Source: Methylocapsa sp. S129 (GTDB taxonomy: Bacteria > Pseudomonadota > Alphaproteobacteria > Rhizobiales > Beijerinckiaceae). Taken from it: a DNA stretch of 64,000 bases. The notes beneath the pieces were generated by a model, which did not search any database, was not told where the DNA came from, and saw only the letters and a program-made list of their open reading frames with translations. Shown piece after piece: positions 1-64,000 of this stretch; the first letter of the stretch is position 1, and each line of letters starts with the position of its first letter. The stretch is from NCBI RefSeq assembly GCF_009765995.1, contig NZ_LMUI01000016.1, positions 124,001 to 188,000 on the forward strand. Reading direction: 5' to 3'. The translations under genes were made by a program, and so were the position numbers.

Positions 1-507
1 GGCATAAACCCGGTCTCGAAAGACGAGATGTACATGTTCGTCACCGAAGATCGCCCCCTGCACAGCCACGTCGAGCCCGGCCATTTCGCGGCATCGCTGA
101 AGGCGCTGCTCGCGCAGTTTTCTGCGCCGCTGGTTCAGGCGATCCGCGAGTCGCTGAACAACGAGTCCCGCATCGTTTTCCGACCGATGGAGGGCATGTT
201 GCTACCGCTGCCGTGGTCGAAGGGTCGCGTTGTCCTGATTGGCGACGCCGTTCATGCGACGACGCCGCATCTCGGCGCCGGCGCCTGCATTGGGATCGAA
301 GACGCGATCGTCCTCGCACAGGAGCTCGAGCGGCAGGAGACCCTGGCCGAGGCTCTGGCGTTTTTCGGGACTCGTCGCTGGGAACGTTGCCGGATGGTGG
401 TCCAAAACTCGCTGCGCCTGGGCGAGATCGAGGTCTCGAACGGCGACCGAGCTGAACACGCGGAAATCATGAGAAAATCTGCAATGGCGCTTGCGGAGCC
501 AATCTGA
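1..507 (+). CDS. FAD-dependent monooxygenase, C-terminal part (5' end outside window)
   Basis: The reading frame is open from the first base, so this is the 3' end of a longer gene; the first internal ATG is at 28. The visible 168 residues carry the second FAD-binding motif of PHBH/UbiH-type aromatic-ring monooxygenases, VVLIGDAVHATTPHLGAG, in which the Asp contacts the ribityl chain of FAD, followed by the helix GIEDAIVLAQEL. Such enzymes use NAD(P)H and O2 to hydroxylate aromatic substrates; the substrate cannot be told because the N-terminal Rossmann motif and much of the substrate domain are missing. No partner gene follows: the next 300 bp hold no convincing gene. Confidence 0.85.
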   Translation, partial: GINPVSKDEMYMFVTEDRPLHSHVEPGHFAASLKALLAQFSAPLVQAIRESLNNESRIVFRPMEGMLLPLPWSKGRVVLIGDAVHATTPHLGAGACIGIEDAIVLAQELERQETLAEALAFFGTRRWERCRMVVQNSLRLGEIEVSNGDRAEHAEIMRKSAMALAEPI

Positions 508-804
508 ACGGGCGGATGTTGAGCCGACATCGCGCTTTAACGGCGCTTGCAGCGTATGACGCCTGCGGACCGCGCGAGCGTCCGTTCGCCGCGCTCCGAC
601 GAAAGGTGGCTCCATGTCGTCGGGGCGGCCCGGCCGAACATCGCCGAGCGCGCTTCCGATGCGGGCGCTGCAAGGCCGGAGAGCTGGAGGGCGCAGCGTT
701 CAGTATAGATGCGGTCAATCCGAACGAGGGTCTCCGCACTCTGCGCTTGCAGAAGATCGGCCCAAGCGCGGGAGCACCAAGAACGCGCCGTAGAGCTTCG
801 CCTG
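508..804. other. Intergenic stretch with no supported gene
   Basis: About 300 bases between the monooxygenase stop and the end of the leftward small ORF. Several overlapping frames are open here because of high GC, but none shows family-like sequence. No hairpin with a T-run and no repeat was noticed. Confidence 0.5.
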
Positions 805-1107
805 TTACGCCAGCCATGCTTCGACCGTGTCCTCGCCGATATTGTCCGGTGCGACTACATTAGCCAGCAACGGATATTTCGCGAGGATCGCGGGGCGGCC
901 TTCGTCCATGACGCGGCGGACTTGATGGGTATAGATGTCTTCGCCAGCCATATAGCTGAGCGCATTTTGCAGCCCTTTGATGCCTTCACGCGAGACAAGT
1001 CCGTCGCCTGTGATCGAGAGCACGATGGCAATGTCGAACTGGCCGGCCGGAGGTGTCATATCGCATCTCTTCGGGCGTGGGGTTTCATGACGCGCCATTA
1101 CTACCAT
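805..1107 (-). CDS. Small hypothetical protein, phage/plasmid-associated type
   Basis: A frame of up to 100 residues; an internal Met at 1059 (MTPPAGQFDIA) is an alternative start giving about 84 residues. The central part (GLQNALSYMAGEDIYTHQV, then PAILAKYPLL) resembles small proteins of unknown function common on prophages, plasmids and integrative elements, which share a 'TGDxLYTHQLPR ... HP' pattern. The gene lies beside transposase debris, which fits a mobile origin. No catalytic motif is visible and I do not assign a function. It could itself be a leftover fragment. Confidence 0.5.
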   Translation of the reverse strand: MVVMARHETPRPKRCDMTPPAGQFDIAIVLSITGDGLVSREGIKGLQNALSYMAGEDIYTHQVRRVMDEGRPAILAKYPLLANVVAPDNIGEDTVEAWLA

Positions 1108-1149
1108 TGTGCTTGCGGCCGCAAATTGTTGGTATGCATTTCCACAAGC

Positions 1150-1400
1150 TCATTTGCGAGTTTGGCCGAGGGCCGCCCCTTCAGGCGGCGCGCGCGAGAG
1201 GCGGGCAGTCGTCCAGTTCCAGGGTAGGAGTTCGCGGAGCCGGCTTTGCGGTGTCTCGGCAATCCTTGAAAGAACGTCGGCGAGCCAAGCCTGCGGATCG
1301 ACGGCGTTGAGCTTGGCGGTCTGGATCGACGTATACATGACCGCGGCGCGCTCAGCCCCGCGCTCTGAGCCAAAGAGTTAGCGATAATTTCGGAATGGGA
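1150..1400 (-). pseudogene. IS66-family transposase (TnpC) C-terminal remnant
   Basis: Reading leftward, the frame gives GSERGAERAAVMYTSI, then AKLNAVDPQAWLADVLSRIA and ELLPWNW, a strong match by eye to the conserved C-terminus of IS66 transposases. Immediately upstream the frame has a stop codon (RNYR-stop-LFGSERG, near 1378-1380). The rest of the transposase, tnpA and tnpB are absent. It is a dead fragment and marks the start of an eroded mobile-element zone reaching to about 2.75 kb. Confidence 0.75.
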
Positions 1401-1460
1401 TGGTGCGCATTCGCCGACCTGCAGGACGCGGGGACCGCGGGGATCGGTAGAAGGGTGATT

Positions 1461-1499
1461 ATGGATCACGCTCGGTCACCCTGGGTCACGGTGAAGCAC
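1461..1499 (+). repeat. 39-bp direct repeat, copy 1
   Basis: Begins ATGGATCACGCTCGGTCACC and ends GGTCACGGTGAAGCAC. It matches 2486-2524 at 34 of 39 positions by direct comparison. GGTCAC recurs inside it, and once more just after it. Similarity between the two loci continues weakly for another ~100 bp (for example GGATGGTTGG near 1593 and GGATGGTCGA near 2630). This sort of multiple short repeat occurs at ends of some insertion sequences (IS21 family is one possibility), but no transposase of that family is present. Confidence 0.65.
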
Positions 1500-1611
1500 C
1501 GGGGGTCACGCTGCCGCAATTGGAGCCAGTCCGGCTCCCGCGACCAAACTCTCGAGACATCGGGGACAGGGCAGGGGCTGGGCTTGGGAGAGGGATGGTT
1601 GGCGGTCGCAC

Positions 1612-1937
1612 CGGCTGGCCGCGCAGAATCAATATCCCACCGGCCCGGAGATAGCTCAGGCGCTCATGGCGGGAAACATTGATGCGGAAGTGAACGATGC
1701 TGGCCAACTGAAAAGGGCCGTCGACAACCTTGGCGGAAAGCTGGTCATAACAAGCACGAAGCTTTTTTCCCAGCCGTGGTCGGTTCGGGAGTGAGGAAGA
1801 ATAATTCGGAGGTGAAGGCCGCGCTGGAGGATGCCTTGAAGAAAATCCAAGCGAGCGGCTTTTATGACAAGCTGCTTGCAAAATACAACTTGGCGGCTCC
1901 GACGCCTGAGGAAATAGCGGCGGCGATGCAGAAATAA
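1612..1937 (+). pseudogene. Polar amino-acid ABC binding protein, frameshifted C-terminal fragment
   Basis: Two frames together give the C-terminal lobe of an SBP_bac_3 protein. The first, from about 1612, reads ALMAGNIDAEVNDAGQLK and then GGKLVITSTKLF; after a frameshift between about 1750 and 1785 the other continues GVRKNNSEVKAALEDALKK, FYDKLLAKYNL and ends MQK at the TAA at 1935-1937. No N-terminal lobe or signal peptide remains. The fragment sits between the two copies of the 39-bp repeat, so it may have been carried in, or been interrupted by, a mobile element. Confidence 0.7.
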
Positions 1938-2129
1938 GCCCGTTTGGATCAGTTGAAACCGTTCGGGTGGAGTCCGCAGTCAGTCGGCGGGCTCCATTTG
2001 CTGCTCACCGCCAGCGCCGCTTGGCCATGCATCACCCGCGCCGGCATATCATCGCCATTAGCCATGCGTCGTAACCGATCGGCCAGCGTGGTCGGCCGGG
2101 ATGTCCTCCTCTGCTCCAACTTGGTGGCT

Positions 2130-2315
2130 GACGGGCCTCGCAATGCCATGGTGGGTGTTACCGGCATCTTTCCAGCAAGGATGCGACGCAGAGTTTGGCG
2201 ACTAACGCCAAGATGCTTAGCGGCGGTGGCGACCGGCATATTAAGCGCGTTGAAAACGTCCTTCCGGAGGATTTCGCCAGGATGGATGGGCGTGCGCTTG
2301 GGGTCACGCGTTGCC
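2130..2315 (-). pseudogene. HigA/VapI-type antitoxin remnant
   Basis: Leftward translation gives RDPKRTPIHPGEILRKDV, then NALNMPVATAAKHLGVSRQ and TLRRILAGKMPVTPTMALR. This is the helix-turn-helix of HigA-family antitoxins (HPGEIL start region, LGVSRQTL recognition helix). After MALR the frame departs from the family and the usual 'WLxxQxxYDLW' ending is not found, so a frameshift near 2130-2145 is likely. No in-frame ATG was found at the expected start and no HigB toxin lies upstream. It is treated as a dead antitoxin gene in the mobile-element zone. Confidence 0.65.
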
Positions 2316-2485
2316 GTAAAAGTGCAAACGGGGATCGCCGTGGGGGGGCGGGAGGCCGTTCGCTACCCCTTAAACCGCGTCCAATTTGCCCAAGCCGCCG
2401 CGACTACGCAAGGCGGAAAAGACACAATGAATCAACATCCTTGAGCGTGATCCAGCGCGATCGAAAGGGGGTTAGTGGGGTGGTT

Positions 2486-2524
2486 GTGGATCACGTTCAG
2501 TCACCCTCGGTCATGGTGAAGCAC
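2486..2524 (+). repeat. 39-bp direct repeat, copy 2
   Basis: Begins GTGGATCACGTTCAGTCACC and ends GGTCATGGTGAAGCAC. Partner of 1461-1499 with five mismatches; the two copies lie about 1,025 bp apart and bracket the binding-protein and antitoxin remnants. Confidence 0.65.
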
Positions 2525-2856
2525 GGCAGAGCAGGTTGCTATGACTTGAGCTCTCCGCGGGTGCTATGCCGACGTTGTCCAAACATTCCGAAAGGAGCAG
2601 GTTGGGGCGGGGGATTGGGGATAGGAGACGGATGGTCGAAGGTTCGTCAAATCCCACTCAATATTCGCGACCAGCGCGGATGTAGACGGGTCCGTGCAGT
2701 CGATCCCAATGGTAATCGTCCAGCTATTTGACCGCGATGGATTGACTGACCTTCTACCGGCGAGGCGTGGCTGAGCTAGTTTTCCACGAGACGCTCCTTC
2801 CTGCACGCGCGATCAAAAGTCTTGATCCTGCCATCTCGAACGGGCACAGCACGCGC

Positions 2857-4581
2857 ATGCTCCGTCGCTTCTTCGCCTACTATCGTCCTTACCGCAGGCT
2901 GTTCCTGCTCGACTTCGGCTGCGCAGTGCTGTCCGGCTTGCTGGAACTCGTCTTTCCGATCGCGGTGAAAACCTTCGTCGACAATCTCCTGCCGGGCCAG
3001 GACTGGAGGCTGATCCTGCTCGCCTCCGCCGGGCTGCTGGCGGTCTACGTCTTGAATACCGGGTTGATGACCGTTGTGACCTATTGGGGCCACATGCTCG
3101 GGATCAACATCGAAACCGAGATGCGCCGAAAGGCTTTCGACCATCTGCAAAAGCTCTCGTTCCGCTTCTACGACAACGAGAAGACCGGCCATCTCGTGGC
3201 GCGCGTCACCAAGGATCTCGAGGAGATCGGCGAGGTGGCCCATCACGGCCCGGAAGACCTGTTCATTGCGCTGATGACGTTTTTGGGCGCTTTCGCCCTG
3301 ATGCTCAGCGTCAATTCCGAACTGGCGCTGGTCACGGCGGCTATCGTGCCGGCCATCGCTTGGGTGACCAGCCACTTCGGCGCGCAGATGACGCACAATT
3401 TCCGCGCGCTCTACGGGCGCGTCGCGGCTTTCAACGTGCGGATCGAGGAGAATGTTGGCGGCATGCGCGTGGTCCAGGCTTTCGCCAACGAAGACTATGA
3501 GCGCGCCTTGTTCGCTGCGGACAATGCCAAGTACCGCAGCACCAAGCTCGACGCCTACCGCATTATGGCGGCCAATTCCTCCCTCTCGTATTTCGGCACG
3601 CGCCTGATCCAGATGCTTGTGATGGTGGCGGGCACCTGGTTCGTGCTGCACGGCGCCCTTTCGGCCGGTGGCTTCGTGGGCTTCCTGCTGCTGGTGAATG
3701 TGTTCCTGCGGCCGATCGACAAGATCACCAACGTGCTCGAAAGCTATCCCAAAGGGATCGCGGGCTTTCGCCGCTACACGGAACTGACCGATACCGCCCC
3801 CGATATCGCCGATACGCCCGGCGCGATCGATGTCGGGTCGCTACGGGGCGACATCCGCTTCGAAAACGTGGGCTTTGGCTATGTGCCAGGCAAGCTCGTC
3901 TTGGACGAGGTCGATCTCTCGATCCGCGCCGGCGAGACGATCGCCTTCGTGGGACCGTCGGGGGCGGGCAAGACGACGCTCTGCTCGCTGCTGCCGCGTT
4001 TCTACGAGGCGACGGGCGGGCGTATCACCATCGACGGGATGGACATTCACGCCATGACTTTGCACTCGCTGCGACGGCAGATCGGCATCGTTCAGCAGGA
4101 CGTGTTTTTGTTCGGCGGCACGATGCGCGAGAACATCGCCTACGGGCGGCTCGGCGCCTCCGAGGCCGATATCCTCGAGGCGGGTCGCCGCGCGCGGCTG
4201 GACACGGTCATCGCCGAAATGCCGGAAGGCCTCGACACGGTGATCGGCGAGCGCGGGGTAAAGCTCTCCGGAGGCCAGAAACAGCGACTCGCCATTGCGC
4301 GAATGTTCCTGAAGAACCCGCCGATCCTCATTCTCGACGAGGCCACCTCGGCGCTCGACACCGAAACCGAGCGCGCCATCCAGCGCTCTCTGGCGGATCT
4401 GTCCGAGGGCCGCACGACGCTTGTGATCGCGCATCGCCTCGCCACCATCCGCAACGCCGACCGGATCGCCGTCGTCGACCGCAACGGCATCGCCGAACAG
4501 GGCGCTCACGCGGAACTGCTCGCGCAGGACGGCCTGTACCGGCGGTTGCACAACGCCCAATTCAGCGAAGCGGCGGAGTAG
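2857..4581 (+). CDS. ABC transporter, fused membrane and ATPase domains
   Basis: A complete half-transporter of 574 residues that would work as a homodimer in the inner membrane, most likely as an exporter. Residues ~1-310 form a six-helix type 1 membrane domain opening MLRRFFAYYRPYRRLF. The nucleotide-binding domain carries Walker A GPSGAGKTT (~366), the Q-loop region VQQDVFLFGG, signature LSGGQKQRLAIAR (~470), Walker B ILILDEATSALD (~490) and H-loop VIAHRLAT (~524). The frame is open further upstream, to about 2767, but the extra 30 residues do not resemble the family, so the ATG at 2857 is chosen; no strong ribosome binding site is visible there. The cargo (lipid, drug or peptide) cannot be told from sequence. 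It stands alone, between mobile debris and decayed genes. Confidence 0.92.
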   Translation: MLRRFFAYYRPYRRLFLLDFGCAVLSGLLELVFPIAVKTFVDNLLPGQDWRLILLASAGLLAVYVLNTGLMTVVTYWGHMLGINIETEMRRKAFDHLQKLSFRFYDNEKTGHLVARVTKDLEEIGEVAHHGPEDLFIALMTFLGAFALMLSVNSELALVTAAIVPAIAWVTSHFGAQMTHNFRALYGRVAAFNVRIEENVGGMRVVQAFANEDYERALFAADNAKYRSTKLDAYRIMAANSSLSYFGTRLIQMLVMVAGTWFVLHGALSAGGFVGFLLLVNVFLRPIDKITNVLESYPKGIAGFRRYTELTDTAPDIADTPGAIDVGSLRGDIRFENVGFGYVPGKLVLDEVDLSIRAGETIAFVGPSGAGKTTLCSLLPRFYEATGGRITIDGMDIHAMTLHSLRRQIGIVQQDVFLFGGTMRENIAYGRLGASEADILEAGRRARLDTVIAEMPEGLDTVIGERGVKLSGGQKQRLAIARMFLKNPPILILDEATSALDTETERAIQRSLADLSEGRTTLVIAHRLATIRNADRIAVVDRNGIAEQGAHAELLAQDGLYRRLHNAQFSEAAE

Positions 4582-4987
4582 CATGGTAGGAGGCATGGCC
4601 CTCCAAACCATCATTGACATGCAGTCGAAAACTGGCTCGTCTATCACGTACCATGGGCGGCAAAGAACTTGCGCCCACCGTACCGCCGGCCGGCAGCCTT
4701 GTCGCTCGATGCGCCAAGGGCGGCGAATGACCGATTGCACTATCCAACGCAAGAAATCCGTTCGCGGGTATGGAAATTGGACATCGATCGGCGTTTTGGG
4801 TCGTGAACGTGATTCTTCCAAAGTCAGACGCATTGCTCAAGATCGTGGAGGCGCCCCGGGTCTCTGGAGGAGCCGTGACGTGTGCCGATTTATCCCGCCG
4901 TCCAATCGCAGAAGTTGCCGCCCACAAGCTCGCGTTCTCATGGTTCTCTGAGTTCAGAGGTCAGTTCTGCGCTCACTTTGTTCTTTT
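4582..4987. other. About 400 bp with no supported gene
   Basis: Between the ABC exporter and the dead SDR gene. Frames are open on both strands but show no recognisable family, start context or ribosome binding site. No repeat or clear terminator hairpin was seen. Confidence 0.5.
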
Positions 4988-5316
4988 TTATGGAATCGCG
5001 GCCTTCGACAAGTGGATCGGCTCGAAAAGATTGGTGTCGATCTGTGCGCGGAAGCCCTCGATGCGGGTGTTTTCGATTGGGCCGAGGCTTCCGTAGCCGG
5101 CCACATTCGCCACCACGTCCAGTCGACCGAAGCGTTCGACCGCGGTGTTCACCGCGGCCTGCGCCGCGCCAAAGTCGGTCACATCGAGTCGCCGCAGGAG
5201 CACCTGGGGGGCGTACTCATCGGACAGGTCCTCGAGGCCGCGGTGTTTCGAGCTGTGGCGAAGAGATTGTCGCCGGCGCCGAGCAAACTTCCGGTTATGA
5301 GCCATGTCTTGGACAT
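4988..5316 (-). pseudogene. Short-chain dehydrogenase, truncated and frameshifted
   Basis: Starts at an ATG at 5316 with MSKTWLITGS, the beginning of an SDR Rossmann fold, but the glycine motif is replaced by LLGAGDNLFATARNTA, implying an internal deletion. After a frameshift the other frame reads LDVTDFGAAQAAV, ERFGRLDVVANVAGYGSLG (normally NNAG) and FRAQIDTNLFEPIHLSKAAIP, then stops. The catalytic Ser, Tyr and Lys are absent. The intact relative would be about 270-290 residues. It diverges from a LysR fragment at ~5.4-5.7 kb, the usual arrangement of an SDR with its regulator, so both halves of one ancestral locus appear to have decayed. Confidence 0.8.
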
Positions 5317-5379
5317 TCGTGCCTCCATTGGGTTGGTGAGGCAAATGTGACACCCCGGTCCGGCCCTCTCGACCGCTTG

Positions 5380-5725
5380 CCCGGACACCAGGCGAAGCGG
5401 ATGTATTCGCATCCGTGGATCGCGTGCACGTCGCCCGACTATTTGAAATCGCGAGGCGCTCCCCAATCGCCACATGATCTCGGCGCGCACGAGCACGTCG
5501 GCTTTCGCAATCCCGCTTCCGGAAGGTTGCTCACGTGGCGCGTCGCGGCTACACGAGGAAAAGGCGTCCCGCGCGTCGCGCCGAAGCCGAAGCACATATT
5601 GGACGACGCGCACGCCGCCATCGTTCTTGTGGGTGACGGTTTCGGCATCGACTGGCGACCGGCGTGGCTCGTCGCGGAGGACGTTCGCAACGGCCGTCTC
5701 GTCGAAGTTCTCGCCCGGCGTCATT
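5380..5725 (+). pseudogene. LysR-type regulator, C-terminal effector-domain fragment
   Basis: The frame reads WIACTSPDYLKSRGAP, then HEHVGFRNPASGRLLTWRV, VAPKPKHILDDAHAAI and GFGIDWRPAWLVAEDVRNG followed by RLVEVLA, which is the second half of a LysR effector-binding domain. The helix-turn-helix and first half of the effector domain are missing: upstream lies the divergent dead SDR gene with only tens of bases between. After the RLVEVLA segment the frame runs on into unrelated sequence. A deletion probably removed the regulator's front half together with part of the SDR. Confidence 0.75.
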
Positions 5726-5850
5726 CGCGATTTCCCCGCCCCACTCGACCACCGGGCGGAGAGCGGGTCGAATCTGAAAGCTTCCTCATTCCGGCTTCGG
5801 CTGCGCCGCGCCTTTTCGCTCATCCAACATTTTCGCCAGACGCCGTCGCG

Positions 5851-6110
5851 CGCGCCATGCTGCAGGCCGAGAATAACTTCGCCATCGAAAAACACGAAGA
5901 GGCCGCTGCCGCCATGTATCGCCGCGCGCTCGATGTCGCGTTGAAAATATTCGCGCCTGAAGCCGGCAAATCGATCTACGAGCGCATCAAGACGCTCGAA
6001 GCCGAGCCCGACGCAAGGTGGCGATCTATGAGCATCTGGTGGGCGTCGATGCGGAGAATGCGGACTGGCTGGACGATCTCGCGACCAGATTGGAAATAGG
6101 AACGCGGTAG
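5851..6110 (+). pseudogene. Fragment of an unrecognised helical protein
   Basis: A short coding-like stretch reads AENNFAIEKHEEAAAAMYRR, ALDVALKIFAPEAGKSIYER and IKTLEAEPDA; after a probable frameshift near 6015 another frame continues KVAIYEHLVGVD, then WLDDLATRLEIGTR and stops at about 6110. The composition is like TPR or DUF4145-type helical repeats, but I do not recognise the family with confidence. It has no start codon context of its own and is fused in frame to the LysR remnant, so it is treated as debris. Confidence 0.4.
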
Positions 6111-6213
6111 CGTTTGCCACATTCCCGCTACTCCGCGAGGATTGTTCCGTTTCGCATAATATTGTGAATGGACGCAGCGCCGGCCCAAGACGCTTCAAAC
6201 GGCAAGCATACAC

Positions 6214-6996
6214 TCAGAGGACGCTGGTTATTCCTCCATCGACAAAAAACGTCTGGCCAGTCACAAAGCTCGCGGCCTCAGAGGCAAGAAATAATGCCGC
6301 CCCAGCAAGCTCATGAACTTCGCCCCAACGTCGCATTGGCGTGCGCCCCGTCAGCCACTCCGAGAATTTTGGGTCAGCGACCAAAGCGGAATTGAGCTCT
6401 GTCTTAAAATAACCCGGAGCTATGGCGTTGACGCGAACGTTGTGCTGGCCCCACTCGCCCGCCATCGACTTGGTGAGCATGGTGATTGCGCCTTTGCTTG
6501 CGGAGTAGGGGGCGATTGAGGGCCTGGCGAGCGCGCTTTGAACCGAAGAGACGTTGATGATGGCGCCCCGGCGGCGTTCGATCATGCCCTTTACCGCCGC
6601 CCGGCTGACCTTGAAGACTCCATCAAGATTGGTGGCCATTAGCTCATTCCAATCGGCGTCGGTAAAGCTTTCGAGCGGCGCCCGGCGCTGGATGCCGGCA
6701 TTGTTCACCAGAATGTCGATGGGACCGATTTCGGATTCCGCCGTCTTGATCGCTTCGTTGACTGAGTCAGTGTCGGTAACGTCGATGACGACTTGCGAAA
6801 CGGCATGACCTGAAGCGCGCAGGCTGTCAGCAGCGTGCTCGAGCTCCTTCTTCTTGCGCCCAGCGAGGACTACGCTCGCTCCCGCTTTGGCGAATGCTTC
6901 GGCAAAGGCGAGGCCGAGCCCTCGGCTTGCGCCAGTAACGAAGGCCCGTTTGCCTTCGAGGTTGAACAGGGCCGTCAGATAATCAGCTGAACGCAA
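6214..6996 (-). CDS. idnO: Gluconate 5-dehydrogenase-like short-chain dehydrogenase
   Basis: A full-length classical SDR of 260 residues. TGASRGLG (~21-28) binds the dinucleotide, NNAG is at 98-101, and the catalytic Ser (~150-151), Tyr164 and Lys168 (YSASKG) are all present. With the preceding L-idonate 5-dehydrogenase it fits the E. coli pair in which IdnD oxidises L-idonate to 5-ketogluconate and IdnO reduces that to D-gluconate. The start is TTG at 6996 with AAGG seven bases upstream, overlapping the end of idnD by 14 bp, so the two are translationally coupled. Other sugar-alcohol or keto-acid substrates are possible; the symbol rests mainly on the pairing. Confidence 0.8.
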   Translation of the reverse strand: MRSADYLTALFNLEGKRAFVTGASRGLGLAFAEAFAKAGASVVLAGRKKKELEHAADSLRASGHAVSQVVIDVTDTDSVNEAIKTAESEIGPIDILVNNAGIQRRAPLESFTDADWNELMATNLDGVFKVSRAAVKGMIERRRGAIINVSSVQSALARPSIAPYSASKGAITMLTKSMAGEWGQHNVRVNAIAPGYFKTELNSALVADPKFSEWLTGRTPMRRWGEVHELAGAALFLASEAASFVTGQTFFVDGGITSVL

Positions 6997-8029
6997 TTTG
7001 CACCTTCATTGATTTTGATTTGTCCCCTGCGAGCAGGAACGCTTGTCTGGCTTCAACCAGAGGGAGCGTGTCGCTCAGCAACGGGCTGACGTCGATCCGC
7101 CCAGAGCCGATGAGATCGACCGCCAGTGCGAATTCCCTGTCAAACCGGAAGCTGCCGCTCAGCTTGATTTCCTTGGTGACGATCGTCGAGATGGGGATCT
7201 CGGCGGTCGCGCCCTGTCCTACCAGAATGACCGCGCCGCGGGGCTTCACCAGAGGCAACGCGTTCGACACGGTCTCGCCCTGGCCAGCGGCTTCAAAGAT
7301 GATGTCGAAATGCCCCTTGTTGGTTGCATAGACGGCCATGGCGCTGGGGTGATCGGCGACGTTGACAGTCCTGTCCGCACCGACCTTGCGGGCGTAGGCT
7401 AGCGGCCCCTCTTGGATGTCGGTCACGACGATCTCGCGGGCGCCAGCGTAACGGGCGGCGAGCACCAGGAGTGCGCCAATCGGGCCCGCACCCATGATCA
7501 GCACGCGGCCGCCATAGACTGGCGCCTGTCCGACGGCATGCAGCGTAACCGCGAGGGGCTCCGCGAAAGCTCCCGCGGCAGAGTCAGAGCCGGACACCAG
7601 GGGAACGGCGTTTTCGGCGCGACAAACGAGATGCTCTGAGAAGCCACCTTGCACGTGCGGGGTACGCATCGCCGATCCCAGAAAGCGCATATCGGAGCAA
7701 TGGATTGGCTGACCAGTGCGGCAAAATGAGCAGATGCCGCAAGGGCTCGAGGGGTTGACCGCGACCGGCGTTCCTACCGCCGGTCCCTCGACGCCTCGTC
7801 CGAGTTGTTCGACGCGCCCGGCAATCTCGTGCCCGAGGATCATCGGCTCCTTCATGCGCACTGCGCCGAAGCCGCCGTGCCTGAAATAGTGCAGATCCGA
7901 CCCGCATATGCCGCCTCGCTCGATGCGCACCAGGACCTGGCCTGGGCCGGGTAGGGCGACCTCTCGCTCCTCTACATGGAGGTCCTGCGGCTTGTGCAGC
8001 ACAATTGCGCGCATTGAAGATGGGTTCAT
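6983..8029 (-). CDS. idnD: L-idonate 5-dehydrogenase-like zinc alcohol dehydrogenase
   Basis: A 348-residue medium-chain dehydrogenase. Catalytic zinc ligands Cys42, His67 and Glu68 (GGICGSDLHY, GHE) and the structural-zinc cysteines 97, 100, 103 and 111 are present; NAD(P) binds at GAGPIG (~180). Segments such as GGICGSDLHY, CSDMRFLGSAM, FAEPLAVTLHA and KEIKLSGSFRF closely follow E. coli IdnD. The frame extends to 8086, but the ATG at 8029 has GGAG nine bases upstream and gives the family length. It is divergent, across 120 bp, from a sugar-type binding protein gene, so importer and catabolic enzymes probably share control by the GntR regulator at 11.8 kb. Confidence 0.88.
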   Translation of the reverse strand: MNPSSMRAIVLHKPQDLHVEEREVALPGPGQVLVRIERGGICGSDLHYFRHGGFGAVRMKEPMILGHEIAGRVEQLGRGVEGPAVGTPVAVNPSSPCGICSFCRTGQPIHCSDMRFLGSAMRTPHVQGGFSEHLVCRAENAVPLVSGSDSAAGAFAEPLAVTLHAVGQAPVYGGRVLIMGAGPIGALLVLAARYAGAREIVVTDIQEGPLAYARKVGADRTVNVADHPSAMAVYATNKGHFDIIFEAAGQGETVSNALPLVKPRGAVILVGQGATAEIPISTIVTKEIKLSGSFRFDREFALAVDLIGSGRIDVSPLLSDTLPLVEARQAFLLAGDKSKSMKVQIAFS

Positions 8030-8090
8030 CGAGGCGTTCTCCACTGCCTTGGCAACATCGCTATCGAACAATCGAACTTGTTTCAATCCA

Positions 8091-8105
8091 ATTTGTCTGA
8101 TAAAT
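8091..8105 (+). promoter_or_regulatory. Imperfect palindrome in the divergent idnD / binding-protein promoter region
   Basis: ATTTGTCTGATAAAT matches its own reverse complement at 12 of 15 positions and lies in an AT-rich patch between two divergent genes (starts 8029 and 8150). Its size and position suit an operator for a GntR/FCD dimer; the regulator gene at 11803 is the obvious candidate. This is an inference from symmetry and position only. Confidence 0.4.
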
Positions 8106-8149
8106 ATTATTTAGCAGTCAATATGAACAGCGCTGCTAGGAGGAAAGGC

Positions 8150-9151
8150 ATGACAACCAGGAAATGGGCGCTATTGGGCGCCGCCATGTGTGTGACGGCC
8201 CCCGCATATGCCGCCGACAGTTTCACGATGGGATATTCGGCGGGCTACCTGACCGACCCGTTCCAAAGCATCGAGGTCAACATGACCATTGATGCCGCCA
8301 AGAAGGCCGGCCTCACGGCTCTGCCAGTCGCCAACGCCAATGGCGATGCGGGCCGACAAGTCACGGACATCCACAACCTGATCGCTGCAGGCGCGCAGGG
8401 CATTATCGTCGTACCGACAGACAGCAAGGCGGTCGCGCCGGCCGTTGATTTCGCGTCGCAAAAGAAAGTGCCCGTGGTATCGATCGACAATGGCGTCGCA
8501 GGCGGCAAGGTCTTCATGGTTGTGCGGTCCAACAGCGTGCAGATGGGCAAGGAAGCCTGCGAGGCCGTTGGCAAGGCGCTGGGCGGCAAAGGTGTGGTTC
8601 TCGAATTACAGGGAGATCTGGCGACAACCGCCGGGCGCGAACGCACCAGCGGGTTTGAAAGCTGCATGAAGTCCGAGTTTTCGGGCATAAAGGTCAATTC
8701 ACAGCCGACCAATTGGAAGACCGAAAAGGCCGTTGCCGCCGCGCAAACGATCGTATCCTCGACGCCAGATTTGGGCGCGATCTATATGCAGAGCGATTCA
8801 GTGATGCTCGCGGGCGTTCTTAGCGTGCTCAAGGGCGCGGACAAGATGACCAAGGTCGGCGAGAGCAAGCATATCTTTTTGGTAACCATCGACGGCACTC
8901 CGGGTGCGCTGAAGCGGGTGCGAGACGGATACGTCGACGCTGTTATTTCGCAGCCCGTCGATCTCTACGTTAAATACGGCCTGTACTATCTGCAGTCGGC
9001 TATCGCCGGCCAGACGTTCAAGGCAGGGCCAACCGATCACAATAGCGAGATCGTCAGCGACCAGGGCAGCTTGCAGGATCTTCTGCCGGCGCCGGTCGTA
9101 ACCTCCGCGAACGCCAGCGATTCGGCTCTCTGGGGCAACGCTGCAAAATAA
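8150..9151 (+). CDS. Periplasmic sugar-binding protein of an Rbs-type ABC importer
   Basis: A 333-residue type 1 periplasmic binding protein. The ATG at 8150 is chosen because AGGAGG lies seven bases upstream and a clean Sec signal follows (MTTRKWALLGAA ending AYA, cleavage before Ala22). The mature part begins SFTMGYSAGYLTDPF and has the family pattern IIVVPTDSKAVAPAVD and VPVVSIDNGV. It delivers ligand to the ATPase and permease encoded next. A strong hairpin follows the stop, which may keep this message more abundant than the downstream transporter genes. The ligand is inferred to be a hexonate or similar sugar derivative from the divergent idnD/idnO pair, not from the protein itself. Confidence 0.88.
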   Translation: MTTRKWALLGAAMCVTAPAYAADSFTMGYSAGYLTDPFQSIEVNMTIDAAKKAGLTALPVANANGDAGRQVTDIHNLIAAGAQGIIVVPTDSKAVAPAVDFASQKKVPVVSIDNGVAGGKVFMVVRSNSVQMGKEACEAVGKALGGKGVVLELQGDLATTAGRERTSGFESCMKSEFSGIKVNSQPTNWKTEKAVAAAQTIVSSTPDLGAIYMQSDSVMLAGVLSVLKGADKMTKVGESKHIFLVTIDGTPGALKRVRDGYVDAVISQPVDLYVKYGLYYLQSAIAGQTFKAGPTDHNSEIVSDQGSLQDLLPAPVVTSANASDSALWGNAAK

Positions 9152-9162
9152 ATCTATCAGTC

Positions 9163-9191
9163 GCGGAGCGCCGTTTGGTGCGGCGCTCCGC
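9163..9191 (+). terminator. Strong hairpin between binding-protein and ATPase genes
   Basis: GCGGAGCGCCG at 9163-9173 pairs perfectly with CGGCGCTCCGC at 9181-9191 across a seven-base loop. The following bases CTCTCATTTCGC are only moderately T-rich, so it may be a leaky terminator or a 3'-end stabiliser rather than a full stop. Such hairpins after binding-protein genes are a familiar way of making more binding protein than ATPase and permease. Confidence 0.65.
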
Positions 9192-9212
9192 TCTCATTTC
9201 GCTCGGTCAAAC

Positions 9213-10706
9213 ATGCAGCCAGCCGCCGTCGAAGTTCGAAATATCAGCAAAGCATTCGGGGCCTCCCAGGTCCTTCATGATGTCTCGTTGTCGATTCCAG
9301 TTGGCGTCTCGCGCGGCCTTGTCGGGCGCAACGGCGCGGGCAAGTCCACCTTGGTCAGCATCCTGACGGGGCTGCTAGCGCCGAATAGTGGCAAGCTCCT
9401 CTTTGATGATGTTGAAGCGCCCGCACAGCGCACGAGCCGCGAATGGCGAAACAAGGTCGCATGTGTCTATCAGCGCTCAACGCTTGTCCCCACGATGTCG
9501 GTCGCCGAGAACCTGTTCGCCAACGCCTACCCTGGAAATCCGAGCTGGGTGAACTGGTCACGACTGCGGGCAGCCGCACGCGGAATTTGTGAGGAATGGG
9601 AACTCGGCGTCAATGTCGACACGCGCGCCTCTGATCTCAGGGTAGAACAGCGGCAATTGGTTGAAATCGCCAGGGCCCTCGCAAAGGGCGCCCGCTTCAT
9701 TATCTTCGACGAACCGACGGCGGCGCTTGAATCGAAAGAGGTCGCGCGCTTGTTCGACCGCATCCGTCGCTTGAAACGCGAAGGCGTTACGCTCCTCTAT
9801 ATTTCGCATCATTTGCAGGAGATCTACGACATTTGCGACAGTGTCACCGTGCTGCGCGACGGACGCGTGATAGTGGCTGGCGCCGAAGTCGCCGATTTGC
9901 CGAAAGACAAGATTGTCGAGGCGATGGTCGGCGAGCAGATCGCTCGGTCGACGCGCCGGCCTCCCGTGTTGTCAGCCTCGTCGGCGCCGGCTCTCTCGGT
10001 GAAACATCTTTCTTTGGCTTCAATGTTTCATGACATCTCCTTTGACATCTCGCCAGGCGAACAGGTTGGGCTGGCTGGCTTGGGCGGATCGGGTAAGGAG
10101 CAGATCGCTGAAGCGATAGCTGGACTCCTGACGGCGAGGTCGGGAGACATTCTCGTCGGTGGCGTAACGCTTAAACCTGGTCACGTGCCAACAGCGCAAT
10201 TGACGGGGGTGAGTTACGTTCCGCGCGATCGTCGCCGTCGCGGAATTCTCCCGCAATTATCGGTCGCGGAGAACTTGACAGTCTCAATCCAACGGACATT
10301 TGGAAACTTCGGTTGGATCGCGCCCCGCCGGTTGGAGGCGTCCGCCCGACAGCTCTTCAGCGCGCTTTCCATCGTCGCGTCGTCTATGCGGCAACCTGTC
10401 GTTGAACTGAGTGGCGGCAACCAACAGAAAGTCGTGATAGGGCGCGCTCTCGCATCCTCTCCGCAGGTCCTCGTCCTCGTCTATCCGACACAAGGCGTCG
10501 ATGTCGCAGCAAAAGAAGCCATTTTCGATATTGTCGCGACGGCGCAAGCCCGCGGCGCCGCTGCACTCATTGTTTCTGACGAACTCGATGAGTTGCGCAA
10601 TTGTCAACGCGTTCTTGTCGTCTTCAAAGGCAGCATCGTCAAAGCATTCGGCGCCGACTGGAGCGAACGCGATCTCATTGCGGCAATAGAGGGAGTCGAC
10701 GCGTGA
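9213..10706 (+). CDS. Rbs-type ABC importer ATPase with two nucleotide-binding domains
   Basis: A 497-residue cytoplasmic ATPase with tandem domains, as in RbsA/XylG. Domain 1 is canonical: Walker A GRNGAGKST (38-46), signature-like LRVEQRQLVEIARAL, Walker B FIIFDEPTAAL (~162). Domain 2 has GLGGSGKEQ as Walker A and a good signature, LSGGNQQKVVIGRAL, but its Walker B reads LVLVYPTQGVD (~418) instead of the usual LLLDEPTRGVD, so both the Mg-binding Asp and the catalytic Glu are replaced. Only one hydrolytic site of the pair is then likely to be active. Four bases overlap the permease start (GTGA), indicating coupling. Confidence 0.9.
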   Translation: MQPAAVEVRNISKAFGASQVLHDVSLSIPVGVSRGLVGRNGAGKSTLVSILTGLLAPNSGKLLFDDVEAPAQRTSREWRNKVACVYQRSTLVPTMSVAENLFANAYPGNPSWVNWSRLRAAARGICEEWELGVNVDTRASDLRVEQRQLVEIARALAKGARFIIFDEPTAALESKEVARLFDRIRRLKREGVTLLYISHHLQEIYDICDSVTVLRDGRVIVAGAEVADLPKDKIVEAMVGEQIARSTRRPPVLSASSAPALSVKHLSLASMFHDISFDISPGEQVGLAGLGGSGKEQIAEAIAGLLTARSGDILVGGVTLKPGHVPTAQLTGVSYVPRDRRRRGILPQLSVAENLTVSIQRTFGNFGWIAPRRLEASARQLFSALSIVASSMRQPVVELSGGNQQKVVIGRALASSPQVLVLVYPTQGVDVAAKEAIFDIVATAQARGAAALIVSDELDELRNCQRVLVVFKGSIVKAFGADWSERDLIAAIEGVDA

Positions 10707-11719
10707 GTTCAGTTCAGATGGCGGCCAGTGCGCAGAGCGGCTTCAAGGCGCGCCTGACGAGCCTCGGGCTGCGGGAGCTCACGCTCATCCCCGCCCTATT
10801 GATTGTCGGCTTCGTTGGTTGGCTGAACAACCCGGCTTTCCTAACCTCAGACAACCTGCTCAACATTCTGCAGCAATCGTCGGAACTATCGATCCTGGTG
10901 ATTGCCGAGACCCTGATTTTGCTACTCGCAAAGATTGATCTCTCACTGGAATCGATTGTCGGTTTCACGCCCATGCTCGGCGCCTGGCTGATTTCCACTG
11001 ACCCGTCTCTCGGCGGGTCAGGGTTGGGCCTCAATCCAGCTTTGGCTATCGCCATCGTATTCCTGACGGGCGCGCTCATTGGCGCCCTCAATGGCTTTCT
11101 CGTGGTCAAGATGCGGCTATCGCCTTTCATTGTCACGCTATCTATTTTGATTCTCTTGCGCGGCATGACGCTTGGCCTGACGAACGGCACAACGCTGTTC
11201 GACCTCCCAAACTCGTTTCTTTATCTTGGCAGCGCCAAATGGGGCAGCGTTCCCGCGTCCATATGGATCGCAGCGTTGCTCTATCTGTTTTTTGGCATTG
11301 GCTTGCGCTACCACCGGATCGGCCGCGCGCTCTACGCCATTGGCGGAAACTCTGAAGCCGCTCGCGTGGCAGGCATCCAAGTCGACCGCGTTGTCTGGGG
11401 GACGTATATCGCGTCGGGACTGCTTGCCGCACTGGCGGGCTTGATGTTGAGCGGTCGCATTGCTTCCGTCGTTTCCAGCCAAGGCCAGAATATGATCTTC
11501 TACGTCTTTGCCGCGGCGGTGATCGGCGGCGTGAACCTCAACGGCGGCCGGGGTCGGCTGGTTGGCGCGCTGACAGGCGTTCTGCTGCTCGGCGTATTGC
11601 AAAATGTGCTCACGCTCTCTCAGGTGCCGACATTTTGGATCGACGCCGTCTATGGCGCAATCATACTCCTGGCGCTGATATTCGCGCGCCTCACTGGGGA
11701 TCGCGCCGAGGACGTCTAG
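10703..11719 (+). CDS. Rbs-type ABC importer permease
   Basis: A 338-residue inner-membrane protein of the BPD_transp_2 family (RbsC/XylH type) with about ten hydrophobic segments. The cytoplasmic loop that contacts the ATPase is recognisable (GRALYAIGGNSEAARVAGIQ), and VIGGVNLNGGRGRLVGALTG is the family's conserved C-terminal stretch. The start is GTG at 10703, overlapping the ATPase stop by four bases; open frame upstream of that lies inside the ATPase gene. Only one permease gene is present, so a homodimer is expected. Confidence 0.9.
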   Translation: MSSVQMAASAQSGFKARLTSLGLRELTLIPALLIVGFVGWLNNPAFLTSDNLLNILQQSSELSILVIAETLILLLAKIDLSLESIVGFTPMLGAWLISTDPSLGGSGLGLNPALAIAIVFLTGALIGALNGFLVVKMRLSPFIVTLSILILLRGMTLGLTNGTTLFDLPNSFLYLGSAKWGSVPASIWIAALLYLFFGIGLRYHRIGRALYAIGGNSEAARVAGIQVDRVVWGTYIASGLLAALAGLMLSGRIASVVSSQGQNMIFYVFAAAVIGGVNLNGGRGRLVGALTGVLLLGVLQNVLTLSQVPTFWIDAVYGAIILLALIFARLTGDRAEDV

Positions 11720-11802
11720 CGCCGCATGTCGAGTCCTCATTTAGTCGATGCCATTCGCTTTGCGCACGTGTATCAGTTGTCTCCGGACTTAGAACTGGGA
11801 CT

Positions 11803-12519
11803 ATGGCAAGCCATCAAAACTCGACCGTCACCGAAGAGATAACGAACATACTCGGTCGTGAGATCCTCGGAGGATTATTCCCACCTGGCGCAACGTTGCT
11901 GGGCGAAGAGGAGATTTGTGCGCGATTTGGCGCGAGCCGCAGCGCCGCGCGCGAAGCAGCGAAGATCCTGGCGGCGAAGGGTTTACTGCAGACGCGACCG
12001 CGGCGGGGCTCGCGTATCAGGCCGGTCAAGGATTGGAACTTCTTCGATCCGTCGGTTCTGGCGTGGTTGCGGGAGAGCGCTAAGCCCCGGCTCTTTATTA
12101 TCGAACTCCTGGAAATGCGCCTCGCTTTCGAGTGCGAAGCCGCCGCTTTAGCCGCAACTCGCGGCCTCGCCAAAGAGATCGGCGCCATTCGCGTCGCCTT
12201 CGAGGCCATGGAAGCCGCGTCGCAAGGCGGCGGAGATCCGATATCGTCCGACGCGGCGTTCCACGAGGCGATACTCGCAGCTACTGGGAACCGGTTCTTT
12301 CTGCCGCTTTCCGCCGTCATTCACACCGCGTTGCAATTCAGCGTTCCCACCACGAACGCATTGTTCGGGCATACTGTGGGCGACCTTGCTGCCCATGGCC
12401 GAGTGCTGAAGGCGATAGAATGTGGCGACGCCGAGTCGGCGCGAATTGCGATGCGCGATATGTTGAACGGGGTCCTAACTCGAGTTCGCACGGCGGTTGA
12501 ACTCATGGGCGCCGCTTAA
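11803..12519 (+). CDS. GntR-family (FCD/FadR-type) transcriptional regulator
   Basis: A 238-residue regulator: winged helix at residues ~10-75 with LLGEEEICARFGASRSAARE and AAKGLLQTRPRRGSRIRP, then an FCD all-helical effector domain with the metal-binding pattern DAAFHEAILAATGN followed by the later His (AHGRVLKAIE). Start ATG at 11803 (MASHQNSTVTEE) is the first in frame that leaves a normal-length N-terminus. It follows the sugar importer genes by ~80 bp on the same strand and probably controls them and the divergent idnD/idnO genes, with a sugar acid as effector. FCD regulators mostly sense carboxylates, which fits. Confidence 0.85.
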   Translation: MASHQNSTVTEEITNILGREILGGLFPPGATLLGEEEICARFGASRSAAREAAKILAAKGLLQTRPRRGSRIRPVKDWNFFDPSVLAWLRESAKPRLFIIELLEMRLAFECEAAALAATRGLAKEIGAIRVAFEAMEAASQGGGDPISSDAAFHEAILAATGNRFFLPLSAVIHTALQFSVPTTNALFGHTVGDLAAHGRVLKAIECGDAESARIAMRDMLNGVLTRVRTAVELMGAA

Positions 12520-12871
12520 TTACCTTCAGGTGCCCGGACTTGTCCCAGGCCAACACGCCAACGCGCGAATCATTGGCCCATTGGATGTCCCGCGCAGGGA
12601 TAGCGGCGTCGTTGGCCGCATTTCCAGCGATGCTGGAGTCTATGCCGTGATGTAGCGTCCCGATTCCCGCGATCACTATGAGAATCTCTTCCTGGAAGAG
12701 ATGTCGGCGCCGTCGCGACGACCAGCGCCCTGGGCGCACCGTCTGAACGGCAACGCCAATCGAGGCGCTTCCGAGCGCGCGGCCGATGTCGGCCATCTGC
12801 GCGATGACCGGAGCTCCCAAACCATAGTCGAATGGTTTGACAGCCCGCATATTGAGTTTGCGAAGTGGCAT
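12503..12871 (-). CDS. Cupin-like small protein, possibly degenerate
   Basis: The frame gives 122 residues from an ATG at 12871 with GGAG upstream. The first half resembles small single-domain cupins: FDYGLGAPVIAQMADIGRAL, then RRHLFQEEILIVIAGIGTLH, the first cupin metal motif. The usual HxH at its beginning is RxH here, and the second half (from about residue 75) does not show the second cupin motif, so a frameshift or replaced C-terminus is likely. It converges with the GntR gene and overlaps its stop by 17 bp. It may be a decaying gene. Confidence 0.45.
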   Translation of the reverse strand: MPLRKLNMRAVKPFDYGLGAPVIAQMADIGRALGSASIGVAVQTVRPGRWSSRRRRHLFQEEILIVIAGIGTLHHGIDSSIAGNAANDAAIPARDIQWANDSRVGVLAWDKSGHLKVIKRRP

Positions 12872-13043
12872 AGGTCATGCTCCGCTGGTCCGGAAGCCTC
12901 GACTGATGCTCGCATACCGGGGCTGACCCATCAAAGAGAGCCCGGATCGTCAATATGAGATGCGCTTGCCCGGCCAGCATATGAACGGGCGCTCCCAGAT
13001 GCCGCCGCTCTCCTGTCTGCGAGGCCTGTCAATCCTCGCGGGC

Positions 13044-13838
13044 TCACCAAGCGGCCTCGAATCCAAGCAGCCCGAGAATTTCGCGGCGCGTCGTCACGAG
13101 ATCGGAATTGCCGCGATGACGCGGATAGGGCCGGTCGATTCGTATGTCGGCTTTAATCGATGCGGGCCTGTCGCTGAGCACGATGATGCGCGTGGCCATC
13201 AGCAGCGCCTCTTCGATGTCGTGGGTGACCAGAAGCGTTGTAAAGCCGGCGTCGCGCCACAGATTGACGATCTCGCCCTGCATCGACAGACGCGTCAGAG
13301 AGTCGAGCTTGCCAAGCGGCTCGTCGAGAATGAGCAGTTCCGGATCGTTGACCAGCGCGCGCGCTAGGGCGACGCGCTGAGCCATGCCGCCGGAAAGCTG
13401 GTGCGGATAGGCTTTGGCGAAGCGCTCCAGACCGACGAGGCGCAGAGTCTCGTCAATCCGGGCGCGACCAGTTCTCAACACGCCCTGGGCTTCGAGTCCG
13501 AGAGCCACATTGTCCCGAACATTGCGCCACGGAAATAAAGTCGGATCCTGAAACATGACGACCCGCGACGGGTCGGGACCAACGATCGTCTGACCATCGG
13601 CGACGACCTCGCCATCGGAAGGGGGCTCCAGTCCCGCCACAAGACGCAACAATGTCGACTTGCCGCAACCCGACGGCCCGAGCAAGGCGACAAACTCGCC
13701 GCGCGCCACTTTCAGGCTAATGCGATCGAGGACCGGGAGCGGCGCGCCTTCGAGAACGAACCGATGGCTGACGTTGCGAAATTCGAGATCCATCCCCGCT
13801 TCGCTGCCAGCCTTGGCGACAGTCGCCAGCCTCACCAT
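13044..13838 (-). CDS. Nitrate/sulfonate/taurine-type ABC importer ATPase
   Basis: A 264-residue single-domain ATPase of the SsuB/TauB/NrtD group. Walker A GPSGCGKST, Q-loop MFQDPTLFPW, signature LSGGMAQRVALARAL and Walker B LLILDEPLGKLD are all intact, as is the switch His in LLVTHDIEEAL. Its start overlaps the permease stop by seven bases; an alternative Met (MDLEFRNVSH) lies 15 codons in. It is the last gene of a leftward operon with the permease and two binding proteins, and the same orientation is kept by the sulfur genes up to 23.5 kb, so the cargo is probably an organosulfur compound. Confidence 0.88.
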   Translation of the reverse strand: MVRLATVAKAGSEAGMDLEFRNVSHRFVLEGAPLPVLDRISLKVARGEFVALLGPSGCGKSTLLRLVAGLEPPSDGEVVADGQTIVGPDPSRVVMFQDPTLFPWRNVRDNVALGLEAQGVLRTGRARIDETLRLVGLERFAKAYPHQLSGGMAQRVALARALVNDPELLILDEPLGKLDSLTRLSMQGEIVNLWRDAGFTTLLVTHDIEEALLMATRIIVLSDRPASIKADIRIDRPYPRHRGNSDLVTTRREILGLLGFEAAW

Positions 13839-14854
13839 TGCACGTCCGCCTTCTTATAGGACAGCAGGCGGTCGCGAATCTTGAACAGCAGAGTAACGAA
13901 GCTCGTGCACATTAGGGACATGACGAGCAGTGCGGCATACATATTGGCGTAAGCGGCCCAGCCCTGCGCCCATTGCAGGTAGAAGCCAAGGCCGGCCTTG
14001 ACGCCCATCATCTCCGCTGTAACGAGGACTGCGAACGAGGCGCCAAGCCCCATGAATAAGCCGACGAACACATGCGGCAACGCCGCAGGAATCGCGACTT
14101 TGAAGACGAGGAACAATCGGCTCGCCCCGAGTGTGCGAGCGACGTCATAGTAGGATGAGTTGACGCTCGCCACGCCCGACCACGTGAGCACCGTGACAGG
14201 GAAGCCGGTGGTCAGCCCGATCAGGAAGATCGACGCGCTCCAACTCGACGGAAAGGCGTAGAAGGCAATCGGCAACCAGGCGATCGCCGGCAGCGGGCCG
14301 ATCAACCGCATGATCGGGTGCGCCCAATAGCCAAAGGCGCGAGACCAGCCGAGCAGCACGCCTGTCACGAAGCCGCCCGCCGCGCCGACGAGAAAGCCGA
14401 GCAATTCCAGTTTGACGGATGCGGCGACGCTTTGCCCGAGCTTGGCCCAATCTTCGATGAAAACCTCGAGAATGGCATGCGGCGGCGGAAAGAACGGTTG
14501 CGGTAGGATGCCTAGCTTGGCCGTCGTCGCTTGCCATACGGAAAGGAATAAGCCTAGCGCCAGCAGCCATGGCGTTGCACGGCGCAGACGGGCGGCGCCC
14601 GGTTCCCAAATCGTGCCGAGAAGCGCTCCCGCGATCAAGGCGGCGCCGAGGGCGCTCGCAGCTATCGCAAGCTCGGGACCGCGACCCCAATCGCCGAGGT
14701 CAGGCCATCGCAGCGTAATAAAAGCCAACAGCAGCCAGGCGGCGCCGGCGCCGATAGCGAGCCCTGAACGCGCGATATTGTCCCGCGTAGCAATGGGCGC
14801 TCGAGCCGAGTCGGACGAATTGAGATGCTCGGCAATTGGAGAGAGCGACGACAC
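13832..14854 (-). CDS. Nitrate/sulfonate/taurine-type ABC importer permease
   Basis: A 340-residue inner-membrane protein. The C-terminal two thirds is the BPD_transp_1 permease domain with the EAA-type coupling loop YYDVARTLGASRLFLVFKVA and IPAALPHVFVGL. The first ~110 residues form extra hydrophobic segments, making it longer than the ~260 residues usual for SsuC. Seven bases overlap the ATPase gene downstream, and the binding-protein gene upstream ends 11 bp away. It would pair with that ATPase as a homodimer. Confidence 0.85.
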   Translation of the reverse strand: MSSLSPIAEHLNSSDSARAPIATRDNIARSGLAIGAGAAWLLLAFITLRWPDLGDWGRGPELAIAASALGAALIAGALLGTIWEPGAARLRRATPWLLALGLFLSVWQATTAKLGILPQPFFPPPHAILEVFIEDWAKLGQSVAASVKLELLGFLVGAAGGFVTGVLLGWSRAFGYWAHPIMRLIGPLPAIAWLPIAFYAFPSSWSASIFLIGLTTGFPVTVLTWSGVASVNSSYYDVARTLGASRLFLVFKVAIPAALPHVFVGLFMGLGASFAVLVTAEMMGVKAGLGFYLQWAQGWAAYANMYAALLVMSLMCTSFVTLLFKIRDRLLSYKKADVQW

Positions 14855-14865
14855 CGACGGACCCC

Positions 14866-15960
14866 TTAACTCAACACATCAGCGTAGATGCGCTCCGCGT
14901 ATTTCGTCGTATCGGTTGATGGTTTGAAGACCGACACGAGCTTCAATTCGTCGGCGTAAAGCGCAAGCTCCTTCTTCAGATCCTCGCCGACGGGATGGTG
15001 ATGATGGGTGTGGTATTTGGCCAGTGTCGTCAGATCGTCCGGGTCCACTTTACCGGCTACGAAAGGCGCGTAGGTGGCCGCCGCTTCGGCAGGGTTCTCA
15101 GCGGCGAATTCCGCGGCGTCGAGAAGCGCTCGCGCAATTGAAGCGGCCGTTCGCTTGTCTTCGCGGATCAAACTCCCGCGTACGCCGACGATGCAGCAGG
15201 TGCGATGGGCGTATTCGGCGGAAAGATTGGTGGCGATCTCTTTGAACTTGCCGTCCTTCAACCAGACATACGTATTCGGATCGCCGTCCGCCAAGGCGTG
15301 GGCCTCGCCCTTTTCAACCGCCGCGCGCAAAAGCGGACCGGGAAATTGTTTGAAGTCGACATCGATATCGGGGTCCAGACCGGCCTTCTTGATCAGGATC
15401 GCGAAAAAATTCTTGGCCGGCGAATTCATATCGCTGACGCCGATCGTTTTGCCCTTAAGGTCGACGACTTCATTGATGCCCGAAGTCGTCGGCGCGAGCA
15501 GGCGCATGCAACCCCCGTGAAGACTGGCCACGATCTTGACGTCGAAGCCCTGTTCCAGGGGTTTCAGCCAACGAAGCGCCATGCCCACCGCGGCGTCGGC
15601 TTTGCCAGTAGCCAAGGTCTCCAGCAATTGATCCGTGGAGCCTGAATAGTTGATCAGATCAACGTCGAGTCCATGCTTGGCGAAAAACCCCTTGTCCTTG
15701 GCGACAGTCACCGCGAGCAGACAGGGCGCCCCCGCGTTCCAGGCGAAGGTGACCTTTTTCAGCTCGCCGACCGGAACGGCGCCGCCGTCGGCGGCCGCGC
15801 GGCAAATCGGAAAGTCCGACTCCGGGAAGGGCGCGACGCGTGGCGTGGCCAGGACGCGGCCGGCGAGGAGGCCGACCGGGGCGGCGACGCCCACTGCTGC
15901 GACCTTCGCCAAGAAGGTCCGACGAGAACCCACAGTCCGATTATTCCACGGTTCGGTCAT
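14866..15960 (-). CDS. Tat-exported ABC substrate-binding protein (sulfonate/nitrate type), copy 1
   Basis: A 364-residue binding protein of the NMT1/SsuA-like family. The ATG at 15960 is preceded by AGGAG eight bases upstream; the frame is open to 16008. It begins with a Tat signal containing SRRTFLAKVAAVG. The mature part has VTVAKDKGFFAKHGLDVDLI and LKGKTIGVSDMNSPAKNFF, typical of the family. Near the C-terminus lies a histidine cluster, YHTHHHHPVG, which might bind a metal. It is followed closely by the permease and ATPase. A second binding protein lies just upstream in the operon, so one transporter may serve two ligands. Confidence 0.85.
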   Translation of the reverse strand: MTEPWNNRTVGSRRTFLAKVAAVGVAAPVGLLAGRVLATPRVAPFPESDFPICRAAADGGAVPVGELKKVTFAWNAGAPCLLAVTVAKDKGFFAKHGLDVDLINYSGSTDQLLETLATGKADAAVGMALRWLKPLEQGFDVKIVASLHGGCMRLLAPTTSGINEVVDLKGKTIGVSDMNSPAKNFFAILIKKAGLDPDIDVDFKQFPGPLLRAAVEKGEAHALADGDPNTYVWLKDGKFKEIATNLSAEYAHRTCCIVGVRGSLIREDKRTAASIARALLDAAEFAAENPAEAAATYAPFVAGKVDPDDLTTLAKYHTHHHHPVGEDLKKELALYADELKLVSVFKPSTDTTKYAERIYADVLS

Positions 15961-16080
15961 GATCGTGCTCCTTGCATGATTTCCTGGGCGGCCAACGAAA
16001 CGCGCCAACGATAGCCTTCGCCGAAGATCGAATTGCCGGGGGAAGGCGCGGCGCAGCGGCGTGCAGCCGGAAATCGAAAA

Positions 16081-17061
16081 TCATTGCTTCACTCCCGCGA
16101 CGATCGCAGGCGTGAAACTTGGATCGACGATCCCCGCGGCATCGATTCGCTTCGGGATCAGCCCGAAGCGAAGGTAGAGATCGATGGTCTTTTGTTCGTC
16201 GACGACGACGCTGGCGTCGATCGGCGTCGCGCGAAGTTCCCCGCGCTGATACATTTTCACGGCGACTCCTCGCGGCAGCCCGACGATCTTGCTCCAGGTC
16301 TCCGCGTAAGATTCGAGATTCTCAAGTCCCCACGAACGAGCCCGTGCGAGGCGGCCGACGAAATCGCTCAGCGCCGCGCGCTTGGCCTCGTTGGAAAGCG
16401 CTTCGTCGCTCGCGAAAAAGAAGCTGAGGCCCGGCGTCAGGTCGACGCCGTCAGCGATCCGGCGGGCGCCGTGGATCACTTCAAGCTGGGCCGTATAGGG
16501 ATCCCAGGTCGACCAGGCGTCGATCGCGCCTGACATCAACGCGGCGGTGGCTTCGGACGGAAGGAGGAACACAAGATCGATATCGCTTAGCTTGAGGCCA
16601 TTGGCTTCCAACTGCGTCAGCACGAGCTGATGACCGATCGAGCCGCGACCCGTGCCGATGCGTTTGCCAATCAAGTCCTTGAAATTGCGCGCCGGCGAAT
16701 CGCCGGGGACCACCAACGCCAAGCCCTCTTGCTTCGATCGAGTCGCAGCGATCGCCTTGATCGGAACGCCGGCCGCGATCGCAAAGGTGAAGGGCGCATC
16801 GCCGACGGTTCCAGCGTCGATCGCGCCGGCGTTCGCCGCCTCCAGAAGCGGCGCCGCGGCCTGAAATTCCGACCATTCGATCTTGTAGGGCATATCCGCG
16901 AGGACGCCAGCCGCTTCCATTACCGCGCGCGCGTTGCCTTTCTGATCGCCGATGCGCAGCGTCGTCTCAGCGCGCGCGGGATTTCCGGCGAGCGACGATG
17001 CGCAGACTAGCGCTAGCAGCACCAGGGCGCGGCGCAACGTTGCTCCAAGGACAGCTCGCAT
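16081..17061 (-). CDS. ABC substrate-binding protein (SsuA-like), copy 2
   Basis: A 326-residue binding protein: Sec signal MRAVLGATLRRALVLLALVC ending ARA, then TTLRIGDQKGNARAVMEAAG, EWSEFQAAAPLLEAANAGAI and AWSTWDPYTAQLEV, typical of aliphatic sulfonate-binding proteins (SsuA). The ATG at 17061 is chosen because the OsmC gene upstream ends at 17067, leaving only five bases between; the longer frame to 17154 would run into OsmC coding sequence. It shares the leftward operon with the permease and ATPase. SsuA-like proteins bind alkanesulfonates, which agrees with the SsuD-type enzyme at 20.2 kb. Confidence 0.87.
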   Translation of the reverse strand: MRAVLGATLRRALVLLALVCASSLAGNPARAETTLRIGDQKGNARAVMEAAGVLADMPYKIEWSEFQAAAPLLEAANAGAIDAGTVGDAPFTFAIAAGVPIKAIAATRSKQEGLALVVPGDSPARNFKDLIGKRIGTGRGSIGHQLVLTQLEANGLKLSDIDLVFLLPSEATAALMSGAIDAWSTWDPYTAQLEVIHGARRIADGVDLTPGLSFFFASDEALSNEAKRAALSDFVGRLARARSWGLENLESYAETWSKIVGLPRGVAVKMYQRGELRATPIDASVVVDEQKTIDLYLRFGLIPKRIDAAGIVDPSFTPAIVAGVKQ

Positions 17062-17066
17062 CGGCC

Positions 17067-17609
17067 TCACTCCGCCGCGGCGTATGGCTGAGCGCGTTCG
17101 ACTCGGCCAACGATCGTCTGCGGATTTTTCAATAAATTGAGAATCGGGCACCATTGCTCCACTGCCGCATGGAGCTGTTCGATCTGGGCGGCGCTCGCCG
17201 ACGATGCGATCTTCACGACATAAGAAATATCGGTGGGATAGACGGGCGTGGCCTCAAAACCTTCGCTCTTGGCGCGCGGATCAAGCGTTGCTTCCACGTC
17301 GATCGCGATCGACTCGATGGGGACTTCAAGCGCGGCGGCCTGAATAAGAAACGAATGGTTGAGGCAGGAGGCGAGCACGCCAAGCTGCAACTCCGGCGAA
17401 CTCGGGCCGAGATCGTAGCCCGCGAAATCCGGGGGGCTGTCGGTGATCGCCTGAAAATCGCGAATGCGGATGCGCCTGATCCCGCTGCGCCCCTCCGCGA
17501 CCGCGCTCGCTTTCAGGCGGGTGGGGCCGAGCCGTCCATCGGCGATGCGCGCGCGACGGGCCAAGAGAGCCTGACGTTTTTGGCTGAGATATTCGACAAG
17601 CGAACTCAT
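17067..17609 (-). CDS. OsmC-family protein
   Basis: A 180-residue OsmC/Ohr-fold protein. The region SSPELQLGVLASCLNHSFLI holds the conserved Cys of the family (ASCLNH), and VPIESIAIDVEATLDPR follows as in other OsmC proteins; the second typical Cys is in VEQWCPILNLL. These proteins are often thiol peroxidases, but many in sulfur-scavenging operons have no proven role. The ATG at 17609 has GAGGG eight bases upstream; the frame is open to 17654. It appears to be the first gene of the transporter operon, with an AT-rich palindromic box 53-78 bp upstream. Confidence 0.85.
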   Translation of the reverse strand: MSSLVEYLSQKRQALLARRARIADGRLGPTRLKASAVAEGRSGIRRIRIRDFQAITDSPPDFAGYDLGPSSPELQLGVLASCLNHSFLIQAAALEVPIESIAIDVEATLDPRAKSEGFEATPVYPTDISYVVKIASSASAAQIEQLHAAVEQWCPILNLLKNPQTIVGRVERAQPYAAAE

Positions 17610-17661
17610 TAGCGCATCCCTCGTTTGAGCCCCGCTTACAGCTCGCCCCGTCAAACCGGCA

Positions 17662-17687
17662 GTCTACATTATATTATTTCTATAGAC
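17662..17687 (-). promoter_or_regulatory. AT-rich dyad upstream of the OsmC/transporter operon
   Basis: GTCTA at 17662-17666 is mirrored by TAGAC at 17683-17687, centre to centre 21 bp (two DNA turns), in an otherwise AT-only stretch. Read on the minus strand it begins GTCTATAGAAATAATATAAT, very like the box at 23755-23782 (GTCTATAAATTCGATAATAT). It lies ~50 bp before the OsmC start, so it may be an operator or activator site shared by the sulfur operons. Confidence 0.5.
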
Positions 17688-17769
17688 AATATATTTAATC
17701 GGAAACGACGAGGTCTTCGCGCCAAAAAGGAAAGTGATGGAGCCGCGCGGCTGAACGCGCCGCCGCCCT

Positions 17770-18126
17770 TCAGCGGTTTCGAGCCAAGTCGCGCGCGCGG
17801 GCAAAAACGCTTTCCATACGCCAATGCTCATTGGCGAAGCGAGCATCGCCGTCGAATTCATCCCATCCGGACTCGCGTCGATATTGACCCAGCGTTCCCG
17901 ATGCTTGCGCCCCTTCGAAAGTGGTCGAGTTCGCAGTTTCGCAGTCGGCGCCGACATAGAGCGCGTCCGCCTTGCAATAGAGTTCGCACAGGAAGCAGGT
18001 CTGGCAGTCCTCAAGTCGCGCAATCACAGGCGGCGCATTCGGCTTGGCGTCGAACACATTGGAAGGGCAGATTTTCGCGCATTCGCCGCAATGGGTGCAT
18101 CGCTCGGCGATGATCAATTCGATCAT
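17770..18126 (-). CDS. Ferredoxin with two 4Fe-4S clusters
   Basis: A 118-residue protein whose first 60 residues hold two cluster motifs: Cys10, 13, 16, 20 (CTHCGECAKICP) and Cys41, 44, 47, 51 (CQTCFLCELYC). The remaining ~55 residues have no recognised motif. It starts at ATG 18126, overlapping the flavoprotein stop by four bases (ATGA), so the two are coupled. Such a pair recalls the AprA/AprB arrangement, with the ferredoxin passing electrons to or from the flavoprotein. The frame is open to 18168, but those codons lie inside the flavoprotein gene. Confidence 0.88.
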   Translation of the reverse strand: MIELIIAERCTHCGECAKICPSNVFDAKPNAPPVIARLEDCQTCFLCELYCKADALYVGADCETANSTTFEGAQASGTLGQYRRESGWDEFDGDARFANEHWRMESVFARARDLARNR

Positions 18127-19703
18127 TGGGCGGCCTCGGAGAAGCAGTCCGCTTCGAACTTCGTCCAAATCTTGTCGAGACCGCCTACGTTTAGACGCCT
18201 CGCGTATCCGTCCTTTTCGTCCGGCGTGTCTTCGCGAACATGCATGCCGCGACTTTCATCGCGCCCCAGAGCCGCCGCGTAGGTCCACCGCGACGTTGCA
18301 ACAATGGCCGCCGCCTCGCGCGCGGCGATCGCCCTGTCGCCGGAACAAGCCAACCCGTTCCTCAAGTCTTCCCATAATCTATCCAGGCGCGACAGAGACG
18401 CCGACAGCGTCGGTCCGAACCGAAAGAGATTTTTGTCGCAAGGCAGCATTTCTTTCTGCGCCTGACGGATGATGTCTCTGGGATCGAGGTCCCGAGCCCG
18501 CTCTTTCGGCCGTAATCCGACCTCGCCGATCGCTTGCGTCGGCGCGTCGGCGCGTCGCCCAAGCTGCTTGGCCAGCCGCGCCGCGCCGCGACCGGCCCAT
18601 TGGCCCGAGGAGAGCGCCCAGGACGAGTTGACGGCGCCTCCGCCGCTCATTGCTCCGGCGACCAGCTCCCGGGTCGCGACGTCGCCCGCGGCGAACAGGC
18701 CTTCGACGTTTGTCGCACAATCCTCGCCAAGGATCCGCAGCCCGCCGGCGCCGCGCACCGTGCCTTCCGCCGTCAGCGTCACTTCGAAGCGATCCTTGAA
18801 AGGATCGACGCCGAGACGATCGAATGTCAGCGGCACATTGGGCGAGATCCGCGATAGCCGCGCCCTGATATCCTCCGGCATCCGATCGAGACGGCAGAAC
18901 AGCGGGCCTTGCAGCAATGCGCGACCGAGATCGCGCGTATTGTCCGGCCCTGGCGGAATATCCAATTCGCGACCGTCGGCGTCGAAATAGCGCGCGAATG
19001 CGTAGGACATTGAGCGCGTCATGCTCGTGCGCGCCGGCGCGATCGAGTAGAAGTTGGAGAATTCCAGGCCGGACATTTCCGCGCCGGCCTCCGCCGCCAT
19101 GAGATGTCCGTCGCCGGTGTTCGTCTGCCCGCCGAGCAGGCGCGACTTGAAAGCGTAGCCGCCGGTCGCGAGAACGACGGCGCCAGCGCGGACTGACCAG
19201 GCCGAATGGCGCTGACGCTGCCGCCCTCGCGCGCCCACGATTGAACCGTCGGCGCGCCGCAGCAATTCGAGCGCAGGGCTCTGGTCGAGAATCGTAACGC
19301 CATGATCGATTACGATCATGCGCATCGCGCGCAGATATTCAGGGCCTCGCAGCGCGCGAAACTGCGTCACGCCGTTCTCGTCCTTGGGAAAGCGGTAGTA
19401 GGGCGCAAGCGTGGGCAGGGTGCGCCAGGTCAGATCGAGGATGCGGGCCATCCAGTCGCGATCCCCAAGGCCGCCGCACGTCGCCAATCTTCGCTCGATC
19501 GCCTGAGCCCGCTGATCGGGCGGAACCCACCAATGGCCTGGCCCAGCCGTCGCGGCGACGCCGCTTGCGCCGCAATAACCTTTATCCGCCAAGATAACTG
19601 AAGCGCCTTCGCGCGCGGCGGCGATCGCGGCCCAGGTTCCCGCGACACCGCCGCCGATGATCAACACATCGGCTTCCAGGTCGTCGCCTGCCGCGTTCGC
19701 CAT
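18123..19703 (-). CDS. FAD-dependent oxidoreductase of the succinate dehydrogenase/AprA flavoprotein family
   Basis: A 526-residue flavoprotein. The FAD Rossmann motif VLIIGGGVAGTWAAIAAARE is at residues ~13-32, AGAVVLATGGYAFKS marks the end of the FAD domain, GLFAAGDVATRE is the second FAD contact and SGGGAVNSSWALSSGQWAGR closes it. It has no signal peptide and no membrane anchor, so it is cytoplasmic. It is coupled by ATGA overlap to a two-cluster ferredoxin and sits in a block of organosulfur genes. The reaction is unknown; fumarate-reductase-like or sulfite/sulfonate-linked redox chemistry are both possible. Confidence 0.85.
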   Translation of the reverse strand: MANAAGDDLEADVLIIGGGVAGTWAAIAAAREGASVILADKGYCGASGVAATAGPGHWWVPPDQRAQAIERRLATCGGLGDRDWMARILDLTWRTLPTLAPYYRFPKDENGVTQFRALRGPEYLRAMRMIVIDHGVTILDQSPALELLRRADGSIVGARGRQRQRHSAWSVRAGAVVLATGGYAFKSRLLGGQTNTGDGHLMAAEAGAEMSGLEFSNFYSIAPARTSMTRSMSYAFARYFDADGRELDIPPGPDNTRDLGRALLQGPLFCRLDRMPEDIRARLSRISPNVPLTFDRLGVDPFKDRFEVTLTAEGTVRGAGGLRILGEDCATNVEGLFAAGDVATRELVAGAMSGGGAVNSSWALSSGQWAGRGAARLAKQLGRRADAPTQAIGEVGLRPKERARDLDPRDIIRQAQKEMLPCDKNLFRFGPTLSASLSRLDRLWEDLRNGLACSGDRAIAAREAAAIVATSRWTYAAALGRDESRGMHVREDTPDEKDGYARRLNVGGLDKIWTKFEADCFSEAAQ

Positions 19704-19715
19704 GATTTGGGATCG

Positions 19716-20207
19716 CTAAGGATACGGATGCTTGTGGATCGGGTCGACCCAGTAGACCGTCTCGGCTTTTTCTATGGGATCGACATCGGCAATATTGACG
19801 ACGACGGCTTCGTTGTCCGAGCGCACCAGCACGCATTCCAGTAAGTTGTCGGGATCGGCGTTGATCTCCTGATGCGGCACATAAGGCGGCACGTAGATGA
19901 AATCGCCCGGTCCAGCCTCGGCGGTGAATTCCAGCCGCTCTCCCCAGCGCATTCTTGCCTTTCCTCGCACGACGAAGATGACGCTTTCCAGCGCGCCATG
20001 GTGATGCACGCCCGTTTTGGCGTTCGGCTCGATTGCCACCGTGCCGGCCCAAATCTTCTGGGCTCCGACGCGCGCGTGATTGATCGCCGCTTGCCGAAAC
20101 ATGCCCGACGTTTGCGTGGTGTTGGCGTCAAGGCGATCACCGCTGATGACTCTCACACCATCGTGCTTCCAGCGGGGCGCGTCTTCGTGAGAGTGGCCAT
20201 GCGTCAT
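19716..20207 (-). CDS. Cupin-domain protein
   Basis: A 163-residue single-domain cupin. The first motif is KTGVHHHGALESVIFVVRGK (HHH...E, metal ligands present) and the second is GDFIYVPPYVPHQEINAD (GD...P...H). The N-terminus MTHGHSHEDAP is histidine-rich. It is 12 bp upstream of the flavoprotein gene on the same strand. Small cupins in sulfur-scavenging clusters are often metal-dependent dioxygenases or sensors; no substrate can be given from sequence. Confidence 0.85.
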   Translation of the reverse strand: MTHGHSHEDAPRWKHDGVRVISGDRLDANTTQTSGMFRQAAINHARVGAQKIWAGTVAIEPNAKTGVHHHGALESVIFVVRGKARMRWGERLEFTAEAGPGDFIYVPPYVPHQEINADPDNLLECVLVRSDNEAVVVNIADVDPIEKAETVYWVDPIHKHPYP

Positions 20208-20245
20208 GTCTTTCGCCCCCTTCGTCGTCGTGCGATACGCCAGTC

Positions 20246-21373
20246 CTACTCAGCCGCAGCGGCGCGGCTGACCTCGGCGTCGCGGTTCGCCACGAGCGCG
20301 CGCACGCGCGGCAGCAGATCGCGTCCGTAGTGGAAGGCGTCCTCAATCGGATCGAAGCCGCGGATCAGGAAGGTTGTGATGCCGAGGTCGTAATAGTCCA
20401 GAAGCGCTTCGGCGACCTGGTCCGGCGTTCCCACGAGCGCCGTCGTATTGCCCTGCGCGCCCGTCAGCCCCGCCATGCCGGTCCATAGGCGCTTGTCGAG
20501 CCTTGCGCCCTGCGCGGCGGCGGCCAGAAGACGTTTCGAGCCTTCATTGGCCGGATTATGACGAACAGACCCGTCGAACCGCTGATTGAAAGCGTCGCGG
20601 ACCTTGCCAGCCTCGATCTGGGCCTTTGCCCTCGCGAGAATGCGGTCCGCTTTAGCCCAAGCCTCCTCTTCGGTATCGGCGAGTATGGGGCGCAGCGACA
20701 GACTGAAGCGGGGTGAACGGCCGTGAGGCGCGGCGGCTTCGCGCACGCGCTGAACGAGTTCCCTGACCTGCGCATGCGTCTCGCCCCACAGGGCGTAGAT
20801 GTCGGCATGTCGGCCGGCCACTTTCAGTGCGGCGTCCGACGCGCCGCCGAAATAGACAGGAATGCCCTCCGGCTGCACTGACTTGATGCTGCTGAAACCA
20901 CGCTCAACCTGATAATATCGGCCCACGTAGTCGAAGGGCTCCTTACTGGTCCATTCCTGGCGCAAGATGTCGATATATTCATCGGTGCGCGCGTAGCGCT
21001 CGTCCTTTGTCAGGCGATCGCCGTCCTGCGCCAACTCCCTGTCGTTGCCCCCCGTGATGATGTGCACGCCGACGCGCCCGCCGCCGATGTGATCGAGCGT
21101 CGCCAACTGCCTCGCGGCCAGCGTCGGAGCAGTGAAACCCGGACGGTGGGCGATCATCACGTTGAGCTTCTTCGTCACGCTCGTGACGTGCTGGGCGACC
21201 AGAAGGCATTCGGGGGAGGTGGAGTTGAACGCCAGGAGCACGCGGTCGAAGCCGCCGTTCTCCTGCACTTTGGCCAGCGTCTCGACATAGTTGAGATCGA
21301 GCACAGGGCCTTGGGCCGCAATAATTTCGGAGGCGTTCTGATTGCCGACAAAGCCGATGAATTCGACAGGCAT
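20246..21373 (-). CDS. ssuD: FMNH2-dependent alkanesulfonate monooxygenase-like enzyme
   Basis: A 375-residue bacterial luciferase-family (LLM) enzyme close to SsuD: VLLAFNSTSPECLLVAQHV, LNVMIAHRPGFTAPTLAARQ, HIGGGRVGVHIITGGNDRE and ERYARTDEYIDILRQEW are signature stretches of that group. SsuD uses reduced FMN and O2 to split the C-S bond of alkanesulfonates, giving an aldehyde and sulfite. No SsuE-type flavin reductase is present in the window, so FMNH2 must come from elsewhere. It follows the DszC/SfnB-like gene by 11 bp on the same strand, and SsuA/B/C-like genes lie downstream. Confidence 0.87.
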   Translation of the reverse strand: MPVEFIGFVGNQNASEIIAAQGPVLDLNYVETLAKVQENGGFDRVLLAFNSTSPECLLVAQHVTSVTKKLNVMIAHRPGFTAPTLAARQLATLDHIGGGRVGVHIITGGNDRELAQDGDRLTKDERYARTDEYIDILRQEWTSKEPFDYVGRYYQVERGFSSIKSVQPEGIPVYFGGASDAALKVAGRHADIYALWGETHAQVRELVQRVREAAAPHGRSPRFSLSLRPILADTEEEAWAKADRILARAKAQIEAGKVRDAFNQRFDGSVRHNPANEGSKRLLAAAAQGARLDKRLWTGMAGLTGAQGNTTALVGTPDQVAEALLDYYDLGITTFLIRGFDPIEDAFHYGRDLLPRVRALVANRDAEVSRAAAAE

Positions 21374-21384
21374 GGGCTATTCCC

Positions 21385-22524
21385 TCAAATTTGCAGCGCG
21401 GCGCGCCCGGCGGCGATCCGCACCATGTCTTCCTGGGGCGAGTGGATGCGGGCGCACAGGACGTTGCGATAGTGCCGTTCGAGTGCGTTATGGCGGCTGA
21501 CGCCATGATTGCCTGTGATTTTCAGCGCCTTCTCCACGGCGGAGATGGCGTTTTCGGTGACGGCGAGCTTTAAGAGATTGCTTTCGCCGGAAGAGGGCGG
21601 GTCGCCCGCGTCTGTATCGCGCGCCGCTGAGCGGAGCAGCCGTGCATTGACGGTCAGCAACTCCTCGATCTCGCCCAACGCCTGTTGAAGGCGCGGCACG
21701 GTCGCGAGCGCTGCGCCCAGATTGGCGGGCTTGCGCTCGTGCAGAAATGTCAGCAGCCAATCGCGCGCCGCACGCGCGACACCGTCGTAGAGCGCGCCGA
21801 TTAGCACGGCCATCCAGACCGATTGTTCCGCGTCGCGCGCGCCCCACTCCGCTGGAGCGCGCAGATCGACGGCATGATTGAGCGGGACACGCGCCTCGTT
21901 CAGGATCGCGTCATGGCTTGCGGTCGCCCGCATCCCGAGCGGGTTCCAGGTCTCCTCGATGCCGAGGCCCTCCGCATCCGCCGGTACAAGAAACAGACCG
22001 ACGCGCGGCTCAGGCTCGTCGGTGCGCGCCCAGACGAGCCACCATGACAGGCCGGCGACGCCTGTCGAGTAGATCTTCCGTCCGCTGATCGACCAGCCGT
22101 CTGCGGTTCGCCGCGCCGTCGTGGCGGGAAGGCCGCCGCGCAGGGGCGTTCCCAAATCGGCCTCGACCCGCAGCGCGTTGATCAGCGCGCCCTTCGTCGC
22201 CGCGTCGGAGAGAACGCGCTGCGCGATCGGCGCAGGCCAGCGCTTACCGGGTAGGACGGCGAGATTTGTATATTGCATCGCCAGAATAAGCGCCGTCGAA
22301 GGCTCGCCCCTGGCGATCTCGCCGACAACCGTCGCGGCGTCGGCAAGGCCGGCGCCGCGGCCGCCATACGCTGCCGGGGCCGTGAGGGCAAGGAGTCCCA
22401 CCTGATGCAGGCGTTGGAAATTATCATGCGGAAAAGCGCCGGTTGTATCGTAGCGGCCGGCTGTCGCGGAAAACTCCGCCGCCAGCGTCCGCGCGATCTC
22501 GCCTAGCGTCAACGCTCGGGTCAC
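21385..22524 (-). CDS. Acyl-CoA-dehydrogenase-fold flavoprotein (SfnB/DszC-like)
   Basis: A 379-residue protein with the acyl-CoA dehydrogenase fold: N-terminal helices GLLALTAPAAYGGRGAGLAD, middle strand domain with SISGRKIYSTGVAGLSWWLV, and a C-terminal helical domain ending VSRHNALERHYRN. In sulfur clusters these proteins (SfnB, DszC relatives) are FMNH2-dependent monooxygenases or of unproven role in sulfone use, not true dehydrogenases. The start is GTG at 22524. It may be overlapped by four bases by a short upstream frame ending at 22521. It probably acts with the SsuD-like enzyme next to it. Confidence 0.83.
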   Translation of the reverse strand: MTRALTLGEIARTLAAEFSATAGRYDTTGAFPHDNFQRLHQVGLLALTAPAAYGGRGAGLADAATVVGEIARGEPSTALILAMQYTNLAVLPGKRWPAPIAQRVLSDAATKGALINALRVEADLGTPLRGGLPATTARRTADGWSISGRKIYSTGVAGLSWWLVWARTDEPEPRVGLFLVPADAEGLGIEETWNPLGMRATASHDAILNEARVPLNHAVDLRAPAEWGARDAEQSVWMAVLIGALYDGVARAARDWLLTFLHERKPANLGAALATVPRLQQALGEIEELLTVNARLLRSAARDTDAGDPPSSGESNLLKLAVTENAISAVEKALKITGNHGVSRHNALERHYRNVLCARIHSPQEDMVRIAAGRAALQI

Positions 22525-22652
22525 GACCGCCGCTCCCTTGCGATCGAAAGTCCGCTCAAAGCCGACCGGACTGGATTGTCTTGATAGGTGGGGTTGACGT
22601 GACGATCATCCATCATCAGCGCTCCGATCTCGAGGATAAGGGCCTTGCTCAA
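22521..22652 (-). CDS. Possible small ORF or gene remnant upstream of the SfnB-like gene
   Basis: A 43-codon frame from TTG at 22652, with GGACGGGG just upstream, reads MSKALILEIGALMMDDRHVN, then NPVRSALSGLSIARERRS, and stops with TGA overlapping the GTG start of the next gene (GTGA). The composition looks protein-like rather than random, and the overlap is what coupled genes show. I do not recognise the family. It might be the surviving end of a deleted gene or a true leader peptide; support is limited. Confidence 0.3.
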   Translation of the reverse strand: MSKALILEIGALMMDDRHVNPTYQDNPVRSALSGLSIARERRS

Positions 22653-22720
22653 TGTCCCCGTCCGAGACGCAGCTCCGGGCAGGCGTTGGCGAACCGCCGG
22701 CAAGGGATGAGGGGAATAGG

Positions 22721-23503
22721 TCAATCCAGCAGATCCGGCTCCGCGGCGACGATCCAGTCCCAGAGGGGTTGAAACGAGAAATAGCCGCCCTTGTGCGTAC
22801 CGACCTGCGATGCCGTCAGTCGCGCGACGTCCGGCGGGATGGGCTTCGGTTCGCCGGCGGCTTCGGCGAGGAGCTGCGCGTGCGCGGCGTTGTCCATCGT
22901 AATGAACCACCAAGCGGCGGCCTCCACCGTTGGCCCGACGGTGAGCAATCCGTGGTTCTGGAGGATGATTGCTTTCTTGCTTCCAAGCGTCTCGGCGAGG
23001 CGGACGCCTTCTTCCTCTGCAAGCACGACGCCCGAGAAAGGATCGAACAGGGCGTGATCCTCAAAGAAGGCGCAGGAATCTTGCGTGAGCGGATCGAGAA
23101 GCCGGCCAAGGGAAGCCCAGGCCTTGCCATAGGTGGAATGCGTGTGGGCGGCGGCCAGAACGTCAGGCCGGGCGGCGTGGATTGCGGAATGGATGACGAA
23201 GCCGGCTTGATTGATGGGACGGTTGCCGATCAGGATGTTGCCCTCGTGATCGACAAGCTGGAGATCCGACACCTTGATCCGGCCGAAATGTTGCGCCAGC
23301 GGATTGATCCAGAACCGGTTGGGATATTCGGGATCGCGGACGGTCACATGGCCGGCAAGCCCCTGGTCGAAACCATAGCGGGCGAACAGCCGAAAGGTCG
23401 CGGCGAGGCGCTGCTTTCGATGTAACCGCTCCTCCTCCGCCGAGGCCGACGGCTGGCGCTCGACGAGCGAGAATTTTCTGGGTGCTTGTTCGACTCGGGT
23501 CAT
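22721..23503 (-). CDS. Class II aldolase/adducin-family protein
   Basis: A 260-residue protein with the class II aldolase fold. The zinc-binding HxH lies in LAAAHTHSTYGKAWASLG and the later His in IILQNHGLLTVG; the N-terminal RLFARYGFDQGLAGHVTVRD is the substrate-loop region. Relatives include fuculose- and ribulose-phosphate aldolases and many uncharacterised enzymes acting on small hydroxy acids. It is the first gene of the leftward sulfur operon, start ATG 23503 with only a weak ribosome site. An AT-rich box and a palindrome lie 75-110 bp upstream. It might process the carbonyl product of sulfonate cleavage. Confidence 0.82.
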   Translation of the reverse strand: MTRVEQAPRKFSLVERQPSASAEEERLHRKQRLAATFRLFARYGFDQGLAGHVTVRDPEYPNRFWINPLAQHFGRIKVSDLQLVDHEGNILIGNRPINQAGFVIHSAIHAARPDVLAAAHTHSTYGKAWASLGRLLDPLTQDSCAFFEDHALFDPFSGVVLAEEEGVRLAETLGSKKAIILQNHGLLTVGPTVEAAAWWFITMDNAAHAQLLAEAAGEPKPIPPDVARLTASQVGTHKGGYFSFQPLWDWIVAAEPDLLD

Positions 23504-23578
23504 GGCGGTTCTTGTTGTGGCGGACGTCGTTGGATCGCGCGAGGGGTCGGTGGGGCCCGTGAAAAATTGTCGCCTTCA

Positions 23579-23612
23579 GACTATAAATTACATATATCTT
23601 GTCAAGTGACAA
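23579..23612 (-). promoter_or_regulatory. AT-rich box and TTGTCA-AG-TGACAA palindrome upstream of the aldolase-like gene
   Basis: GACTATAAATTACATATATC starts at 23579 and is followed by the perfect palindrome TTGTCA AG TGACAA at 23599-23612. On the minus strand the first part reads AATTTATAGTC, almost identical to AATTTATAGAC in the reverse complement of 23755-23782. Position just upstream of the operon start at 23503 suggests promoter and operator function. Confidence 0.5.
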
Positions 23613-23754
23613 AGGCGCGATAATGGAATCGCTCTATTTCTCTTGCGTTTGAACAAGCTGTCACTGTCGCGACCTTTCCGGCCCCATCCTCCTTGGCGCC
23701 CGGCGACCCCTTGCTGTTGGGCAGGTATGATCATCGCCATTGTGCAACATATTA

Positions 23755-23782
23755 GTCTATAAATTCGATAATATAACTGGAC
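23755..23782 (+). promoter_or_regulatory. AT-rich box upstream of the DszA-type monooxygenase operon
   Basis: Starts GTCTATAAATTCGATAATAT and ends TAACTGGAC, so GTC and GAC bracket it. It shares GTCTATA-A/T-rich-ATAATATAA with the minus strand of 17662-17687. It lies about 100 bp before the ATG at 23884. Confidence 0.5.
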
Positions 23783-23883
23783 AATGGAGCTGAGATCGGG
23801 TTTGTTGAGCGCATGACGCATTGCAGCATGCCCGTAGCACAAACCCTCGCGCGCCGCATTTAGGCGCGGCGATGGAGATCAGA

Positions 23884-25302
23884 ATGACTCGCCAGATTCG
23901 TTTCAACGCCTTCGACATGAACTGCGTCGGGCATCAGTCGCCGGGCCTTTGGGCTCATCCCCGGGATCGCTCGTGGCAGTACAAGGACCTCGAATATTGG
24001 ACCGGGCTGGCGCAGACGCTCGAGCGTGGGGGCTTCGACGGAATCTTCATCGCCGACGTGCTGGGCGTCTATGACGTCTACAAGGGCGGCGCCTATCACG
24101 CGATCCAACAGGGCGCACAGATCCCCGTCAACGATCCCCTGCAGGTCGTGCCTGCCATGGCTGCTGTGACCAAGCATTTAGGCTTCGGCATCACCGCCTC
24201 CATCTCCTTCGAACATCCGTATCCGTTCGCCCGGCGCATGTCGACGATCGACCATCTGACAAAGGGCAGGGCGGGGTGGAATATCGTTACCTCTTATCTC
24301 GACAGCGGCGCCCGCAATCTTGGTCAAACGGCCCAGGTCAATCACAACGACCGGTATGATGTGGCGGACGAATATGTGGAGGTTTTGTACAAGCTTTGGG
24401 AAGGCAGTTGGGAAGAGGGCGCCGTCGTTCGCGACAAGGAAAAACGAATTTTCGCCCATCCCGAGAAGGTGCACGAGATTGGGCACCAGGGTCGATTCTT
24501 CCAGGTGCCCGGTTATCACCTGTGCGAACCCTCCCCCCAACGCAGCGTCGTCATCTACCAGGCAGGGGCTTCGAGCCGGGGCAAGGCTTTCGCGGCGGGG
24601 CATGCCGAATGTGTTTTCGTCGCGGCGCCGACCAAGACGATCCTGAAGAACTATGTCGCCGATGTCCGGCGGCGCGCGGCGGCAGCCGGTCGGGACCCCC
24701 GAAAGATCTTTGTCTACACGCTGCTGACCGTGATCGTGGACGAGACCGACGCCAAGGCGCAGGCCAAGTTCGAGGACTACCAGAAATACGTGAGTTATGA
24801 CGGTTCTCTGGTATTCATGTCGGGCTGGACCGGCATTGATTTTGGCCAATATGCCCCGACCGACCTTGTGCGGAAGGTGGAAACCAACGCCATCATTTCA
24901 GCCGTTGAAGCTCTGTCCGAGGGCGATCCCAACAAGAAATGGACGGTCGAGGAGCTCGCCGCTTTCGGCAGCATCGGGGGCATGGGGCCGGTTGTGGTGG
25001 GCTCGCCCCAGACTGTCGCGGACATCCTTCAGGATTGGGTCGCCGAGACGGACGTTGACGGATTCAATCTCGCCTATGCGGTGACGCCCGAAACCTTCGA
25101 GGATGTGACCAATCTGCTCGTGCCCGAACTGCAACGGCGCGGCGCCTATCCCAAGGAATATCGGCCGGGGACACTGAGGGAGAAGCTGTTCGGCGACGGC
25201 CCTTATCTGCCGGAAACGCATCCTGCGGCGCGCCATCGCGATCTCGGTCGCAGAAGGGCGCGCGAAGAAGCCGCGGCCACGCGCAGCGTCGAGCGGGTTT
25301 GA
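23884..25302 (+). CDS. FMNH2-dependent monooxygenase, NtaA/SnaA/DszA family
   Basis: A 472-residue LLM-family enzyme: RQIRFNAFDMNCVGHQSPGL, then HPRDRSWQYKDLEYWTGLAQ, IFIADVLGVYDVYKG and RAGWNIVTSYLDSGARNLG are typical of the DszA/NtaA group, which oxidises sulfones or nitrilotriacetate-like substrates with FMNH2 and O2. The ATG at 23884 has GGAG six bases upstream; the in-frame ATG at 23872 has no such site. It heads a rightward operon with a ligase-like fragment and a branched-chain-type ABC importer, so it probably acts on the compound that importer brings in. Confidence 0.88.
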   Translation: MTRQIRFNAFDMNCVGHQSPGLWAHPRDRSWQYKDLEYWTGLAQTLERGGFDGIFIADVLGVYDVYKGGAYHAIQQGAQIPVNDPLQVVPAMAAVTKHLGFGITASISFEHPYPFARRMSTIDHLTKGRAGWNIVTSYLDSGARNLGQTAQVNHNDRYDVADEYVEVLYKLWEGSWEEGAVVRDKEKRIFAHPEKVHEIGHQGRFFQVPGYHLCEPSPQRSVVIYQAGASSRGKAFAAGHAECVFVAAPTKTILKNYVADVRRRAAAAGRDPRKIFVYTLLTVIVDETDAKAQAKFEDYQKYVSYDGSLVFMSGWTGIDFGQYAPTDLVRKVETNAIISAVEALSEGDPNKKWTVEELAAFGSIGGMGPVVVGSPQTVADILQDWVAETDVDGFNLAYAVTPETFEDVTNLLVPELQRRGAYPKEYRPGTLREKLFGDGPYLPETHPAARHRDLGRRRAREEAAATRSVERV

Positions 25303-25313
25303 GAGCGCGCGCC

Positions 25314-26378
25314 ATGAGCCTTTCTCCGACCGCATCGCTAACAAGCGCGCTCAATCGTCTGATCGAAACCGCGCGCCGCGATCCCAGATCTGTGGCGCTG
25401 CGCCACAAACACCGCGGCGCGTGGGACGCGTGGTCCTGGTACAGCATTGTGGTCGCCGTCGATCGTTTTGCTTCAGGCCTTCGCCGTCATGGCGTCGAAG
25501 CCGGCTCGGTCGCTGCCTTCGCTGGCGAGATCAGCCCGAACTTTCTCCTCGGCGCGTTGGCGGCGCGAGCCATAGGCGCCGCAGTGATTTCGATTGCGCC
25601 GGGAGCCAAGACGCCCGAGATCGCTGCTGTGCTTCGAGGCCTGCCTGTCCGCGTCGCCATCGTGCAGGGTCGCGAAGCGCTCGCTGAATGGATCCAAGCG
25701 GGGACGGCGGCCGGGAAGTCCATCCCGATCGTGTTCGATCACGTCACGCCGGAGGGTCGATCGCCGCATCCCTCGGTATTGCCGATCGCAAACTTACGCG
25801 ACCATGCAGCCGAGCAGGGTTGGGCCGAGACCCTGGGCGCGCCGTCGGCTTCGTCGCGCCGCAAACCGACGCTCTGGATCGAGGCGACGACCGCCTGGGC
25901 GGACGGGCTCAACATCATCGCGGACCTGTGGCTCGCTTCCGGCGAGACCCTGGCGCTTCCCGAACTCCTCGCTGCTTCCGCACGGGACCGTTTCGAGATC
26001 CGGCCAGACCGTTGGATTGCTTCATCCGAACAATTGACAGCGACCTCGGCCGAGATCGCTGGCCGTTTGCCGCCCAACGGCGGCCTGGCGGGTCGGATCG
26101 TCGCGCGCGCGATTGGATCCACGTCGCGATCGGCATCGACTGCGGCGCGGTTTGTCAAAAGCCTCCTGCGTTATCGCTTGGGTCTGTCCCGCCTCAACCT
26201 CGTTGAAGTGGGCGATGACCACAGACGCACGGAACAATGGGAGGAGGCCGAATACTTGTTCGCCGCGCTTGGCGCGCCCTTGCGCCGGATTGCGTCAGAA
26301 AATTATGAAACCGAAACGGCGGACTCTGCGCCCGCGAACGCGATCGGCCATCTTGCCTTGAGCGGAGATGCGCGATGA
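25314..26378 (+). CDS. Truncated AMP-binding (acyl-CoA ligase-like) protein
   Basis: A 354-residue protein. Residues ~1-90 resemble the start of long-chain acyl-CoA ligases that often accompany Liv-type transporters: SALNRLIETARRDPRSVALR, WDAWSWYSIVVAVDRFASGL, then GSVAAFAGEISPNFLLGALA. The ATP-binding P-loop (TSGTTG type) and the later adenylation motifs are not visible, and the length is just over half of the usual ~600. It is flanked by intact genes: 11 bp after the monooxygenase, and overlapping the ATPase start by four bases (ATGA). It may be a non-catalytic derivative kept for coupling, or a gene shortened by deletion. Confidence 0.65.
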   Translation: MSLSPTASLTSALNRLIETARRDPRSVALRHKHRGAWDAWSWYSIVVAVDRFASGLRRHGVEAGSVAAFAGEISPNFLLGALAARAIGAAVISIAPGAKTPEIAAVLRGLPVRVAIVQGREALAEWIQAGTAAGKSIPIVFDHVTPEGRSPHPSVLPIANLRDHAAEQGWAETLGAPSASSRRKPTLWIEATTAWADGLNIIADLWLASGETLALPELLAASARDRFEIRPDRWIASSEQLTATSAEIAGRLPPNGGLAGRIVARAIGSTSRSASTAARFVKSLLRYRLGLSRLNLVEVGDDHRRTEQWEEAEYLFAALGAPLRRIASENYETETADSAPANAIGHLALSGDAR

Positions 26379-27145
26379 GCGGCGCCATCCTTGAAGTGAA
26401 GGACGTCTCCTTGTCGTTCAAGGGCATCAAAGCTTTGGCGAACCTGAGTTTTGCCGTCCAGCAAGGCGAAATCTGCGCGTTGATCGGGCCAAATGGCGCG
26501 GGCAAGAGTTCGCTTCTCAATGTCATCAACGGCGTCTATCGGGCGAACAGCGGCCAGATCGTTTTCGACGGCACGCCCATCGACCGACCGACCCCGATCG
26601 GCGTCGCGCGGCTTGGCGTCGGGCGGACGTTCCAGAACAATGCTCTGTTTCGTCGGATGAGCGTTCTGGACAATGTGCTGACGGGTCTTACGCGGCTTGG
26701 GCACGCCAGCGTCATTGAAGTTGCATTCCGGGTCGGCAGACATCCCGCCGAACGCCGCGCCTTCCGCGAGCGCGCTGAGGACATCATCGCCTTTCTGGAG
26801 ATCGAGGCCTATCGCGACGCGGTCGTGGGGCGGCTGCCTTATGGCCTCCAGAAGCGCGTGGAGCTCGCCAGGGCCCTTGTGGCTTCGCCAAAGCTCCTGC
26901 TGCTCGACGAGCCGATGGCCGGCATGAATAGCGACGAGAAGACCGAGCTCAGCCGGTTCATCCAGGACGTCAATCAGGAGCTCGGCGCCACGATCGTGCT
27001 TATCGAGCACGATGTCGGCGTCGTCATGGGCCTCTCCCACCACGTGGTCGTCCTCGACTACGGTCGAAAGGTCGGCGACGGCTCGCCCGATGAAGTGCGG
27101 CGCAACCCGGACGTGATCGCCGCCTATCTCGGCACGAAACATTGA
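26375..27145 (+). CDS. livG: Branched-chain-type ABC importer ATPase (LivG-like)
   Basis: A 256-residue ATPase. Walker A GPNGAGKSS, the insertion typical of LivG after GVGRTFQNNALF, signature LPYGLQKRVELARALV and Walker B LLLLDEPMAGMN are present, with the switch His in IVLIEHDVGVV. It is one of two ATPases of the HAAT family importer encoded here (partner at 30619). The start overlaps the ligase-like gene by four bases. In this context the cargo is more likely an aromatic or sulfur-containing acid than leucine. Confidence 0.88.
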   Translation: MSGAILEVKDVSLSFKGIKALANLSFAVQQGEICALIGPNGAGKSSLLNVINGVYRANSGQIVFDGTPIDRPTPIGVARLGVGRTFQNNALFRRMSVLDNVLTGLTRLGHASVIEVAFRVGRHPAERRAFRERAEDIIAFLEIEAYRDAVVGRLPYGLQKRVELARALVASPKLLLLDEPMAGMNSDEKTELSRFIQDVNQELGATIVLIEHDVGVVMGLSHHVVVLDYGRKVGDGSPDEVRRNPDVIAAYLGTKH

Positions 27146-27158
27146 GAGCAGGGCGGAC

Positions 27159-28040
27159 ATGTTGTTTTTTCTGAACGTTCTGACTTCCGGCCTTCTTGCC
27201 GGGTTGATGTACGCGATGGTGGCGATCGGTTTCGTGTTGATCTACAAGGCGTCCGGCGTGTTCAATTTCGCGCAGGGGTCGATGGTGCTGTTCGCGGCGC
27301 TGACCTTTGTGACCCTGAACGAACATGGCTTGCCCTTCTGGGCAGCTTTTCCGTTGACCATCGTCGTCATGATCGCCGGCGCGGTTTTGATTGAGCGGCT
27401 GGTGCTGCGTCCTCTCGTCAATCGCAACCCGAATACGCTGTTCATGGCGACGTTGGGTCTGAGCTTCGTCATCGAAGGCCTGGCGCAATTGCTGCTCGGC
27501 ACCGACGTTCATCAACTCGATCTCGGCATCGACGACATACCTGTTTCGGTCCTCGGGCTACAGATCAGCGCGTTCGATTTGTTCGCCTCCGCAATCGCTG
27601 TGGCGCTCGTCGCCGTGCTCGCCGTGTTGTTCAGCAAGACACGCATGGGCATCTCGTTGCGCGCCGTGGCCGATGACACGCTGGCGGCTCAATCGATCGG
27701 CATCCGGTTGCCGCGAATCTGGCGGATCGTATGGAGCGTCTCCGGTTTCGTCGCCCTTGTGGCGGGCCTTCTCTGGGGCGCCCGCCAGGGCGTGCAATTT
27801 TCGCTGTCGTTGGTCGTCCTTAAAGCCATGCCGGTTCTCATTATTGGCGGCTTCTCGTCGATTCCCGGCGCTATCGTGGGCGGCCTGCTGGTCGGCGCCA
27901 CGGAAAATCTCGCCGACATTTACATCGGTCCGCTGGTGCAGGGGAGCGTGTCCACTTGGTTCGCCTACATTCTCGCGGTCGGCTTCTTGCTGATCCGCCC
28001 CGCCGGCCTGTTCGGCGAATCTGCGATCGAGAGGGTCTAG
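27159..28040 (+). CDS. livH: Branched-chain-type ABC importer permease (LivH-like)
   Basis: A 293-residue inner-membrane permease with about eight hydrophobic segments. It opens MLFFLNVLTSGLLAGLMYAM and has the LivH hallmark GVFNFAQGSMVLFAALTFV; the ATPase-contact loop includes SLRAVADDTLAAQSIGI. It is 13 bp downstream of the LivG-like gene and 4 bp upstream of the LivM-like gene. Confidence 0.88.
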   Translation: MLFFLNVLTSGLLAGLMYAMVAIGFVLIYKASGVFNFAQGSMVLFAALTFVTLNEHGLPFWAAFPLTIVVMIAGAVLIERLVLRPLVNRNPNTLFMATLGLSFVIEGLAQLLLGTDVHQLDLGIDDIPVSVLGLQISAFDLFASAIAVALVAVLAVLFSKTRMGISLRAVADDTLAAQSIGIRLPRIWRIVWSVSGFVALVAGLLWGARQGVQFSLSLVVLKAMPVLIIGGFSSIPGAIVGGLLVGATENLADIYIGPLVQGSVSTWFAYILAVGFLLIRPAGLFGESAIERV

Positions 28041-28044
28041 CCGG

Positions 28045-29115
28045 ATGTCTGCGCTCGTTTCCTCGGTCCAGCCTGCTAACCTTGCCCGCCGGGAAGGCGC
28101 GCCGCTGGTAAGCTTGAACCGTATCGCCTTCGTGCTGGCGCTCGCGGCGATCTACGTCGTCGTCCCCCTGATTGGCAACGACTACTGGCTTAACTCGCTG
28201 GTTATCCCCACAGTCGTGATGGGGCTTGCCGGGGTCGGCCTCAATCTCCTCACGGGCTACGCCGGCTTGGTTTCGCTCGGCTCGGCCGCCTTCATGTCGA
28301 TCGGCGCATTTTCGGCCTATAACCTTCTGCTGCGGGCGCCTTTCCTGCCGCTGCCGCTCGCGTTGATCGTCGCGGGGTTCGTCGCGGCCGCGGCCGGCGT
28401 GATCTTTGGCCTGCCCAGCCTGCGGATCAAAGGCTTCTATCTCAGCGCCTCGACGCTCGGCGCGCAATTCTTCTTCGAGTGGCTGTTCACGAACTTCCAT
28501 TGGTTCTCAAACAACAGCATGTCGCTGACCATTTCAGCGCCTAGGCTCGAATTTTCTGGTTACAATCTGACGTCGCCTGCTGGGCGTTATCTCCTCGTCG
28601 TGGTGACGACGGGCCTCCTGGTCTGGCTGGCGCGCAATATCGTCAACAGCCGCATCGGCCGGGACTGGATGGCGATCCGCGATATGGACACCGCTGCCGC
28701 CGTCGCCGGTATTCCCATCGCCAGTCGCAAGCTCCTGGCCTACGGCGTGAGTTCGTTCTTCTGTGGCATTGCGGGGGCGCTTTGGGCCTTCGCCTACCTT
28801 GGCACGGCCGACGCCCATGCGTTCGACCTCGACAAGTCCTTCCAGATTCTTTTCATCGTCATTATCGGCGGGTCGGCGAGCCTGTTCGGCAATTTCCTGG
28901 GCGCCGCCTTCATCGTGCTGACTCCGATCGTGCTCGACCTCATCGTGCTCTGGTGGAACCTGACGGACTACGTCGATCAGGGCTCACTCACGAACCTCCT
29001 CCGAATTATCTTCGGATTGATCATCATCCTGCTCCTGATCAAGGAGCCGGACGGATTGTCGAGCCTGATCGGCAGGCTCGCGCGGCGTCTCGCCGCTTGG
29101 CCATTGAGGATTTGA
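28045..29115 (+). CDS. livM: Branched-chain-type ABC importer permease (LivM-like)
   Basis: A 356-residue inner-membrane permease of the LivM type, with GVGLNLLTGYAGLVSLGSAA as the family signature near residue 70 and the coupling loop IGRDWMAIRDMDTAAAVAGI. It forms the heterodimeric membrane part with the LivH-like protein. The next gene, the binding protein, starts 143 bp downstream, room for a separate promoter or processing signal. Confidence 0.88.
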   Translation: MSALVSSVQPANLARREGAPLVSLNRIAFVLALAAIYVVVPLIGNDYWLNSLVIPTVVMGLAGVGLNLLTGYAGLVSLGSAAFMSIGAFSAYNLLLRAPFLPLPLALIVAGFVAAAAGVIFGLPSLRIKGFYLSASTLGAQFFFEWLFTNFHWFSNNSMSLTISAPRLEFSGYNLTSPAGRYLLVVVTTGLLVWLARNIVNSRIGRDWMAIRDMDTAAAVAGIPIASRKLLAYGVSSFFCGIAGALWAFAYLGTADAHAFDLDKSFQILFIVIIGGSASLFGNFLGAAFIVLTPIVLDLIVLWWNLTDYVDQGSLTNLLRIIFGLIIILLLIKEPDGLSSLIGRLARRLAAWPLRI

Positions 29116-29258
29116 CCATGATCATTTGTCCGCATTGTTGACGCTGCCTTAGGCGCATAACCGCCCCTCTCAACGAACTTCCTCCCAGAAGACTCCCGAC
29201 GGAAACACGCGTGTTTCCCAACGGAGACGTTTGTCCTCGAAACCGAAAGGTAAAACCC

Positions 29259-30596
29259 ATGAAACTCAGCAAGACACTGGCGCTTTTCAGCGCGCTTCTC
29301 CTTGGAGCGACGAGCCTCGCCACGCTTCCCTCGCTTGCGGCCGAGCACGACGGCGAACAGCTCTATCCGCTGTTCTCGTACCGCACCGGCCCCTACGCGC
29401 CGTCCGGCATTCCGCAATGGGGCGGGATTCGAGATTATTTCAATTATATCAACGAAGTGAAAGGCGGCGTCGACGGCGTGAAGATATTCGTCCAGGAATG
29501 CGAGACCGCCTATACGGTCGAACGCGCCTTCGAGTGCTATGAGCGGTTCAAGAATGGATACGCCGGCGCCCCAGTGGCGGCTCTGTTTACGACCTCAAGC
29601 GGTTTCGACGCGGCGGTGTCGGAAAAAGCGCGCGCCGATAAACTGCCGGTCGTTTCTGTCGCTGGCGGACGCGAGGATGCGGTCGACGGCAATGTCTTCC
29701 CGTACCAGTTTCCGCTGCTGTTCGACTACTGGACCGAATCGTCAATCGTCATCGACTATATCGCCAAGCAGGTTGGCGGCTATGACAAGCTGAAGGGTCT
29801 GAAGATCGCCACCGTCTACCATGATTCCGGCTATGGCCGCGACACGATTGAACCGCTCGCGATTCTGTCCAAGAAATATGGCTTCGAAGATATCCAGATT
29901 CCGGTTCCCCATCCCGGCGAGCAGCAGCAGGCGCAATGGCAGCAGATCAAGGAGGCTGGCGCCGATTGGGTGTTTTTCCGCGCCTGGGGCGTCATGACGC
30001 CGGTGGGGATCAAGACGGCGGCGCGGGTCGGCTTTCCCGCTGACCATATCATCGGCGATATCTGGAGCGGCTCTGAAGAGGACGTGAAGCCGGCGGGCGC
30101 GGCCGCGACGAATTATCTGGCCGTTTCGGTCTATTCGCCAGGCGTCGATTTCAAGATCAGCCAGGAGTTGAAGAAAGATATCATTGATCCAGGCAAGAGC
30201 GATCTCAAGGATACGTCGAAGTTCGGCTCAGTCTATTACAACGCCGGTCTGGTCACGGCCATCATCTATGTCGAGACCCTGCGCACCGGGCATAAGAAGT
30301 TTGGCAATCGTCCGTTGACGCCAGCCGAGGGCGAATGGGCGCTCGAACACCTCGACATCACCGCGCAGCGGATTGAGGAGATCGGCGCGACGGGCCTGCT
30401 CAGCCCACTCAAGGTGACGGCCGCCGATCACGAAGGCAGTCCAGCCGCCAAGATCCAGCAGTGGGATGGCAAGGCTTGGCATCCGCTAACCGATTGGCTC
30501 AACGGCGATCGCGCATTGTTCCATGACGCCATCTTCGCCAAGGCGGCCGCCTACGCCAAAGAGAAGAACTTGCCGCCGCGCGACGCGACCAACTAA
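29259..30596 (+). CDS. Periplasmic binding protein of the Liv-type importer
   Basis: A 445-residue type 1 binding protein. A Sec signal (MKLSKTLALFSALLLGATSL ... LAA) ends at about residue 28. The mature part opens LYPLFSYRTGPYAPSGIPQW and has VKIFVQECETAYTVERAFEC, a pattern of the group that binds aromatic or sulfur-containing acids rather than leucine. It is longer than LivJ (~345 mature residues). The ATG at 29259 has AAAGG nine bases upstream; the frame is open to 29211. It lies between the permease genes and the second ATPase gene. Confidence 0.85.
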   Translation: MKLSKTLALFSALLLGATSLATLPSLAAEHDGEQLYPLFSYRTGPYAPSGIPQWGGIRDYFNYINEVKGGVDGVKIFVQECETAYTVERAFECYERFKNGYAGAPVAALFTTSSGFDAAVSEKARADKLPVVSVAGGREDAVDGNVFPYQFPLLFDYWTESSIVIDYIAKQVGGYDKLKGLKIATVYHDSGYGRDTIEPLAILSKKYGFEDIQIPVPHPGEQQQAQWQQIKEAGADWVFFRAWGVMTPVGIKTAARVGFPADHIIGDIWSGSEEDVKPAGAAATNYLAVSVYSPGVDFKISQELKKDIIDPGKSDLKDTSKFGSVYYNAGLVTAIIYVETLRTGHKKFGNRPLTPAEGEWALEHLDITAQRIEEIGATGLLSPLKVTAADHEGSPAAKIQQWDGKAWHPLTDWLNGDRALFHDAIFAKAAAYAKEKNLPPRDATN

Positions 30597-30618
30597 TCTC
30601 GTCGAACAGGAGATTGCC

Positions 30619-31407
30619 ATGAACGCCCCGGTGCAGAGCTTTCTGGAAGTGCAGTCGATCGACGCCTTGTATGGCGAAGCGATTCTGGCGCTGCGTGGGG
30701 TGTCGCTCTCCGTTTCCGAGGGTTCGATCGTGGTCTTGCTTGGCGCCAATGGCGCCGGCAAGACTACGACGCTCAAGGCAATCTCCAATCTGCTTAGCGC
30801 TTCGCGCGGCGCCGTAAGCGGCGGCGCCATCACATGGAGAGGACGATCGACGCGTCGGCTTGATCCCACGGAACTCGTCGCCCAAGGGATCGTGCAAGTT
30901 CTTGAAGGACGTCACTGCTTTCCGCAGCTCACGGTCGAGGAGAACCTGCTTTCAGGAGGCTTTGTCCGCCGCCCCAGTCGAAAGGAACTCCAGGCGGACC
31001 TTGAACGGGTATATGCGTGGTTTCCGCGGCTCAAGGACCGACGACGCTCTCGGGCCGGACTTTTGTCGGGCGGCGAACAGCAGATGGCGGCGATCGGCCG
31101 CGCGTTGATGACGCGCCCGACGCTCGTCTTGCTCGACGAGCCGTCGATGGGGCTAGCCCCCATGATCGTTGAGGAGATTTTCGAGATCATTAGCCGCCTC
31201 AATCAAGACAGCGGCGTCAGTTTCCTGCTGGCCGAGCAGAACGCGAACCTGGTGCTGCGTTACGCCCACTATGGCTATATTCTCGAAAACGGCCGTGTGG
31301 CGGCTTCAGGGACCGCCGCTGAGCTGGCGGCCCGTAGCGATTTTTCCGACTTTTATCTCGGCGGCGCGGGCGCGACCGACGGTCTTCATCCGACCGCCCC
31401 GAATTGA
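30619..31407 (+). CDS. livF: Branched-chain-type ABC importer ATPase (LivF-like)
   Basis: A 262-residue ATPase with Walker A GANGAGKTT, signature LSGGEQQMAAIGRAL and Walker B VLLDEPSMGLAP, the last being the typical LivF form; switch His is replaced by Gln-Asn context (LLAEQNANL), as usual for LivF. The ATG at 30619 has AGGAG seven bases upstream and is 22 bp after the binding-protein stop. Partner of the LivG-like ATPase at 26375. Confidence 0.9.
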   Translation: MNAPVQSFLEVQSIDALYGEAILALRGVSLSVSEGSIVVLLGANGAGKTTTLKAISNLLSASRGAVSGGAITWRGRSTRRLDPTELVAQGIVQVLEGRHCFPQLTVEENLLSGGFVRRPSRKELQADLERVYAWFPRLKDRRRSRAGLLSGGEQQMAAIGRALMTRPTLVLLDEPSMGLAPMIVEEIFEIISRLNQDSGVSFLLAEQNANLVLRYAHYGYILENGRVAASGTAAELAARSDFSDFYLGGAGATDGLHPTAPN

Positions 31408-31435
31408 CGGGGCCCTTCTCAAACTAGAGTTCACA

Positions 31436-32653
31436 ATGACCGAGCAGAGCGGAGTTTGGGGCGCAGGCCCGACTCGAGATTATGAAAAGCTGGCGGCGCG
31501 CTTCCGACCTGTGTTTCGACGCATTCGCGACGGCGCTGTCCAGCGCGAGATTGACCGTACATTGCCGTTCGAGCAGATTCGCTGGCTCAAAGAAGCTGGT
31601 TTCGGCGCCGTACGAGTCCCGCGGGATCATGGCGGCTCGGGGACGACCTTACCTGAATTGTTCGCATTGCTGACGGAGCTCGCGGAAGCGGATTCCAATA
31701 TAGCGCAGGCCCTGCGCGCCCATTTCGCCTATGTGGAAGACGTATTGAATTCCAAAGATGACGCGAGGCGCGATCGTTGGTTCAAGCGCTTCAGGAAGGG
31801 CGACATTGTCGGCAGCGCATGGACGGAGGTCGGCGAGGCGAAGATGGCGGCTTTCTCAACGCTCGTGAGCGCGAAAAGCGGTCGACTGGTCCTCAATGGG
31901 GCCAAATATTATACGACGGGCTCTATCTTCGCCGACTGGGTTGACGTCGGGGCGGTGAACGACGCCAATGAGACGGTTTCCGTAGTTGTCTCGGCAACCG
32001 CGCCAGGCGTCGACATTATCGACGATTGGGACGGCTTCGGCCAAAGACTCACGGGAAGCGGTACGGCGACTTTCACGGACGTTCCGGTCGAACCCGAACA
32101 GGTCGTGGCTGGCGAAGAACGGTTCGGCTATTCCGCAGCCTTCGTTCAGCAGGTGCATCTTGCGACATTGGTCGGTATCGCCCGCGCGGCGTCCGCCGAT
32201 GCGGCCAAGGCTGTAGCCGAACGGCGACGAACTTATTCGCATGCGGCCGCCACTCGCTCGAGCGAGGACCCGCAAGTGCTACAAGTCATCGGCCACGTCC
32301 ACAGTCTATCCTATGCCGCCGGCGCCGTCGCGCTCAAGGCGGCTGAAGCGCTACAACGAAGTTTCGATCATGGGGGCGCCGGCGACGCGGCGGACGCGGC
32401 TAACGTCGCGGCGGAGATCGAGATTGCGCAGGCCCAAACGGTCGTGTCCGCTTTGACGCTCGAAGCGACCGCGGCATTGTTCGACGCGCTTGGCGCATCA
32501 GCCACCAGCCGATCGAAAAGCTTCGATCGCTATTGGCGCAACGCCCGCACGATCGCGTCGCACAATCCGCGGATCTACAAGGATCGGATTGTTGGCGATT
32601 ATGTCGTGAATGGAACGCCGCCGCCCTTCCAGTGGCGGATCGGCCAAGCGTAG
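31436..32653 (+). CDS. Acyl-CoA-dehydrogenase-fold monooxygenase (DszC/SfnB-like)
   Basis: A 405-residue protein of the acyl-CoA dehydrogenase fold, with GFGAVRVPRDHGGSGTTLPE in the N-terminal helical domain, IVGSAWTEVGEAKMA and VLNGAKYYTTGSIFADWVDV in the middle, and SKSFDRYWRNARTIASHNP at the end, which is characteristic of DszC-type flavin monooxygenases rather than of true dehydrogenases (the catalytic Glu region is not conserved). It ends the rightward operon, 28 bp after the LivF-like gene. It would need FMNH2 supplied from outside. It is a distant paralogue of the gene at 21385. Confidence 0.83.
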   Translation: MTEQSGVWGAGPTRDYEKLAARFRPVFRRIRDGAVQREIDRTLPFEQIRWLKEAGFGAVRVPRDHGGSGTTLPELFALLTELAEADSNIAQALRAHFAYVEDVLNSKDDARRDRWFKRFRKGDIVGSAWTEVGEAKMAAFSTLVSAKSGRLVLNGAKYYTTGSIFADWVDVGAVNDANETVSVVVSATAPGVDIIDDWDGFGQRLTGSGTATFTDVPVEPEQVVAGEERFGYSAAFVQQVHLATLVGIARAASADAAKAVAERRRTYSHAAATRSSEDPQVLQVIGHVHSLSYAAGAVALKAAEALQRSFDHGGAGDAADAANVAAEIEIAQAQTVVSALTLEATAALFDALGASATSRSKSFDRYWRNARTIASHNPRIYKDRIVGDYVVNGTPPPFQWRIGQA

Positions 32654-33150
32654 CCGGTCGCCTCATTCGCGACACTTATATCTTCTGGCGACTCGGATCT
32701 GTAGTCGTGCCGCTCCAGCGTCGCGCGCTGCGTTCCATTTGACGGAGGCCGAGCGCATGCCCTTTTGCTCGGCCCATCTCCGTGGGATGATATAGCGACA
32801 TCGGCTTGCCGAGAACCGAGGAGCGGACCATTTTCGCGATTCGCATAAAATTATGTACGGAACGGAACTCTGCAGACCCGTAGCCGGGCAGCCCTTGCTA
32901 CCGAGTCCCGACTTTGCCCCTCGCGGTCGAACCCGACAGGATTGTACTCGACCCCAAAGCGGCGGTGTAGGTCCGAAGACGTCGCTGCGCCGAAGACCAT
33001 TGGCGGCGTACGCACATATAGGGCACACAAAACTTTGGGCGCCCGCTGATCTGAGAATGCATTTTTCACAGACGACGAGATACAGCGCCCGGTCGACGAA
33101 GGCTTGGCCGCGGCCCCTTATCGCACCCGTTTGGTTTCTCGACGCGCCTC
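32654..33150. other. About 500 bp with no supported gene
   Basis: Convergent region between the end of the sulfur operon and the end of the next leftward operon. Open frames exist on both strands but show no family-like sequence or ribosome site, and no clear rho-independent terminator was found. It is the boundary between the organosulfur block and the amino-compound block. Confidence 0.5.
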
Positions 33151-33909
33151 TCAGTGTTTGAGAACCCGCGACAGGAAGAGCTTCGTCCGCTCCTCGCGGG
33201 GGGCGTCGAAAATTTCGGCGGCGGTTCCGACCTCCAGGATTCGCCCCTGATCGATGTAGACGACGCGATCGGCGACCTCCCGTGCAAAACCCATCTCGTG
33301 GGTTACGATGACCATCGTCATCCCCTCCCGCGCCAAGCCCCGCATGACTTCAAGAACTTCGCCGACCATCTCCGGGTCCAAGGCGGACGTCGGCTCGTCG
33401 AACAGCATGACCCGAGGCTCCATCGCTAGGGAGCGCGCGATCGCGACGCGTTGCTGCTGACCTCCGGAGAGCTGCGAGGGATATTTTTGAATGTGGTCGA
33501 CGAGGCCGACGCGCTCTAGGAGGCGCCGCGCGGTTGTCTCGGCCTTGGCCTGATCCCACTTGCGCACCTTTATCGGCGCCAGGGTCACATTTTCCAGTAC
33601 GGTCTTGTGCGGGAACAGATTGAACTGCTGAAAGACCATCCCGACTTCGCGCCGGATATCCTGCAACGCCCCCGAAGCCTGCCGCCGACCTTTGGCGGCA
33701 GGCAGCAACGTGAGGCCATCGACCTCGATCGCGCCGGAGTCCAATTGTTCGAGCCCGTTGATGCAGCGGATCAGCGTCGACTTGCCCGAACCGCTTGCCC
33801 CGATGATGACGACCACCTCGCCCTTAGCGATCGACAGGTTGACGTCATGAAGCACTTGAAAAGCGTCGAAAGCCTTGTTGAGGCCCGTCATCTCGATGAT
33901 GTTGGCCAT
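33151..33909 (-). CDS. Polar amino-acid ABC importer ATPase
   Basis: A 252-residue ATPase of the GlnQ/HisP group: Walker [11 protein letters not shown]-loop [13 protein letters not shown], signature [15 protein letters not shown], Walker [15 protein letters not shown] and switch His in [12 protein letters not shown]. The ATG at 33909 ([10 protein letters not shown]) has GGAGG eight bases upstream; the frame is open to 33978. It is the last gene of a four-gene leftward operon with one permease and two binding proteins. Confidence 0.9.
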
Positions 33910-34003
33910 ACCGCCGACCTCCATTCTCTCCGCCTGTCCACGCCGAAGATGATCCAGGAAGGGGTTTGAACCAGGCACTCTGGCGCAGAATGCTGGCCCG
34001 GCT

Positions 34004-34660
34004 TCATCGGCGCTGTCCGGAACGATTGAAGTAGCGCTCCAGCCATCGCACGCCCGCGCTGGCCGGAACGCTGATCGCTACGTAAATGACAAAAATGATG
34101 GAGTAGATCTCGGTGTAGCGGAATGTGTCGGAGGCAATGAGCTGGCCCTGAAACATCAACTCGGCGATCGAAATCGTCGAGACCAGCGCAGTATCCTTGA
34201 AGAGCGAGATGAAGTAGTTCCCGGTCGGGGGAATGACGATGCGCCAGGCCTGCGGCAGAATGATGTGGCGCATCGTTTGCGAAGGCGACATGCCAAGCGA
34301 CTCCGACGCTTCGCGCTGACCGGACCCGACGGCAGCGATGCCGGCCCGGAACACCTCGCTCAAATAGGCCGCGTAATTGACCCCGAGGCCCAGCAGCCCC
34401 GCCTGGATTGGGGTCAGGCGCAACCCCAGCGCCGGAAGCACGTAGTAGATGTAGAACAGTTGCAGCAGCAGCGGCGAGCCGCGGATCAACTCGACGAAAG
34501 CGATGACCGGGGTTCTGATCCACGCATTGAGGCTGATCCGCCCCAACGCAAGCGCGAGGCCAAGCGCCAGCGCGATCGCCATGCTGCCGAACGTCATGCC
34601 GACAGTCAAACGTATGCCGGTGAGGAGCTCAGGCGACCAGGCTTTCAGGTCGGCAAACAT
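34004..34660 (-). CDS. Polar amino-acid ABC importer permease
   Basis: A 218-residue inner-membrane permease of the HisM/GlnP type. [20 protein letters not shown] and the coupling loop [22 protein letters not shown] are family hallmarks. Only one permease gene occurs in this operon, so a homodimer is likely. It lies between the first binding-protein gene (51 bp away) and the ATPase gene. Confidence 0.88.
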
Positions 34661-34711
34661 CCTGTCGTCCCTTCATGGCCGCAACATCCGCTGTTGCGCG
34701 TCCGCGCACGA

Positions 34712-35557
34712 TCACCGGCTGAGGAAGAAGTCCGTGGGCGTCAGGCCCCATTTGGAAAAGATGGCGGCCGCCGATCCATCCGCCAGCATTGCAGCATAGG
34801 CCGCATTGAACTGTTGTAGAAAGGCGTCGTTGCCTTTGGCCACGCCGACCGCGCTTCCCGCATGCGCCCTGTCGGCGGGTTGGTAATCAGCGACGATCTC
34901 GAAGTTGAGCGCCGGATTCTGCCTGAGCGCATAGGCGGAGAGGCTGCTGGCGGCCACAGCCGCGTCAAGACGCCCTGCGGATAGATCCGCCAAGACATTG
35001 TCGAGGGTCGGATACTGGCGAATTTCGATGGACTTGCCGCTTGGGCAGTTAGCGCTCGCCGCGCGCAGCAAGCCGACGTAGGTCGTGCCTTCGTAGCTGC
35101 CGGCGGTTCGGCCGCAGAGATCAGCCAGATTGCGCAGCTTTGCGGGATTGCCCTTGGCGACGTCCAACGCCTCCGGATTGTAGAAGACGATGTCGGTGAA
35201 ATCGATGACTTGCTTGCGCTGGGGCGTCGCGTACATGGAATCGCCGATCATGGCGATCCGCTCGCTCGCCAGAGCGGGAATGAGGCTGCTGAACGGCATC
35301 GCCACGGGATGGATATCCGCCCTGACGCCCATGCGCGCGAATACCGCCCGCAGGATGTCCGGGAAAATGCCGATGGCGGCGCCATCCCGGCTGTCGATCG
35401 AGGACAGCGGCGCGTCGTTCGCTGTGCCGATCGTAATTTCGTGGCCGCCGCCGCGCAGGGACGACAGCAAATCGGCGGCCTGAAGAACCCCTGACGACGT
35501 CAACGGAACGATTACCGACAGGATCGACGCTCCGAGCGTCTTCGATAGACGATTCAT
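34712..35557 (-). CDS. Polar amino-acid-type binding protein, tandem copy A
   Basis: A 281-residue SBP_bac_3 protein: Sec signal MNRLSKTLGASILSVIVPLT ... LQA, then HEITIGTANDAPLSSIDSRD, AMPFSSLIPALASERIAMIG and QYPTLDNVLADLSAGRLDAA. It shares most of these segments and the ending KWGLTPTDFFL with the neighbouring gene at 35586, so the two arose by tandem duplication. The motif GTANDAPLS in place of the usual 'G..PPF' substrate pocket may mark a special ligand. Confidence 0.87.
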   Translation of the reverse strand: MNRLSKTLGASILSVIVPLTSSGVLQAADLLSSLRGGGHEITIGTANDAPLSSIDSRDGAAIGIFPDILRAVFARMGVRADIHPVAMPFSSLIPALASERIAMIGDSMYATPQRKQVIDFTDIVFYNPEALDVAKGNPAKLRNLADLCGRTAGSYEGTTYVGLLRAASANCPSGKSIEIRQYPTLDNVLADLSAGRLDAAVAASSLSAYALRQNPALNFEIVADYQPADRAHAGSAVGVAKGNDAFLQQFNAAYAAMLADGSAAAIFSKWGLTPTDFFLSR

Positions 35558-35585
35558 GTTGACGACCGGTCCTTGGCTGTGCGGC

Positions 35586-36428
35586 TCAGGGGGCGAGGAA
35601 GAAGGCCGTCGGGGTCAGGCCCCATTTGGTGAAAAGCTTGGCTGCGGAACCATCAGCCAGCATGGCGGAATAGGTTTCGTTGAAGGATTTGAGAAAGTCC
35701 TCGCTGCCCTTGGCGACGCCGAAGGCGCAGCCTGAACCCTGTTTATCCTCAGGCTTGTAGTCCGCCACCAGTTCGAAGCTGAGGGACAAATTCTCCTTCA
35801 ACGCATAGGCGGACAGCGTGCTGTCCACTACGGCGGCGTCGAGCCTGCCGGCGGAAAGATCTGCAAAGACGTTCTGGATTGTCGGGTACTGGCGCACGTC
35901 GATGGTCTTGCCCGCGGGGCATGCGGCGCTCGCCTTGCGCAGCATGTCGATATAGGTCGTTCCCTCGTAGGTGCCGGCGATCTTGCCGCACAGATCGGCG
36001 AGGCTGTGCAGCTTGCCAGGATTGCCCTTCGCGACGTCGAGCGACTCGGGATTGTAGAAGCTGATTTCAGTGAAATCGATAATCTGCTTGCGCGCCGCCG
36101 TCGCATACATCGCGTCGCCGATCATATCGATGCGCCCGCTCGTCAGCGCCGGAATGAGGCTGCTGAACGGCATGGCGACAACGCGAACCTCGGTCTTCAC
36201 GCCCATTTTCGCGAGCGCGGCCCGCAGGACGTCAGGAAGCACGCCGGTGGCGGAATTGTCTTTGGAATCTATGAAGGAGAGAGGCGCGTCGTTGGAGGTG
36301 CCTATCGTGATCTCATGCTTGCTACGGGCGGTGGAGAGGAGATCGTCCGCCAGCGCTCCTTGCCATGCAACAAGCGAGAGCATGGCGGAGAGCGCGGCAA
36401 GCAAGGTCGTCTTACATTTTCTGGCCAT
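35586..36428 (-). CDS. Polar amino-acid-type binding protein, tandem copy B
   Basis: A 280-residue paralogue of the preceding protein, with Sec signal MARKCKTTLLAALSAMLSLV and mature segments HEITIGTSNDAPLSFIDSKD, AMPFSSLIPALTSGRIDMIG, QYPTIQNVFADLSAGRLDAA and KWGLTPTAFFLAP. The ATG at 36428 has GGAG five bases upstream; the frame is open to 36443. It probably opens the ABC operon, or is co-transcribed with the DUF1989 gene upstream (111 bp between). Having two binding proteins for one permease widens or sharpens ligand choice. Confidence 0.87.
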   Translation of the reverse strand: MARKCKTTLLAALSAMLSLVAWQGALADDLLSTARSKHEITIGTSNDAPLSFIDSKDNSATGVLPDVLRAALAKMGVKTEVRVVAMPFSSLIPALTSGRIDMIGDAMYATAARKQIIDFTEISFYNPESLDVAKGNPGKLHSLADLCGKIAGTYEGTTYIDMLRKASAACPAGKTIDVRQYPTIQNVFADLSAGRLDAAVVDSTLSAYALKENLSLSFELVADYKPEDKQGSGCAFGVAKGSEDFLKSFNETYSAMLADGSAAKLFTKWGLTPTAFFLAP

Positions 36429-36538
36429 TTTGACTCCTATCAACCGGGTGGGGGAAGCCTCAGCATAGGCGGCGCGCGCCGCGAACCATTCGTCTTCAAG
36501 CTGAAAGATTTCGGTACGGGCGATCCTCCTTTGCGGCT

Positions 36539-37156
36539 TCAGCCTTCGATCACGTAATGCGCATCCCGAGGCGTCTTGTCCGGCCCGTTGATCACGGTCA
36601 TGTCCTGCGGACAGGCCGAGATCACGACGATGAGATCCATCCCAGCTTTGAGCCGGACATAGTCGCCAGGTTTGGTTGCTGGCGGCAGGCGGCTGATCGT
36701 GCGGTCGGCATTGACCGGGATGTTCATGAAAACGTTGAGCGGGCCTGGCGTGAACGGAAATGACAGGCCGATCTCCGCCAGGCCCTCATGCAGGTTGTCC
36801 GAGCAGTTTCGGTGATATGTCTTGCAACCCGCCTCTTCGTATATCTGGCGATTGCACGCGCAGAGCAGCGTGTCGTGGATGCCGGGCGATGTGTCTTCGG
36901 TGACGCACAACATGGGGCGACGGCGGTCGGACACATAATGGTCGCCGACCCCCAAGACAATTTTGCTATTGCGGGAACGGGTGTGCTCCATCGACATGAA
37001 TTCGGTCATGTCGGCAGCGTTGAACGCCCACATGTCAAACACCTGCGTTCCATGCTGGCTGAGGACCTTGATGACCTGCCCGTTGGAAAGGGGAATCGCC
37101 TTCCCCATCGTGGCCGGGACGACGCCCGGAACGGCTCTCGAAAGTGTGTCGATCAT
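36539..37156 (-). CDS. DUF1989 / urea carboxylase-associated family protein
   Basis: A 205-residue protein matching the urea-carboxylase-associated (DUF1989) family by VLSQHGTQVFDMWAFNAADM, EFMSMEHTR, CNRQIYEEAGC and NCSDNLHEGLAEIGL, with FMNIPV and AGMDLIVVISACPQDMTVIN near the end. Members accompany urea, guanidine and amine catabolism and are suspected metal-binding proteins; the reaction is not established. Start ATG 37156. It shares orientation with the amino-acid importer downstream and is separated by 240 bp from the regulator gene upstream, whose stop is at 37397. Confidence 0.85.
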   Translation of the reverse strand: MIDTLSRAVPGVVPATMGKAIPLSNGQVIKVLSQHGTQVFDMWAFNAADMTEFMSMEHTRSRNSKIVLGVGDHYVSDRRRPMLCVTEDTSPGIHDTLLCACNRQIYEEAGCKTYHRNCSDNLHEGLAEIGLSFPFTPGPLNVFMNIPVNADRTISRLPPATKPGDYVRLKAGMDLIVVISACPQDMTVINGPDKTPRDAHYVIEG

Positions 37157-37396
37157 TATCGTCCTTCGGCTTGATGGGACTCTATTAGCGGGCGGGCGCT
37201 ATGGACAAAAGCTTCAGTCGCCTCATTTGACGCCAGATATTGTATTCAAATGGCATAGTGAGACAAGATGAACTTCTAGGCGCACCGTGCCCCTTTAATA
37301 AGCACGGCCGCGAACGTGCATTGGGGTTCCGCGACAGAACCATGACACGCGACGATGAGCGGCGCGGCGTCGCTGTTGGCGGCGGCAAAGAGGCTC

Positions 37397-38362
37397 TCAC
37401 CTCTGACGCCCTAAATCCAGACTCTGTTTCCTGTGCCGCATCGCATTGGCCAGATGCGTGCGCATCAGGGCTGACGCCTCCTGGAGTTCGTTCGCGACGA
37501 CCGCTTCCAGAATGTCCAGATGTTCCTTCAGCCAGACCAGCATGCGGCCCTCGTCCGGCGCGTCGCGGTATTCAAGGATTTGGCGCATTCGATTGTGCTG
37601 CGCCACGCCCGAATGGAAGAAGGGGTTGCCGCCGCAGGTAGCGATCGCTTCGTGGAAGGCGGCGTCGACCCTGAAGGCGATCCGCCCGGTGCGCTCCGGC
37701 GTGGCGAGCGTGAGAAGGCGAATATGCTCGTCGCGGCAAGCCCGGATCAGGTCGCGCTTGACCCTGAAGGTCGGCAGCAGCAGGATTCTCGGCTCGGTCG
37801 CTAATCGGTATTCATAGCTCGCCAGGCTGGCTTCGTTGGTGAGGAGAAAAGGATTGAAACGCCATTTTCCATCCTCGTCCGAGAAAATCACCTTTTCGTC
37901 GCAGAGCGCGTTGAGAACGCGTCGCACCATGCGCGCGCTCATCCCGTAGCGGGAGATCACGTCTCTTTCCGAGAAGGGTCGCGGCAGAACGCCCTGGAGG
38001 TGATCCAGCGCGACGCGCTCGAACAATGCGTCTTCGTCGAAAGACGGAAAGTCGAGACTCGCCGCGAACAGGGTTCGGGCCGGGCGGGCGAGGAAATAGC
38101 CGCGATGCGCGACCTTGGCGACAATGCCTTCGGCGTGCAGATCGGTCAGCGCTTTTCGGATGGGCGTTCGCGAGACGTTCAAGGCGTCGGCCAAGCCCTG
38201 CTCGGTCAGATGGGCGCCCTCTGGCGTGTCCTCGGCGACGAGGTGGCTGAGAAGCCGACGAATCAGCGGGGAGCCGCCGCCGTCCGGAGCGGCCGTCGCG
38301 CTCGCCTCGCCCCGCGATTGCTTCGGCGCTTCTTCGTCATCGCGGCTGGACCGTTTGGGCAT
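37397..38362 (-). CDS. GntR-family regulator with two apparent winged helices
   Basis: A 321-residue regulator. The first winged helix is typical GntR (GLADALNVSRTPIRKALTDL, then EGIVAKVAHRGYFLARP, residues ~35-85). A second similar unit follows at ~115-160 (ISRYGMSARMVRRVLNALCD, then EKVIFSDEDGKWRFNP). The rest is FCD-like, with FRVDAAFHEAIATCGGNPFF and WLKEHLDILEAV. FCD regulators normally have ~230-250 residues and one winged helix, so this is longer by about one domain. Start ATG 38362 (MPKRSSRDD). A perfect 27-bp palindrome lies 44-70 bp upstream, between it and the divergent M24 gene. Confidence 0.85.
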   Translation of the reverse strand: MPKRSSRDDEEAPKQSRGEASATAAPDGGGSPLIRRLLSHLVAEDTPEGAHLTEQGLADALNVSRTPIRKALTDLHAEGIVAKVAHRGYFLARPARTLFAASLDFPSFDEDALFERVALDHLQGVLPRPFSERDVISRYGMSARMVRRVLNALCDEKVIFSDEDGKWRFNPFLLTNEASLASYEYRLATEPRILLLPTFRVKRDLIRACRDEHIRLLTLATPERTGRIAFRVDAAFHEAIATCGGNPFFHSGVAQHNRMRQILEYRDAPDEGRMLVWLKEHLDILEAVVANELQEASALMRTHLANAMRHRKQSLDLGRQR

Positions 38363-38405
38363 CGTATTTTTTTCGCAGGGAAACATTGTTCTGACGCGGC
38401 GCCTA

Positions 38406-38432
38406 TTGTATCAATTTTTTAAATTGATACAA
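38406..38432. promoter_or_regulatory. Perfect 27-bp palindrome, probable operator
   Basis: TTGTATCAATTT at 38406-38417 and AAATTGATACAA at 38421-38432 are exact inverted copies separated by TTT. It sits between divergent genes (GntR regulator start 38362, M24 start 38510). A symmetric site of this size at a regulator's own promoter is typical of autoregulation by a dimer, here perhaps using both winged helices. The half-site TTGTATCAA is partly repeated at 54154-54172, and TTGTAT at 37240 and 42781. Confidence 0.7.
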
Positions 38433-38509
38433 ATTCTCGGTTCGCTGCGACGCCGTATTGGCCATAGGCCGCGCCGAGTCTTTGACACCCTGCCGTTCCG
38501 GATGACCCG

Positions 38510-39703
38510 ATGTCGCCTGCGCCCCATCTCATTCTGTCGCAAGAGGCCGTTGCGCCGGGGTTGGAATGCGTCTTCCCCGACGACGAACTCGCGGCGCGCA
38601 TGGCGCGCTTGCGCGCCGCCATGCGCCAGCAGCGCTTCGACGGGTTGGTGCTGACGGGAGCGGAAAACATTTTCTGGCTGACGGGCCGCCAGACGCCGGG
38701 GCATTTCGCCTTCCAGGCGCTGTTCGCGCCCCTCGACGGCGAGCCCTTCATCATCGTGCGGCAATTGGAGGAAATGAATTGCCGCGCCAACACCCGTCTT
38801 GCCGATATTCGCACCTATGCCGACGATGAGGCGCCGGCGGATGTGCTTGTCGCGGCGATAACGGACCTCGGCTGGCGACATCGCCGCATCGCGACAGAGA
38901 TGCGCGGCGCCGGCCTGACGCCGGCCGCTTTTGCGCGTCTGGCGGCTTGCGCGCCCGACTTGCACGATGCGAGCGCGCTTGTCGGCGCGTTGCGCGCCGT
39001 CAAATCGCGGCTGGAGATCGCCTTCATCGAACAGGCGGCGCGCTATGCGGACGCCGGGCTAGAAGCCGGTATTGGCGCGATCAGGGTCGGAGCGAGCGAG
39101 AACGCTGTCGCTGCGGCGATGATGCAAGGGGCCATCGCGGCCGGTTCTGAATATGTCGGGATGGAGCCCCTGGTTTCGTCGGGACCGCGCAGCGGCATGC
39201 CACATGCGACATGGCGCCGTCGTCGGCTGGCGGCAGGGGATGGGCTGTTCCTTGAACTCGCCGGCTGCCACAACCGTTATCACGCGGCCATCCTGAGGCC
39301 GGTCTGGCTTGGCTCGATGCCTGACGAGGCGCGTCATATGCTAGAGGCGGCGCAGGCAGGGCTTGCGGCGGCGCTCGATGCCCTACGTCCGGGTGCGACC
39401 TGTGCGGATGTCCACCGCGCGGCGGAATCGGCCATCGATCGGCATGGTTTTGCCACAGCCTATCGCAAGCGGACAGGATACAGCATGGGCGTCGCTTTCG
39501 CACCGGATTGGGGGGAGGGCGATGTGTTGAGCCTCTATCGGGGCGTCGAGCGTCCTATCGAGCCAGGCATGGTGTTCCACATCCCGACGACACTGAGGGC
39601 GTATGGTCGCTTCACCATTGGCGTCAGCGAAACGGCGGTGGTGACCCAAGACGGGCCCCGATGTCTGTCCCGCATTCCGCGCCGGCTGTTCGAGATGTCG
39701 TGA
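38510..39703 (+). CDS. M24-family amidohydrolase, creatinase/ectoine-hydrolase type
   Basis: A 397-residue 'pita-bread' fold protein. Front: LVLTGAENIFWLTGRQTPGH; core: EYVGMEPLVSSGPRSGMPHA, LFLELAGCHNRYHAAILRPV and YRKRTGYSMGVAFAPDWGEG; end: GMVFHIPTTLRAYGRFTIG, then SETAVV. Metallo-aminopeptidases of this family have D-x-G...S-D-x-T-R-T; here it is LELAGCHNRYHAAILRP, so the paired metal-binding Asp residues are missing. Creatinase and ectoine hydrolase (DoeA/EutD) also lack them and hydrolyse C-N bonds without metal. It starts the rightward pair with the DapA-family gene. Its closest relative in the window is at 56576. Confidence 0.85.
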   Translation: MSPAPHLILSQEAVAPGLECVFPDDELAARMARLRAAMRQQRFDGLVLTGAENIFWLTGRQTPGHFAFQALFAPLDGEPFIIVRQLEEMNCRANTRLADIRTYADDEAPADVLVAAITDLGWRHRRIATEMRGAGLTPAAFARLAACAPDLHDASALVGALRAVKSRLEIAFIEQAARYADAGLEAGIGAIRVGASENAVAAAMMQGAIAAGSEYVGMEPLVSSGPRSGMPHATWRRRRLAAGDGLFLELAGCHNRYHAAILRPVWLGSMPDEARHMLEAAQAGLAAALDALRPGATCADVHRAAESAIDRHGFATAYRKRTGYSMGVAFAPDWGEGDVLSLYRGVERPIEPGMVFHIPTTLRAYGRFTIGVSETAVVTQDGPRCLSRIPRRLFEMS

Positions 39704-39790
39704 CGGCGCGCCGCTGGAACAATGTCTCAGGCGAAAGCCGCGCTCATTTTCCCACATCAACTTCCCTCCAATTGCGATCGGAACCCTCCC

Positions 39791-40723
39791 ATGCCCGCCC
39801 ACAAGATCAGCGAAACGACGCGCGGCGTCTTCATCATCGCGCCAACGCCCTTCGACGAGAGCGGCGCGGTCGACGCCTACAGCACGGATACGCTCGTTGA
39901 CTTCTTCCTTGCCAAGGGCGTCACGGGCATCACGATCCTTGGCGTGCTCGGCGAGGCGCCGAAGCTCTCGGCCATCGAGCGCAAGGACTTCATGACGCAG
40001 ACGCTCCGACGCGTCGCCGGGCGAGTCCAGATCGTTGTCGGCGCCAGCGACGCCGGCACGGACAATCTCGTCCGGTTCGCCAGGGAGGCGATGGATCTCG
40101 GTGCCGCGGGCCTGATGATCGCCCCCGTCGCGGGCCTCAAGACCGACGATCACGTCTATGATTATTGGGCGGCTGTACTGGAGAAGCTCGGACCGAATAT
40201 TCCCGTATGTTATCAGGACTATCCGCAGACGACGACCGTCGTCAGTTCGGTCTCCGTGCTCAATCGCTTGATCGACGCCTTCCCGAATTTCGTCATGCTG
40301 AAACATGAGGATTGCCCGGGCCTTGGCAAGATCACCAGCCTGCGCGACAGCGCCAGAGACGGCGCCCGTCGGCGCGTGAGCATCCTGGTCGGGAACGGCG
40401 GCCTCTATCTGCCGCAGGAATTGCGGCGTGGCGCAGACGGCGCCATGACCGGCTTCGCCTTTCCCGAGATGCTTGTCGAGGTTTGCGCAAAATTCTCCGC
40501 CGGCGCGGCCAAGGAGGCGGAAAATCTCTTCGACCTTTATCTTCCGGTGCTGCGCCATGAGCAGCAGCCGGGTTTCGGCCTGGCCATCCGCAAGGAAATC
40601 CTGCGGCGGCGGGGCGCCATAAAGTCCGCGAAAATCCGCCATCCCGGCCCGTCCCTGACGCCTGCCGATCATCGGGAGCTCGATGGGCTCCTTGTGCGCC
40701 TCAACAATCGTCTTGGAGCTTGA
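39791..40723 (+). CDS. DapA-family (dihydrodipicolinate synthase-like) lyase/synthase
   Basis: A 310-residue TIM-barrel protein of the DHDPS/NAL family: GVFIIAPTPFDESGAVD, ITILGVLGEAPKLSAIERKD and the Schiff-base Lys171 in FVMLKHEDCPG; the active-site Tyr is in VCYQDYPQTT. Members form or split C-C bonds of alpha-keto acids (for example dihydrodipicolinate, N-acetylneuraminate, keto-deoxy acids). It lies 87 bp after the M24 gene on the same strand. The same two-gene order recurs at 56576-58708. The substrate is not evident. Start ATG 39791 matches family length; the frame is open to 39722. Confidence 0.87.
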   Translation: MPAHKISETTRGVFIIAPTPFDESGAVDAYSTDTLVDFFLAKGVTGITILGVLGEAPKLSAIERKDFMTQTLRRVAGRVQIVVGASDAGTDNLVRFAREAMDLGAAGLMIAPVAGLKTDDHVYDYWAAVLEKLGPNIPVCYQDYPQTTTVVSSVSVLNRLIDAFPNFVMLKHEDCPGLGKITSLRDSARDGARRRVSILVGNGGLYLPQELRRGADGAMTGFAFPEMLVEVCAKFSAGAAKEAENLFDLYLPVLRHEQQPGFGLAIRKEILRRRGAIKSAKIRHPGPSLTPADHRELDGLLVRLNNRLGA

Positions 40724-40724
40724 C

Positions 40725-40897
40725 ATGGATCTTGGTCTGCCCGGCAGAACCGCCCTCGTCTGGGCTCAAGCAGAGGTCTGGGGCCAGACGAGCTCGCCGA
40801 ATTCGCCGATGTCGTCGCCTTCCTGGCGAGCGCATGCGCGAGCTACGTCACGGGCAGTGTGCTGCGCGTCGATGGAGGCATGATCCGCAGCATCTGA
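40725..40897 (+). pseudogene. Short-chain dehydrogenase with internal deletion
   Basis: The ATG at 40725, one base after the DapA-family stop, begins MDLGLPGRTALV, the start of an SDR; the frame then jumps and the last part reads ELAEFADVVAFLASACASYV, TGSVLRVDGGMIRSI and stops at 40897. This is the first ~12 and last ~40 residues of a ~250-residue SDR, with ~200 residues lost and the frame broken (173 bp in total, not a multiple of three). The position suggests that it once belonged to the same operon. Confidence 0.75.
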
Positions 40898-40965
40898 TAT
40901 TCTGAACAAACCGGCGCTCCGATATCGATCATCACGCGCTCGGATGCGAAGCGGGAGAAGCTGCC

Positions 40966-41739
40966 ATGAAAGTCGATCTCAATTCCGACCTCGGCGAGAG
41001 TTTTGGTGCCTGGACCATGGGCGACGATGCTGCGATGCTGGACATCGTGACCTCGGCCAATGTCGCGTGCGGCTTCCATGCGGGCGATCCGATCGTGATG
41101 CATCGCACGATCGCAGCCGCGCGGGATCGCGGCGTCAGCGTCGGCGCGCATCCCGGCTTTCTCGATCTGTGGGGGTTCGGCCGGCGGCCGATCCAAGGGG
41201 AAAGTCCCTCCGATATCGAGAAGATCATCGTCTATCAGGTCGGCGCGGCGATCGCTGTCGCGGCGGCGGCGGGATGGCGCGTCACCCACGTCAAGACCCA
41301 CGGTTCGATGGGTAATATGGCGATGGTCGATCCCGCTCTAGCCGACGCGATCGCCAAGGCCGTGCATACGGTGGATCGCGATCTGATCCTCGTCGTCATG
41401 CCGGCTCTGGAGCTGGAGAAGGCGGGAATGAAGCGCGACCTCGCGCTCGCGCGCGAGATCTATGCGGATCGCACCTATGACGATAACGGCAATCTGACGT
41501 CGAGGAAAAAAGAGGGCGCCGTCCTCCACGATCCGGCGGCGGCCGCCGCCCGCGTGCTGCGCATGATCGAAGAGCAGGCGGTTACGACGGTATCCGGGCG
41601 CAAATTGCCGGTCCGCATCGACAGCGTCTGCGTCCATGGCGACAAGCCGGAGGCTGTCGCCATGGCGCGTGCGGTTCGCGAGAGCCTCGAGGCCGCCGGC
41701 GTCGAACTGCGCCCCTTCGTCGAATTCGTGCGGTCCTAG
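40966..41739 (+). CDS. pxpA: 5-oxoprolinase subunit A (LamB/YcsF family)
   Basis: A 257-residue YcsF-family protein: MKVDLNSDLGESFGAWTMGD, TSANVACGFHAGDPIVMHRT, GAHPGFLDLWGFGRRPI and VKTHGSMGNMAMVD are conserved. PxpA with PxpB and PxpC forms the ATP-dependent bacterial 5-oxoprolinase that opens 5-oxoproline to glutamate. Usually pxpB, pxpC and pxpA are adjacent; here a leftward hydroxyacid dehydrogenase gene separates pxpA from pxpBC. It ends by overlapping that gene's stop by four bases, tail to tail. Confidence 0.9.
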   Translation: MKVDLNSDLGESFGAWTMGDDAAMLDIVTSANVACGFHAGDPIVMHRTIAAARDRGVSVGAHPGFLDLWGFGRRPIQGESPSDIEKIIVYQVGAAIAVAAAAGWRVTHVKTHGSMGNMAMVDPALADAIAKAVHTVDRDLILVVMPALELEKAGMKRDLALAREIYADRTYDDNGNLTSRKKEGAVLHDPAAAAARVLRMIEEQAVTTVSGRKLPVRIDSVCVHGDKPEAVAMARAVRESLEAAGVELRPFVEFVRS

Positions 41740-42734
41740 GCGATGGGCGCGACCGGCACGGGCAAGCGACGACGGCTCCAGACATCCGGATTGACGAGAT
41801 GCGCCGGCCGACGACCCTCGAGAATATCGGCGACTTGATCGCAAATGGCAATCGCCGTGGCCTGAAGCGCGGTCTCGGTCGTGCCGGCGACGTGAGGCGT
41901 GATTACGACCTGAGGGCTGGCCAAAAGGTTCTCATGCGTCTCCCCGCCTTCTTCGTGAGCCAGCACGTCGAGCCCAGCGCCAAAGAGCTGCTTCGATTGC
42001 AGCGCTGCGAGGAGGGCGTCCTCATCGATCAGTCCGCCGCGTCCCGTATTGATGAGGATCGCGCCGCGCTTCATGGCGGCCAGAGCGCCGCGTCCGATGA
42101 TGTGCCGCGTCTGCGGCGTCAATGGTAGGTGCAGGGAGAGCACGTGGGCCTCGGCGAGAAGAACGGCGAGGTCTTCTGTGAAAACGACATCGGAGCGCGG
42201 CGCGGCATCGGCATGGCCTCGCCGCCACGCGAGGACCCGCATGCCGAGCCCCGCCGCCGCGATTTCCGCTGTGGCGCGGGCCGTATGTCCCCAGCCGGCA
42301 AGCCCGAGAGTTCGTCCGCGAAGCTGCATGAAGTCATTTTCAAACTTGAAGCGAAGGTCGCGAGCACGCCCGGCGGCGTCCGCCTGCGGAATCCGGCGCG
42401 CCACGGCCAGCATCAGGGCGATCGCATGCTCCGCCACGGAATGGGCGTTGGCGCCGGGCGTGTTGACGACGGGAATGCCGCAGGCCGACGCGGCGGCGAG
42501 GGCGATCGAATTGTGACCGCTGCCATGGCATCCGATGGCGGCCAGGCGCTGTCCGGCTTCCATCATCGGTCGATCGATCGTCGCGTTGCGCGTGATCAGC
42601 GCATCGACGCTCGCCGCGAGGGACAGCAGCGCGCCGTGACCAGGCGCTGGAGCGATCGCGTCGATGCCTCGTTGGCGCAACAGCTCGAGCCCCACGCCAT
42701 GGATCGGCTGGAGGACGAGGCATCGACGCGTCAT
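41736..42734 (-). CDS. D-2-hydroxyacid dehydrogenase (NAD-dependent)
   Basis: A 332-residue protein of the D-isomer-specific 2-hydroxyacid dehydrogenase family. NAD binds at LGLAGWGHTARATAEIAAAG (a variant of GxGxxG with A at the last position), the catalytic Arg follows in ILINTGRGGLIDEDALLAAL, and VVITPHVAGTTETALQATA holds the catalytic His. The usual acid/base Glu lies between them (LDVLAHEEGGE). It is on the opposite strand to the pxp genes, so it is a separate transcript. An AT-rich region with TTGTAT and an imperfect mirror (42781-42808) lies upstream. Confidence 0.87.
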   Translation of the reverse strand: MTRRCLVLQPIHGVGLELLRQRGIDAIAPAPGHGALLSLAASVDALITRNATIDRPMMEAGQRLAAIGCHGSGHNSIALAAASACGIPVVNTPGANAHSVAEHAIALMLAVARRIPQADAAGRARDLRFKFENDFMQLRGRTLGLAGWGHTARATAEIAAAGLGMRVLAWRRGHADAAPRSDVVFTEDLAVLLAEAHVLSLHLPLTPQTRHIIGRGALAAMKRGAILINTGRGGLIDEDALLAALQSKQLFGAGLDVLAHEEGGETHENLLASPQVVITPHVAGTTETALQATAIAICDQVADILEGRRPAHLVNPDVWSRRRLPVPVAPIA

Positions 42735-42780
42735 AAATATGGCCTCCGCTCCAGAATGGCGTTTCGTCAGCGCGGCGGGA

Positions 42781-42808
42781 TTGTATTTTGTCGTGAAATA
42801 TATTCAAT
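42781..42808. promoter_or_regulatory. AT-rich imperfect inverted repeat
   Basis: TTGTATTTTG at 42781 is loosely mirrored by AAATATATTCAAT ending at 42808. It lies just upstream of the leftward hydroxyacid dehydrogenase start (42734) and shares TTGTAT with the perfect palindrome at 38406. It is a weak candidate for a site read by the same regulator. Confidence 0.3.
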
Positions 42809-42941
42809 CGCATCGCGCGCTTCGGGAACCGCCCCGTATGATGCAAGCCTTGCGGTCAAGAGACCGGGCGCGGCGGTTGCTGTCTCGAATCGCGCCAATC
42901 GGCCCACCTTTATTGAAGCGATCGTTCGGATAGGTCACGCC

Positions 42942-43700
42942 ATGTCCCCAGCGCCGCATTCCGGCCTTCCTTCGGCGGCGTTATGCCGCATCCTGAATGC
43001 GGGCGACTGTGGCCTCGTCGTCGAGTTTGGGTCCGCGGTGGACGCCAGGCTAAACGGTCTTGTCGTCGCGCTCGACGCCAGGCTTCGCAGCGAGGCTTTG
43101 CCGGGCGTTGTCGAGACGGTGCCGACCTATCGCTCGCTTCTCGTTCTCTTCGATCCCATCGTGCTAGGCCGTCGCGAACTAATCGCCAAATTGGAGATGA
43201 TGTCCGCCGATCTTCGGCCAGAAGACGATAGCCAAACGCGGCGCTGGTTCGTGCCCGTGACCTACGGGGAGGGTTTCGGCGAGGATCTCGATCACGTCGC
43301 GGCGCTGCATGGCCTGACGACTGATGAGGTGATCCGCCATCATTCGCAAGCCGAGTATCGGGTCTATATGATCGGTTTTGCGCCGGGCTTTGCCTATCTT
43401 GGCGGTTTGCCCGAGTTGCTCCACACGCCGCGGCGGATCGATCCGCGTCAGCGGACGCCCGCTGGCAGCATCTCGATCGGCGGCGTGCAAGCGGCGATCT
43501 CCTCGGTTGAAGGGCCAAGCGGCTGGCATTTGCTGGGGCGGACTCCTCTACGCACCTTCGATCTCGCTCGCGAGGACCCATTTCTGCTGAAGCCCGGGGA
43601 TCGCGTGCGGTTTCAGCCGGTACCGCAGGCCGAGTTTCTTCGCCTGAAGGCGATGTCGGAAAGCGGTGCCGTCACAGCGGAATGGGAGGCGGCGTCTTGA
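42942..43700 (+). CDS. pxpB: 5-oxoprolinase subunit B (allophanate hydrolase subunit 1 family)
   Basis: A 252-residue AHS1-family protein: RILNAGDCGLVVEFGSAVDA, VVETVPTYRSLLVLFDP, YRVYMIGFAPGFAYLGGLPE and TPAGSISIGGVQAAI are typical. It works with PxpC and PxpA on 5-oxoproline. Start ATG 42942 is chosen by family length; open frame continues upstream through the promoter region. Its stop overlaps the start of pxpC. Confidence 0.88.
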   Translation: MSPAPHSGLPSAALCRILNAGDCGLVVEFGSAVDARLNGLVVALDARLRSEALPGVVETVPTYRSLLVLFDPIVLGRRELIAKLEMMSADLRPEDDSQTRRWFVPVTYGEGFGEDLDHVAALHGLTTDEVIRHHSQAEYRVYMIGFAPGFAYLGGLPELLHTPRRIDPRQRTPAGSISIGGVQAAISSVEGPSGWHLLGRTPLRTFDLAREDPFLLKPGDRVRFQPVPQAEFLRLKAMSESGAVTAEWEAAS

Positions 43701-44710
43701 ACGCCGCCTTGCGGATCTCGGCGCCGGGCGGCGCGGCGACGATTCAGGACCTCGGTCGCCCCGGCTTTCAACGCTACGGCGTGCCGGAGGCCGGCGCGAT
43801 GGATCGAGGAGCTCTCAGGATCGCGAATCTTCTGGTTGGCAATGACGAGACGGAGGCATGCATCGAATTTGCGGTCGTCGGAGGCGCCTATGAGATGGTC
43901 GGCGGTCCCGGCCGGCTCGCCGTCGCCGGCGACTTCACCGTGACGGTCGACGGGGTCAAGCTCGCAGCGTACCAATCTTACGACCTGCGCGAGGGGAGCC
44001 GCTTGTCTATCGGCCGCAGCGCATCCGGCGTCTATGGCTATCTCGCTGTTGACGGTGGCTTAGACATCGCCGCTGTGCTCGGCAGCCGTTCGACGCATGT
44101 GCGCTCGGGCATTGGCGGCGGCGTCTTGCAAGCGGGGATGAGGTTGCCTTTGCGGCAGCAGCGGGAGTCTTTTGCCGTCGCGCAAATATTGCCGCGAGCG
44201 TCATGGCCGCAATACGATGGCCCCATCCGCGTGGTCCTGGGTCCACAGGACGATTTCTTCACGCCAAAGGGCATCGCCGATTTCCTAGCTGGCGATTATC
44301 GCGTCTCGCTTCGGTCGGACCGGATGGGCTATCGCCTGGAGGGCCCGCCCATCGCGCGTGCCGGCGATTTCAACATTGTGTCCGACGGCATCGCGCTTGG
44401 CAGCATCCAGGTGCCGGGCACGGGCCTGCCGATCGTGCTTCTTGCCGATCGTCAATCGACGGGCGGTTACCCGAAGATCGCCACGGTCGTCTCCTGCGAT
44501 ATCCGACGCCTCGCCCAACGCCGGCCGCAGGATGTCGTTCGTTTCGCCGCCGTTTCGGCGGACGAGGCCGAAGAGATCGCGAAAGCCGATCAGGCGGCGT
44601 TTCATGGACTCTGCAGCCATATCCGAACGGCGATCGATACCGATCCTTATGATTCAGCGCGGCTCTTGCAGCTCAATCTCGTCGACGGCTTCATCGACGG
44701 CGAGGTTTGA
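43697..44710 (+). CDS. pxpC: 5-oxoprolinase subunit C (biotin-dependent carboxyltransferase-like, AHS2 family)
   Basis: An AHS2-family protein of 337 residues: LRISAPGGAATIQDLGRPGF, MDRGALRIANLLVGND, YGYLAVDGGLDIAAVLGSRS and LADRQSTGGYPKIATV. The start chosen is TTG at 43697, which overlaps the pxpB stop by four bases (TTGA) and has GGGAGG eight to nine bases upstream; an in-frame ATG at 43682 is an alternative that adds five residues but would put that ribosome site inside its own coding sequence. It converges with the leftward M20 gene 54 bp away. Confidence 0.87.
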   Translation: MNAALRISAPGGAATIQDLGRPGFQRYGVPEAGAMDRGALRIANLLVGNDETEACIEFAVVGGAYEMVGGPGRLAVAGDFTVTVDGVKLAAYQSYDLREGSRLSIGRSASGVYGYLAVDGGLDIAAVLGSRSTHVRSGIGGGVLQAGMRLPLRQQRESFAVAQILPRASWPQYDGPIRVVLGPQDDFFTPKGIADFLAGDYRVSLRSDRMGYRLEGPPIARAGDFNIVSDGIALGSIQVPGTGLPIVLLADRQSTGGYPKIATVVSCDIRRLAQRRPQDVVRFAAVSADEAEEIAKADQAAFHGLCSHIRTAIDTDPYDSARLLQLNLVDGFIDGEV

Positions 44711-44764
44711 CGCGCCATGAGGCGCGGCGTCTGAGAGATGCGAAGCCGCGGCCACGCGTCGCGC

Positions 44765-45997
44765 TCACTGCTTCGCCTGCCTGTCGCCGAAAGTGGCGGC
44801 GAGCGTTCTGACCGCAAGGGCGAGATCGGCCTCCCGCATCGCCTCGTGTGGATTGTGGCTGCCGTTCCAGTTGCAAAGAAACAGCATGGCGGCGTCCCAT
44901 CCCGCGGAGGCGAAGGCCGCGGCGTCATGGCCACCGCCTGACAGCATATGGCGCGGCGAGCGGCCGATGCGCGCGGCGCCCTCTGCGATGCGGGTGTTGA
45001 GGCCGGCGGATAGCGCGGCGGGCTTGCTGCGCGATTGCGCGCCGAGCGTGAAAATCACGCCGCGCCGGGCCTCGATGGCCGCGATCTCCTCCTTCAGGAT
45101 GGAATCCATGCGGTCGAGGACCGCATCGTGGCCGGAGCGGATGTCGACGCAGAACGCTGCGTTTCCCGGCACCTTGGCGAAGGCATGCTCGGAGCTGGCC
45201 GCGTCGATCCGGCCGAAGGTGACGGCCAGATCGTCGCCTTTTGCCAGAATCGCCGCCCAGTGGCGGTCGAGCGCGGTCACGAGATCGGCGAGGGCAAAGA
45301 CCGCGTCGGCGCGTTCCTCGCGCGGGGCGCCGCCGGAATGAGCCCAGACGCCGTCGACGCGCGCGTTGCGGTATCGGAGGCCGCCGCGAACGCCGGTGAC
45401 GAGCGCGAAGGGCTCGGCCGCCTTGTGCAGGACCGGCCCTTGTTCGATGTGCATTTCGACGAAGGTCGCCGCCGCGAGCCCCGGCCCCTTCAGGACCGCA
45501 TCGGGGTCGCCGCCTTCGCGCCGCATGTGCTCGGCCAGCGTCTCCCCGGTGTCGATGCGACGCGCTTCCAATTCGGGCGCCGTCAGGAGGCCGAGAGCCG
45601 CCCGCGAGCCGATATAGGAGACGGGAAACCAGACGCTTTCCTCGGCGCGGGTGACGGTCACGATCAGATCGACCGGCGGCGTCTCGCCGCTTTCGACGAA
45701 AGCCGCGGCCAGCGCCATCGCGCCCGCCACGCCATCATAGGCGCCGCCCATCGGCACCGTGTCGAGATGCGAACCGACGTAGAGCGGCGGCGCCGCGCGA
45801 TCGCGGCCGGGCAAGCGGGCGAAGAGATTGGCCGCGGCGTCGTGCGTCACCGCCATGGCGAGCCTTTCGGCTTCCGCCGCGATGACCGCGTGGGCCTCGG
45901 TTTCGAGCGGGCTGTAGGACGGGCGCGTATAGCCAGGACCTGGAAGGCTCAGGGCGTTCACCCGCTCAATGATCCTGCCGATCGTCGCCTCGATCAT
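44765..45997 (-). CDS. M20-family zinc hydrolase (N-carbamoyl-L-amino acid hydrolase/allantoate amidohydrolase type)
   Basis: A 410-residue M20 protein of the hydantoinase/carbamoylase branch. Metal ligands are in VGSHLDTVPMGGAYDGVAGA (His, Asp) and VTRAEESVWF (Glu), with EMHIEQGPVLHKAAEPFALV carrying the His and the family's EQGP motif, and LSGGGHDAAAFASAG near the end. Relatives hydrolyse N-carbamoyl amino acids, allantoate or ureidoglycolate. It is the last gene of a seven-gene leftward operon with the ectoine-type importer and two M24 proteins. Confidence 0.87.
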   Translation of the reverse strand: MIEATIGRIIERVNALSLPGPGYTRPSYSPLETEAHAVIAAEAERLAMAVTHDAAANLFARLPGRDRAAPPLYVGSHLDTVPMGGAYDGVAGAMALAAAFVESGETPPVDLIVTVTRAEESVWFPVSYIGSRAALGLLTAPELEARRIDTGETLAEHMRREGGDPDAVLKGPGLAAATFVEMHIEQGPVLHKAAEPFALVTGVRGGLRYRNARVDGVWAHSGGAPREERADAVFALADLVTALDRHWAAILAKGDDLAVTFGRIDAASSEHAFAKVPGNAAFCVDIRSGHDAVLDRMDSILKEEIAAIEARRGVIFTLGAQSRSKPAALSAGLNTRIAEGAARIGRSPRHMLSGGGHDAAAFASAGWDAAMLFLCNWNGSHNPHEAMREADLALAVRTLAATFGDRQAKQ

Positions 45998-46081
45998 GGC
46001 GCGCCTCCTTTTTTCCTGGTTTGCCGCGAGAGCGCCGACTGGCGCGAAGAGACTTTGGGAGACCGCCTTCCAGGCGAACGT

Positions 46082-47230
46082 TCAGGGATCCAGCGAAAGC
46101 GGCATGCGCCCGAGCCTTTCACAACCGACCGGCGTCACCAGGAAGGTCTCGCCGGGGGCGACATTTCGCGCCCCTTCGGTGACGACCATGTGCAGGAAGA
46201 TGATCATGCCCGGCTCGACGACGGCCGGATTGTCGCGATAGACCATCGGCCAGTCCATCCAGTTCGGCGAGAAGGTCGTCCCGAGGCTGTAGCCGCAGGC
46301 GTTGAGCCGGTTGTTGGGGCCGCCGAGGCCGGCGGCGGCGAGCGCGCCCGTATAGGCTGCGAAGATGGCTCCGAAGGTGGCGCCGGGGCGGATGGTGCCG
46401 CTGCAGGCTGCGAGCGCGTCGAGCCCGATGGCGTAGAGTTCGCGAAGGCGCGCGTCGGGCGCCCCGACGCGGTATGTGCGCATCAGCGCCGAATGGTAGT
46501 GCCGGAACACGCCGGCGAATTCGATCGCGATGGTGTCGTCGGCCTCCAGACGACGGCGACCCGAGACGTAGCGACCGAGATTCTGCCCCGGTCCGGAGCC
46601 GATGATGAATTCGTTGCCGGCATAGTCGCCATCCTGCGCCAGCACGCTCGCCTGCAGGGCGGCCAGAATGTCGCCCTCCCAGGCCTTGGGCCGGATCAGC
46701 GGCAGCGCCGCCGCCAGAGCGGCGTCGGCGAGTTCGGCCGCCTTGCGCACATAGGGAATTTCCGCGGGCCGCTTCACCGCGCGCTGACGGGTCACGAGAT
46801 CGGAGGCGTCCTCGAGTTCGCAGAATCGGTCGAGCGCCGTCGCGAGCTTCCGACCATTGGCCGCGGTAAGGCCATAGGCGTCCCATTCGACGCCAAGACG
46901 CTGGCCTCGCGCCTTGTACTCGTCAAGGATGGCCCGCAACTCGACCGCCGGACTCGCGTCCGGGCCGTCGACCCACATGCGCACGTCGTCGATCATCGAG
47001 GTATAGGCGGCCGTCCGCACGTCCACCGCGCGGGTCAGCAGCGTCAGCCGCCCATCTTGGGTAAGATAGAGGCACTGAAAGAACACGTAGCCGAAAGTGT
47101 CGTAGCCGGTCAGATAGTACATACTCTCCTGGCGAAACATCAGCAGGCCGGCGAGGTCGCGCTCCCGCAAGCGGCGGCAGGTCTCCGCGCGGCGTTCGGC
47201 TAATTCTTCGAGGGAGAAGTGAAGCGGCAT
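46082..47230 (-). CDS. M24-family amidohydrolase, creatinase/ectoine-hydrolase type
   Basis: A 382-residue pita-bread protein: FRQESMYYLTGYDTFGYVFF at the N-terminal domain, FIIGSGPGQNLGRYVSGRRR, IAIEFAGVFRHYHSALMRTY and CGYSLGTTFSPNWMDWPMVY, then MIIFLHMVV. In place of the two metal-binding Asp residues of true aminopeptidases it has EFAGVF...SALMRT, as in creatinase and ectoine hydrolase. It belongs with the protein at 47256 (shared ESxxYLTGYDTxGYVFFQC) rather than with those at 38510 and 56576. Its position behind an Ehu-like importer supports ectoine or a related cyclic compound as substrate. Confidence 0.83.
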   Translation of the reverse strand: MPLHFSLEELAERRAETCRRLRERDLAGLLMFRQESMYYLTGYDTFGYVFFQCLYLTQDGRLTLLTRAVDVRTAAYTSMIDDVRMWVDGPDASPAVELRAILDEYKARGQRLGVEWDAYGLTAANGRKLATALDRFCELEDASDLVTRQRAVKRPAEIPYVRKAAELADAALAAALPLIRPKAWEGDILAALQASVLAQDGDYAGNEFIIGSGPGQNLGRYVSGRRRLEADDTIAIEFAGVFRHYHSALMRTYRVGAPDARLRELYAIGLDALAACSGTIRPGATFGAIFAAYTGALAAAGLGGPNNRLNACGYSLGTTFSPNWMDWPMVYRDNPAVVEPGMIIFLHMVVTEGARNVAPGETFLVTPVGCERLGRMPLSLDP

Positions 47231-47255
47231 GGGGCGGCCTTTGCGGATGATGCGG

Positions 47256-48452
47256 TCAGGGTCGGAGCGGTTCGAGGGGGACGCGACTTAGCGCCTCGCA
47301 CCCCGTTTCGGTGACGATGACTGTATGGCCCATGCCGACGGCGCGGCGGCTGTCGATCGCGCCGAGCATGACATGGGGAAACAGCACCATGCCGGGCTCC
47401 ATCACGAGCGGGTTGTCGGCATAGATCATCGGCGGCGCGTCCATCCAGGTCGGAGCGAACGTGGCGCCGAGAGAATAGCCGCAGGCGCCATAGCGGTCGC
47501 GGCCGTAGGGCGAGGCGTCGAGAACGCGGCGATGCATGGCGTCGATGGCGCCGAGCGGAACGCCCGCCCGGATGACCGCGGTCATGGCCAGCAGCGTGTC
47601 GCGGACGACGCTGAACATGCTTTGATGGTCGTGGGACAAAGGGCCGAGGATGACAGTCCGCTCGATGCAGCTCATATAGCGACGATGGCTGGCGCCGAAC
47701 TCCACGAGCACTTGATCCTGTTCTTCGAGCCTATAGGCGCCGAGCACCCCACGGCCGTAGACGGCTCTGGGGCCATTGTTAACGATCGGCTGTTCGGAAG
47801 GGAGGTCGCCGCCGTGCGCCAACATGGCGGACAGGGCGGCGCCGGCAAGCTCGTTCGAGAGCCGGCCGGGCGCGGCGGCCGACCGCACTGCCTCCATGGC
47901 AAGGTCGGCGAGCCGCCCGGCTTGGCGGACGTGTTCGAGTTCGGTCGAGGATTTCACCAACCGCTGGGCGCGCACCACGTCGGAGGCCTCGTCCAGGACG
48001 CAGAAGCCGGCGAGTTCGCGCTCCACCGCGCGCCAGTTTCCCGCTGTCAGCCCAAAGGTTTGCAGCTCGATCCCGAGCCTGCCCCCCTTCAATCCCTTTT
48101 CCTCGAGAATAGCGCGCAACTCGGCTGCGGGATTGGCGTCCTCGGCGTTGTACCAGACCCGGATATCCTCAATGATCGATGTGTCGCGCGCTTGAGCGAG
48201 ATCGGGACGGCGCGTCAGCAAGACGATCGGTCCCTCCGTTGGCAGCACGGCGCATTGAAAGAACACATAGCCTGACGTGTCGTAGCCGGTCAGATAGAAC
48301 AAGCTTTCCTGCGCGAACAGCAGCAGAGCGTCGAGACCGCGGGCGCGAAGCGTCGCGCGCGTGCGAGCCAGTCGCTGTCGGTATTCGGAGACCGAAAAGG
48401 CGGCGAGCGGTGGGGAAGCCAAGTCAGGCACGGCGGCGGAGCCTCGCTTCAA
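47256..48452 (-). CDS. M24-family amidohydrolase, creatinase/ectoine-hydrolase type
   Basis: A 398-residue paralogue of the previous gene: FAQESLFYLTGYDTSGYVFF, VLVEFGASHRRYMSCIERTV and CGYSLGATFAPTWMDAPPMI. The metal-ligand Asp residues are again absent, and the His seen in the other three copies (RYH/HYH) is RYM here, so active-site chemistry may differ. The start is TTG at 48452, overlapping the ATPase stop by four bases (TTGA). The 25-bp gap to the next M24 gene and same strand show co-transcription. Confidence 0.83.
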   Translation of the reverse strand: MKRGSAAVPDLASPPLAAFSVSEYRQRLARTRATLRARGLDALLLFAQESLFYLTGYDTSGYVFFQCAVLPTEGPIVLLTRRPDLAQARDTSIIEDIRVWYNAEDANPAAELRAILEEKGLKGGRLGIELQTFGLTAGNWRAVERELAGFCVLDEASDVVRAQRLVKSSTELEHVRQAGRLADLAMEAVRSAAAPGRLSNELAGAALSAMLAHGGDLPSEQPIVNNGPRAVYGRGVLGAYRLEEQDQVLVEFGASHRRYMSCIERTVILGPLSHDHQSMFSVVRDTLLAMTAVIRAGVPLGAIDAMHRRVLDASPYGRDRYGACGYSLGATFAPTWMDAPPMIYADNPLVMEPGMVLFPHVMLGAIDSRRAVGMGHTVIVTETGCEALSRVPLEPLRP

Positions 48453-49219
48453 GTTAGCTTGACGGCGCGCAGGAAGGATTGGGTGCGCGGATTGACGGGA
48501 TCGTCGATGACCTGCTCGGGCGGCCCTTCCTCGACCATCATGCCCTTCTCAAAGAAACATACGCGATCGGCCAGAGCGCGGGCGACGCCCATCTGGTGCG
48601 TGACGATCAACATAGTTAGAGCGCGCTCGGACGAGAGCGCGCGCATGACGTCGAGCACTTCGCCGACGAGTTCGGGATCGAGCGCCGAGGTCACTTCGTC
48701 GAACAGCATCACTTTGGGCTCCAGAGCGAGCGCGCGCGCGATCGCCACCCGCTGCTGCTGGCCGCCCGAAAGCCGCGCCGGATAGCTCGCGAGCTTGTCG
48801 CCGAGCCCGACCTTTCGCAGCAGGCTTTCGGCGAGCGCCTCGGCCTCCGCCTTGGATTTTTTCATGACGTAGCGCGGACCGGACGCGACATTCTGCAGCG
48901 CCGTCATATGCGGGAACAGGTTGAACTGCTGGAAGACCATGCCGACCTTCGCCCGCATATGCCGCAGATGGCTTTCCGTGACTGGCTCGACGTCGACGCC
49001 CTTGCGGACGAACCACAGCGCTTCGCCGTCCACCATCACCATACCAGAATCGATCCGCTCAAGCGTCATCAGAACGCGCAGGAGCGTCGACTTGCCCGAG
49101 CCGCTGGGACCGATGAGCACGACCTTCTCGCCCTGCGCCACGATGAAGTCGAAATTGTTGAGAACGACGGTCTGGCCGAACCGTTTGGTGACGCCCTCGA
49201 ACTTGATGATCGGAGTCAT
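48449..49219 (-). CDS. ehuA: Ectoine-type ABC importer ATPase (EhuA-like)
   Basis: A 256-residue ATPase: Walker A GPSGSGKST, Q-loop [19 protein letters not shown], signature [20 protein letters not shown], Walker B VMLFDEVTSALDPE and switch His IVTHQMGVARAL. The insertion WFVRKGVDVEPVTESHLRHM between strands is typical of EhuA. Walker B has Val-Thr after Glu (DEVTS), a common variant. It overlaps the permease gene by four bases on one side and the M24 gene on the other. Confidence 0.83.
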   Translation of the reverse strand: MTPIIKFEGVTKRFGQTVVLNNFDFIVAQGEKVVLIGPSGSGKSTLLRVLMTLERIDSGMVMVDGEALWFVRKGVDVEPVTESHLRHMRAKVGMVFQQFNLFPHMTALQNVASGPRYVMKKSKAEAEALAESLLRKVGLGDKLASYPARLSGGQQQRVAIARALALEPKVMLFDEVTSALDPELVGEVLDVMRALSSERALTMLIVTHQMGVARALADRVCFFEKGMMVEEGPPEQVIDDPVNPRTQSFLRAVKLT

Positions 49220-49887
49220 GCGGGCGCCTCTTCAGGGCGAAAACGCTTATCGATGAGATGGATGAGCGCGGTCGCAACGAGGCTCAGGACGAGATAGATG
49301 ACGGCCGCCGCCGTCACCGGCTCTGTGTATTGGAAGCGTTCGGAGCCGATCTCATTGGCCACGAACATCAATTCCGTGACGGTGATGGCCGATAGGATCG
49401 CAGTGTCCTTGACCATGGCGATGGCGATGTTGCCGAGCGCCGGGACGACGGGAGGCAAGGCCTGCGGCAGCACGACGGACAGGTAGGTTCGCAGCTTGGT
49501 GTAATTGAGGCTGAGCGCCGCCTCCCATTGTCCCTTGGGCACGGATTCGAGCCCCGCGCGATAGGCTTCGGCGGCATAGGCGCCATAGTGCAGGCCCAGA
49601 GCAATCACGCCGGTGACGAAGGGGCTGAGCACGATGCCGGCGCTCGGCAGTACGAAGAACAGGAAATAGAGCTGCGCGAGAAGCGGCGTGGCGCGAAAGA
49701 ATTCCATGACGAAGCGGGCGAGCGCCCTGACCGGTCGCGAGGGTGTGCGCATGAGCGTGACGAGAACGGCGCCAAACACCAAAGAGAGGACAAAGCCGAC
49801 CATCGTCGCCTCGACCGTGACGATCGTCGCGAGCAGGAGTTGCGGCAGGATTTCCCAGACGAGCGCAAAGGAGAACTCCATGGTCAC
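49216..49887 (-). CDS. ehuD: Ectoine-type ABC importer permease (EhuD-like)
   Basis: A 223-residue inner-membrane permease: FFRATPLLAQLYFLFFVLPS, GVIALGLHYGAYAAEAYRAG and the coupling loop PKGQWEAALSLNYTKLRTYL. It resembles EhuD, the second permease of the ectoine/hydroxyectoine importer. The start is GTG at 49887, overlapping the previous stop by four bases (GTGA); ATG at 49881 is an alternative. Confidence 0.82.
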   Translation of the reverse strand: MTMEFSFALVWEILPQLLLATIVTVEATMVGFVLSLVFGAVLVTLMRTPSRPVRALARFVMEFFRATPLLAQLYFLFFVLPSAGIVLSPFVTGVIALGLHYGAYAAEAYRAGLESVPKGQWEAALSLNYTKLRTYLSVVLPQALPPVVPALGNIAIAMVKDTAILSAITVTELMFVANEIGSERFQYTEPVTAAAVIYLVLSLVATALIHLIDKRFRPEEAPA

Positions 49888-50543
49888 GCCGCCAGTCTGT
49901 CGCGGCCCTTGGCGAGCGCATGTTCGACCCCGCGCGTCCCTCCACTGATGACGAGCGCGATCGCAAAATAGATCAGGAGCACGACGATCAGCACCGGCGC
50001 GGTAACGACGTGAACCAGATTGATGTTCCTGGCCTGGAAGGTCAGGTCGGGAAGCGTGATCAGCGACACGAGCGAGGAGGCTTTCATCACCTCGATGGCC
50101 AGATTGCCGAACAGCGGCGTCATGATGCGCGCGGCCTGGGGCAACACGACGATGCGGAAGGCCTGAAAGCGATTAAAATTTAGGGCGATGGCCGCCTCGC
50201 GCTGTTCTCGCGCGACTGACCTCAAGGCGCCGCGCACGATTTCGGACCCGTAGGCCCCGTTGCAAAGGCCGATCGCCAGCACGCCGCAGAGCAGGGGCGT
50301 CATGCTGACGCCGAAGGCTGGCAGCACGAAGAACATCCAGAATAGTTGCGCCAGCAGCGAAGTGCCGCGAAACAGTTCGACATAGACAGTGGCGGGCGTG
50401 CGCAGGAGCCAGACGTTCGACTGCCGCGCGAGCCCAGCCAGCAGCGACAGTACGATGGCGAGCATGGTCGCCGTGACGGTGACCTGGATCGTGATCCACA
50501 CACCCTGCAGGAGCAGCATACGGTAGTCCCAGACGACCTGCAT
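49884..50543 (-). CDS. ehuC: Ectoine-type ABC importer permease (EhuC-like)
   Basis: A 219-residue inner-membrane permease: YVELFRGTSLLAQLFWMFFV, LCNGAYGSEIVRGALRSV, QREAAIALNFNRFQAFRIV and LPDLTFQARNINLVH. The first permease of the pair, encoded 91 bp after the binding protein and overlapping the EhuD-like gene by four bases. Start ATG 50543. Confidence 0.82.
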   Translation of the reverse strand: MQVVWDYRMLLLQGVWITIQVTVTATMLAIVLSLLAGLARQSNVWLLRTPATVYVELFRGTSLLAQLFWMFFVLPAFGVSMTPLLCGVLAIGLCNGAYGSEIVRGALRSVAREQREAAIALNFNRFQAFRIVVLPQAARIMTPLFGNLAIEVMKASSLVSLITLPDLTFQARNINLVHVVTAPVLIVVLLIYFAIALVISGGTRGVEHALAKGRDRLAA

Positions 50544-50634
50544 CGGCGCGGCGCTTCCCGTTTCAAAGATTTCGAGCGGATCGGCTTGAGCCGATCCGTC
50601 GCGGCTTAAAGGCCAAGCGCGAGCCTGGCTCGGC

Positions 50635-51504
50635 TCAGCCCTTGCAGAGGTCGGCTGTGGTTATACCCACGGGAATATCGGACTTCGAATAACCGAACGG
50701 CTCGATCATCTTCACGTAATCCGGCGATTGCACGATTGAGATCAACGCCTCATTGAAGGCTTTGAGAAAATCCGCGTCATCCGGCCGAAAGGCGTAGCTG
50801 CCGACGCCGAGCACCGGTTTGCCGTCGACGACCGGCTGGACGAAGGGGTCGACGCGCTCGACGCCCGGATCCTTGGCGGCCTTGAGCAATTCTTGGGTCG
50901 ACAGCGTCGGATAAATGAAGGCGTCGATCCGCCCCGCCTTGACGGCGGCGATCAGCGAGGGGCCGTCGGGTAGCGGGGCTGCCTGCGTCTTGGCGACGCC
51001 GGACGCATAGGCATGTTCCACGAGGGCGCCGGCGCCGGTGGTGTAACCGAGCTTCAGCGCAGGGTCTTTGCCGACGTCCGCAAGGCTGTGAAGCTTCTTC
51101 GGGTTGCCGGCGGGCACAACGAGAGCGTCGCCGAGGGCGAAGACCGGTTCTGCGAAAGCCACCTGCTTGCAGCGGTCGGGTCGGATATACAGGCCGGCCG
51201 CGATAATGTCGAAGCGCTTCGCCTTCAGACCGGGGATAAGCGAGCCGAACGGCGTCAGCACGCCGTCAAAATCCTTGACCCCCATCTTGGTCAGAACGGC
51301 GCGCAGCAGCACGATATCGGAGCCGACCAATTCGCCATCGGAGGTGGCCGAGCTGAAAGGCGCCTCATTGGCGAAGCCGATGCGCAAGGCTTCGCCGGCC
51401 TTGGCGCGTTCGAGCAAGGTGTCGGCGCTGGCCATGCCGGTCATCAGGGATAAGGCAAAACCGGCGATCGCCGCTTTGCCGAAAGGGCTTTTCAACAGGG
51501 ACAT
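50635..51504 (-). CDS. ehuB: Ectoine-type ABC importer binding protein (EhuB-like)
   Basis: A 289-residue SBP_bac_3 protein with signal MSLLKSPFGKAAIAGFALSL ending ASA. The mature sequence LRIGFANEAPFSSATSDGEL, DGVLTPFGSLIPGLKAKRFD, IIAAGLYIRPDRCKQVAF and MIEPFGYSKSDIPVGITTA matches my recollection of EhuB, the ectoine/hydroxyectoine receptor, closely. The ATG at 51504 has GGAG six bases upstream; the frame is open to 51591. It heads the leftward operon down to 44765. Because the pathway genes differ from known ectoine operons, a ligand similar to ectoine rather than ectoine itself is possible. Confidence 0.83.
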   Translation of the reverse strand: MSLLKSPFGKAAIAGFALSLMTGMASADTLLERAKAGEALRIGFANEAPFSSATSDGELVGSDIVLLRAVLTKMGVKDFDGVLTPFGSLIPGLKAKRFDIIAAGLYIRPDRCKQVAFAEPVFALGDALVVPAGNPKKLHSLADVGKDPALKLGYTTGAGALVEHAYASGVAKTQAAPLPDGPSLIAAVKAGRIDAFIYPTLSTQELLKAAKDPGVERVDPFVQPVVDGKPVLGVGSYAFRPDDADFLKAFNEALISIVQSPDYVKMIEPFGYSKSDIPVGITTADLCKG

Positions 51505-51570
51505 GCGTTCTCCATTTTCCTTTGCAGCATCCTGGGAGTGATAGTTTACTTTGCAGCAAAAAGAACAATA

Positions 51571-51580
51571 TTGTCTACAA
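51571..51580. promoter_or_regulatory. TTGTCTACAA palindrome upstream of the Ehu-like operon
   Basis: TTGT-CT-ACAA is a perfect 4+2+4 dyad in AT-rich DNA 67-76 bp before the binding-protein start. TTGTNNACAA resembles sites of FCD-type GntR regulators, two of which are encoded in this island. Short, so chance occurrence is possible. Confidence 0.4.
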
Positions 51581-51591
51581 CCGTTCCGCAT

Positions 51592-51891
51592 TCCGGCGTC
51601 GCGGCCAAAATGCGAGGCGGATCCTAAGGCTTATGCAAAACGCGGGCCATCAAGTTTAGTATGCTACGAAATGCACAATCTCGGACGGCCCGCGAACTTT
51701 GTTGACACGTTACGGAGCGCAATGCATGCCACGCCGAATGAGCCGGATCGAAGCCGAATGGCAGGGTTGGTTCTGCTTGATTGCTGCGCATCGATGACCA
51801 AAGCGCGGGCGTCCGCAGACCATTGGGCGCGATGGCTTATCCGAAGGGTCGAACCGTCACGCGCGAAGCGGCGCAACCAAGGATCAGTCCC
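51592..51891. other. Divergent 300-bp region without a gene
   Basis: Lies between the leftward Ehu-like operon and the rightward amidotransferase-like gene, so it should contain part of both promoters. An in-frame ATG at 51832 could extend the rightward gene by 20 codons. No other feature was seen. Confidence 0.45.
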
Positions 51892-53169
51892 ATGACGATC
51901 ATCCTCGTTGCGCATGATACGCTCATTCCGAGCCTCGATTGCATGATCGCGGGGGAAATGGCCGCCGAACGGGGCGCTCGCTTTGCGCCTCTGGTGAGCG
52001 GCGGCGCGGGTTTGTCGCGTTTCGATTGCGTGCAGCATGTGCTGGAGCAGGGCGAACTCGCCCCGAACGGCGTTCTGTGGGCCGAACGGGCCTGCGGCCG
52101 CCCGGTCGACGGGCTGGTCGATCGTGGCGCGGTAGCGCGTCTGCCGGACGAGATCGTCCTCGTGCCGCTTAACCCCGCCATTGCGTCGCATGGCGAAGCC
52201 GTCGCGCGGATAGAAGCCGGCGCGATCGCGGCCGGTCGACGACTGGAGCGTTATGACGTCACGGAGCGCGAGAGCGCCTTCGAAGTGCGGCGGCAGGGCG
52301 CGACGGCGCCGGTTTCGCTCTGGACTCGCGATAAGTTCGGTCGGCCAGTGCGCTCCGGTTTCCAAAGTGCGCGCACGGCGGGCGCGCCGCTGCGAATCCT
52401 GATTATCGCGGATGAGATCCTGCAGCGCGAGGTTTATCCCGCGAATATCGCCGCCCTTGGCGATGCCGCCGATGCGCTTGACCTCGACGTCGCCCTGAGT
52501 TTTATCGATCCGCGCATGCCTCAGGAGCGCGCCTGGGAGAAGATTTTGGCCGAGGCGGACGGCGTCCTGCTTCCCGGAGGATCGGATATGGAGCAGGTGC
52601 GCGGCCAGATCGACGTCGCTCGCGCGGCCCTCCGCACGAATGTCCCGACATTGGGTCTTTGCCTTGGCATGCAGACCATGAGCACCGCCGTCGCCCAGGA
52701 GGGCGCCGGACTTAACGACGCTAACCTCGCCGAGGCTGATCCAACGGCTCAGACCAAGACCTTTGTTCGCTTGCGCGACGAGAAGGGACGTCCGGAATTT
52801 CGGCTTGGTGTCAGGCCTTGCCGCATCGTTCCGGGGACCTGCCTTTCCCAGCTGCTGGGCGGTGCGGCGGAGATCGACGTTCATTACAACCATCGCTTTG
52901 TCCTCGAGACCACTCTGCACGAGCCTCTGGCCGCGGCGGGTCTGCGCATCAGCGGTCTGCACGAGGACCGCGACTTCGCGGACGCCATCGAAGCGCCTGG
53001 CCTCACCTTTTTCATGGGCATGCAAGGGCATCCGGAATTGGCGAGCCGGCGCGGCAGACCTCACCCGCTCATCACGGGCTTCCTGTTCGCCGCGGCCGCT
53101 CGTGAAAACTCCCAGAAGATCGCCCCGATTGATGGCGCGCCGTTGGCCGCCTCCGGACGTCGCCGCTAG
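51892..53169 (+). CDS. Class I glutamine-amidotransferase-like hydrolase with unknown N-terminal domain
   Basis: A 425-residue protein. From residue ~165 it has a class I amidotransferase (GATase1) fold: ILIIADEILQREVYPANIAA, DGVLLPGGSDMEQVRGQIDV, nucleophile Cys257 in TLGLCLGMQTMSTAVAQEG, DVHYNHRFVLETTL (~330) and His380/Glu382 in FMGMQGHPEL; the triad is complete and looks most like the CTP synthase glutaminase. The first ~160 residues (MTIILVAHDTLIPSLDCMIA onward) match no domain I know. There is no synthase domain, so it may hydrolyse a gamma-glutamyl or other amide. It is followed 26 bp later by a GntR regulator gene. Confidence 0.75.
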   Translation: MTIILVAHDTLIPSLDCMIAGEMAAERGARFAPLVSGGAGLSRFDCVQHVLEQGELAPNGVLWAERACGRPVDGLVDRGAVARLPDEIVLVPLNPAIASHGEAVARIEAGAIAAGRRLERYDVTERESAFEVRRQGATAPVSLWTRDKFGRPVRSGFQSARTAGAPLRILIIADEILQREVYPANIAALGDAADALDLDVALSFIDPRMPQERAWEKILAEADGVLLPGGSDMEQVRGQIDVARAALRTNVPTLGLCLGMQTMSTAVAQEGAGLNDANLAEADPTAQTKTFVRLRDEKGRPEFRLGVRPCRIVPGTCLSQLLGGAAEIDVHYNHRFVLETTLHEPLAAAGLRISGLHEDRDFADAIEAPGLTFFMGMQGHPELASRRGRPHPLITGFLFAAAARENSQKIAPIDGAPLAASGRRR

Positions 53170-53195
53170 GATACCGACGTTTCTCAAACGAGCGC

Positions 53196-54107
53196 ATGGA
53201 CATGGATCGCCGAGACAAAAAGCAAGCCCAATATCTCTTGGCGAATCTCATTCTCGACATCGCCCGCACCTTGCGTCTGAAGGTCGGGCATCATTTCACC
53301 GAGCAATGGCTCGCCAGGGAGCTTTCGGTCTCGCGCACGCCGGTTCGCTCGGCGCTCCAATTGCTGGCCGTGCGCGGCATCGTCGAAGCGCGCCGCAATC
53401 AGGGCTTCTTTCTCGCCATGCCCTGGAGCGAGTTGGACCCGCAGCACACTCTGGATGTGCCCTCGACCCCCGAGGAGACCTTCTATACTACCCTGATCCG
53501 AGACCGACTTGCTGGCGAGATCGCCGATTCCATCACCCAGACCGATCTGACGCGACTCTATCGGGTCAATCGCGTCGTTCTGATGCGCACCTTGAGCCGC
53601 ATGAGCGACGAGGGATTGATCATCCGCAACAAGGGACAGGGCTGGAGCTTTCTGCCGACGCTCGACTCAGCCCGCGCGCTGCGCAGCAGCTATGAGTTCC
53701 GCATGACCGTTGAGCCTGCCGGCCTGATGCTGTCCGGTTTCACGATTGATCTTCTCGCCCTCAAACGACTCAAAGCCGATCACAACTACGCGCTGTCGCG
53801 CGCCGCCGCGGCGATGTCGGATGGCGCGCTGTTCGAACTCGATTCGACCTTCCATGAAACGCTCGCCGCGTTTTCCGACAACCCGTATTTCCTTCAGGGA
53901 ATTCAGCAGCAGAATCGTCTGCGCCGCTTGCTCGAATACCAGGGCTACAGCAACCGGCGCCGCGTCCGTGAATGGGTGCGCGAGCATCTCAGCATCATTG
54001 AATCGCTTGAAGCCAACGATCGCCTGAGCGCCTCAAAACAGTTGCACGGGCATCTCGTCAACGCGATCGCGGCCTCGACGCGGAGCGCGGCCCGCTTGAT
54101 TGCCTAG
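53196..54107 (+). CDS. GntR-family regulator with two apparent winged helices
   Basis: A 303-residue regulator. The first winged helix is at ~30-75 (EQWLARELSVSRTPVRSALQ, then RGIVEARRNQGFFLAMP), and a second at ~110-150 (LTRLYRVNRVVLMRTLSRMS, then EGLIIRNKGQGWSFLPTL). The FCD-like part has FELDSTFHETLAAFSDNPYF and WVREHLSIIESLEANDR. The architecture matches the regulator at 37397, so both form one subfamily. It is 26 bp after the amidotransferase-like gene and 207 bp before the next operon, which probably contains its operator (54154-54184). Confidence 0.85.
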   Translation: MDMDRRDKKQAQYLLANLILDIARTLRLKVGHHFTEQWLARELSVSRTPVRSALQLLAVRGIVEARRNQGFFLAMPWSELDPQHTLDVPSTPEETFYTTLIRDRLAGEIADSITQTDLTRLYRVNRVVLMRTLSRMSDEGLIIRNKGQGWSFLPTLDSARALRSSYEFRMTVEPAGLMLSGFTIDLLALKRLKADHNYALSRAAAAMSDGALFELDSTFHETLAAFSDNPYFLQGIQQQNRLRRLLEYQGYSNRRRVREWVREHLSIIESLEANDRLSASKQLHGHLVNAIAASTRSAARLIA

Positions 54108-54153
54108 ACAGGAGGCCACGGCCCGCAGGGCTTGACGAGGACTCGCTTGCATT

Positions 54154-54184
54154 TTGTACATTATGTATCAATATAAGCAATACA
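54154..54184 (+). promoter_or_regulatory. AT-rich inverted repeats upstream of the M20/racemase/M24 operon
   Basis: The stretch beginning TTGTACATTATGTATCAATA contains TTGTACA opposed by TGTATCAA, and GTATCAAT opposed by AATAC further on. The half-site TGTATCAA is the same as in the perfect palindrome at 38406. It lies ~130-160 bp before the ATG at 54315, downstream of a tandem-winged-helix regulator gene, so it may be the paralogous operator. Confidence 0.45.
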
Positions 54185-54314
54185 AGCGGATCGCCGGACA
54201 AGTCTCCGCTTCCGCTTCGAGTTAGGAAACGGAACTCGTTCTTGCGGTGCGAGGGTCAATTGCTGGGCGCCGCGCTCGTTTAGAAGCAAGGCCGGACATC
54301 AGGAGTGCCCAAAA

Positions 54315-55478
54315 ATGTCGTCGTGTCCCGATGTCGCGCGCATGAAGCGGGAGCTGGCGGGCCTTGTGGCCATCGACACGCAAAACCCGCCCGGCGGCGA
54401 GGCGGCGGCGGCGCATTTCCTTCGCGATCTGCTAGCGGGGGAAGGCTTCGAGGTCGCCCTGCAGGAATACAAGCCAGGGCGCGTTAACGTCATCGCGCGG
54501 ATCGAGAACGGCGCTGGCCCGGTCTTCGCCTTCAACACGCATATGGATGTCGTGCCGGCGGGCGAGGGCTGGTCGTCCGATCCGTTTGCCTTGAGGGAAG
54601 CGGATGGCAGGCTCTACGGTCGCGGCGCCTCCGACTGCAAGGGGCCGCTCGCCGCCATGCTGGAAGCCCTGCGCATGCTCGCGGCCGACCGATCGACCTG
54701 GTCTGGCACGCTGCTTGGCGTCTTCGTCGCCGACGAGGAAATCGCGAGCGAGGGCGCCAAGTTCTATGCCGCTGGCCGCCCGAGGATCGACGCGGCGGTG
54801 ATCGGCGAGCCGACTTCGAACGCCGTCTTCGCCGCCCATAAGGGCAGCCTCCGCCCCATCGTGCGCGTGCATGGGAAGACAGCTCATTCTGGCGCGCCGC
54901 ATCTCGGGGAGAACGCGATTTTGCGCGCGGGCGCACTCCTCGGCCTCATCGCCGAACATCACGAGACGATCGTGAAGCACAGAACGCATCCGCTCGTCGG
55001 CGCGGCGAGCCTCACCGTCACCCGCATCGATGGCGGCCATGCCGACAATGTGCTCCCCGACGCTTGTGACCTTCTGCTCGACCGTCGGATGGTGCCGGGC
55101 GAAGACGAAGACATCGTCAAGCGCGACATCGACGATCTGCTGGCTCTCGCTCACACGCGTTTTGGCGTCCGAGCTGAGGTCGTCGCCTACAAACCGACGA
55201 CCGGCGGCGCGACGGAGACCGCGGCGGATGCCCGCATCGTGCAGGCGAGCCTTGCCGCGAGCCGCGCGCACGGCGTTGCCGAGCCCGGTCCGTTCGGCTT
55301 CCAGGGCGCCTGCGACCTCGTGCACTTTCGCAGCATCGGCGCCCAGGGCGTGGTGATCGGCCCCGGCGACCTCGCCGTCGCCCACAAGCCCGATGAGTTC
55401 GTGCCTGTGGATGAGTTCATCGCCGCGAGCCTGATCTATCGCGACGTCGCGCGGGCCATGCTGAGGGGTGGAAACTGA
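54315..55478 (+). CDS. M20-family deacylase (ArgE/DapE-like)
   Basis: A 387-residue metallohydrolase: His in FAFNTHMDVVPAGEGWSSDP, bridging Asp in LYGRGASDCKGPLAAMLEAL, Glu pair in VFVADEEIASEGAKFYAAG, next ligand in VIGEPTSNAVFAAHKGSL, dimer-domain His in KTAHSGAPHLGENAI and last His in AVAHKPDEFVPVDEF. All metal ligands are present. This family removes acyl groups from N-acyl amino acids (acetylornithine, succinyl-diaminopimelate). It starts a four-gene rightward operon and is followed at five bases by an N-acylamino-acid-racemase-like gene, a classical partner. Confidence 0.88.
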   Translation: MSSCPDVARMKRELAGLVAIDTQNPPGGEAAAAHFLRDLLAGEGFEVALQEYKPGRVNVIARIENGAGPVFAFNTHMDVVPAGEGWSSDPFALREADGRLYGRGASDCKGPLAAMLEALRMLAADRSTWSGTLLGVFVADEEIASEGAKFYAAGRPRIDAAVIGEPTSNAVFAAHKGSLRPIVRVHGKTAHSGAPHLGENAILRAGALLGLIAEHHETIVKHRTHPLVGAASLTVTRIDGGHADNVLPDACDLLLDRRMVPGEDEDIVKRDIDDLLALAHTRFGVRAEVVAYKPTTGGATETAADARIVQASLAASRAHGVAEPGPFGFQGACDLVHFRSIGAQGVVIGPGDLAVAHKPDEFVPVDEFIAASLIYRDVARAMLRGGN

Positions 55479-55482
55479 GCCG

Positions 55483-56583
55483 ATGCGCGTATCCCTACAC
55501 AAGGCGGAGCTTCATTACGGCGCCGGCCTCCTGCTGCATACCGCCTCGTCCGGCGCCGTGCCTCATCTGGCGGAGATCTATCTGCGGCTCGACGACGGCG
55601 AATCCGTCGGGATCGGCGAGGCGCGAGCCAATATTGCCTATCTGAATGGTCTTGCCGAGGGCGATGTCGTCGCCGGCGCCGTCGCGGCGCTCAAGGTCGT
55701 CGATTGGGCGCGCGATCCTGCCGAGCTTCTTCGCACGATGGAGGACTGGGCCGCGTCCTTCGCCGCGCCCGTGCGCATGCTGATCGACGTCGCGCTGCAT
55801 GATCTTGCGGCCCGCCGCGCGGGCCTGAGTGTCGCCGCCTGGTGCGGCGCGCCCGCGCCGGACATCGTTCGGGCGACCAACCAGACACTATTCTGGTCGC
55901 CGCTCCAAGAATTCCTGGCGCAGGCGCAGAACTACGTCGACCGGGGCTTCCGCGATCTCAAAGTGCGCGTCGCGGTCGGCGACTTCGACGCGGATCTGCG
56001 CCGGATCGCGGCCTTGCGGGGGCGCTTTGGCGATCGTGTGACGATCGCTGCCGACGCCAATGGCCGGTGGGCAGCGACGGAGGCGCTCGACAAGCTTCAG
56101 GCGCTCGCCCATTTCGATCTCGCGTATGTCGAGCAGCCGGTTCCGCCCGGCGACTGGACGGCGCTCAACCGCCTCGCCGATCGGAGCCCGGTGCCGGTCA
56201 TGCTCGATGAGAGCGTCGCCACGCCAGGCGACATCGCGCGCATTTGCGCCTATGGCGGCCGCGTCCTCGCCCATCTCAAGCTCGTCAAGCTCGGCGGCGT
56301 CGCCCCAACTATGGCCGCGGCGCGGCGTCTGTCCGCGGCGGGCGTTCCCTTCATGATCGGCCAGATGAACGAGGGCGCTGCCGCCACCGCCGCTGCGCTT
56401 CACGTGGCCTGCGCGACCGAGCCAGCCTTCTCGGAACTCTACGGCGCCGACGGGCTCCTCGACGATCCGATTTCGGGCGTCGCTTACGGCGAGGGCCGTG
56501 TGCGCATCGATCGGCTTTCTGGTCTCGGCGTTGCCTTTGACGCGGCGGCCGCCCAATGCATCGGAGAATTCGGACATGGATAG
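55483..56583 (+). CDS. Enolase-superfamily racemase/epimerase (muconate-lactonizing subgroup)
   Basis: A 366-residue barrel protein: KVRV (catalytic Lys, strand 2) in GFRDLKVRVAVG, metal ligands Asp in VTIAADANGRW, Glu in YVEQPVPPGDW and Asp in VMLDESVATP, and the second catalytic Lys in AHLKLVKLGGVAP. This layout is that of dipeptide epimerases, N-acylamino-acid racemase/o-succinylbenzoate synthase and muconate cycloisomerase. Next to an M20 deacylase, racemisation of an N-acyl amino acid is the best guess. Start ATG 55483; the stop overlaps the M24 start by eight bases. Confidence 0.83.
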   Translation: MRVSLHKAELHYGAGLLLHTASSGAVPHLAEIYLRLDDGESVGIGEARANIAYLNGLAEGDVVAGAVAALKVVDWARDPAELLRTMEDWAASFAAPVRMLIDVALHDLAARRAGLSVAAWCGAPAPDIVRATNQTLFWSPLQEFLAQAQNYVDRGFRDLKVRVAVGDFDADLRRIAALRGRFGDRVTIAADANGRWAATEALDKLQALAHFDLAYVEQPVPPGDWTALNRLADRSPVPVMLDESVATPGDIARICAYGGRVLAHLKLVKLGGVAPTMAAARRLSAAGVPFMIGQMNEGAAATAAALHVACATEPAFSELYGADGLLDDPISGVAYGEGRVRIDRLSGLGVAFDAAAAQCIGEFGHG

Positions 56584-57748
56584 ATCGGGCGTCGCGCAGG
56601 GTTCGGAATCGGCCTTCCCGAAGGCGGAATACGATGGCCGCGTGGCGCGGGCGCGCGAGGGCCTGACCAAGGCCAGCATCGACGTGATGGTTGTGACCGG
56701 GCCGGAAAACATCTTCTATCTCACAGGGCAGCAAACACCCGGCTACTACACGTTCCAGGCGCTCGTCCTGCCTGTGGAGGGCGACCCGGTCTTCGTCGTC
56801 AGAGAACTTGAAGTCTTCAACTTCATCGCCAACACCTTCATTGCAGACGCCAAGGTCTATCAGGACGGCGACGAGCCCGTAAAATTCCTGGTGGAGGTCA
56901 TCGAGGCGCGCGGCTGGGCGGCAAAGCGCATCGCGATCGACAAGCGCGGCTGGTTCCTGCCAATCGCAACCTACGAGGCCCTCCAGAGCCGGCTCGGCGC
57001 GATCCACGATGCGGCAGGGATCGTGGAAGCGCTGCGCATGGTGAAATCCCATGCCGAGATTGAAAAGCTGTCGAAGTCCGCCGCCTATGTAGACGCGGGC
57101 CTGCGCGCCGGCCTGGCCGCCGTGAAGGTGGGGGTGAGCGAGAACGACCTCGTGGCCGCCATGATGGGCGCGGCCATCACGGTTGGTTCCGAATATATGG
57201 GCATGGAGCCGCTGGTGTCCGTAGGTCGTCGCACGGGCGTGCCGCATGGCACCTGGAAGCGCAGCCGGCTTGGCGCGGACGAACCGGCATTCCTCGAAAT
57301 GGCCGCCAGCCACGACCGCTACCATGCGGCCCTGATGCGCTCCGCCTGGGTCGGCGCCATGCCTCAGGCGGCGCAGGATATGGAAAAGACCTGCCGCGAC
57401 GCGCTTCAGGCCGCCCTCGACGCGATCCGTCCGGGCGTCGCCTGCGAGGACGTTCACTTGGCCTGCCAGACGGTGATCGATCGCGCCGGCTATACGGATA
57501 ATTTTCGCAAGCGCACCGGCTACAGCGTCGGCATTTCCTTCGCGCCTGACTGGGGCGAAGGCGGCATCCTCAGTCTCTATAAAGGTGTCGCCACCGCGCT
57601 TCAGCCGGGCATGACGTTCCACATCCCCCCAGCGCTCCGCGCCTATGGCCAGTTTACGGTCGGCGTCAGCGAGACGGTCGTAGTCACCGAGACCGGCTGC
57701 CGCGTGCTTGGCGCCGTGCCCCGCCCCATCCTGCGCCTCGCCAGCTGA
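56576..57748 (+). CDS. M24-family amidohydrolase, creatinase/ectoine-hydrolase type
   Basis: A 390-residue paralogue of the protein at 38510: GPENIFYLTGQQTPGYYTFQ, EYMGMEPLVSVGRRTGVPHG, AFLEMAASHDRYHAALMRSA and FRKRTGYSVGISFAPDWGEG, then MTFHIPPALRAYGQFTVGVS. The metal-binding Asp pair is replaced as in creatinase and ectoine hydrolase. Its start lies inside the racemase stop (ATGGATAG), indicating coupling, and the DapA-family gene follows after 36 bp, repeating the order at 38510-40723. Confidence 0.85.
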   Translation: MDRSGVAQGSESAFPKAEYDGRVARAREGLTKASIDVMVVTGPENIFYLTGQQTPGYYTFQALVLPVEGDPVFVVRELEVFNFIANTFIADAKVYQDGDEPVKFLVEVIEARGWAAKRIAIDKRGWFLPIATYEALQSRLGAIHDAAGIVEALRMVKSHAEIEKLSKSAAYVDAGLRAGLAAVKVGVSENDLVAAMMGAAITVGSEYMGMEPLVSVGRRTGVPHGTWKRSRLGADEPAFLEMAASHDRYHAALMRSAWVGAMPQAAQDMEKTCRDALQAALDAIRPGVACEDVHLACQTVIDRAGYTDNFRKRTGYSVGISFAPDWGEGGILSLYKGVATALQPGMTFHIPPALRAYGQFTVGVSETVVVTETGCRVLGAVPRPILRLAS

Positions 57749-57784
57749 GGCCGACGTGGCTCAACATCATCCAGGACCTGCATC

Positions 57785-58708
57785 ATGAAGGACTTCTCAG
57801 AGTGCCATGCGCGGCTCCGCGGGCTATTCAACATCACGGTCACGCCGTTTCGCGCTGACGGCGCCTTCGACCATGAGGGCCTGGCGCGCAATGTGGAGCG
57901 GGCGATCGGGCTCGGCTTCAATGGCGTCCTGATCGGCGGAACCTATGGCGAGTTCCCGGCCATGTCGACGGATGAGCGCGCCAACATGTTCCGCCGCGTC
58001 ATGGACGTCGTCGGCGATCGGGCGCCGGTCATGCTGTGCAGCGCTGGCTCCGACACCCGTGTAGTGCGTGAGCTGACGGCGCTCGCCGGCGACCTCGGCG
58101 GCCTGCCGATGGTGACGCCGCCCTTCGTCTCAGAAGTAACCGACGAGCAGATCGTCGCCTTCTTCCGCGATATCGCCCCACTCTCGCGCACCGGGGTCCT
58201 AGTCTACAACGCGCCCGGCGTCGGCATCACACTGTCGCCCGCCGTGTTGGAACAGCTCGCTGAAATCCCCAACATCGTCGGAGTGAAGCAGGGCGACCTC
58301 TCTCCCACCGCCATCGATCGGATCGCCAACCGGCTCGGCGGCCGCATCCGGCTGTTCTGCGCTTCGGACCTAGCTTTCCTTGGCCCGATGATGGCCGGCT
58401 TTGACGGCGTCAGTTCGACCAACAGTTGCGCGTTGCCGGAATTGATCCTCGCCGCCTACCGCGCGCTGGAGGCGGGCGACGCGGCGACTGCGCGCGATCT
58501 CCACCGCCTGTGGTATCCGTTTCGGGCGCTCGCGCGTGAGTTTGGGCAGCCCCAGGTCGCCAAGGCCGCGATGACCCTGCGCGGCTTTGACGGCGGCTCG
58601 GTCCGTCCACCGCTGCGCGATCTCGATGCGGCGCAGGTCGAGCGTGTCGCAGCCGTGCTGCGCGATCTTAGCGCCGATCCGCGATCAGGCGTGCGCCTTG
58701 CCGGATGA
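57785..58708 (+). CDS. DapA-family (dihydrodipicolinate synthase-like) lyase/synthase
   Basis: A 307-residue TIM-barrel protein: GLFNITVTPFRADGAFDHEG, VLIGGTYGEFPAMSTDERAN, active-site Tyr in TGVLVYNAPGVGI and Schiff-base Lys168 in NIVGVKQGDLSP. It has the family fold but, as at 39791, the usual 'GTTGE' motif is replaced (GGTYGEF; there GVLGEAP), hinting at a different keto-acid substrate. It is the last gene of the rightward operon that starts with the M20 deacylase at 54315. Confidence 0.87.
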   Translation: MKDFSECHARLRGLFNITVTPFRADGAFDHEGLARNVERAIGLGFNGVLIGGTYGEFPAMSTDERANMFRRVMDVVGDRAPVMLCSAGSDTRVVRELTALAGDLGGLPMVTPPFVSEVTDEQIVAFFRDIAPLSRTGVLVYNAPGVGITLSPAVLEQLAEIPNIVGVKQGDLSPTAIDRIANRLGGRIRLFCASDLAFLGPMMAGFDGVSSTNSCALPELILAAYRALEAGDAATARDLHRLWYPFRALAREFGQPQVAKAAMTLRGFDGGSVRPPLRDLDAAQVERVAAVLRDLSADPRSGVRLAG

Positions 58709-58795
58709 AGGAATGGGGCGCGCTGGTCGGCGACTTGCGCGGGCCGTGTTCCATTCAAGACTTCCACAGCGGGTCATTAAATACGAGTTTCTTCG

Positions 58796-58960
58796 TGGCG
58801 CCCGAATTTGAAGCGCGAGCCTGCCACTGGCGTCGATTTCCGTGGCGCCCTCGGCTTCAAGCGAGGGCTGTAGCACGGCGATATGTCCCTGCCGGACGTC
58901 GATATCAATGTTTATGCGGCCATCGGGCAGATTGGCGCGATGGATGATCAAGTCGAGCAA
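58796..58960 (-). pseudogene. Amidohydrolase (cytosine deaminase/dihydroorotase type) N-terminal fragment
   Basis: From an ATG at 58960 the frame reads MLDLIIHRANLPDGRINIDI, DVRQGHIAVLQPSLEAE and ATEIDASGRLALQ, the beta-sandwich that opens amidohydrolases of the cytosine-deaminase type. It then turns into unrelated sequence; the metal-binding HxH and the rest (~350 residues) are missing. It lies 25 bp after the dipeptide ABC ATPase stop, same strand, so it was probably the last gene of that operon before a deletion that reached to the end of the DapA-family gene. Confidence 0.7.
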
Positions 58961-58985
58961 GAGGTCTCCGGGTCGAAGGTTATGC

Positions 58986-60584
58986 TCAGGTCACGAATGC
59001 TTCCAACCGAGGAACCGCCATCAGGAGCTGGCGCGTGTAGGGGTGACAAGGGCTGTCAAAGACTTGGTCTCTATCCCCTTCCTCAACGACTTCTCCATCG
59101 CGCATGACGACGACACGATCGGCGATCTGTTCGACTGCGCCAAGATCGTGACTGATAAACAGGCAGGAAAATCCATGTCGAGCCTGCAGATCGGCGAAAA
59201 GATCGAGGATTTGCGCGCGAACGGTCACATCCAGGGCCGAAACCGGCTCGTCGGCAATCAGGAACGCCGGGCGCCTTGCAATCGCGCGGGCGATCGCCAC
59301 ACGCTGACGCTGCCCTCCAGAGAGTTCGTGTGGGTAACGGGTCGCGAGGTCTTCAGCGAGCCCAACCTCCCGAAGCGTCTCACGGACGCGCACATTTTTG
59401 GCGACCGAGGTGAGGTTCCGCGCGGCGCGCAGCGCCTCTCGCACGAGGCTGTGTACGGTCATGCGCGGATCAAGCGACAAAAAGGGGTCCTGGAACACCA
59501 TCTGGCATTGCGGACGATAGCGCCGCCAGCCTTCAGTCCCGCGCGCGATCGTTTGGCCCTCAAAGAGGATTTCGCCTTTGGTGGGGTCGAGAAGACCGGC
59601 GATGGCCCGCCCCAACGTTGTCTTGCCCGACCCAGACCCTCCGACGAGCGCCACCACCTCGCCGGGGCCGACGCGAAGACCAACGCCCTGTAGCGCTCGC
59701 TTGCCTGGGCGGTTGAGAAAAAGCCCCGCGCTCCCCTTATAGTCGACGATCAGGTTGTTGACCTCGACCAGCGGCGGCCCCGACGGCTTCGGTCGCGTCG
59801 GTCCGCGATGCGGCATCGCCGAAAGTAGGTTGCGTGTGTAGGGTTCGCGGGGTGCGCGTATTAGCTCGGCAGTCGTATTGTCTTCGACGATCTCACCGTG
59901 GCGCATGACGAGAACGCGGTCGGTGTAGCGAGCGACCATCGATAGGTCGTGACTGATGATGAGAATCGCCGTTCCGTATTCGCGGGTCAGATCGACCATG
60001 AGTTCGAGCACGTCACGCTGAACGACGGCGTCCAACGCCGTCGTTGGCTCATCGGCGATCAGCAACGCCGGCCGGAGCAGCATGGCGGAAGCGAGCATGA
60101 TGCGCTGCCTCATGCCACCGGAAAAGTGATGCGGGAAAGCGCCGAGGGCCGCTTCGGGATCCGCCAGCGCGACGCGCGCCAACATTTCGAGGATTCGCGT
60201 GCGTCTCTGGGGACCGCTGAGCTTCGTGTGTAGGACGAGTCCTTCTTCGAGTTGTCGCCCGATGGTCATCGACGGATCGAGCGATGTCATCGGTTCCTGG
60301 AAGACCATACCGATGCGGGCGCCGCGCAATTGCCGAAGGGCTCGAGCGTTCAGGCGCGTGAGCTCCTGTCCGTCGAACTGGATCGTTCCCGCCGTTCGCC
60401 GGATGGCCGGCGGCTGCAGACTGAGGATCGCCCGCGCCGCTAGGGTCTTGCCGCTGCCAGACTCGCCGACGATTCCGACAATCTCGCCCGGACGGACGGA
60501 GAATGTAACGTCCTTGACGATCTCTTTGCCGTCGCGAAGCGCGAGCCGAAGACCGGCGACAACAAGCAAGTCGGCGTTCGCCAT
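58986..60584 (-). CDS. Dipeptide-type ABC importer ATPase, fused DppD-DppF
   Basis: A 532-residue protein with two complete ATPase domains. Domain 1: Walker A GESGSGKTL, signature FSGGMRQRIMLASAM, Walker B LLIADEPTTALD. Domain 2: Walker A GGSGSGKTT, signature LSGGQRQRVAIARAI, Walker B FLIADEPVSALD. Each is followed by the oligopeptide-type C-terminal extension (RAPREPYTRNLLSAM; SPCHPYTRQLLMAVP). Fusion of DppD and DppF in one chain is common in alphaproteobacteria. It follows the permease gene by one base. Confidence 0.9.
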   Translation of the reverse strand: MANADLLVVAGLRLALRDGKEIVKDVTFSVRPGEIVGIVGESGSGKTLAARAILSLQPPAIRRTAGTIQFDGQELTRLNARALRQLRGARIGMVFQEPMTSLDPSMTIGRQLEEGLVLHTKLSGPQRRTRILEMLARVALADPEAALGAFPHHFSGGMRQRIMLASAMLLRPALLIADEPTTALDAVVQRDVLELMVDLTREYGTAILIISHDLSMVARYTDRVLVMRHGEIVEDNTTAELIRAPREPYTRNLLSAMPHRGPTRPKPSGPPLVEVNNLIVDYKGSAGLFLNRPGKRALQGVGLRVGPGEVVALVGGSGSGKTTLGRAIAGLLDPTKGEILFEGQTIARGTEGWRRYRPQCQMVFQDPFLSLDPRMTVHSLVREALRAARNLTSVAKNVRVRETLREVGLAEDLATRYPHELSGGQRQRVAIARAIARRPAFLIADEPVSALDVTVRAQILDLFADLQARHGFSCLFISHDLGAVEQIADRVVVMRDGEVVEEGDRDQVFDSPCHPYTRQLLMAVPRLEAFVT

Positions 60585-60585
60585 T

Positions 60586-61401
60586 TCAGACCCCTCGCAT
60601 CCGTGGATCGAGCCGGTCGCGTAGGGCGTCGCCCAGGAGGTTGATGCCCATGAGCGTCAGCGAGATGCACAGGCCTGGGAATAAGCCGAGCCAGACCGCC
60701 TGCGCGATAAATGGTCGGCTGGCGGCGAGCATGTTGCCCCAAGTGGCGGCCGGCGGCGGAACGCCCAGTCCGAGAAAGCTCAGGGCGCTTTCGGCCAGCA
60801 GGGCCCAGCCGAACATCGAGGTGGCGAGGACAATCAGCGGGGCGATGCAATTGGGAAGGATGTGGCGTACGATTGTGTATATTTCGGAGTTGTCCATGAT
60901 TCTGGACGCGGCGACGAAGTCTGTCTCGCGTAATGACAGGACGGCGCCGCGAACCACTCGGGCGACCGACGGCGAATAGGCGACGCCAAGAGCGAGAATG
61001 ATACCGTATTCATTTGCGCCCATGATGGCGAGGAGGCCGAGCGCCAGGAGGATTCCAGGAAATGCGAGCAGCGCGTTGTTCAGCGCCATCAGGATCCGGT
61101 CTGTCCACCCCTGAAAATACCCGGCGACAAGACCCACCGTCGTGCCCGCGAAGAGGGCCCCGACAACCGTCAGCAAGCTGATCCGCGCGCTGGTCGCCGC
61201 GGCGACCATCAAGCGGCTCAAGACATCGCGGCCGAATTCGTCGGCGCCAAGCCAGTGAAGCTCACTGGGCGGCGCGAGACGGGCCGTGAAGCTGACAGCA
61301 AGCGGGTTGAAGGGCGTCCAGATCATGCCCACGAGGGCGGCCAGCGCGACGACGCCGACAAGCACGCCGCCAATGACCACGTTTGGCTTCAGGGCGCTCA
61401 C
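60586..61401 (-). CDS. Dipeptide-type ABC importer permease (DppC-like)
   Basis: A 271-residue inner-membrane permease. PSELHWLGADEFGRDVLSRL is the typical N-terminal DppC motif, and SLRETDFVAASRIMDNSEIY with HILPNCIAPLIVLAT is the coupling loop. It overlaps the DppB-like gene by four bases. Confidence 0.88.
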   Translation of the reverse strand: MSALKPNVVIGGVLVGVVALAALVGMIWTPFNPLAVSFTARLAPPSELHWLGADEFGRDVLSRLMVAAATSARISLLTVVGALFAGTTVGLVAGYFQGWTDRILMALNNALLAFPGILLALGLLAIMGANEYGIILALGVAYSPSVARVVRGAVLSLRETDFVAASRIMDNSEIYTIVRHILPNCIAPLIVLATSMFGWALLAESALSFLGLGVPPPAATWGNMLAASRPFIAQAVWLGLFPGLCISLTLMGINLLGDALRDRLDPRMRGV

Positions 61402-62342
61402 TGCGCGGTCACTCGCGGATCGAAGAGCGGGTAAAGCAAATCAACGACGAGATTGGTCCCGACATAGGTGAATGCGATGAAGAGCAGGCAACCCTGGATC
61501 ACAGGATAGTCACGGCCGAAAATCGAATCGACGAGGAGCCGCCCGAGGCCAGGAATCGTGAAGACGGTTTCGATGACCGCAATGCCGGCGAATAGGTTGC
61601 CAAACACCAGGCCAATCAGCGTCCACGTTGGTCCGAAGGCGTTCCTGAAAGCATGGCGCACGAGAATCGCCGGTTCCGACAATCCTTTGGCGCGGGCATT
61701 CGTGATGTAGTCGAGGCGCAGGACCTCGAGCGTGCTCGCCCGCGCCATGCGGATGAGGACGCCGGTCTCGTGGAGAACCAGCGTGACGACGGGGAGGACG
61801 ATATAAAGGAGAGCCGCAAAGGGGTTTTCCGAGAACGCGACATATCCAACCACAGGGAGCCAGCCGAGCTTGAGGCCAAAGGCGTAAAGCAGCAGGAGGC
61901 CGAGCCAGAAGCTGGGGATCGACAAAAGCAGGGTCGCTGCGCTGACGATTCCGACATCGAGCGCCTCGTTCTGGCGCCACGCCGCGATCATTCCCGCCGG
62001 AACCGCGATCAGCGCGGCCAAGGCGACGGCGGTCACGACAATGCCGGCACTCACCCAGAACCGGTTGACAACCAAAGGAAGAACCGGCTCGCCTGTACGA
62101 ATGGAAGCCCCAAGATCGCCTCGAAGAACATGTCCGAACCACCGGACGAATTGCGTCGCGATGTTCTGGTCGAGGCCGAGGCGGCGGTGCAAGTCCGCCA
62201 GACTGGCGGGGTCCGTCCGATCCCCCAGCATCAGAGCCGCAGGGTCGCCGGGTATTAGACGGATCATGACGAAAACCAGCATCGCGACAATCAGCAGCGT
62301 CGGCAATGCCGTTAAAAGCCTCTTCGAGATGAACCGGATCAT
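61398..62342 (-). CDS. Dipeptide-type ABC importer permease (DppB-like)
   Basis: A 314-residue inner-membrane permease. It opens MIRFISKRLLTALPTLLIVA and has MIRLIPGDPAALMLGDRTD, then LEVLRLDYITNARAKGLSEP as the coupling loop and VFTIPGLGRLLVDSIFGRDY near the end, all usual for DppB. Start ATG 62342, 36 bp after the binding-protein stop. Confidence 0.88.
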   Translation of the reverse strand: MIRFISKRLLTALPTLLIVAMLVFVMIRLIPGDPAALMLGDRTDPASLADLHRRLGLDQNIATQFVRWFGHVLRGDLGASIRTGEPVLPLVVNRFWVSAGIVVTAVALAALIAVPAGMIAAWRQNEALDVGIVSAATLLLSIPSFWLGLLLLYAFGLKLGWLPVVGYVAFSENPFAALLYIVLPVVTLVLHETGVLIRMARASTLEVLRLDYITNARAKGLSEPAILVRHAFRNAFGPTWTLIGLVFGNLFAGIAVIETVFTIPGLGRLLVDSIFGRDYPVIQGCLLFIAFTYVGTNLVVDLLYPLFDPRVTAQ

Positions 62343-62378
62343 GACGCTCCGCTCCCGTCCTCTCGCCCGCCGCCGCTG

Positions 62379-63926
62379 TCAATCATCGACGCGCATGTTC
62401 CACAGACGCGGCTTCCCCTCCCAGGGCTTAAAATCGGAGATAAGCTTGTTATGCACCCAAACCGTCAAGCCGTTATAAAGCGTCAACAAAGGCGCATCGT
62501 TGAGCGCCATCAGATGCAGCGCATCAAAAATCTTGCGCCGCTCGTCTTGATTCGACACCAGTTCGGCGCGATCGATCAGCGCGAGGGCCTTCGGGTTGTC
62601 CCAAACCTTGCGCAGTTGCTTGGTTTTGTCACCCGCGAATTGCTCATAGCTCATGGCCGGGTCCAATCGTCCTGAATAGGAGAAGGACATCATCTGATAA
62701 TTGCCTGAATTGTAGCGGTCGAGCTGAGTGGCCCATTCCAGAACTTCGATCTCGACGTTGACGCCGATCGCCTGAAGCATCGCCTGCGTGGCCACCGCGA
62801 CCTGGAAGCTAGGCATAGGCGAGCGTTTGTTGGCGATCAGCTTGATCGTCTGGCCTTTGTAACTGCTCTCCCGCAGCAATTTTTGCGCCTCGCTGAGGTC
62901 CGTCTTGAAACCCTCGCGCTGCACGTCGTCGAAATAGATCGAACCCTGGAAGACCGCCGAATTGTTAGGACGCGACAACCCGTCGCCGGCCATGTCAACC
63001 AGCTGCTCGTAGTCGAGCGCCGCCGCGATCCCTCGCCGAAGTTTCTGATCCGCTAAAAGCGGGTCCTTGGTTTGGAAGAGAAGAACATTCTTGGATGAAT
63101 CCGGGATCGACAGCACGACGAGATTAGGGTCCGCCTTTAGCTCTTTCACATCCGAAGATAGCACCTGGGCGATGTTGATAGACTTTGTGGATAGTGCGAG
63201 TTTCACCGTCGCCGGGTCCGGCACGACCTGGAACTCAATGTTGTCGATATGTGGCGTCTTAAGGCCGACATAGCCGTCGAAGCCCGCACCTGCGGGAGAG
63301 ACGTAGGATTCGAAACGCGCTAGCGTAACGCTGCGACCGCGTTTCCAATCGACAAACTTGTAGGGCCCAGTTCCGATCGGGTGGTCCCAGGATCCATCGG
63401 CCTTGATCGACGCCTTGTTTAGAATCGCCGTCATGCCGCAATCGGTCCGCGCCATGGTGTCGAGAAACATCGCACTCGCGTGGTCGATGTGCATGATGAC
63501 GGTCTCAGCGTCTGGCGCCTCGACCGAAACAACCTTGAGCCCGTTGCGACCGTCGAAGTCCGCGAGGCAGCGCCATCCGGTCTTGGGGTCCATGTAGCGG
63601 TTCCAACTCCAGATTACGTCCGATGAGTTCAGCGTCTCGCCGTTGTGAAATCGGACGTCTGGCCGAAGCTTGAATGTATAGGCGAGTCCGTCCGGGGAAA
63701 CATCGACCGTCTTGGCGAGCAGAGGCTTTACATCCCCTCCTTCGCCGTAGCCGACGAGGCCTTCGACAATGTTCAGAATGACGCCGTCGGTGTTGTCGTC
63801 CCGGTTGACGCCGGGGTCCGTGCTCCGGATGTCCGCGGTCAGCGCCACCGTGACGCGCGTCGCAGCCTGGGCCACGCCAAACATTGAGAGAGCCACGACG
63901 ATCGCCGTCACAAGCATACGTTTCAT
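62379..63926 (-). CDS. Dipeptide-type ABC importer binding protein (DppA/OppA family)
   Basis: A 515-residue SBP_bac_5 protein. Sec signal MKRMLVTAIVVALSMFGVAQ-A ends near residue 21. The mature part has VKPLLAKTVDVSPDGLAYTF, RPDVRFHNGETLNSSDVIWS and GTGPYKFVDWKRGRSVTLAR, family hallmarks. The ATG at 63926 is chosen because it opens the signal peptide; the frame is open to 63989 but those codons precede it without a ribosome site. It is the first gene of the leftward dipeptide-importer operon. Ligand: peptide-like or glutathione-like compound, not determinable. Confidence 0.88.
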   Translation of the reverse strand: MKRMLVTAIVVALSMFGVAQAATRVTVALTADIRSTDPGVNRDDNTDGVILNIVEGLVGYGEGGDVKPLLAKTVDVSPDGLAYTFKLRPDVRFHNGETLNSSDVIWSWNRYMDPKTGWRCLADFDGRNGLKVVSVEAPDAETVIMHIDHASAMFLDTMARTDCGMTAILNKASIKADGSWDHPIGTGPYKFVDWKRGRSVTLARFESYVSPAGAGFDGYVGLKTPHIDNIEFQVVPDPATVKLALSTKSINIAQVLSSDVKELKADPNLVVLSIPDSSKNVLLFQTKDPLLADQKLRRGIAAALDYEQLVDMAGDGLSRPNNSAVFQGSIYFDDVQREGFKTDLSEAQKLLRESSYKGQTIKLIANKRSPMPSFQVAVATQAMLQAIGVNVEIEVLEWATQLDRYNSGNYQMMSFSYSGRLDPAMSYEQFAGDKTKQLRKVWDNPKALALIDRAELVSNQDERRKIFDALHLMALNDAPLLTLYNGLTVWVHNKLISDFKPWEGKPRLWNMRVDD

Positions 63927-64000
63927 TGTCGATCCATTGCGTAATGGCCGAAGCCTTAGGCGCGCGCGCCAAAGGGCCGCGACGTTCAAAGGCTGGAAGA

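Follow-up and report, generated by a model that had tools for sequence, protein, structure and literature searches.

The 64,000-nucleotide stretch of Methylocapsa sp. S129 DNA analysed here (the window) contains two gene pairs in which an M24-family hydrolase resembling DoeA is followed by a DapA-family protein. On balance, we favour the reading that the pairs belong to two related, separately assembled catabolic clusters, and that an N-heterocyclic, amino-acid-like compound is imported and then opened by the M24 protein. For the first 32 kb, the analysis consisted of ORF listing, reference-protein comparison, base composition and one Pfam query.

Layout of the two M24–DapA pairs

The order M24 then DapA, which an earlier note on this DNA had reported at 38510-40723 and 56576-58708, was confirmed with these coordinates. 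The genes are separated by 18 bp in the first pair and by 36 bp in the second. The pairs and their regulators are:

37397-38386, minus strand: GntR1, divergent from M24_1, with GntR and FCD domains (Pfam)
38510-39703, plus strand: M24_1, DoeA-like hydrolase of the cluster B branch, metal site degraded
39722-40723, plus strand: DapA_1, DapA-family protein, cluster B
53196-54107, plus strand: GntR2, two-winged-helix regulator of the FCD type (Pfam, structure model), cluster A
56576-57748, plus strand: M24_2, DoeA-like hydrolase of cluster A, metal site degraded
57785-58708, plus strand: DapA_2, DapA-family protein retaining the catalytic Lys and Tyr

Each pair indeed has a long-type GntR regulator nearby, and the two regulators are alike (34% identity over 261 aa covering both domains), with GntR and FCD domains above the Pfam cut-offs in both. 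In the model of GntR2 (pLDDT 92) winged helices at residues of about 3-73 and 92-152 precede the FCD domain; judged from the alignment, GntR1 should possess the second winged helix, too. All 50 listed PDB matches comprise at most 278 residues, and no paper on a tandem winged-helix GntR protein was found in the open-licence literature. The start of GntR1 at 38386 is an ATG upstream of the previously noted start at 38362.

As noted before, M24_1 and M24_2 are the mutually closest of the window's four M24 proteins. They share 51% identity, compared to 29-32% with M24_3 and M24_4, and agree at all 13 residue positions that were compared. M24_3 and M24_4 share 44% identity. The M24 tree comprised 54 rows from selected loci, out of 128 frames aligned over more than 300 residues; the table from which the trees were built did not include the short loci L087-L142. 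M24_1 and M24_2 fell into one clade (support 99/98) containing neither DoeA nor the other M24 proteins of the window. Each is nevertheless nearer to proteins of other genera than to its counterpart. The branch uniting M24_1 with the cluster B proteins had a support of 94/97, slightly below the starred level.

The DapA-family proteins are only 27% identical over 246 aa and belong to different subfamilies. Both pass the Pfam PF00701 cut-off of 22.1 (83.9 bits for DapA_1, 154 bits for DapA_2) and carry the Schiff-base Lys, and neither reaches the DapA equivalog TIGR00674 (80.5 and 123.5 bits, cut-off 206.15). At the position of the catalytic Tyr of the YNxP motif, DapA_2 has Tyr and DapA_1 Gln. 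The nearest relatives of DapA_1 are 3dz1 and L-2-keto-3-deoxyarabonate dehydratase. In the tree, from which the own-genome gene in L164 was left out, DapA_1 and DapA_2 stand in separate clades (100/100 and 100/99) that are joined weakly (70/86) and have very long branches; the clade of DapA_1 includes a paralogue from another contig of the same genome (L166, 48%). Thus, the "repeated module" holds for gene order, hydrolases and regulators but not for the DapA genes, and co-duplication of the pairs was rejected on the basis of both trees and the active-site residues.

The genome (6.87 Mb) has 12 M24 matches and nine DapA-family genes (ten match rows, two of them in one frame), so that a random neighbour would be of the DapA family in roughly 0.1% of cases by our rough estimate. 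The M24–DapA pairing exceeds chance. Conserved adjacency was found for pair 2 only: all eight genomes with a DapA_2 orthologue (E <= 1e-80; 297 genomes searched, own genome included) carry an M24 relative within 4 kb, which directly adjoins it in six. Direct adjacency of M24_1 and DapA_1 was seen nowhere else among the 297 genomes.

Conservation of cluster A and its two endings

In addition to GntR2, M24_2 and DapA_2, cluster A of the window comprises:

51781-53169, plus strand: CTP-synthase-like class-I glutamine amidotransferase, GATase (Pfam GATase 2e-18)
54315-55478, plus strand: M20-fold deacylase of the ArgE/DapE type (Pfam M20 7e-35; TIGR01910 242 bits, cut-off 217.6)
55468-56583, plus strand: enolase-superfamily (MR/MLE) protein with K165-x-R167, D196/E222/D247 and K271

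The GATase gene was absent from the earlier note. Its true start probably lies close to 51892, the position at which most homologues start. The protein is 34-64% identical to 28 homologues, and the Cys-His-Glu triad is invariant in 29 of 29 rows. CTP synthase is its best Foldseek match, but the protein does not qualify as a CTP synthase with a complete synthetase domain: the homologues have about 357-430 residues compared to 483-562 in the listed multidomain CTP synthase matches, and the match of the Agrobacterium homologue (134 vs 308) is confined to the glutaminase part. In the enolase-superfamily protein K165, R167, D196, E222, D247 and K271 are invariant in 93 of 93 rows.

The full set of cluster A consists of GATase, GntR, ABC transporter, M20, enolase-superfamily, M24, DapA, aminotransferase and SDR genes. 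We scored gene presence within 9 kb, with identity thresholds set by the analyst, in the best 80 of 136 relatives, picked as best M24 matches; since many of these loci are close relatives, the counts are not independent. The loci carry 41 organism labels, of which 36 are named genera and 5 denote MAGs, and which we take from the names to be alpha-, beta- and gammaproteobacteria. Fifty plasmid records were matched, six of which were examined.

In these best 80 of 136, the M20, enolase-superfamily and M24 genes were found in all 80 loci, followed by the ATPase (78), GntR2 and the permease (77 each), the binding protein (76), GATase (67), the aminotransferase (58), DapA_2 (52) and the SDR (41). 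The transporter is usually of the SBP_bac_3 amino-acid type. As the M20 and enolase-superfamily genes never part from M24 here, DapA looks like a replaceable step of the pathway, and the direct two-step route from M24 to DapA suggested earlier is not supported.

DapA is missing from 28 loci, 15 of which carry VOC and/or GhrA genes. The two endings were never seen together in the 62 loci that extend at least 9 kb to each side: an SDR accompanied 38 of 44 loci with DapA and 0 of 18 without, while VOC was present in 0 of 44 and 9 of 18, and GhrA in 0 of 44 and 10 of 18, respectively. Neither ending was found nearby in eight of the 62. The stretches L151, L152 and L194 contain M24 and M20 without an enolase-type or DapA gene.

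Cluster A of the window lacks the usual ABC transporter, the best binding-protein match in the genome being 31-32%. It also lacks the SDR, for which the genome has no match at 1e-40. A counterpart of the aminotransferase (49%) lies on another contig. The genes flanking cluster A are:

46082-47230, minus strand: M24_3, cluster C
47256-48452, minus strand: M24_4, cluster C
48449-49219, minus strand: ATPase, cluster C
49216-49887 and 49884-50543, minus strand: permeases, cluster C
50635-51591, minus strand: binding protein, cluster C
58986-60584, minus strand: ATPase, peptide/nickel-type ABC transporter
60586-61401 and 61398-62342, minus strand: permeases of this transporter
62379-63989, minus strand: binding protein of this transporter

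Cluster C is a neighbour outside the M24–DapA pairs. In Ancylobacter (L036), and in L018 as far as that locus extends, these genes likewise lie next to cluster A. The peptide/nickel-type transporter (58986-63989) is situated downstream of cluster A.

Cluster B and the first pair

The surroundings of M24_1 and DapA_1 differ from those of cluster A and contain:

33151-33978, minus strand: ABC ATPase, polar-amino-acid type, beside cluster B
34004-34660, minus strand: ABC permease, polar-amino-acid type, beside cluster B
34712-35557 and 35586-36443, minus strand: two tandem ABC binding proteins beside cluster B
36539-37156, minus strand: DUF1989 protein (Pfam PF09347, 8e-50)
40966-41739, plus strand: PxpA (LamB/YcsF; Pfam 1.6e-95)
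41736-42734, minus strand: protein of the D-2-hydroxyacid dehydrogenase family
42129-43700, plus strand: PxpB (carboxyltransferase subdomain C/D; Pfam match to residues 287-487)
43682-44710, plus strand: PxpC (carboxyltransferase subdomain A/B; Pfam)
44765-45997, minus strand: M20 protein of the hydantoinase/carbamoylase family (Pfam; TIGR01879 208.6 bits, cut-off 204)

All three 5-oxoprolinase subunits (LamB/YcsF, CT_C_D, CT_A_B) score above the Pfam cut-offs. The true start of PxpB lies downstream of 42129 because the match covers only residues 287-487.

The pairing of copy 1 is rare. It is conceivable, but unlikely, that copy 1 is a chance adjacency of unrelated operon parts and copy 2 alone a functional pair. 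This would agree with the lack of direct adjacency elsewhere in the genomes searched and with G045 and G087, where DapA_1 lies inside cluster B and the stretches read contain no M24. However, M24 occurs within 4 kb of DapA_1 in three of five genomes with a DapA_1 of at least 67% (own genome, G050, G266): in G050 a stretch of about 5 kb contains the orthologues of M24_1, GntR1 (67%, next to M24_1) and DapA_1; in G266, where clusters A and B are adjacent (L144), the M24 near DapA_1 is a B-branch relative only. Moreover, an M24 of this clade is present in seven of eight genomes with a DapA_1 of at least 60%, compared to 21 of 297 overall (hypergeometric 2.4e-8, with the own genome included, genome size uncontrolled, inputs taken by eye and the 60% line set after viewing the list). 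The order M24-DapA-PxpA-PxpB-PxpC also recurs in Bradyrhizobium (L007), with other DapA and M24 subfamilies. This locus, the separate DapA clades and the differing residues suggest that the pairing arose more than once, by convergence, and the pairing would accordingly reflect linked chemistry and not co-duplication.

A breakdown of hydantoin, N-carbamoyl or 5-oxoproline-like (gamma-lactam) compounds, with M24 and PxpABC as two openers of lactam or ureide rings, appears rather unlikely. PxpABC and the carbamoylase-family M20 are common to cluster B of the window, G045, G050, G087 and G266, as is DUF1989. In L006, genes for a dihydroorotase and for proteins of the Asp/Glu-racemase and hydantoinase/carbamoylase families are found near a B-branch M24. 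PxpA or DapA_1 was detected within 9 kb of the cluster A M24 in six of the 80 loci (L007, L008, L025, L026, L027, L043), PxpA in all of these except L026. Presence of PxpA in only five of 80 loci argues against this reading, and PxpABC may just serve ordinary 5-oxoproline.

Active site of the M24 proteins

The assignment of the hydrolases to the creatinase/DoeA type proved correct. DoeA is the nearest solved relative of both (E-values 1.8e-43 and 6.8e-48), the creatinase match being far weaker (9e-13 and 4e-6). Existing records label these proteins as Xaa-Pro peptidase family. Both share with DoeA the motifs PHxTW, RYHA and PDWGE and, in the aligned active-site region, H224, W227, E241, R248-Y249-H250, D325-W326, E328, H349 and E366. 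Of the five positions that we take to be the metal ligands of the Pyrococcus prolidase 1pv9, D209, D220 and H280 are matched by Glu, Ala and Lys, and E327 by Glu; Glu also stands opposite E313, but Pro opposite the corresponding residue of PepE (4ege). With three ligands changed, one kept and one ambiguous, the proteins do not have the five-ligand set of an M24 metallopeptidase (prolidase). The Lys in place of the metal-binding His is K312 (M24_2 numbering). K312 and R355 are invariant in 104 of 104 M24_2-type rows (those at least 48% identical to M24_2, near-duplicates included), and are also present in M24_1 and its orthologue; DoeA has Ala and Trp at the aligned positions.

These residues bear on two improbable readings. 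M24 and M20 could be peptidases scavenging unusual dipeptides, with the enolase-type protein as dipeptide epimerase and DapA as an incidental neighbour. The label of the records, the L-Ala-D/L-Glu epimerases among the enolase matches and the peptide/nickel-type transporter downstream would fit. The three changed metal positions speak against it, as do the amino-acid type of the cluster A transporter and the enolase-type protein itself, for which all 93 rows show K-x-R at the place of K-x-K in the muconate lactonizing enzyme 3i4k, and whose C-terminal motif resembles that enzyme.

Breakdown of ectoine or hydroxyectoine, with M24 as a divergent ectoine hydrolase, M20 in place of DoeB/EutE and the aminotransferase and later genes in place of DoeD and DoeC, has an equally poor chance: despite the closeness to DoeA, the common motifs and the order hydrolase, deacetylase, transaminase outlined for ectoine catabolism in PMC5924519, both M24 proteins stay below the NCBIfam cut-offs for ectoine hydrolases (NF038259: M24_1 270 and M24_2 298 bits vs 575; TIGR02993: 199 and 221 bits vs 613), which led us to reject ectoine itself as substrate, K312 and R355 set the family apart, another protein of the same genome is closer to DoeA (L171, 446 bits vs 613), and the scanned ORFs yielded no recognisable eutABCE, asnC or enuR-like gene.

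Proposed pathway

For the favoured reading, two separately assembled catabolic clusters, we infer from the gene content what kinds of reaction occur, in what order, and to which class the substrate belongs. The amino-acid-type ABC transporter would import an N-heterocyclic, amino-acid-like compound, in which M24, with a metal site degraded as in DoeA, may hydrolyse a C-N bond of a ring or an amidine. This would yield an N-acylated amino acid to be deacylated by M20. The enolase-superfamily protein might alter a stereocentre or eliminate a group, the CTP-synthase-like glutaminase could take off an amide, and transamination would lead to a 2-oxo acid. In a late step DapA_2, together with the SDR, may cleave or dehydrate this acid, a place presumably filled by VOC and GhrA in other genomes. 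The two endings could help to identify the intermediate, which should be acceptable to DapA as well as to a GhrA-type reductase. Cluster B would employ another DapA subfamily together with PxpABC, the carbamoylase-like M20 and DUF1989.

More specifically, and with somewhat less than even confidence, we suggest that cluster A is an undescribed catabolic operon shared widely among proteobacteria, that its substrate is an N-heterocyclic amino acid with an extra acidic group compared to ectoine, held by K312 and R355, that DapA plus SDR and VOC plus GhrA are interchangeable endings, and that cluster B, as a matching second pathway, arrived at this pairing of M24 and DapA by convergence, using a lyase of another subfamily. 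No paper describing clusters A or B was found in the open-licence literature, which is weak evidence of absence. Retention of the gene set in the best 80 of 136 loci suggests a common natural compound with a seemingly unassigned breakdown, the current annotations being Xaa-Pro peptidase, CTP synthase and DapA family.

Comparison with known systems

Creatinase (creatine amidinohydrolase) is an M24 family member cleaving C-N bonds and belongs to the same family as the hydrolases of the window, with a much weaker sequence match than DoeA. The three PxpABC subunits are found in cluster B, here joined with M24, DapA, DUF1989 and a carbamoylase-family M20. L-2-keto-3-deoxyarabonate dehydratase shares with DapA_1 the family, the Schiff-base Lys and the Gln at the Tyr position, whereas DHDPS and KdgD are near DapA_2, with family and Schiff-base Lys in common. 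Both DapA_1 and DapA_2 remain below the DapA and KdgD equivalog cut-offs, and their gene context also differs from that of known DapA-family enzymes.

A close parallel is the DoeA/EutD pathway: its M24 protein is of the same type, also with a degraded metal site, and the genes for hydrolase and deacylase are likewise near each other. The usual transporter of cluster A is of the SBP_bac_3 type, a family in which EhuB, the binding protein for ectoine, scores as well. In contrast, the deacylase of the window is an M20 protein and not DoeB/EutE, K312 and R355 are clade-specific, and cluster A adds MR/MLE, GATase, DapA and SDR genes. The regulator is of the GntR type instead of EnuR/AsnC, the regulators given for ectoine systems in PMC5924519.

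The two M24-DapA pairs and their regulators

Two pairs of a creatinase-type M24 gene and a DapA-family gene, each with a long GntR regulator nearby, had been proposed in an earlier note. Open reading frames and Pfam domains locate both pairs at the positions proposed. The amidotransferase-like gene GATase in front of the second regulator had been overlooked.

37397-38386, minus strand: regulator GntR1 (copy 1)
38510-39703: M24_1 (copy 1)
39722-40723: DapA_1 (copy 1)
51781-53169: GATase (member of cluster A)
53196-54107: regulator GntR2 (copy 2)
56576-57748: M24_2 (copy 2)
57785-58708: DapA_2 (copy 2)

As the note had claimed, M24_1 and M24_2 are nearer to each other (51% identity) than to the other M24 proteins of the window, M24_3 and M24_4 (29-32%). 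The likeness of the regulators held in so far as both contain GntR and FCD domains, which a pairwise alignment spans; the tandem winged helix was seen in the predicted model of GntR2 (pLDDT 92), with the second winged helix between these domains. All 50 solved structures in the list of matches are GntR-family regulators of at most 278 residues.

Linkage was tested from the DapA side in 297 genomes of the order. A DapA_2 orthologue (1e-80) is present in 8/297, with an M24 relative within 4 kb in all eight and directly adjacent in six, so the association is conserved for copy 2. For copy 1, five genomes carry DapA_1 at 67% or more, three of them (own, G050, G266) with an M24 within 4 kb. The M24 clade is co-present in 7/8 genomes with DapA_1 at 60% or more versus 21/297 overall (hypergeometric 2.4e-8, genome size uncontrolled).

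Origin of the pairs

A module copied as a unit is contradicted by the DapA proteins: they share 27% identity, a tree that also included six further paralogues of the genome resolves them into separate clades (100/100 and 100/99), and they differ at the catalytic Tyr position (Tyr in DapA_2, Gln in DapA_1; Lys is kept in both). The two clades join weakly in this tree (70/86), and the paralogue L166 on another contig (48%) falls inside the DapA_1 clade. Among solved structures, DapA_1 comes closest to 3dz1 and L-2-keto-3-deoxyarabonate dehydratase, and DapA_2 to DHDPS-like proteins. In the M24 tree, M24_1 and M24_2 share one 39-row clade (99/98) that leaves DoeA (ectoine hydrolase) and the other window M24s outside, but they occupy different branches: M24_1 clusters with its G050 orthologue (100/99) in a branch (94/97) that also contains proteins from four loci carrying PxpABC, and M24_2 falls among cluster A proteins. 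These tree positions indicate that the M24 proteins are cousins and the M24-DapA pairings of separate origin.

Cluster A

A scan of a one-genome-per-species collection yielded 136 relatives; the best 80 loci were kept and are close relatives through selection. Within 9 kb of M24_2 in these best 80 of 136, M20_2 and the enolase-superfamily protein MLE are always present (80/80), followed by the ATPase (78), GntR2 and permease (77 each), binding protein (76), GATase (67), aminotransferase (58), DapA_2 (52; directly after M24 in 44), SDR (41), VOC and GhrA (14 each).

Endings were counted in the 62 of these loci that extend at least 9 kb to either side; DapA_2 is present in 44 of them. SDR occurs in 38/44 loci with DapA_2 versus 0/18 without, VOC in 0/44 versus 9/18 and GhrA in 0/44 versus 10/18; thus, in these 62 loci SDR accompanies DapA_2, and VOC and GhrA are mutually exclusive with it. 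Eight loci (L009, L010, L011, L013, L017, L036, L045, L052) showed no DapA, VOC or GhrA within 9 kb on both sides, perhaps a third kind of ending; five of these, from Bradyrhizobium, also lack a nearby GATase and aminotransferase. Both endings occur in Caballeronia, in different genomes. According to annotated records, cluster A of Agrobacterium fabrum pAtC58 has VOC, GhrA and a D-amino-acid transaminase and no DapA, and Pantoea and Shinella plasmids carry it with DapA.

The usual transporter and SDR were not found for the window's cluster A in the genome searched; the best aminotransferase match (49%) lies on another contig, and a peptide/nickel-type transporter is located downstream. In the open-licence literature searched, no description of cluster A or B was found.

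Cluster B and its distribution

In G045, G050, G087 and G266, DapA_1 neighbours PxpABC, DUF1989, an ABC transporter, another GntR, a carbamoylase-type M20 and a D-2-hydroxyacid dehydrogenase, and in three of the four an SDR. The DUF1989 gene (36539-37156) adjoins cluster B in the window and in four further genomes. Two adjacent SBP_bac_3 binding-protein genes (34712-36443; 64% identical over 280 aa) are, by their sequences, a tandem duplication.

The only close M24_1 orthologue in the genomes searched is that of G050 (73-74%), alongside a GntR1 orthologue (67%); there, an M20_2-like and a FAH-type gene separate it from DapA_1. Clusters A and B lie side by side in G266, as in the window. Since MLE was not seen in the stretch read of its cluster A and the genome's sole M24 match at 1e-70 is of the B branch, this M24 may serve both clusters. 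Bradyrhizobium L007 has the order M24-DapA-PxpA-PxpB-PxpC with cluster A versions. M24_1 matches of either branch are rare (at 1e-70, 22/297 genomes in the order, 4/149 in the family and 0/5 same-genus genomes besides its own; at 1e-110, 6/385 in the class), and the region therefore looks accessory.

Active site and possible pathway

For M24_1 and M24_2 alike, the closest protein of solved structure is DoeA. Of the positions in prolidase 1pv9 that we take to be metal ligands (D209, D220, H280, E313, E327), the first three stand opposite Glu, Ala and Lys, E313 has an ambiguous counterpart and E327 is kept. M24_1 agrees with M24_2 at 13/13 compared positions, which suggests that the two catalyse one type of reaction. 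Most of these positions carry other residues in M24_3 and M24_4.

The latter two, DoeA-like and in tandem, form cluster C (46082-51591) with their own ABC transporter and lack most residues common to M24_1 and M24_2. Cluster C genes adjoin cluster A in two Ancylobacter genomes (M24s 76-83% identical). A further M24 of the genome (L171:8463-9710, contig C6) shows greater similarity to ectoine hydrolase, scoring 446 bits where the cut-off is 613; genes close by resemble those of the peptide/nickel-type transporter in the window.

Because M20, the enolase-type protein (K-x-R in 93/93 rows), a glutaminase and an aminotransferase accompany M24, the simplest scheme we infer, in step order and substrate alike, would be ring opening, then deacylation, then transamination, with DapA finally acting on the keto acid.

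Comparison with known enzymes

The predicted GATase model resembles a shortened CTP synthase: compared with that enzyme the glutaminase triad is kept (Cys-His-Glu, invariant in 29/29 aligned rows) and the synthetase part shortened. Its relatives stand in 67/80 catabolic loci (best 80 of 136). H224, W227, E241, R248, Y249, H250, D325, W326, E328 and H349 of M24_2 are invariant in 104/104 M24_2-type rows and also present in DoeA. K312 and R355 are equally invariant (104/104), but align with Ala and Trp of DoeA; we read them as residues that would hold the substrate by a second acidic group.
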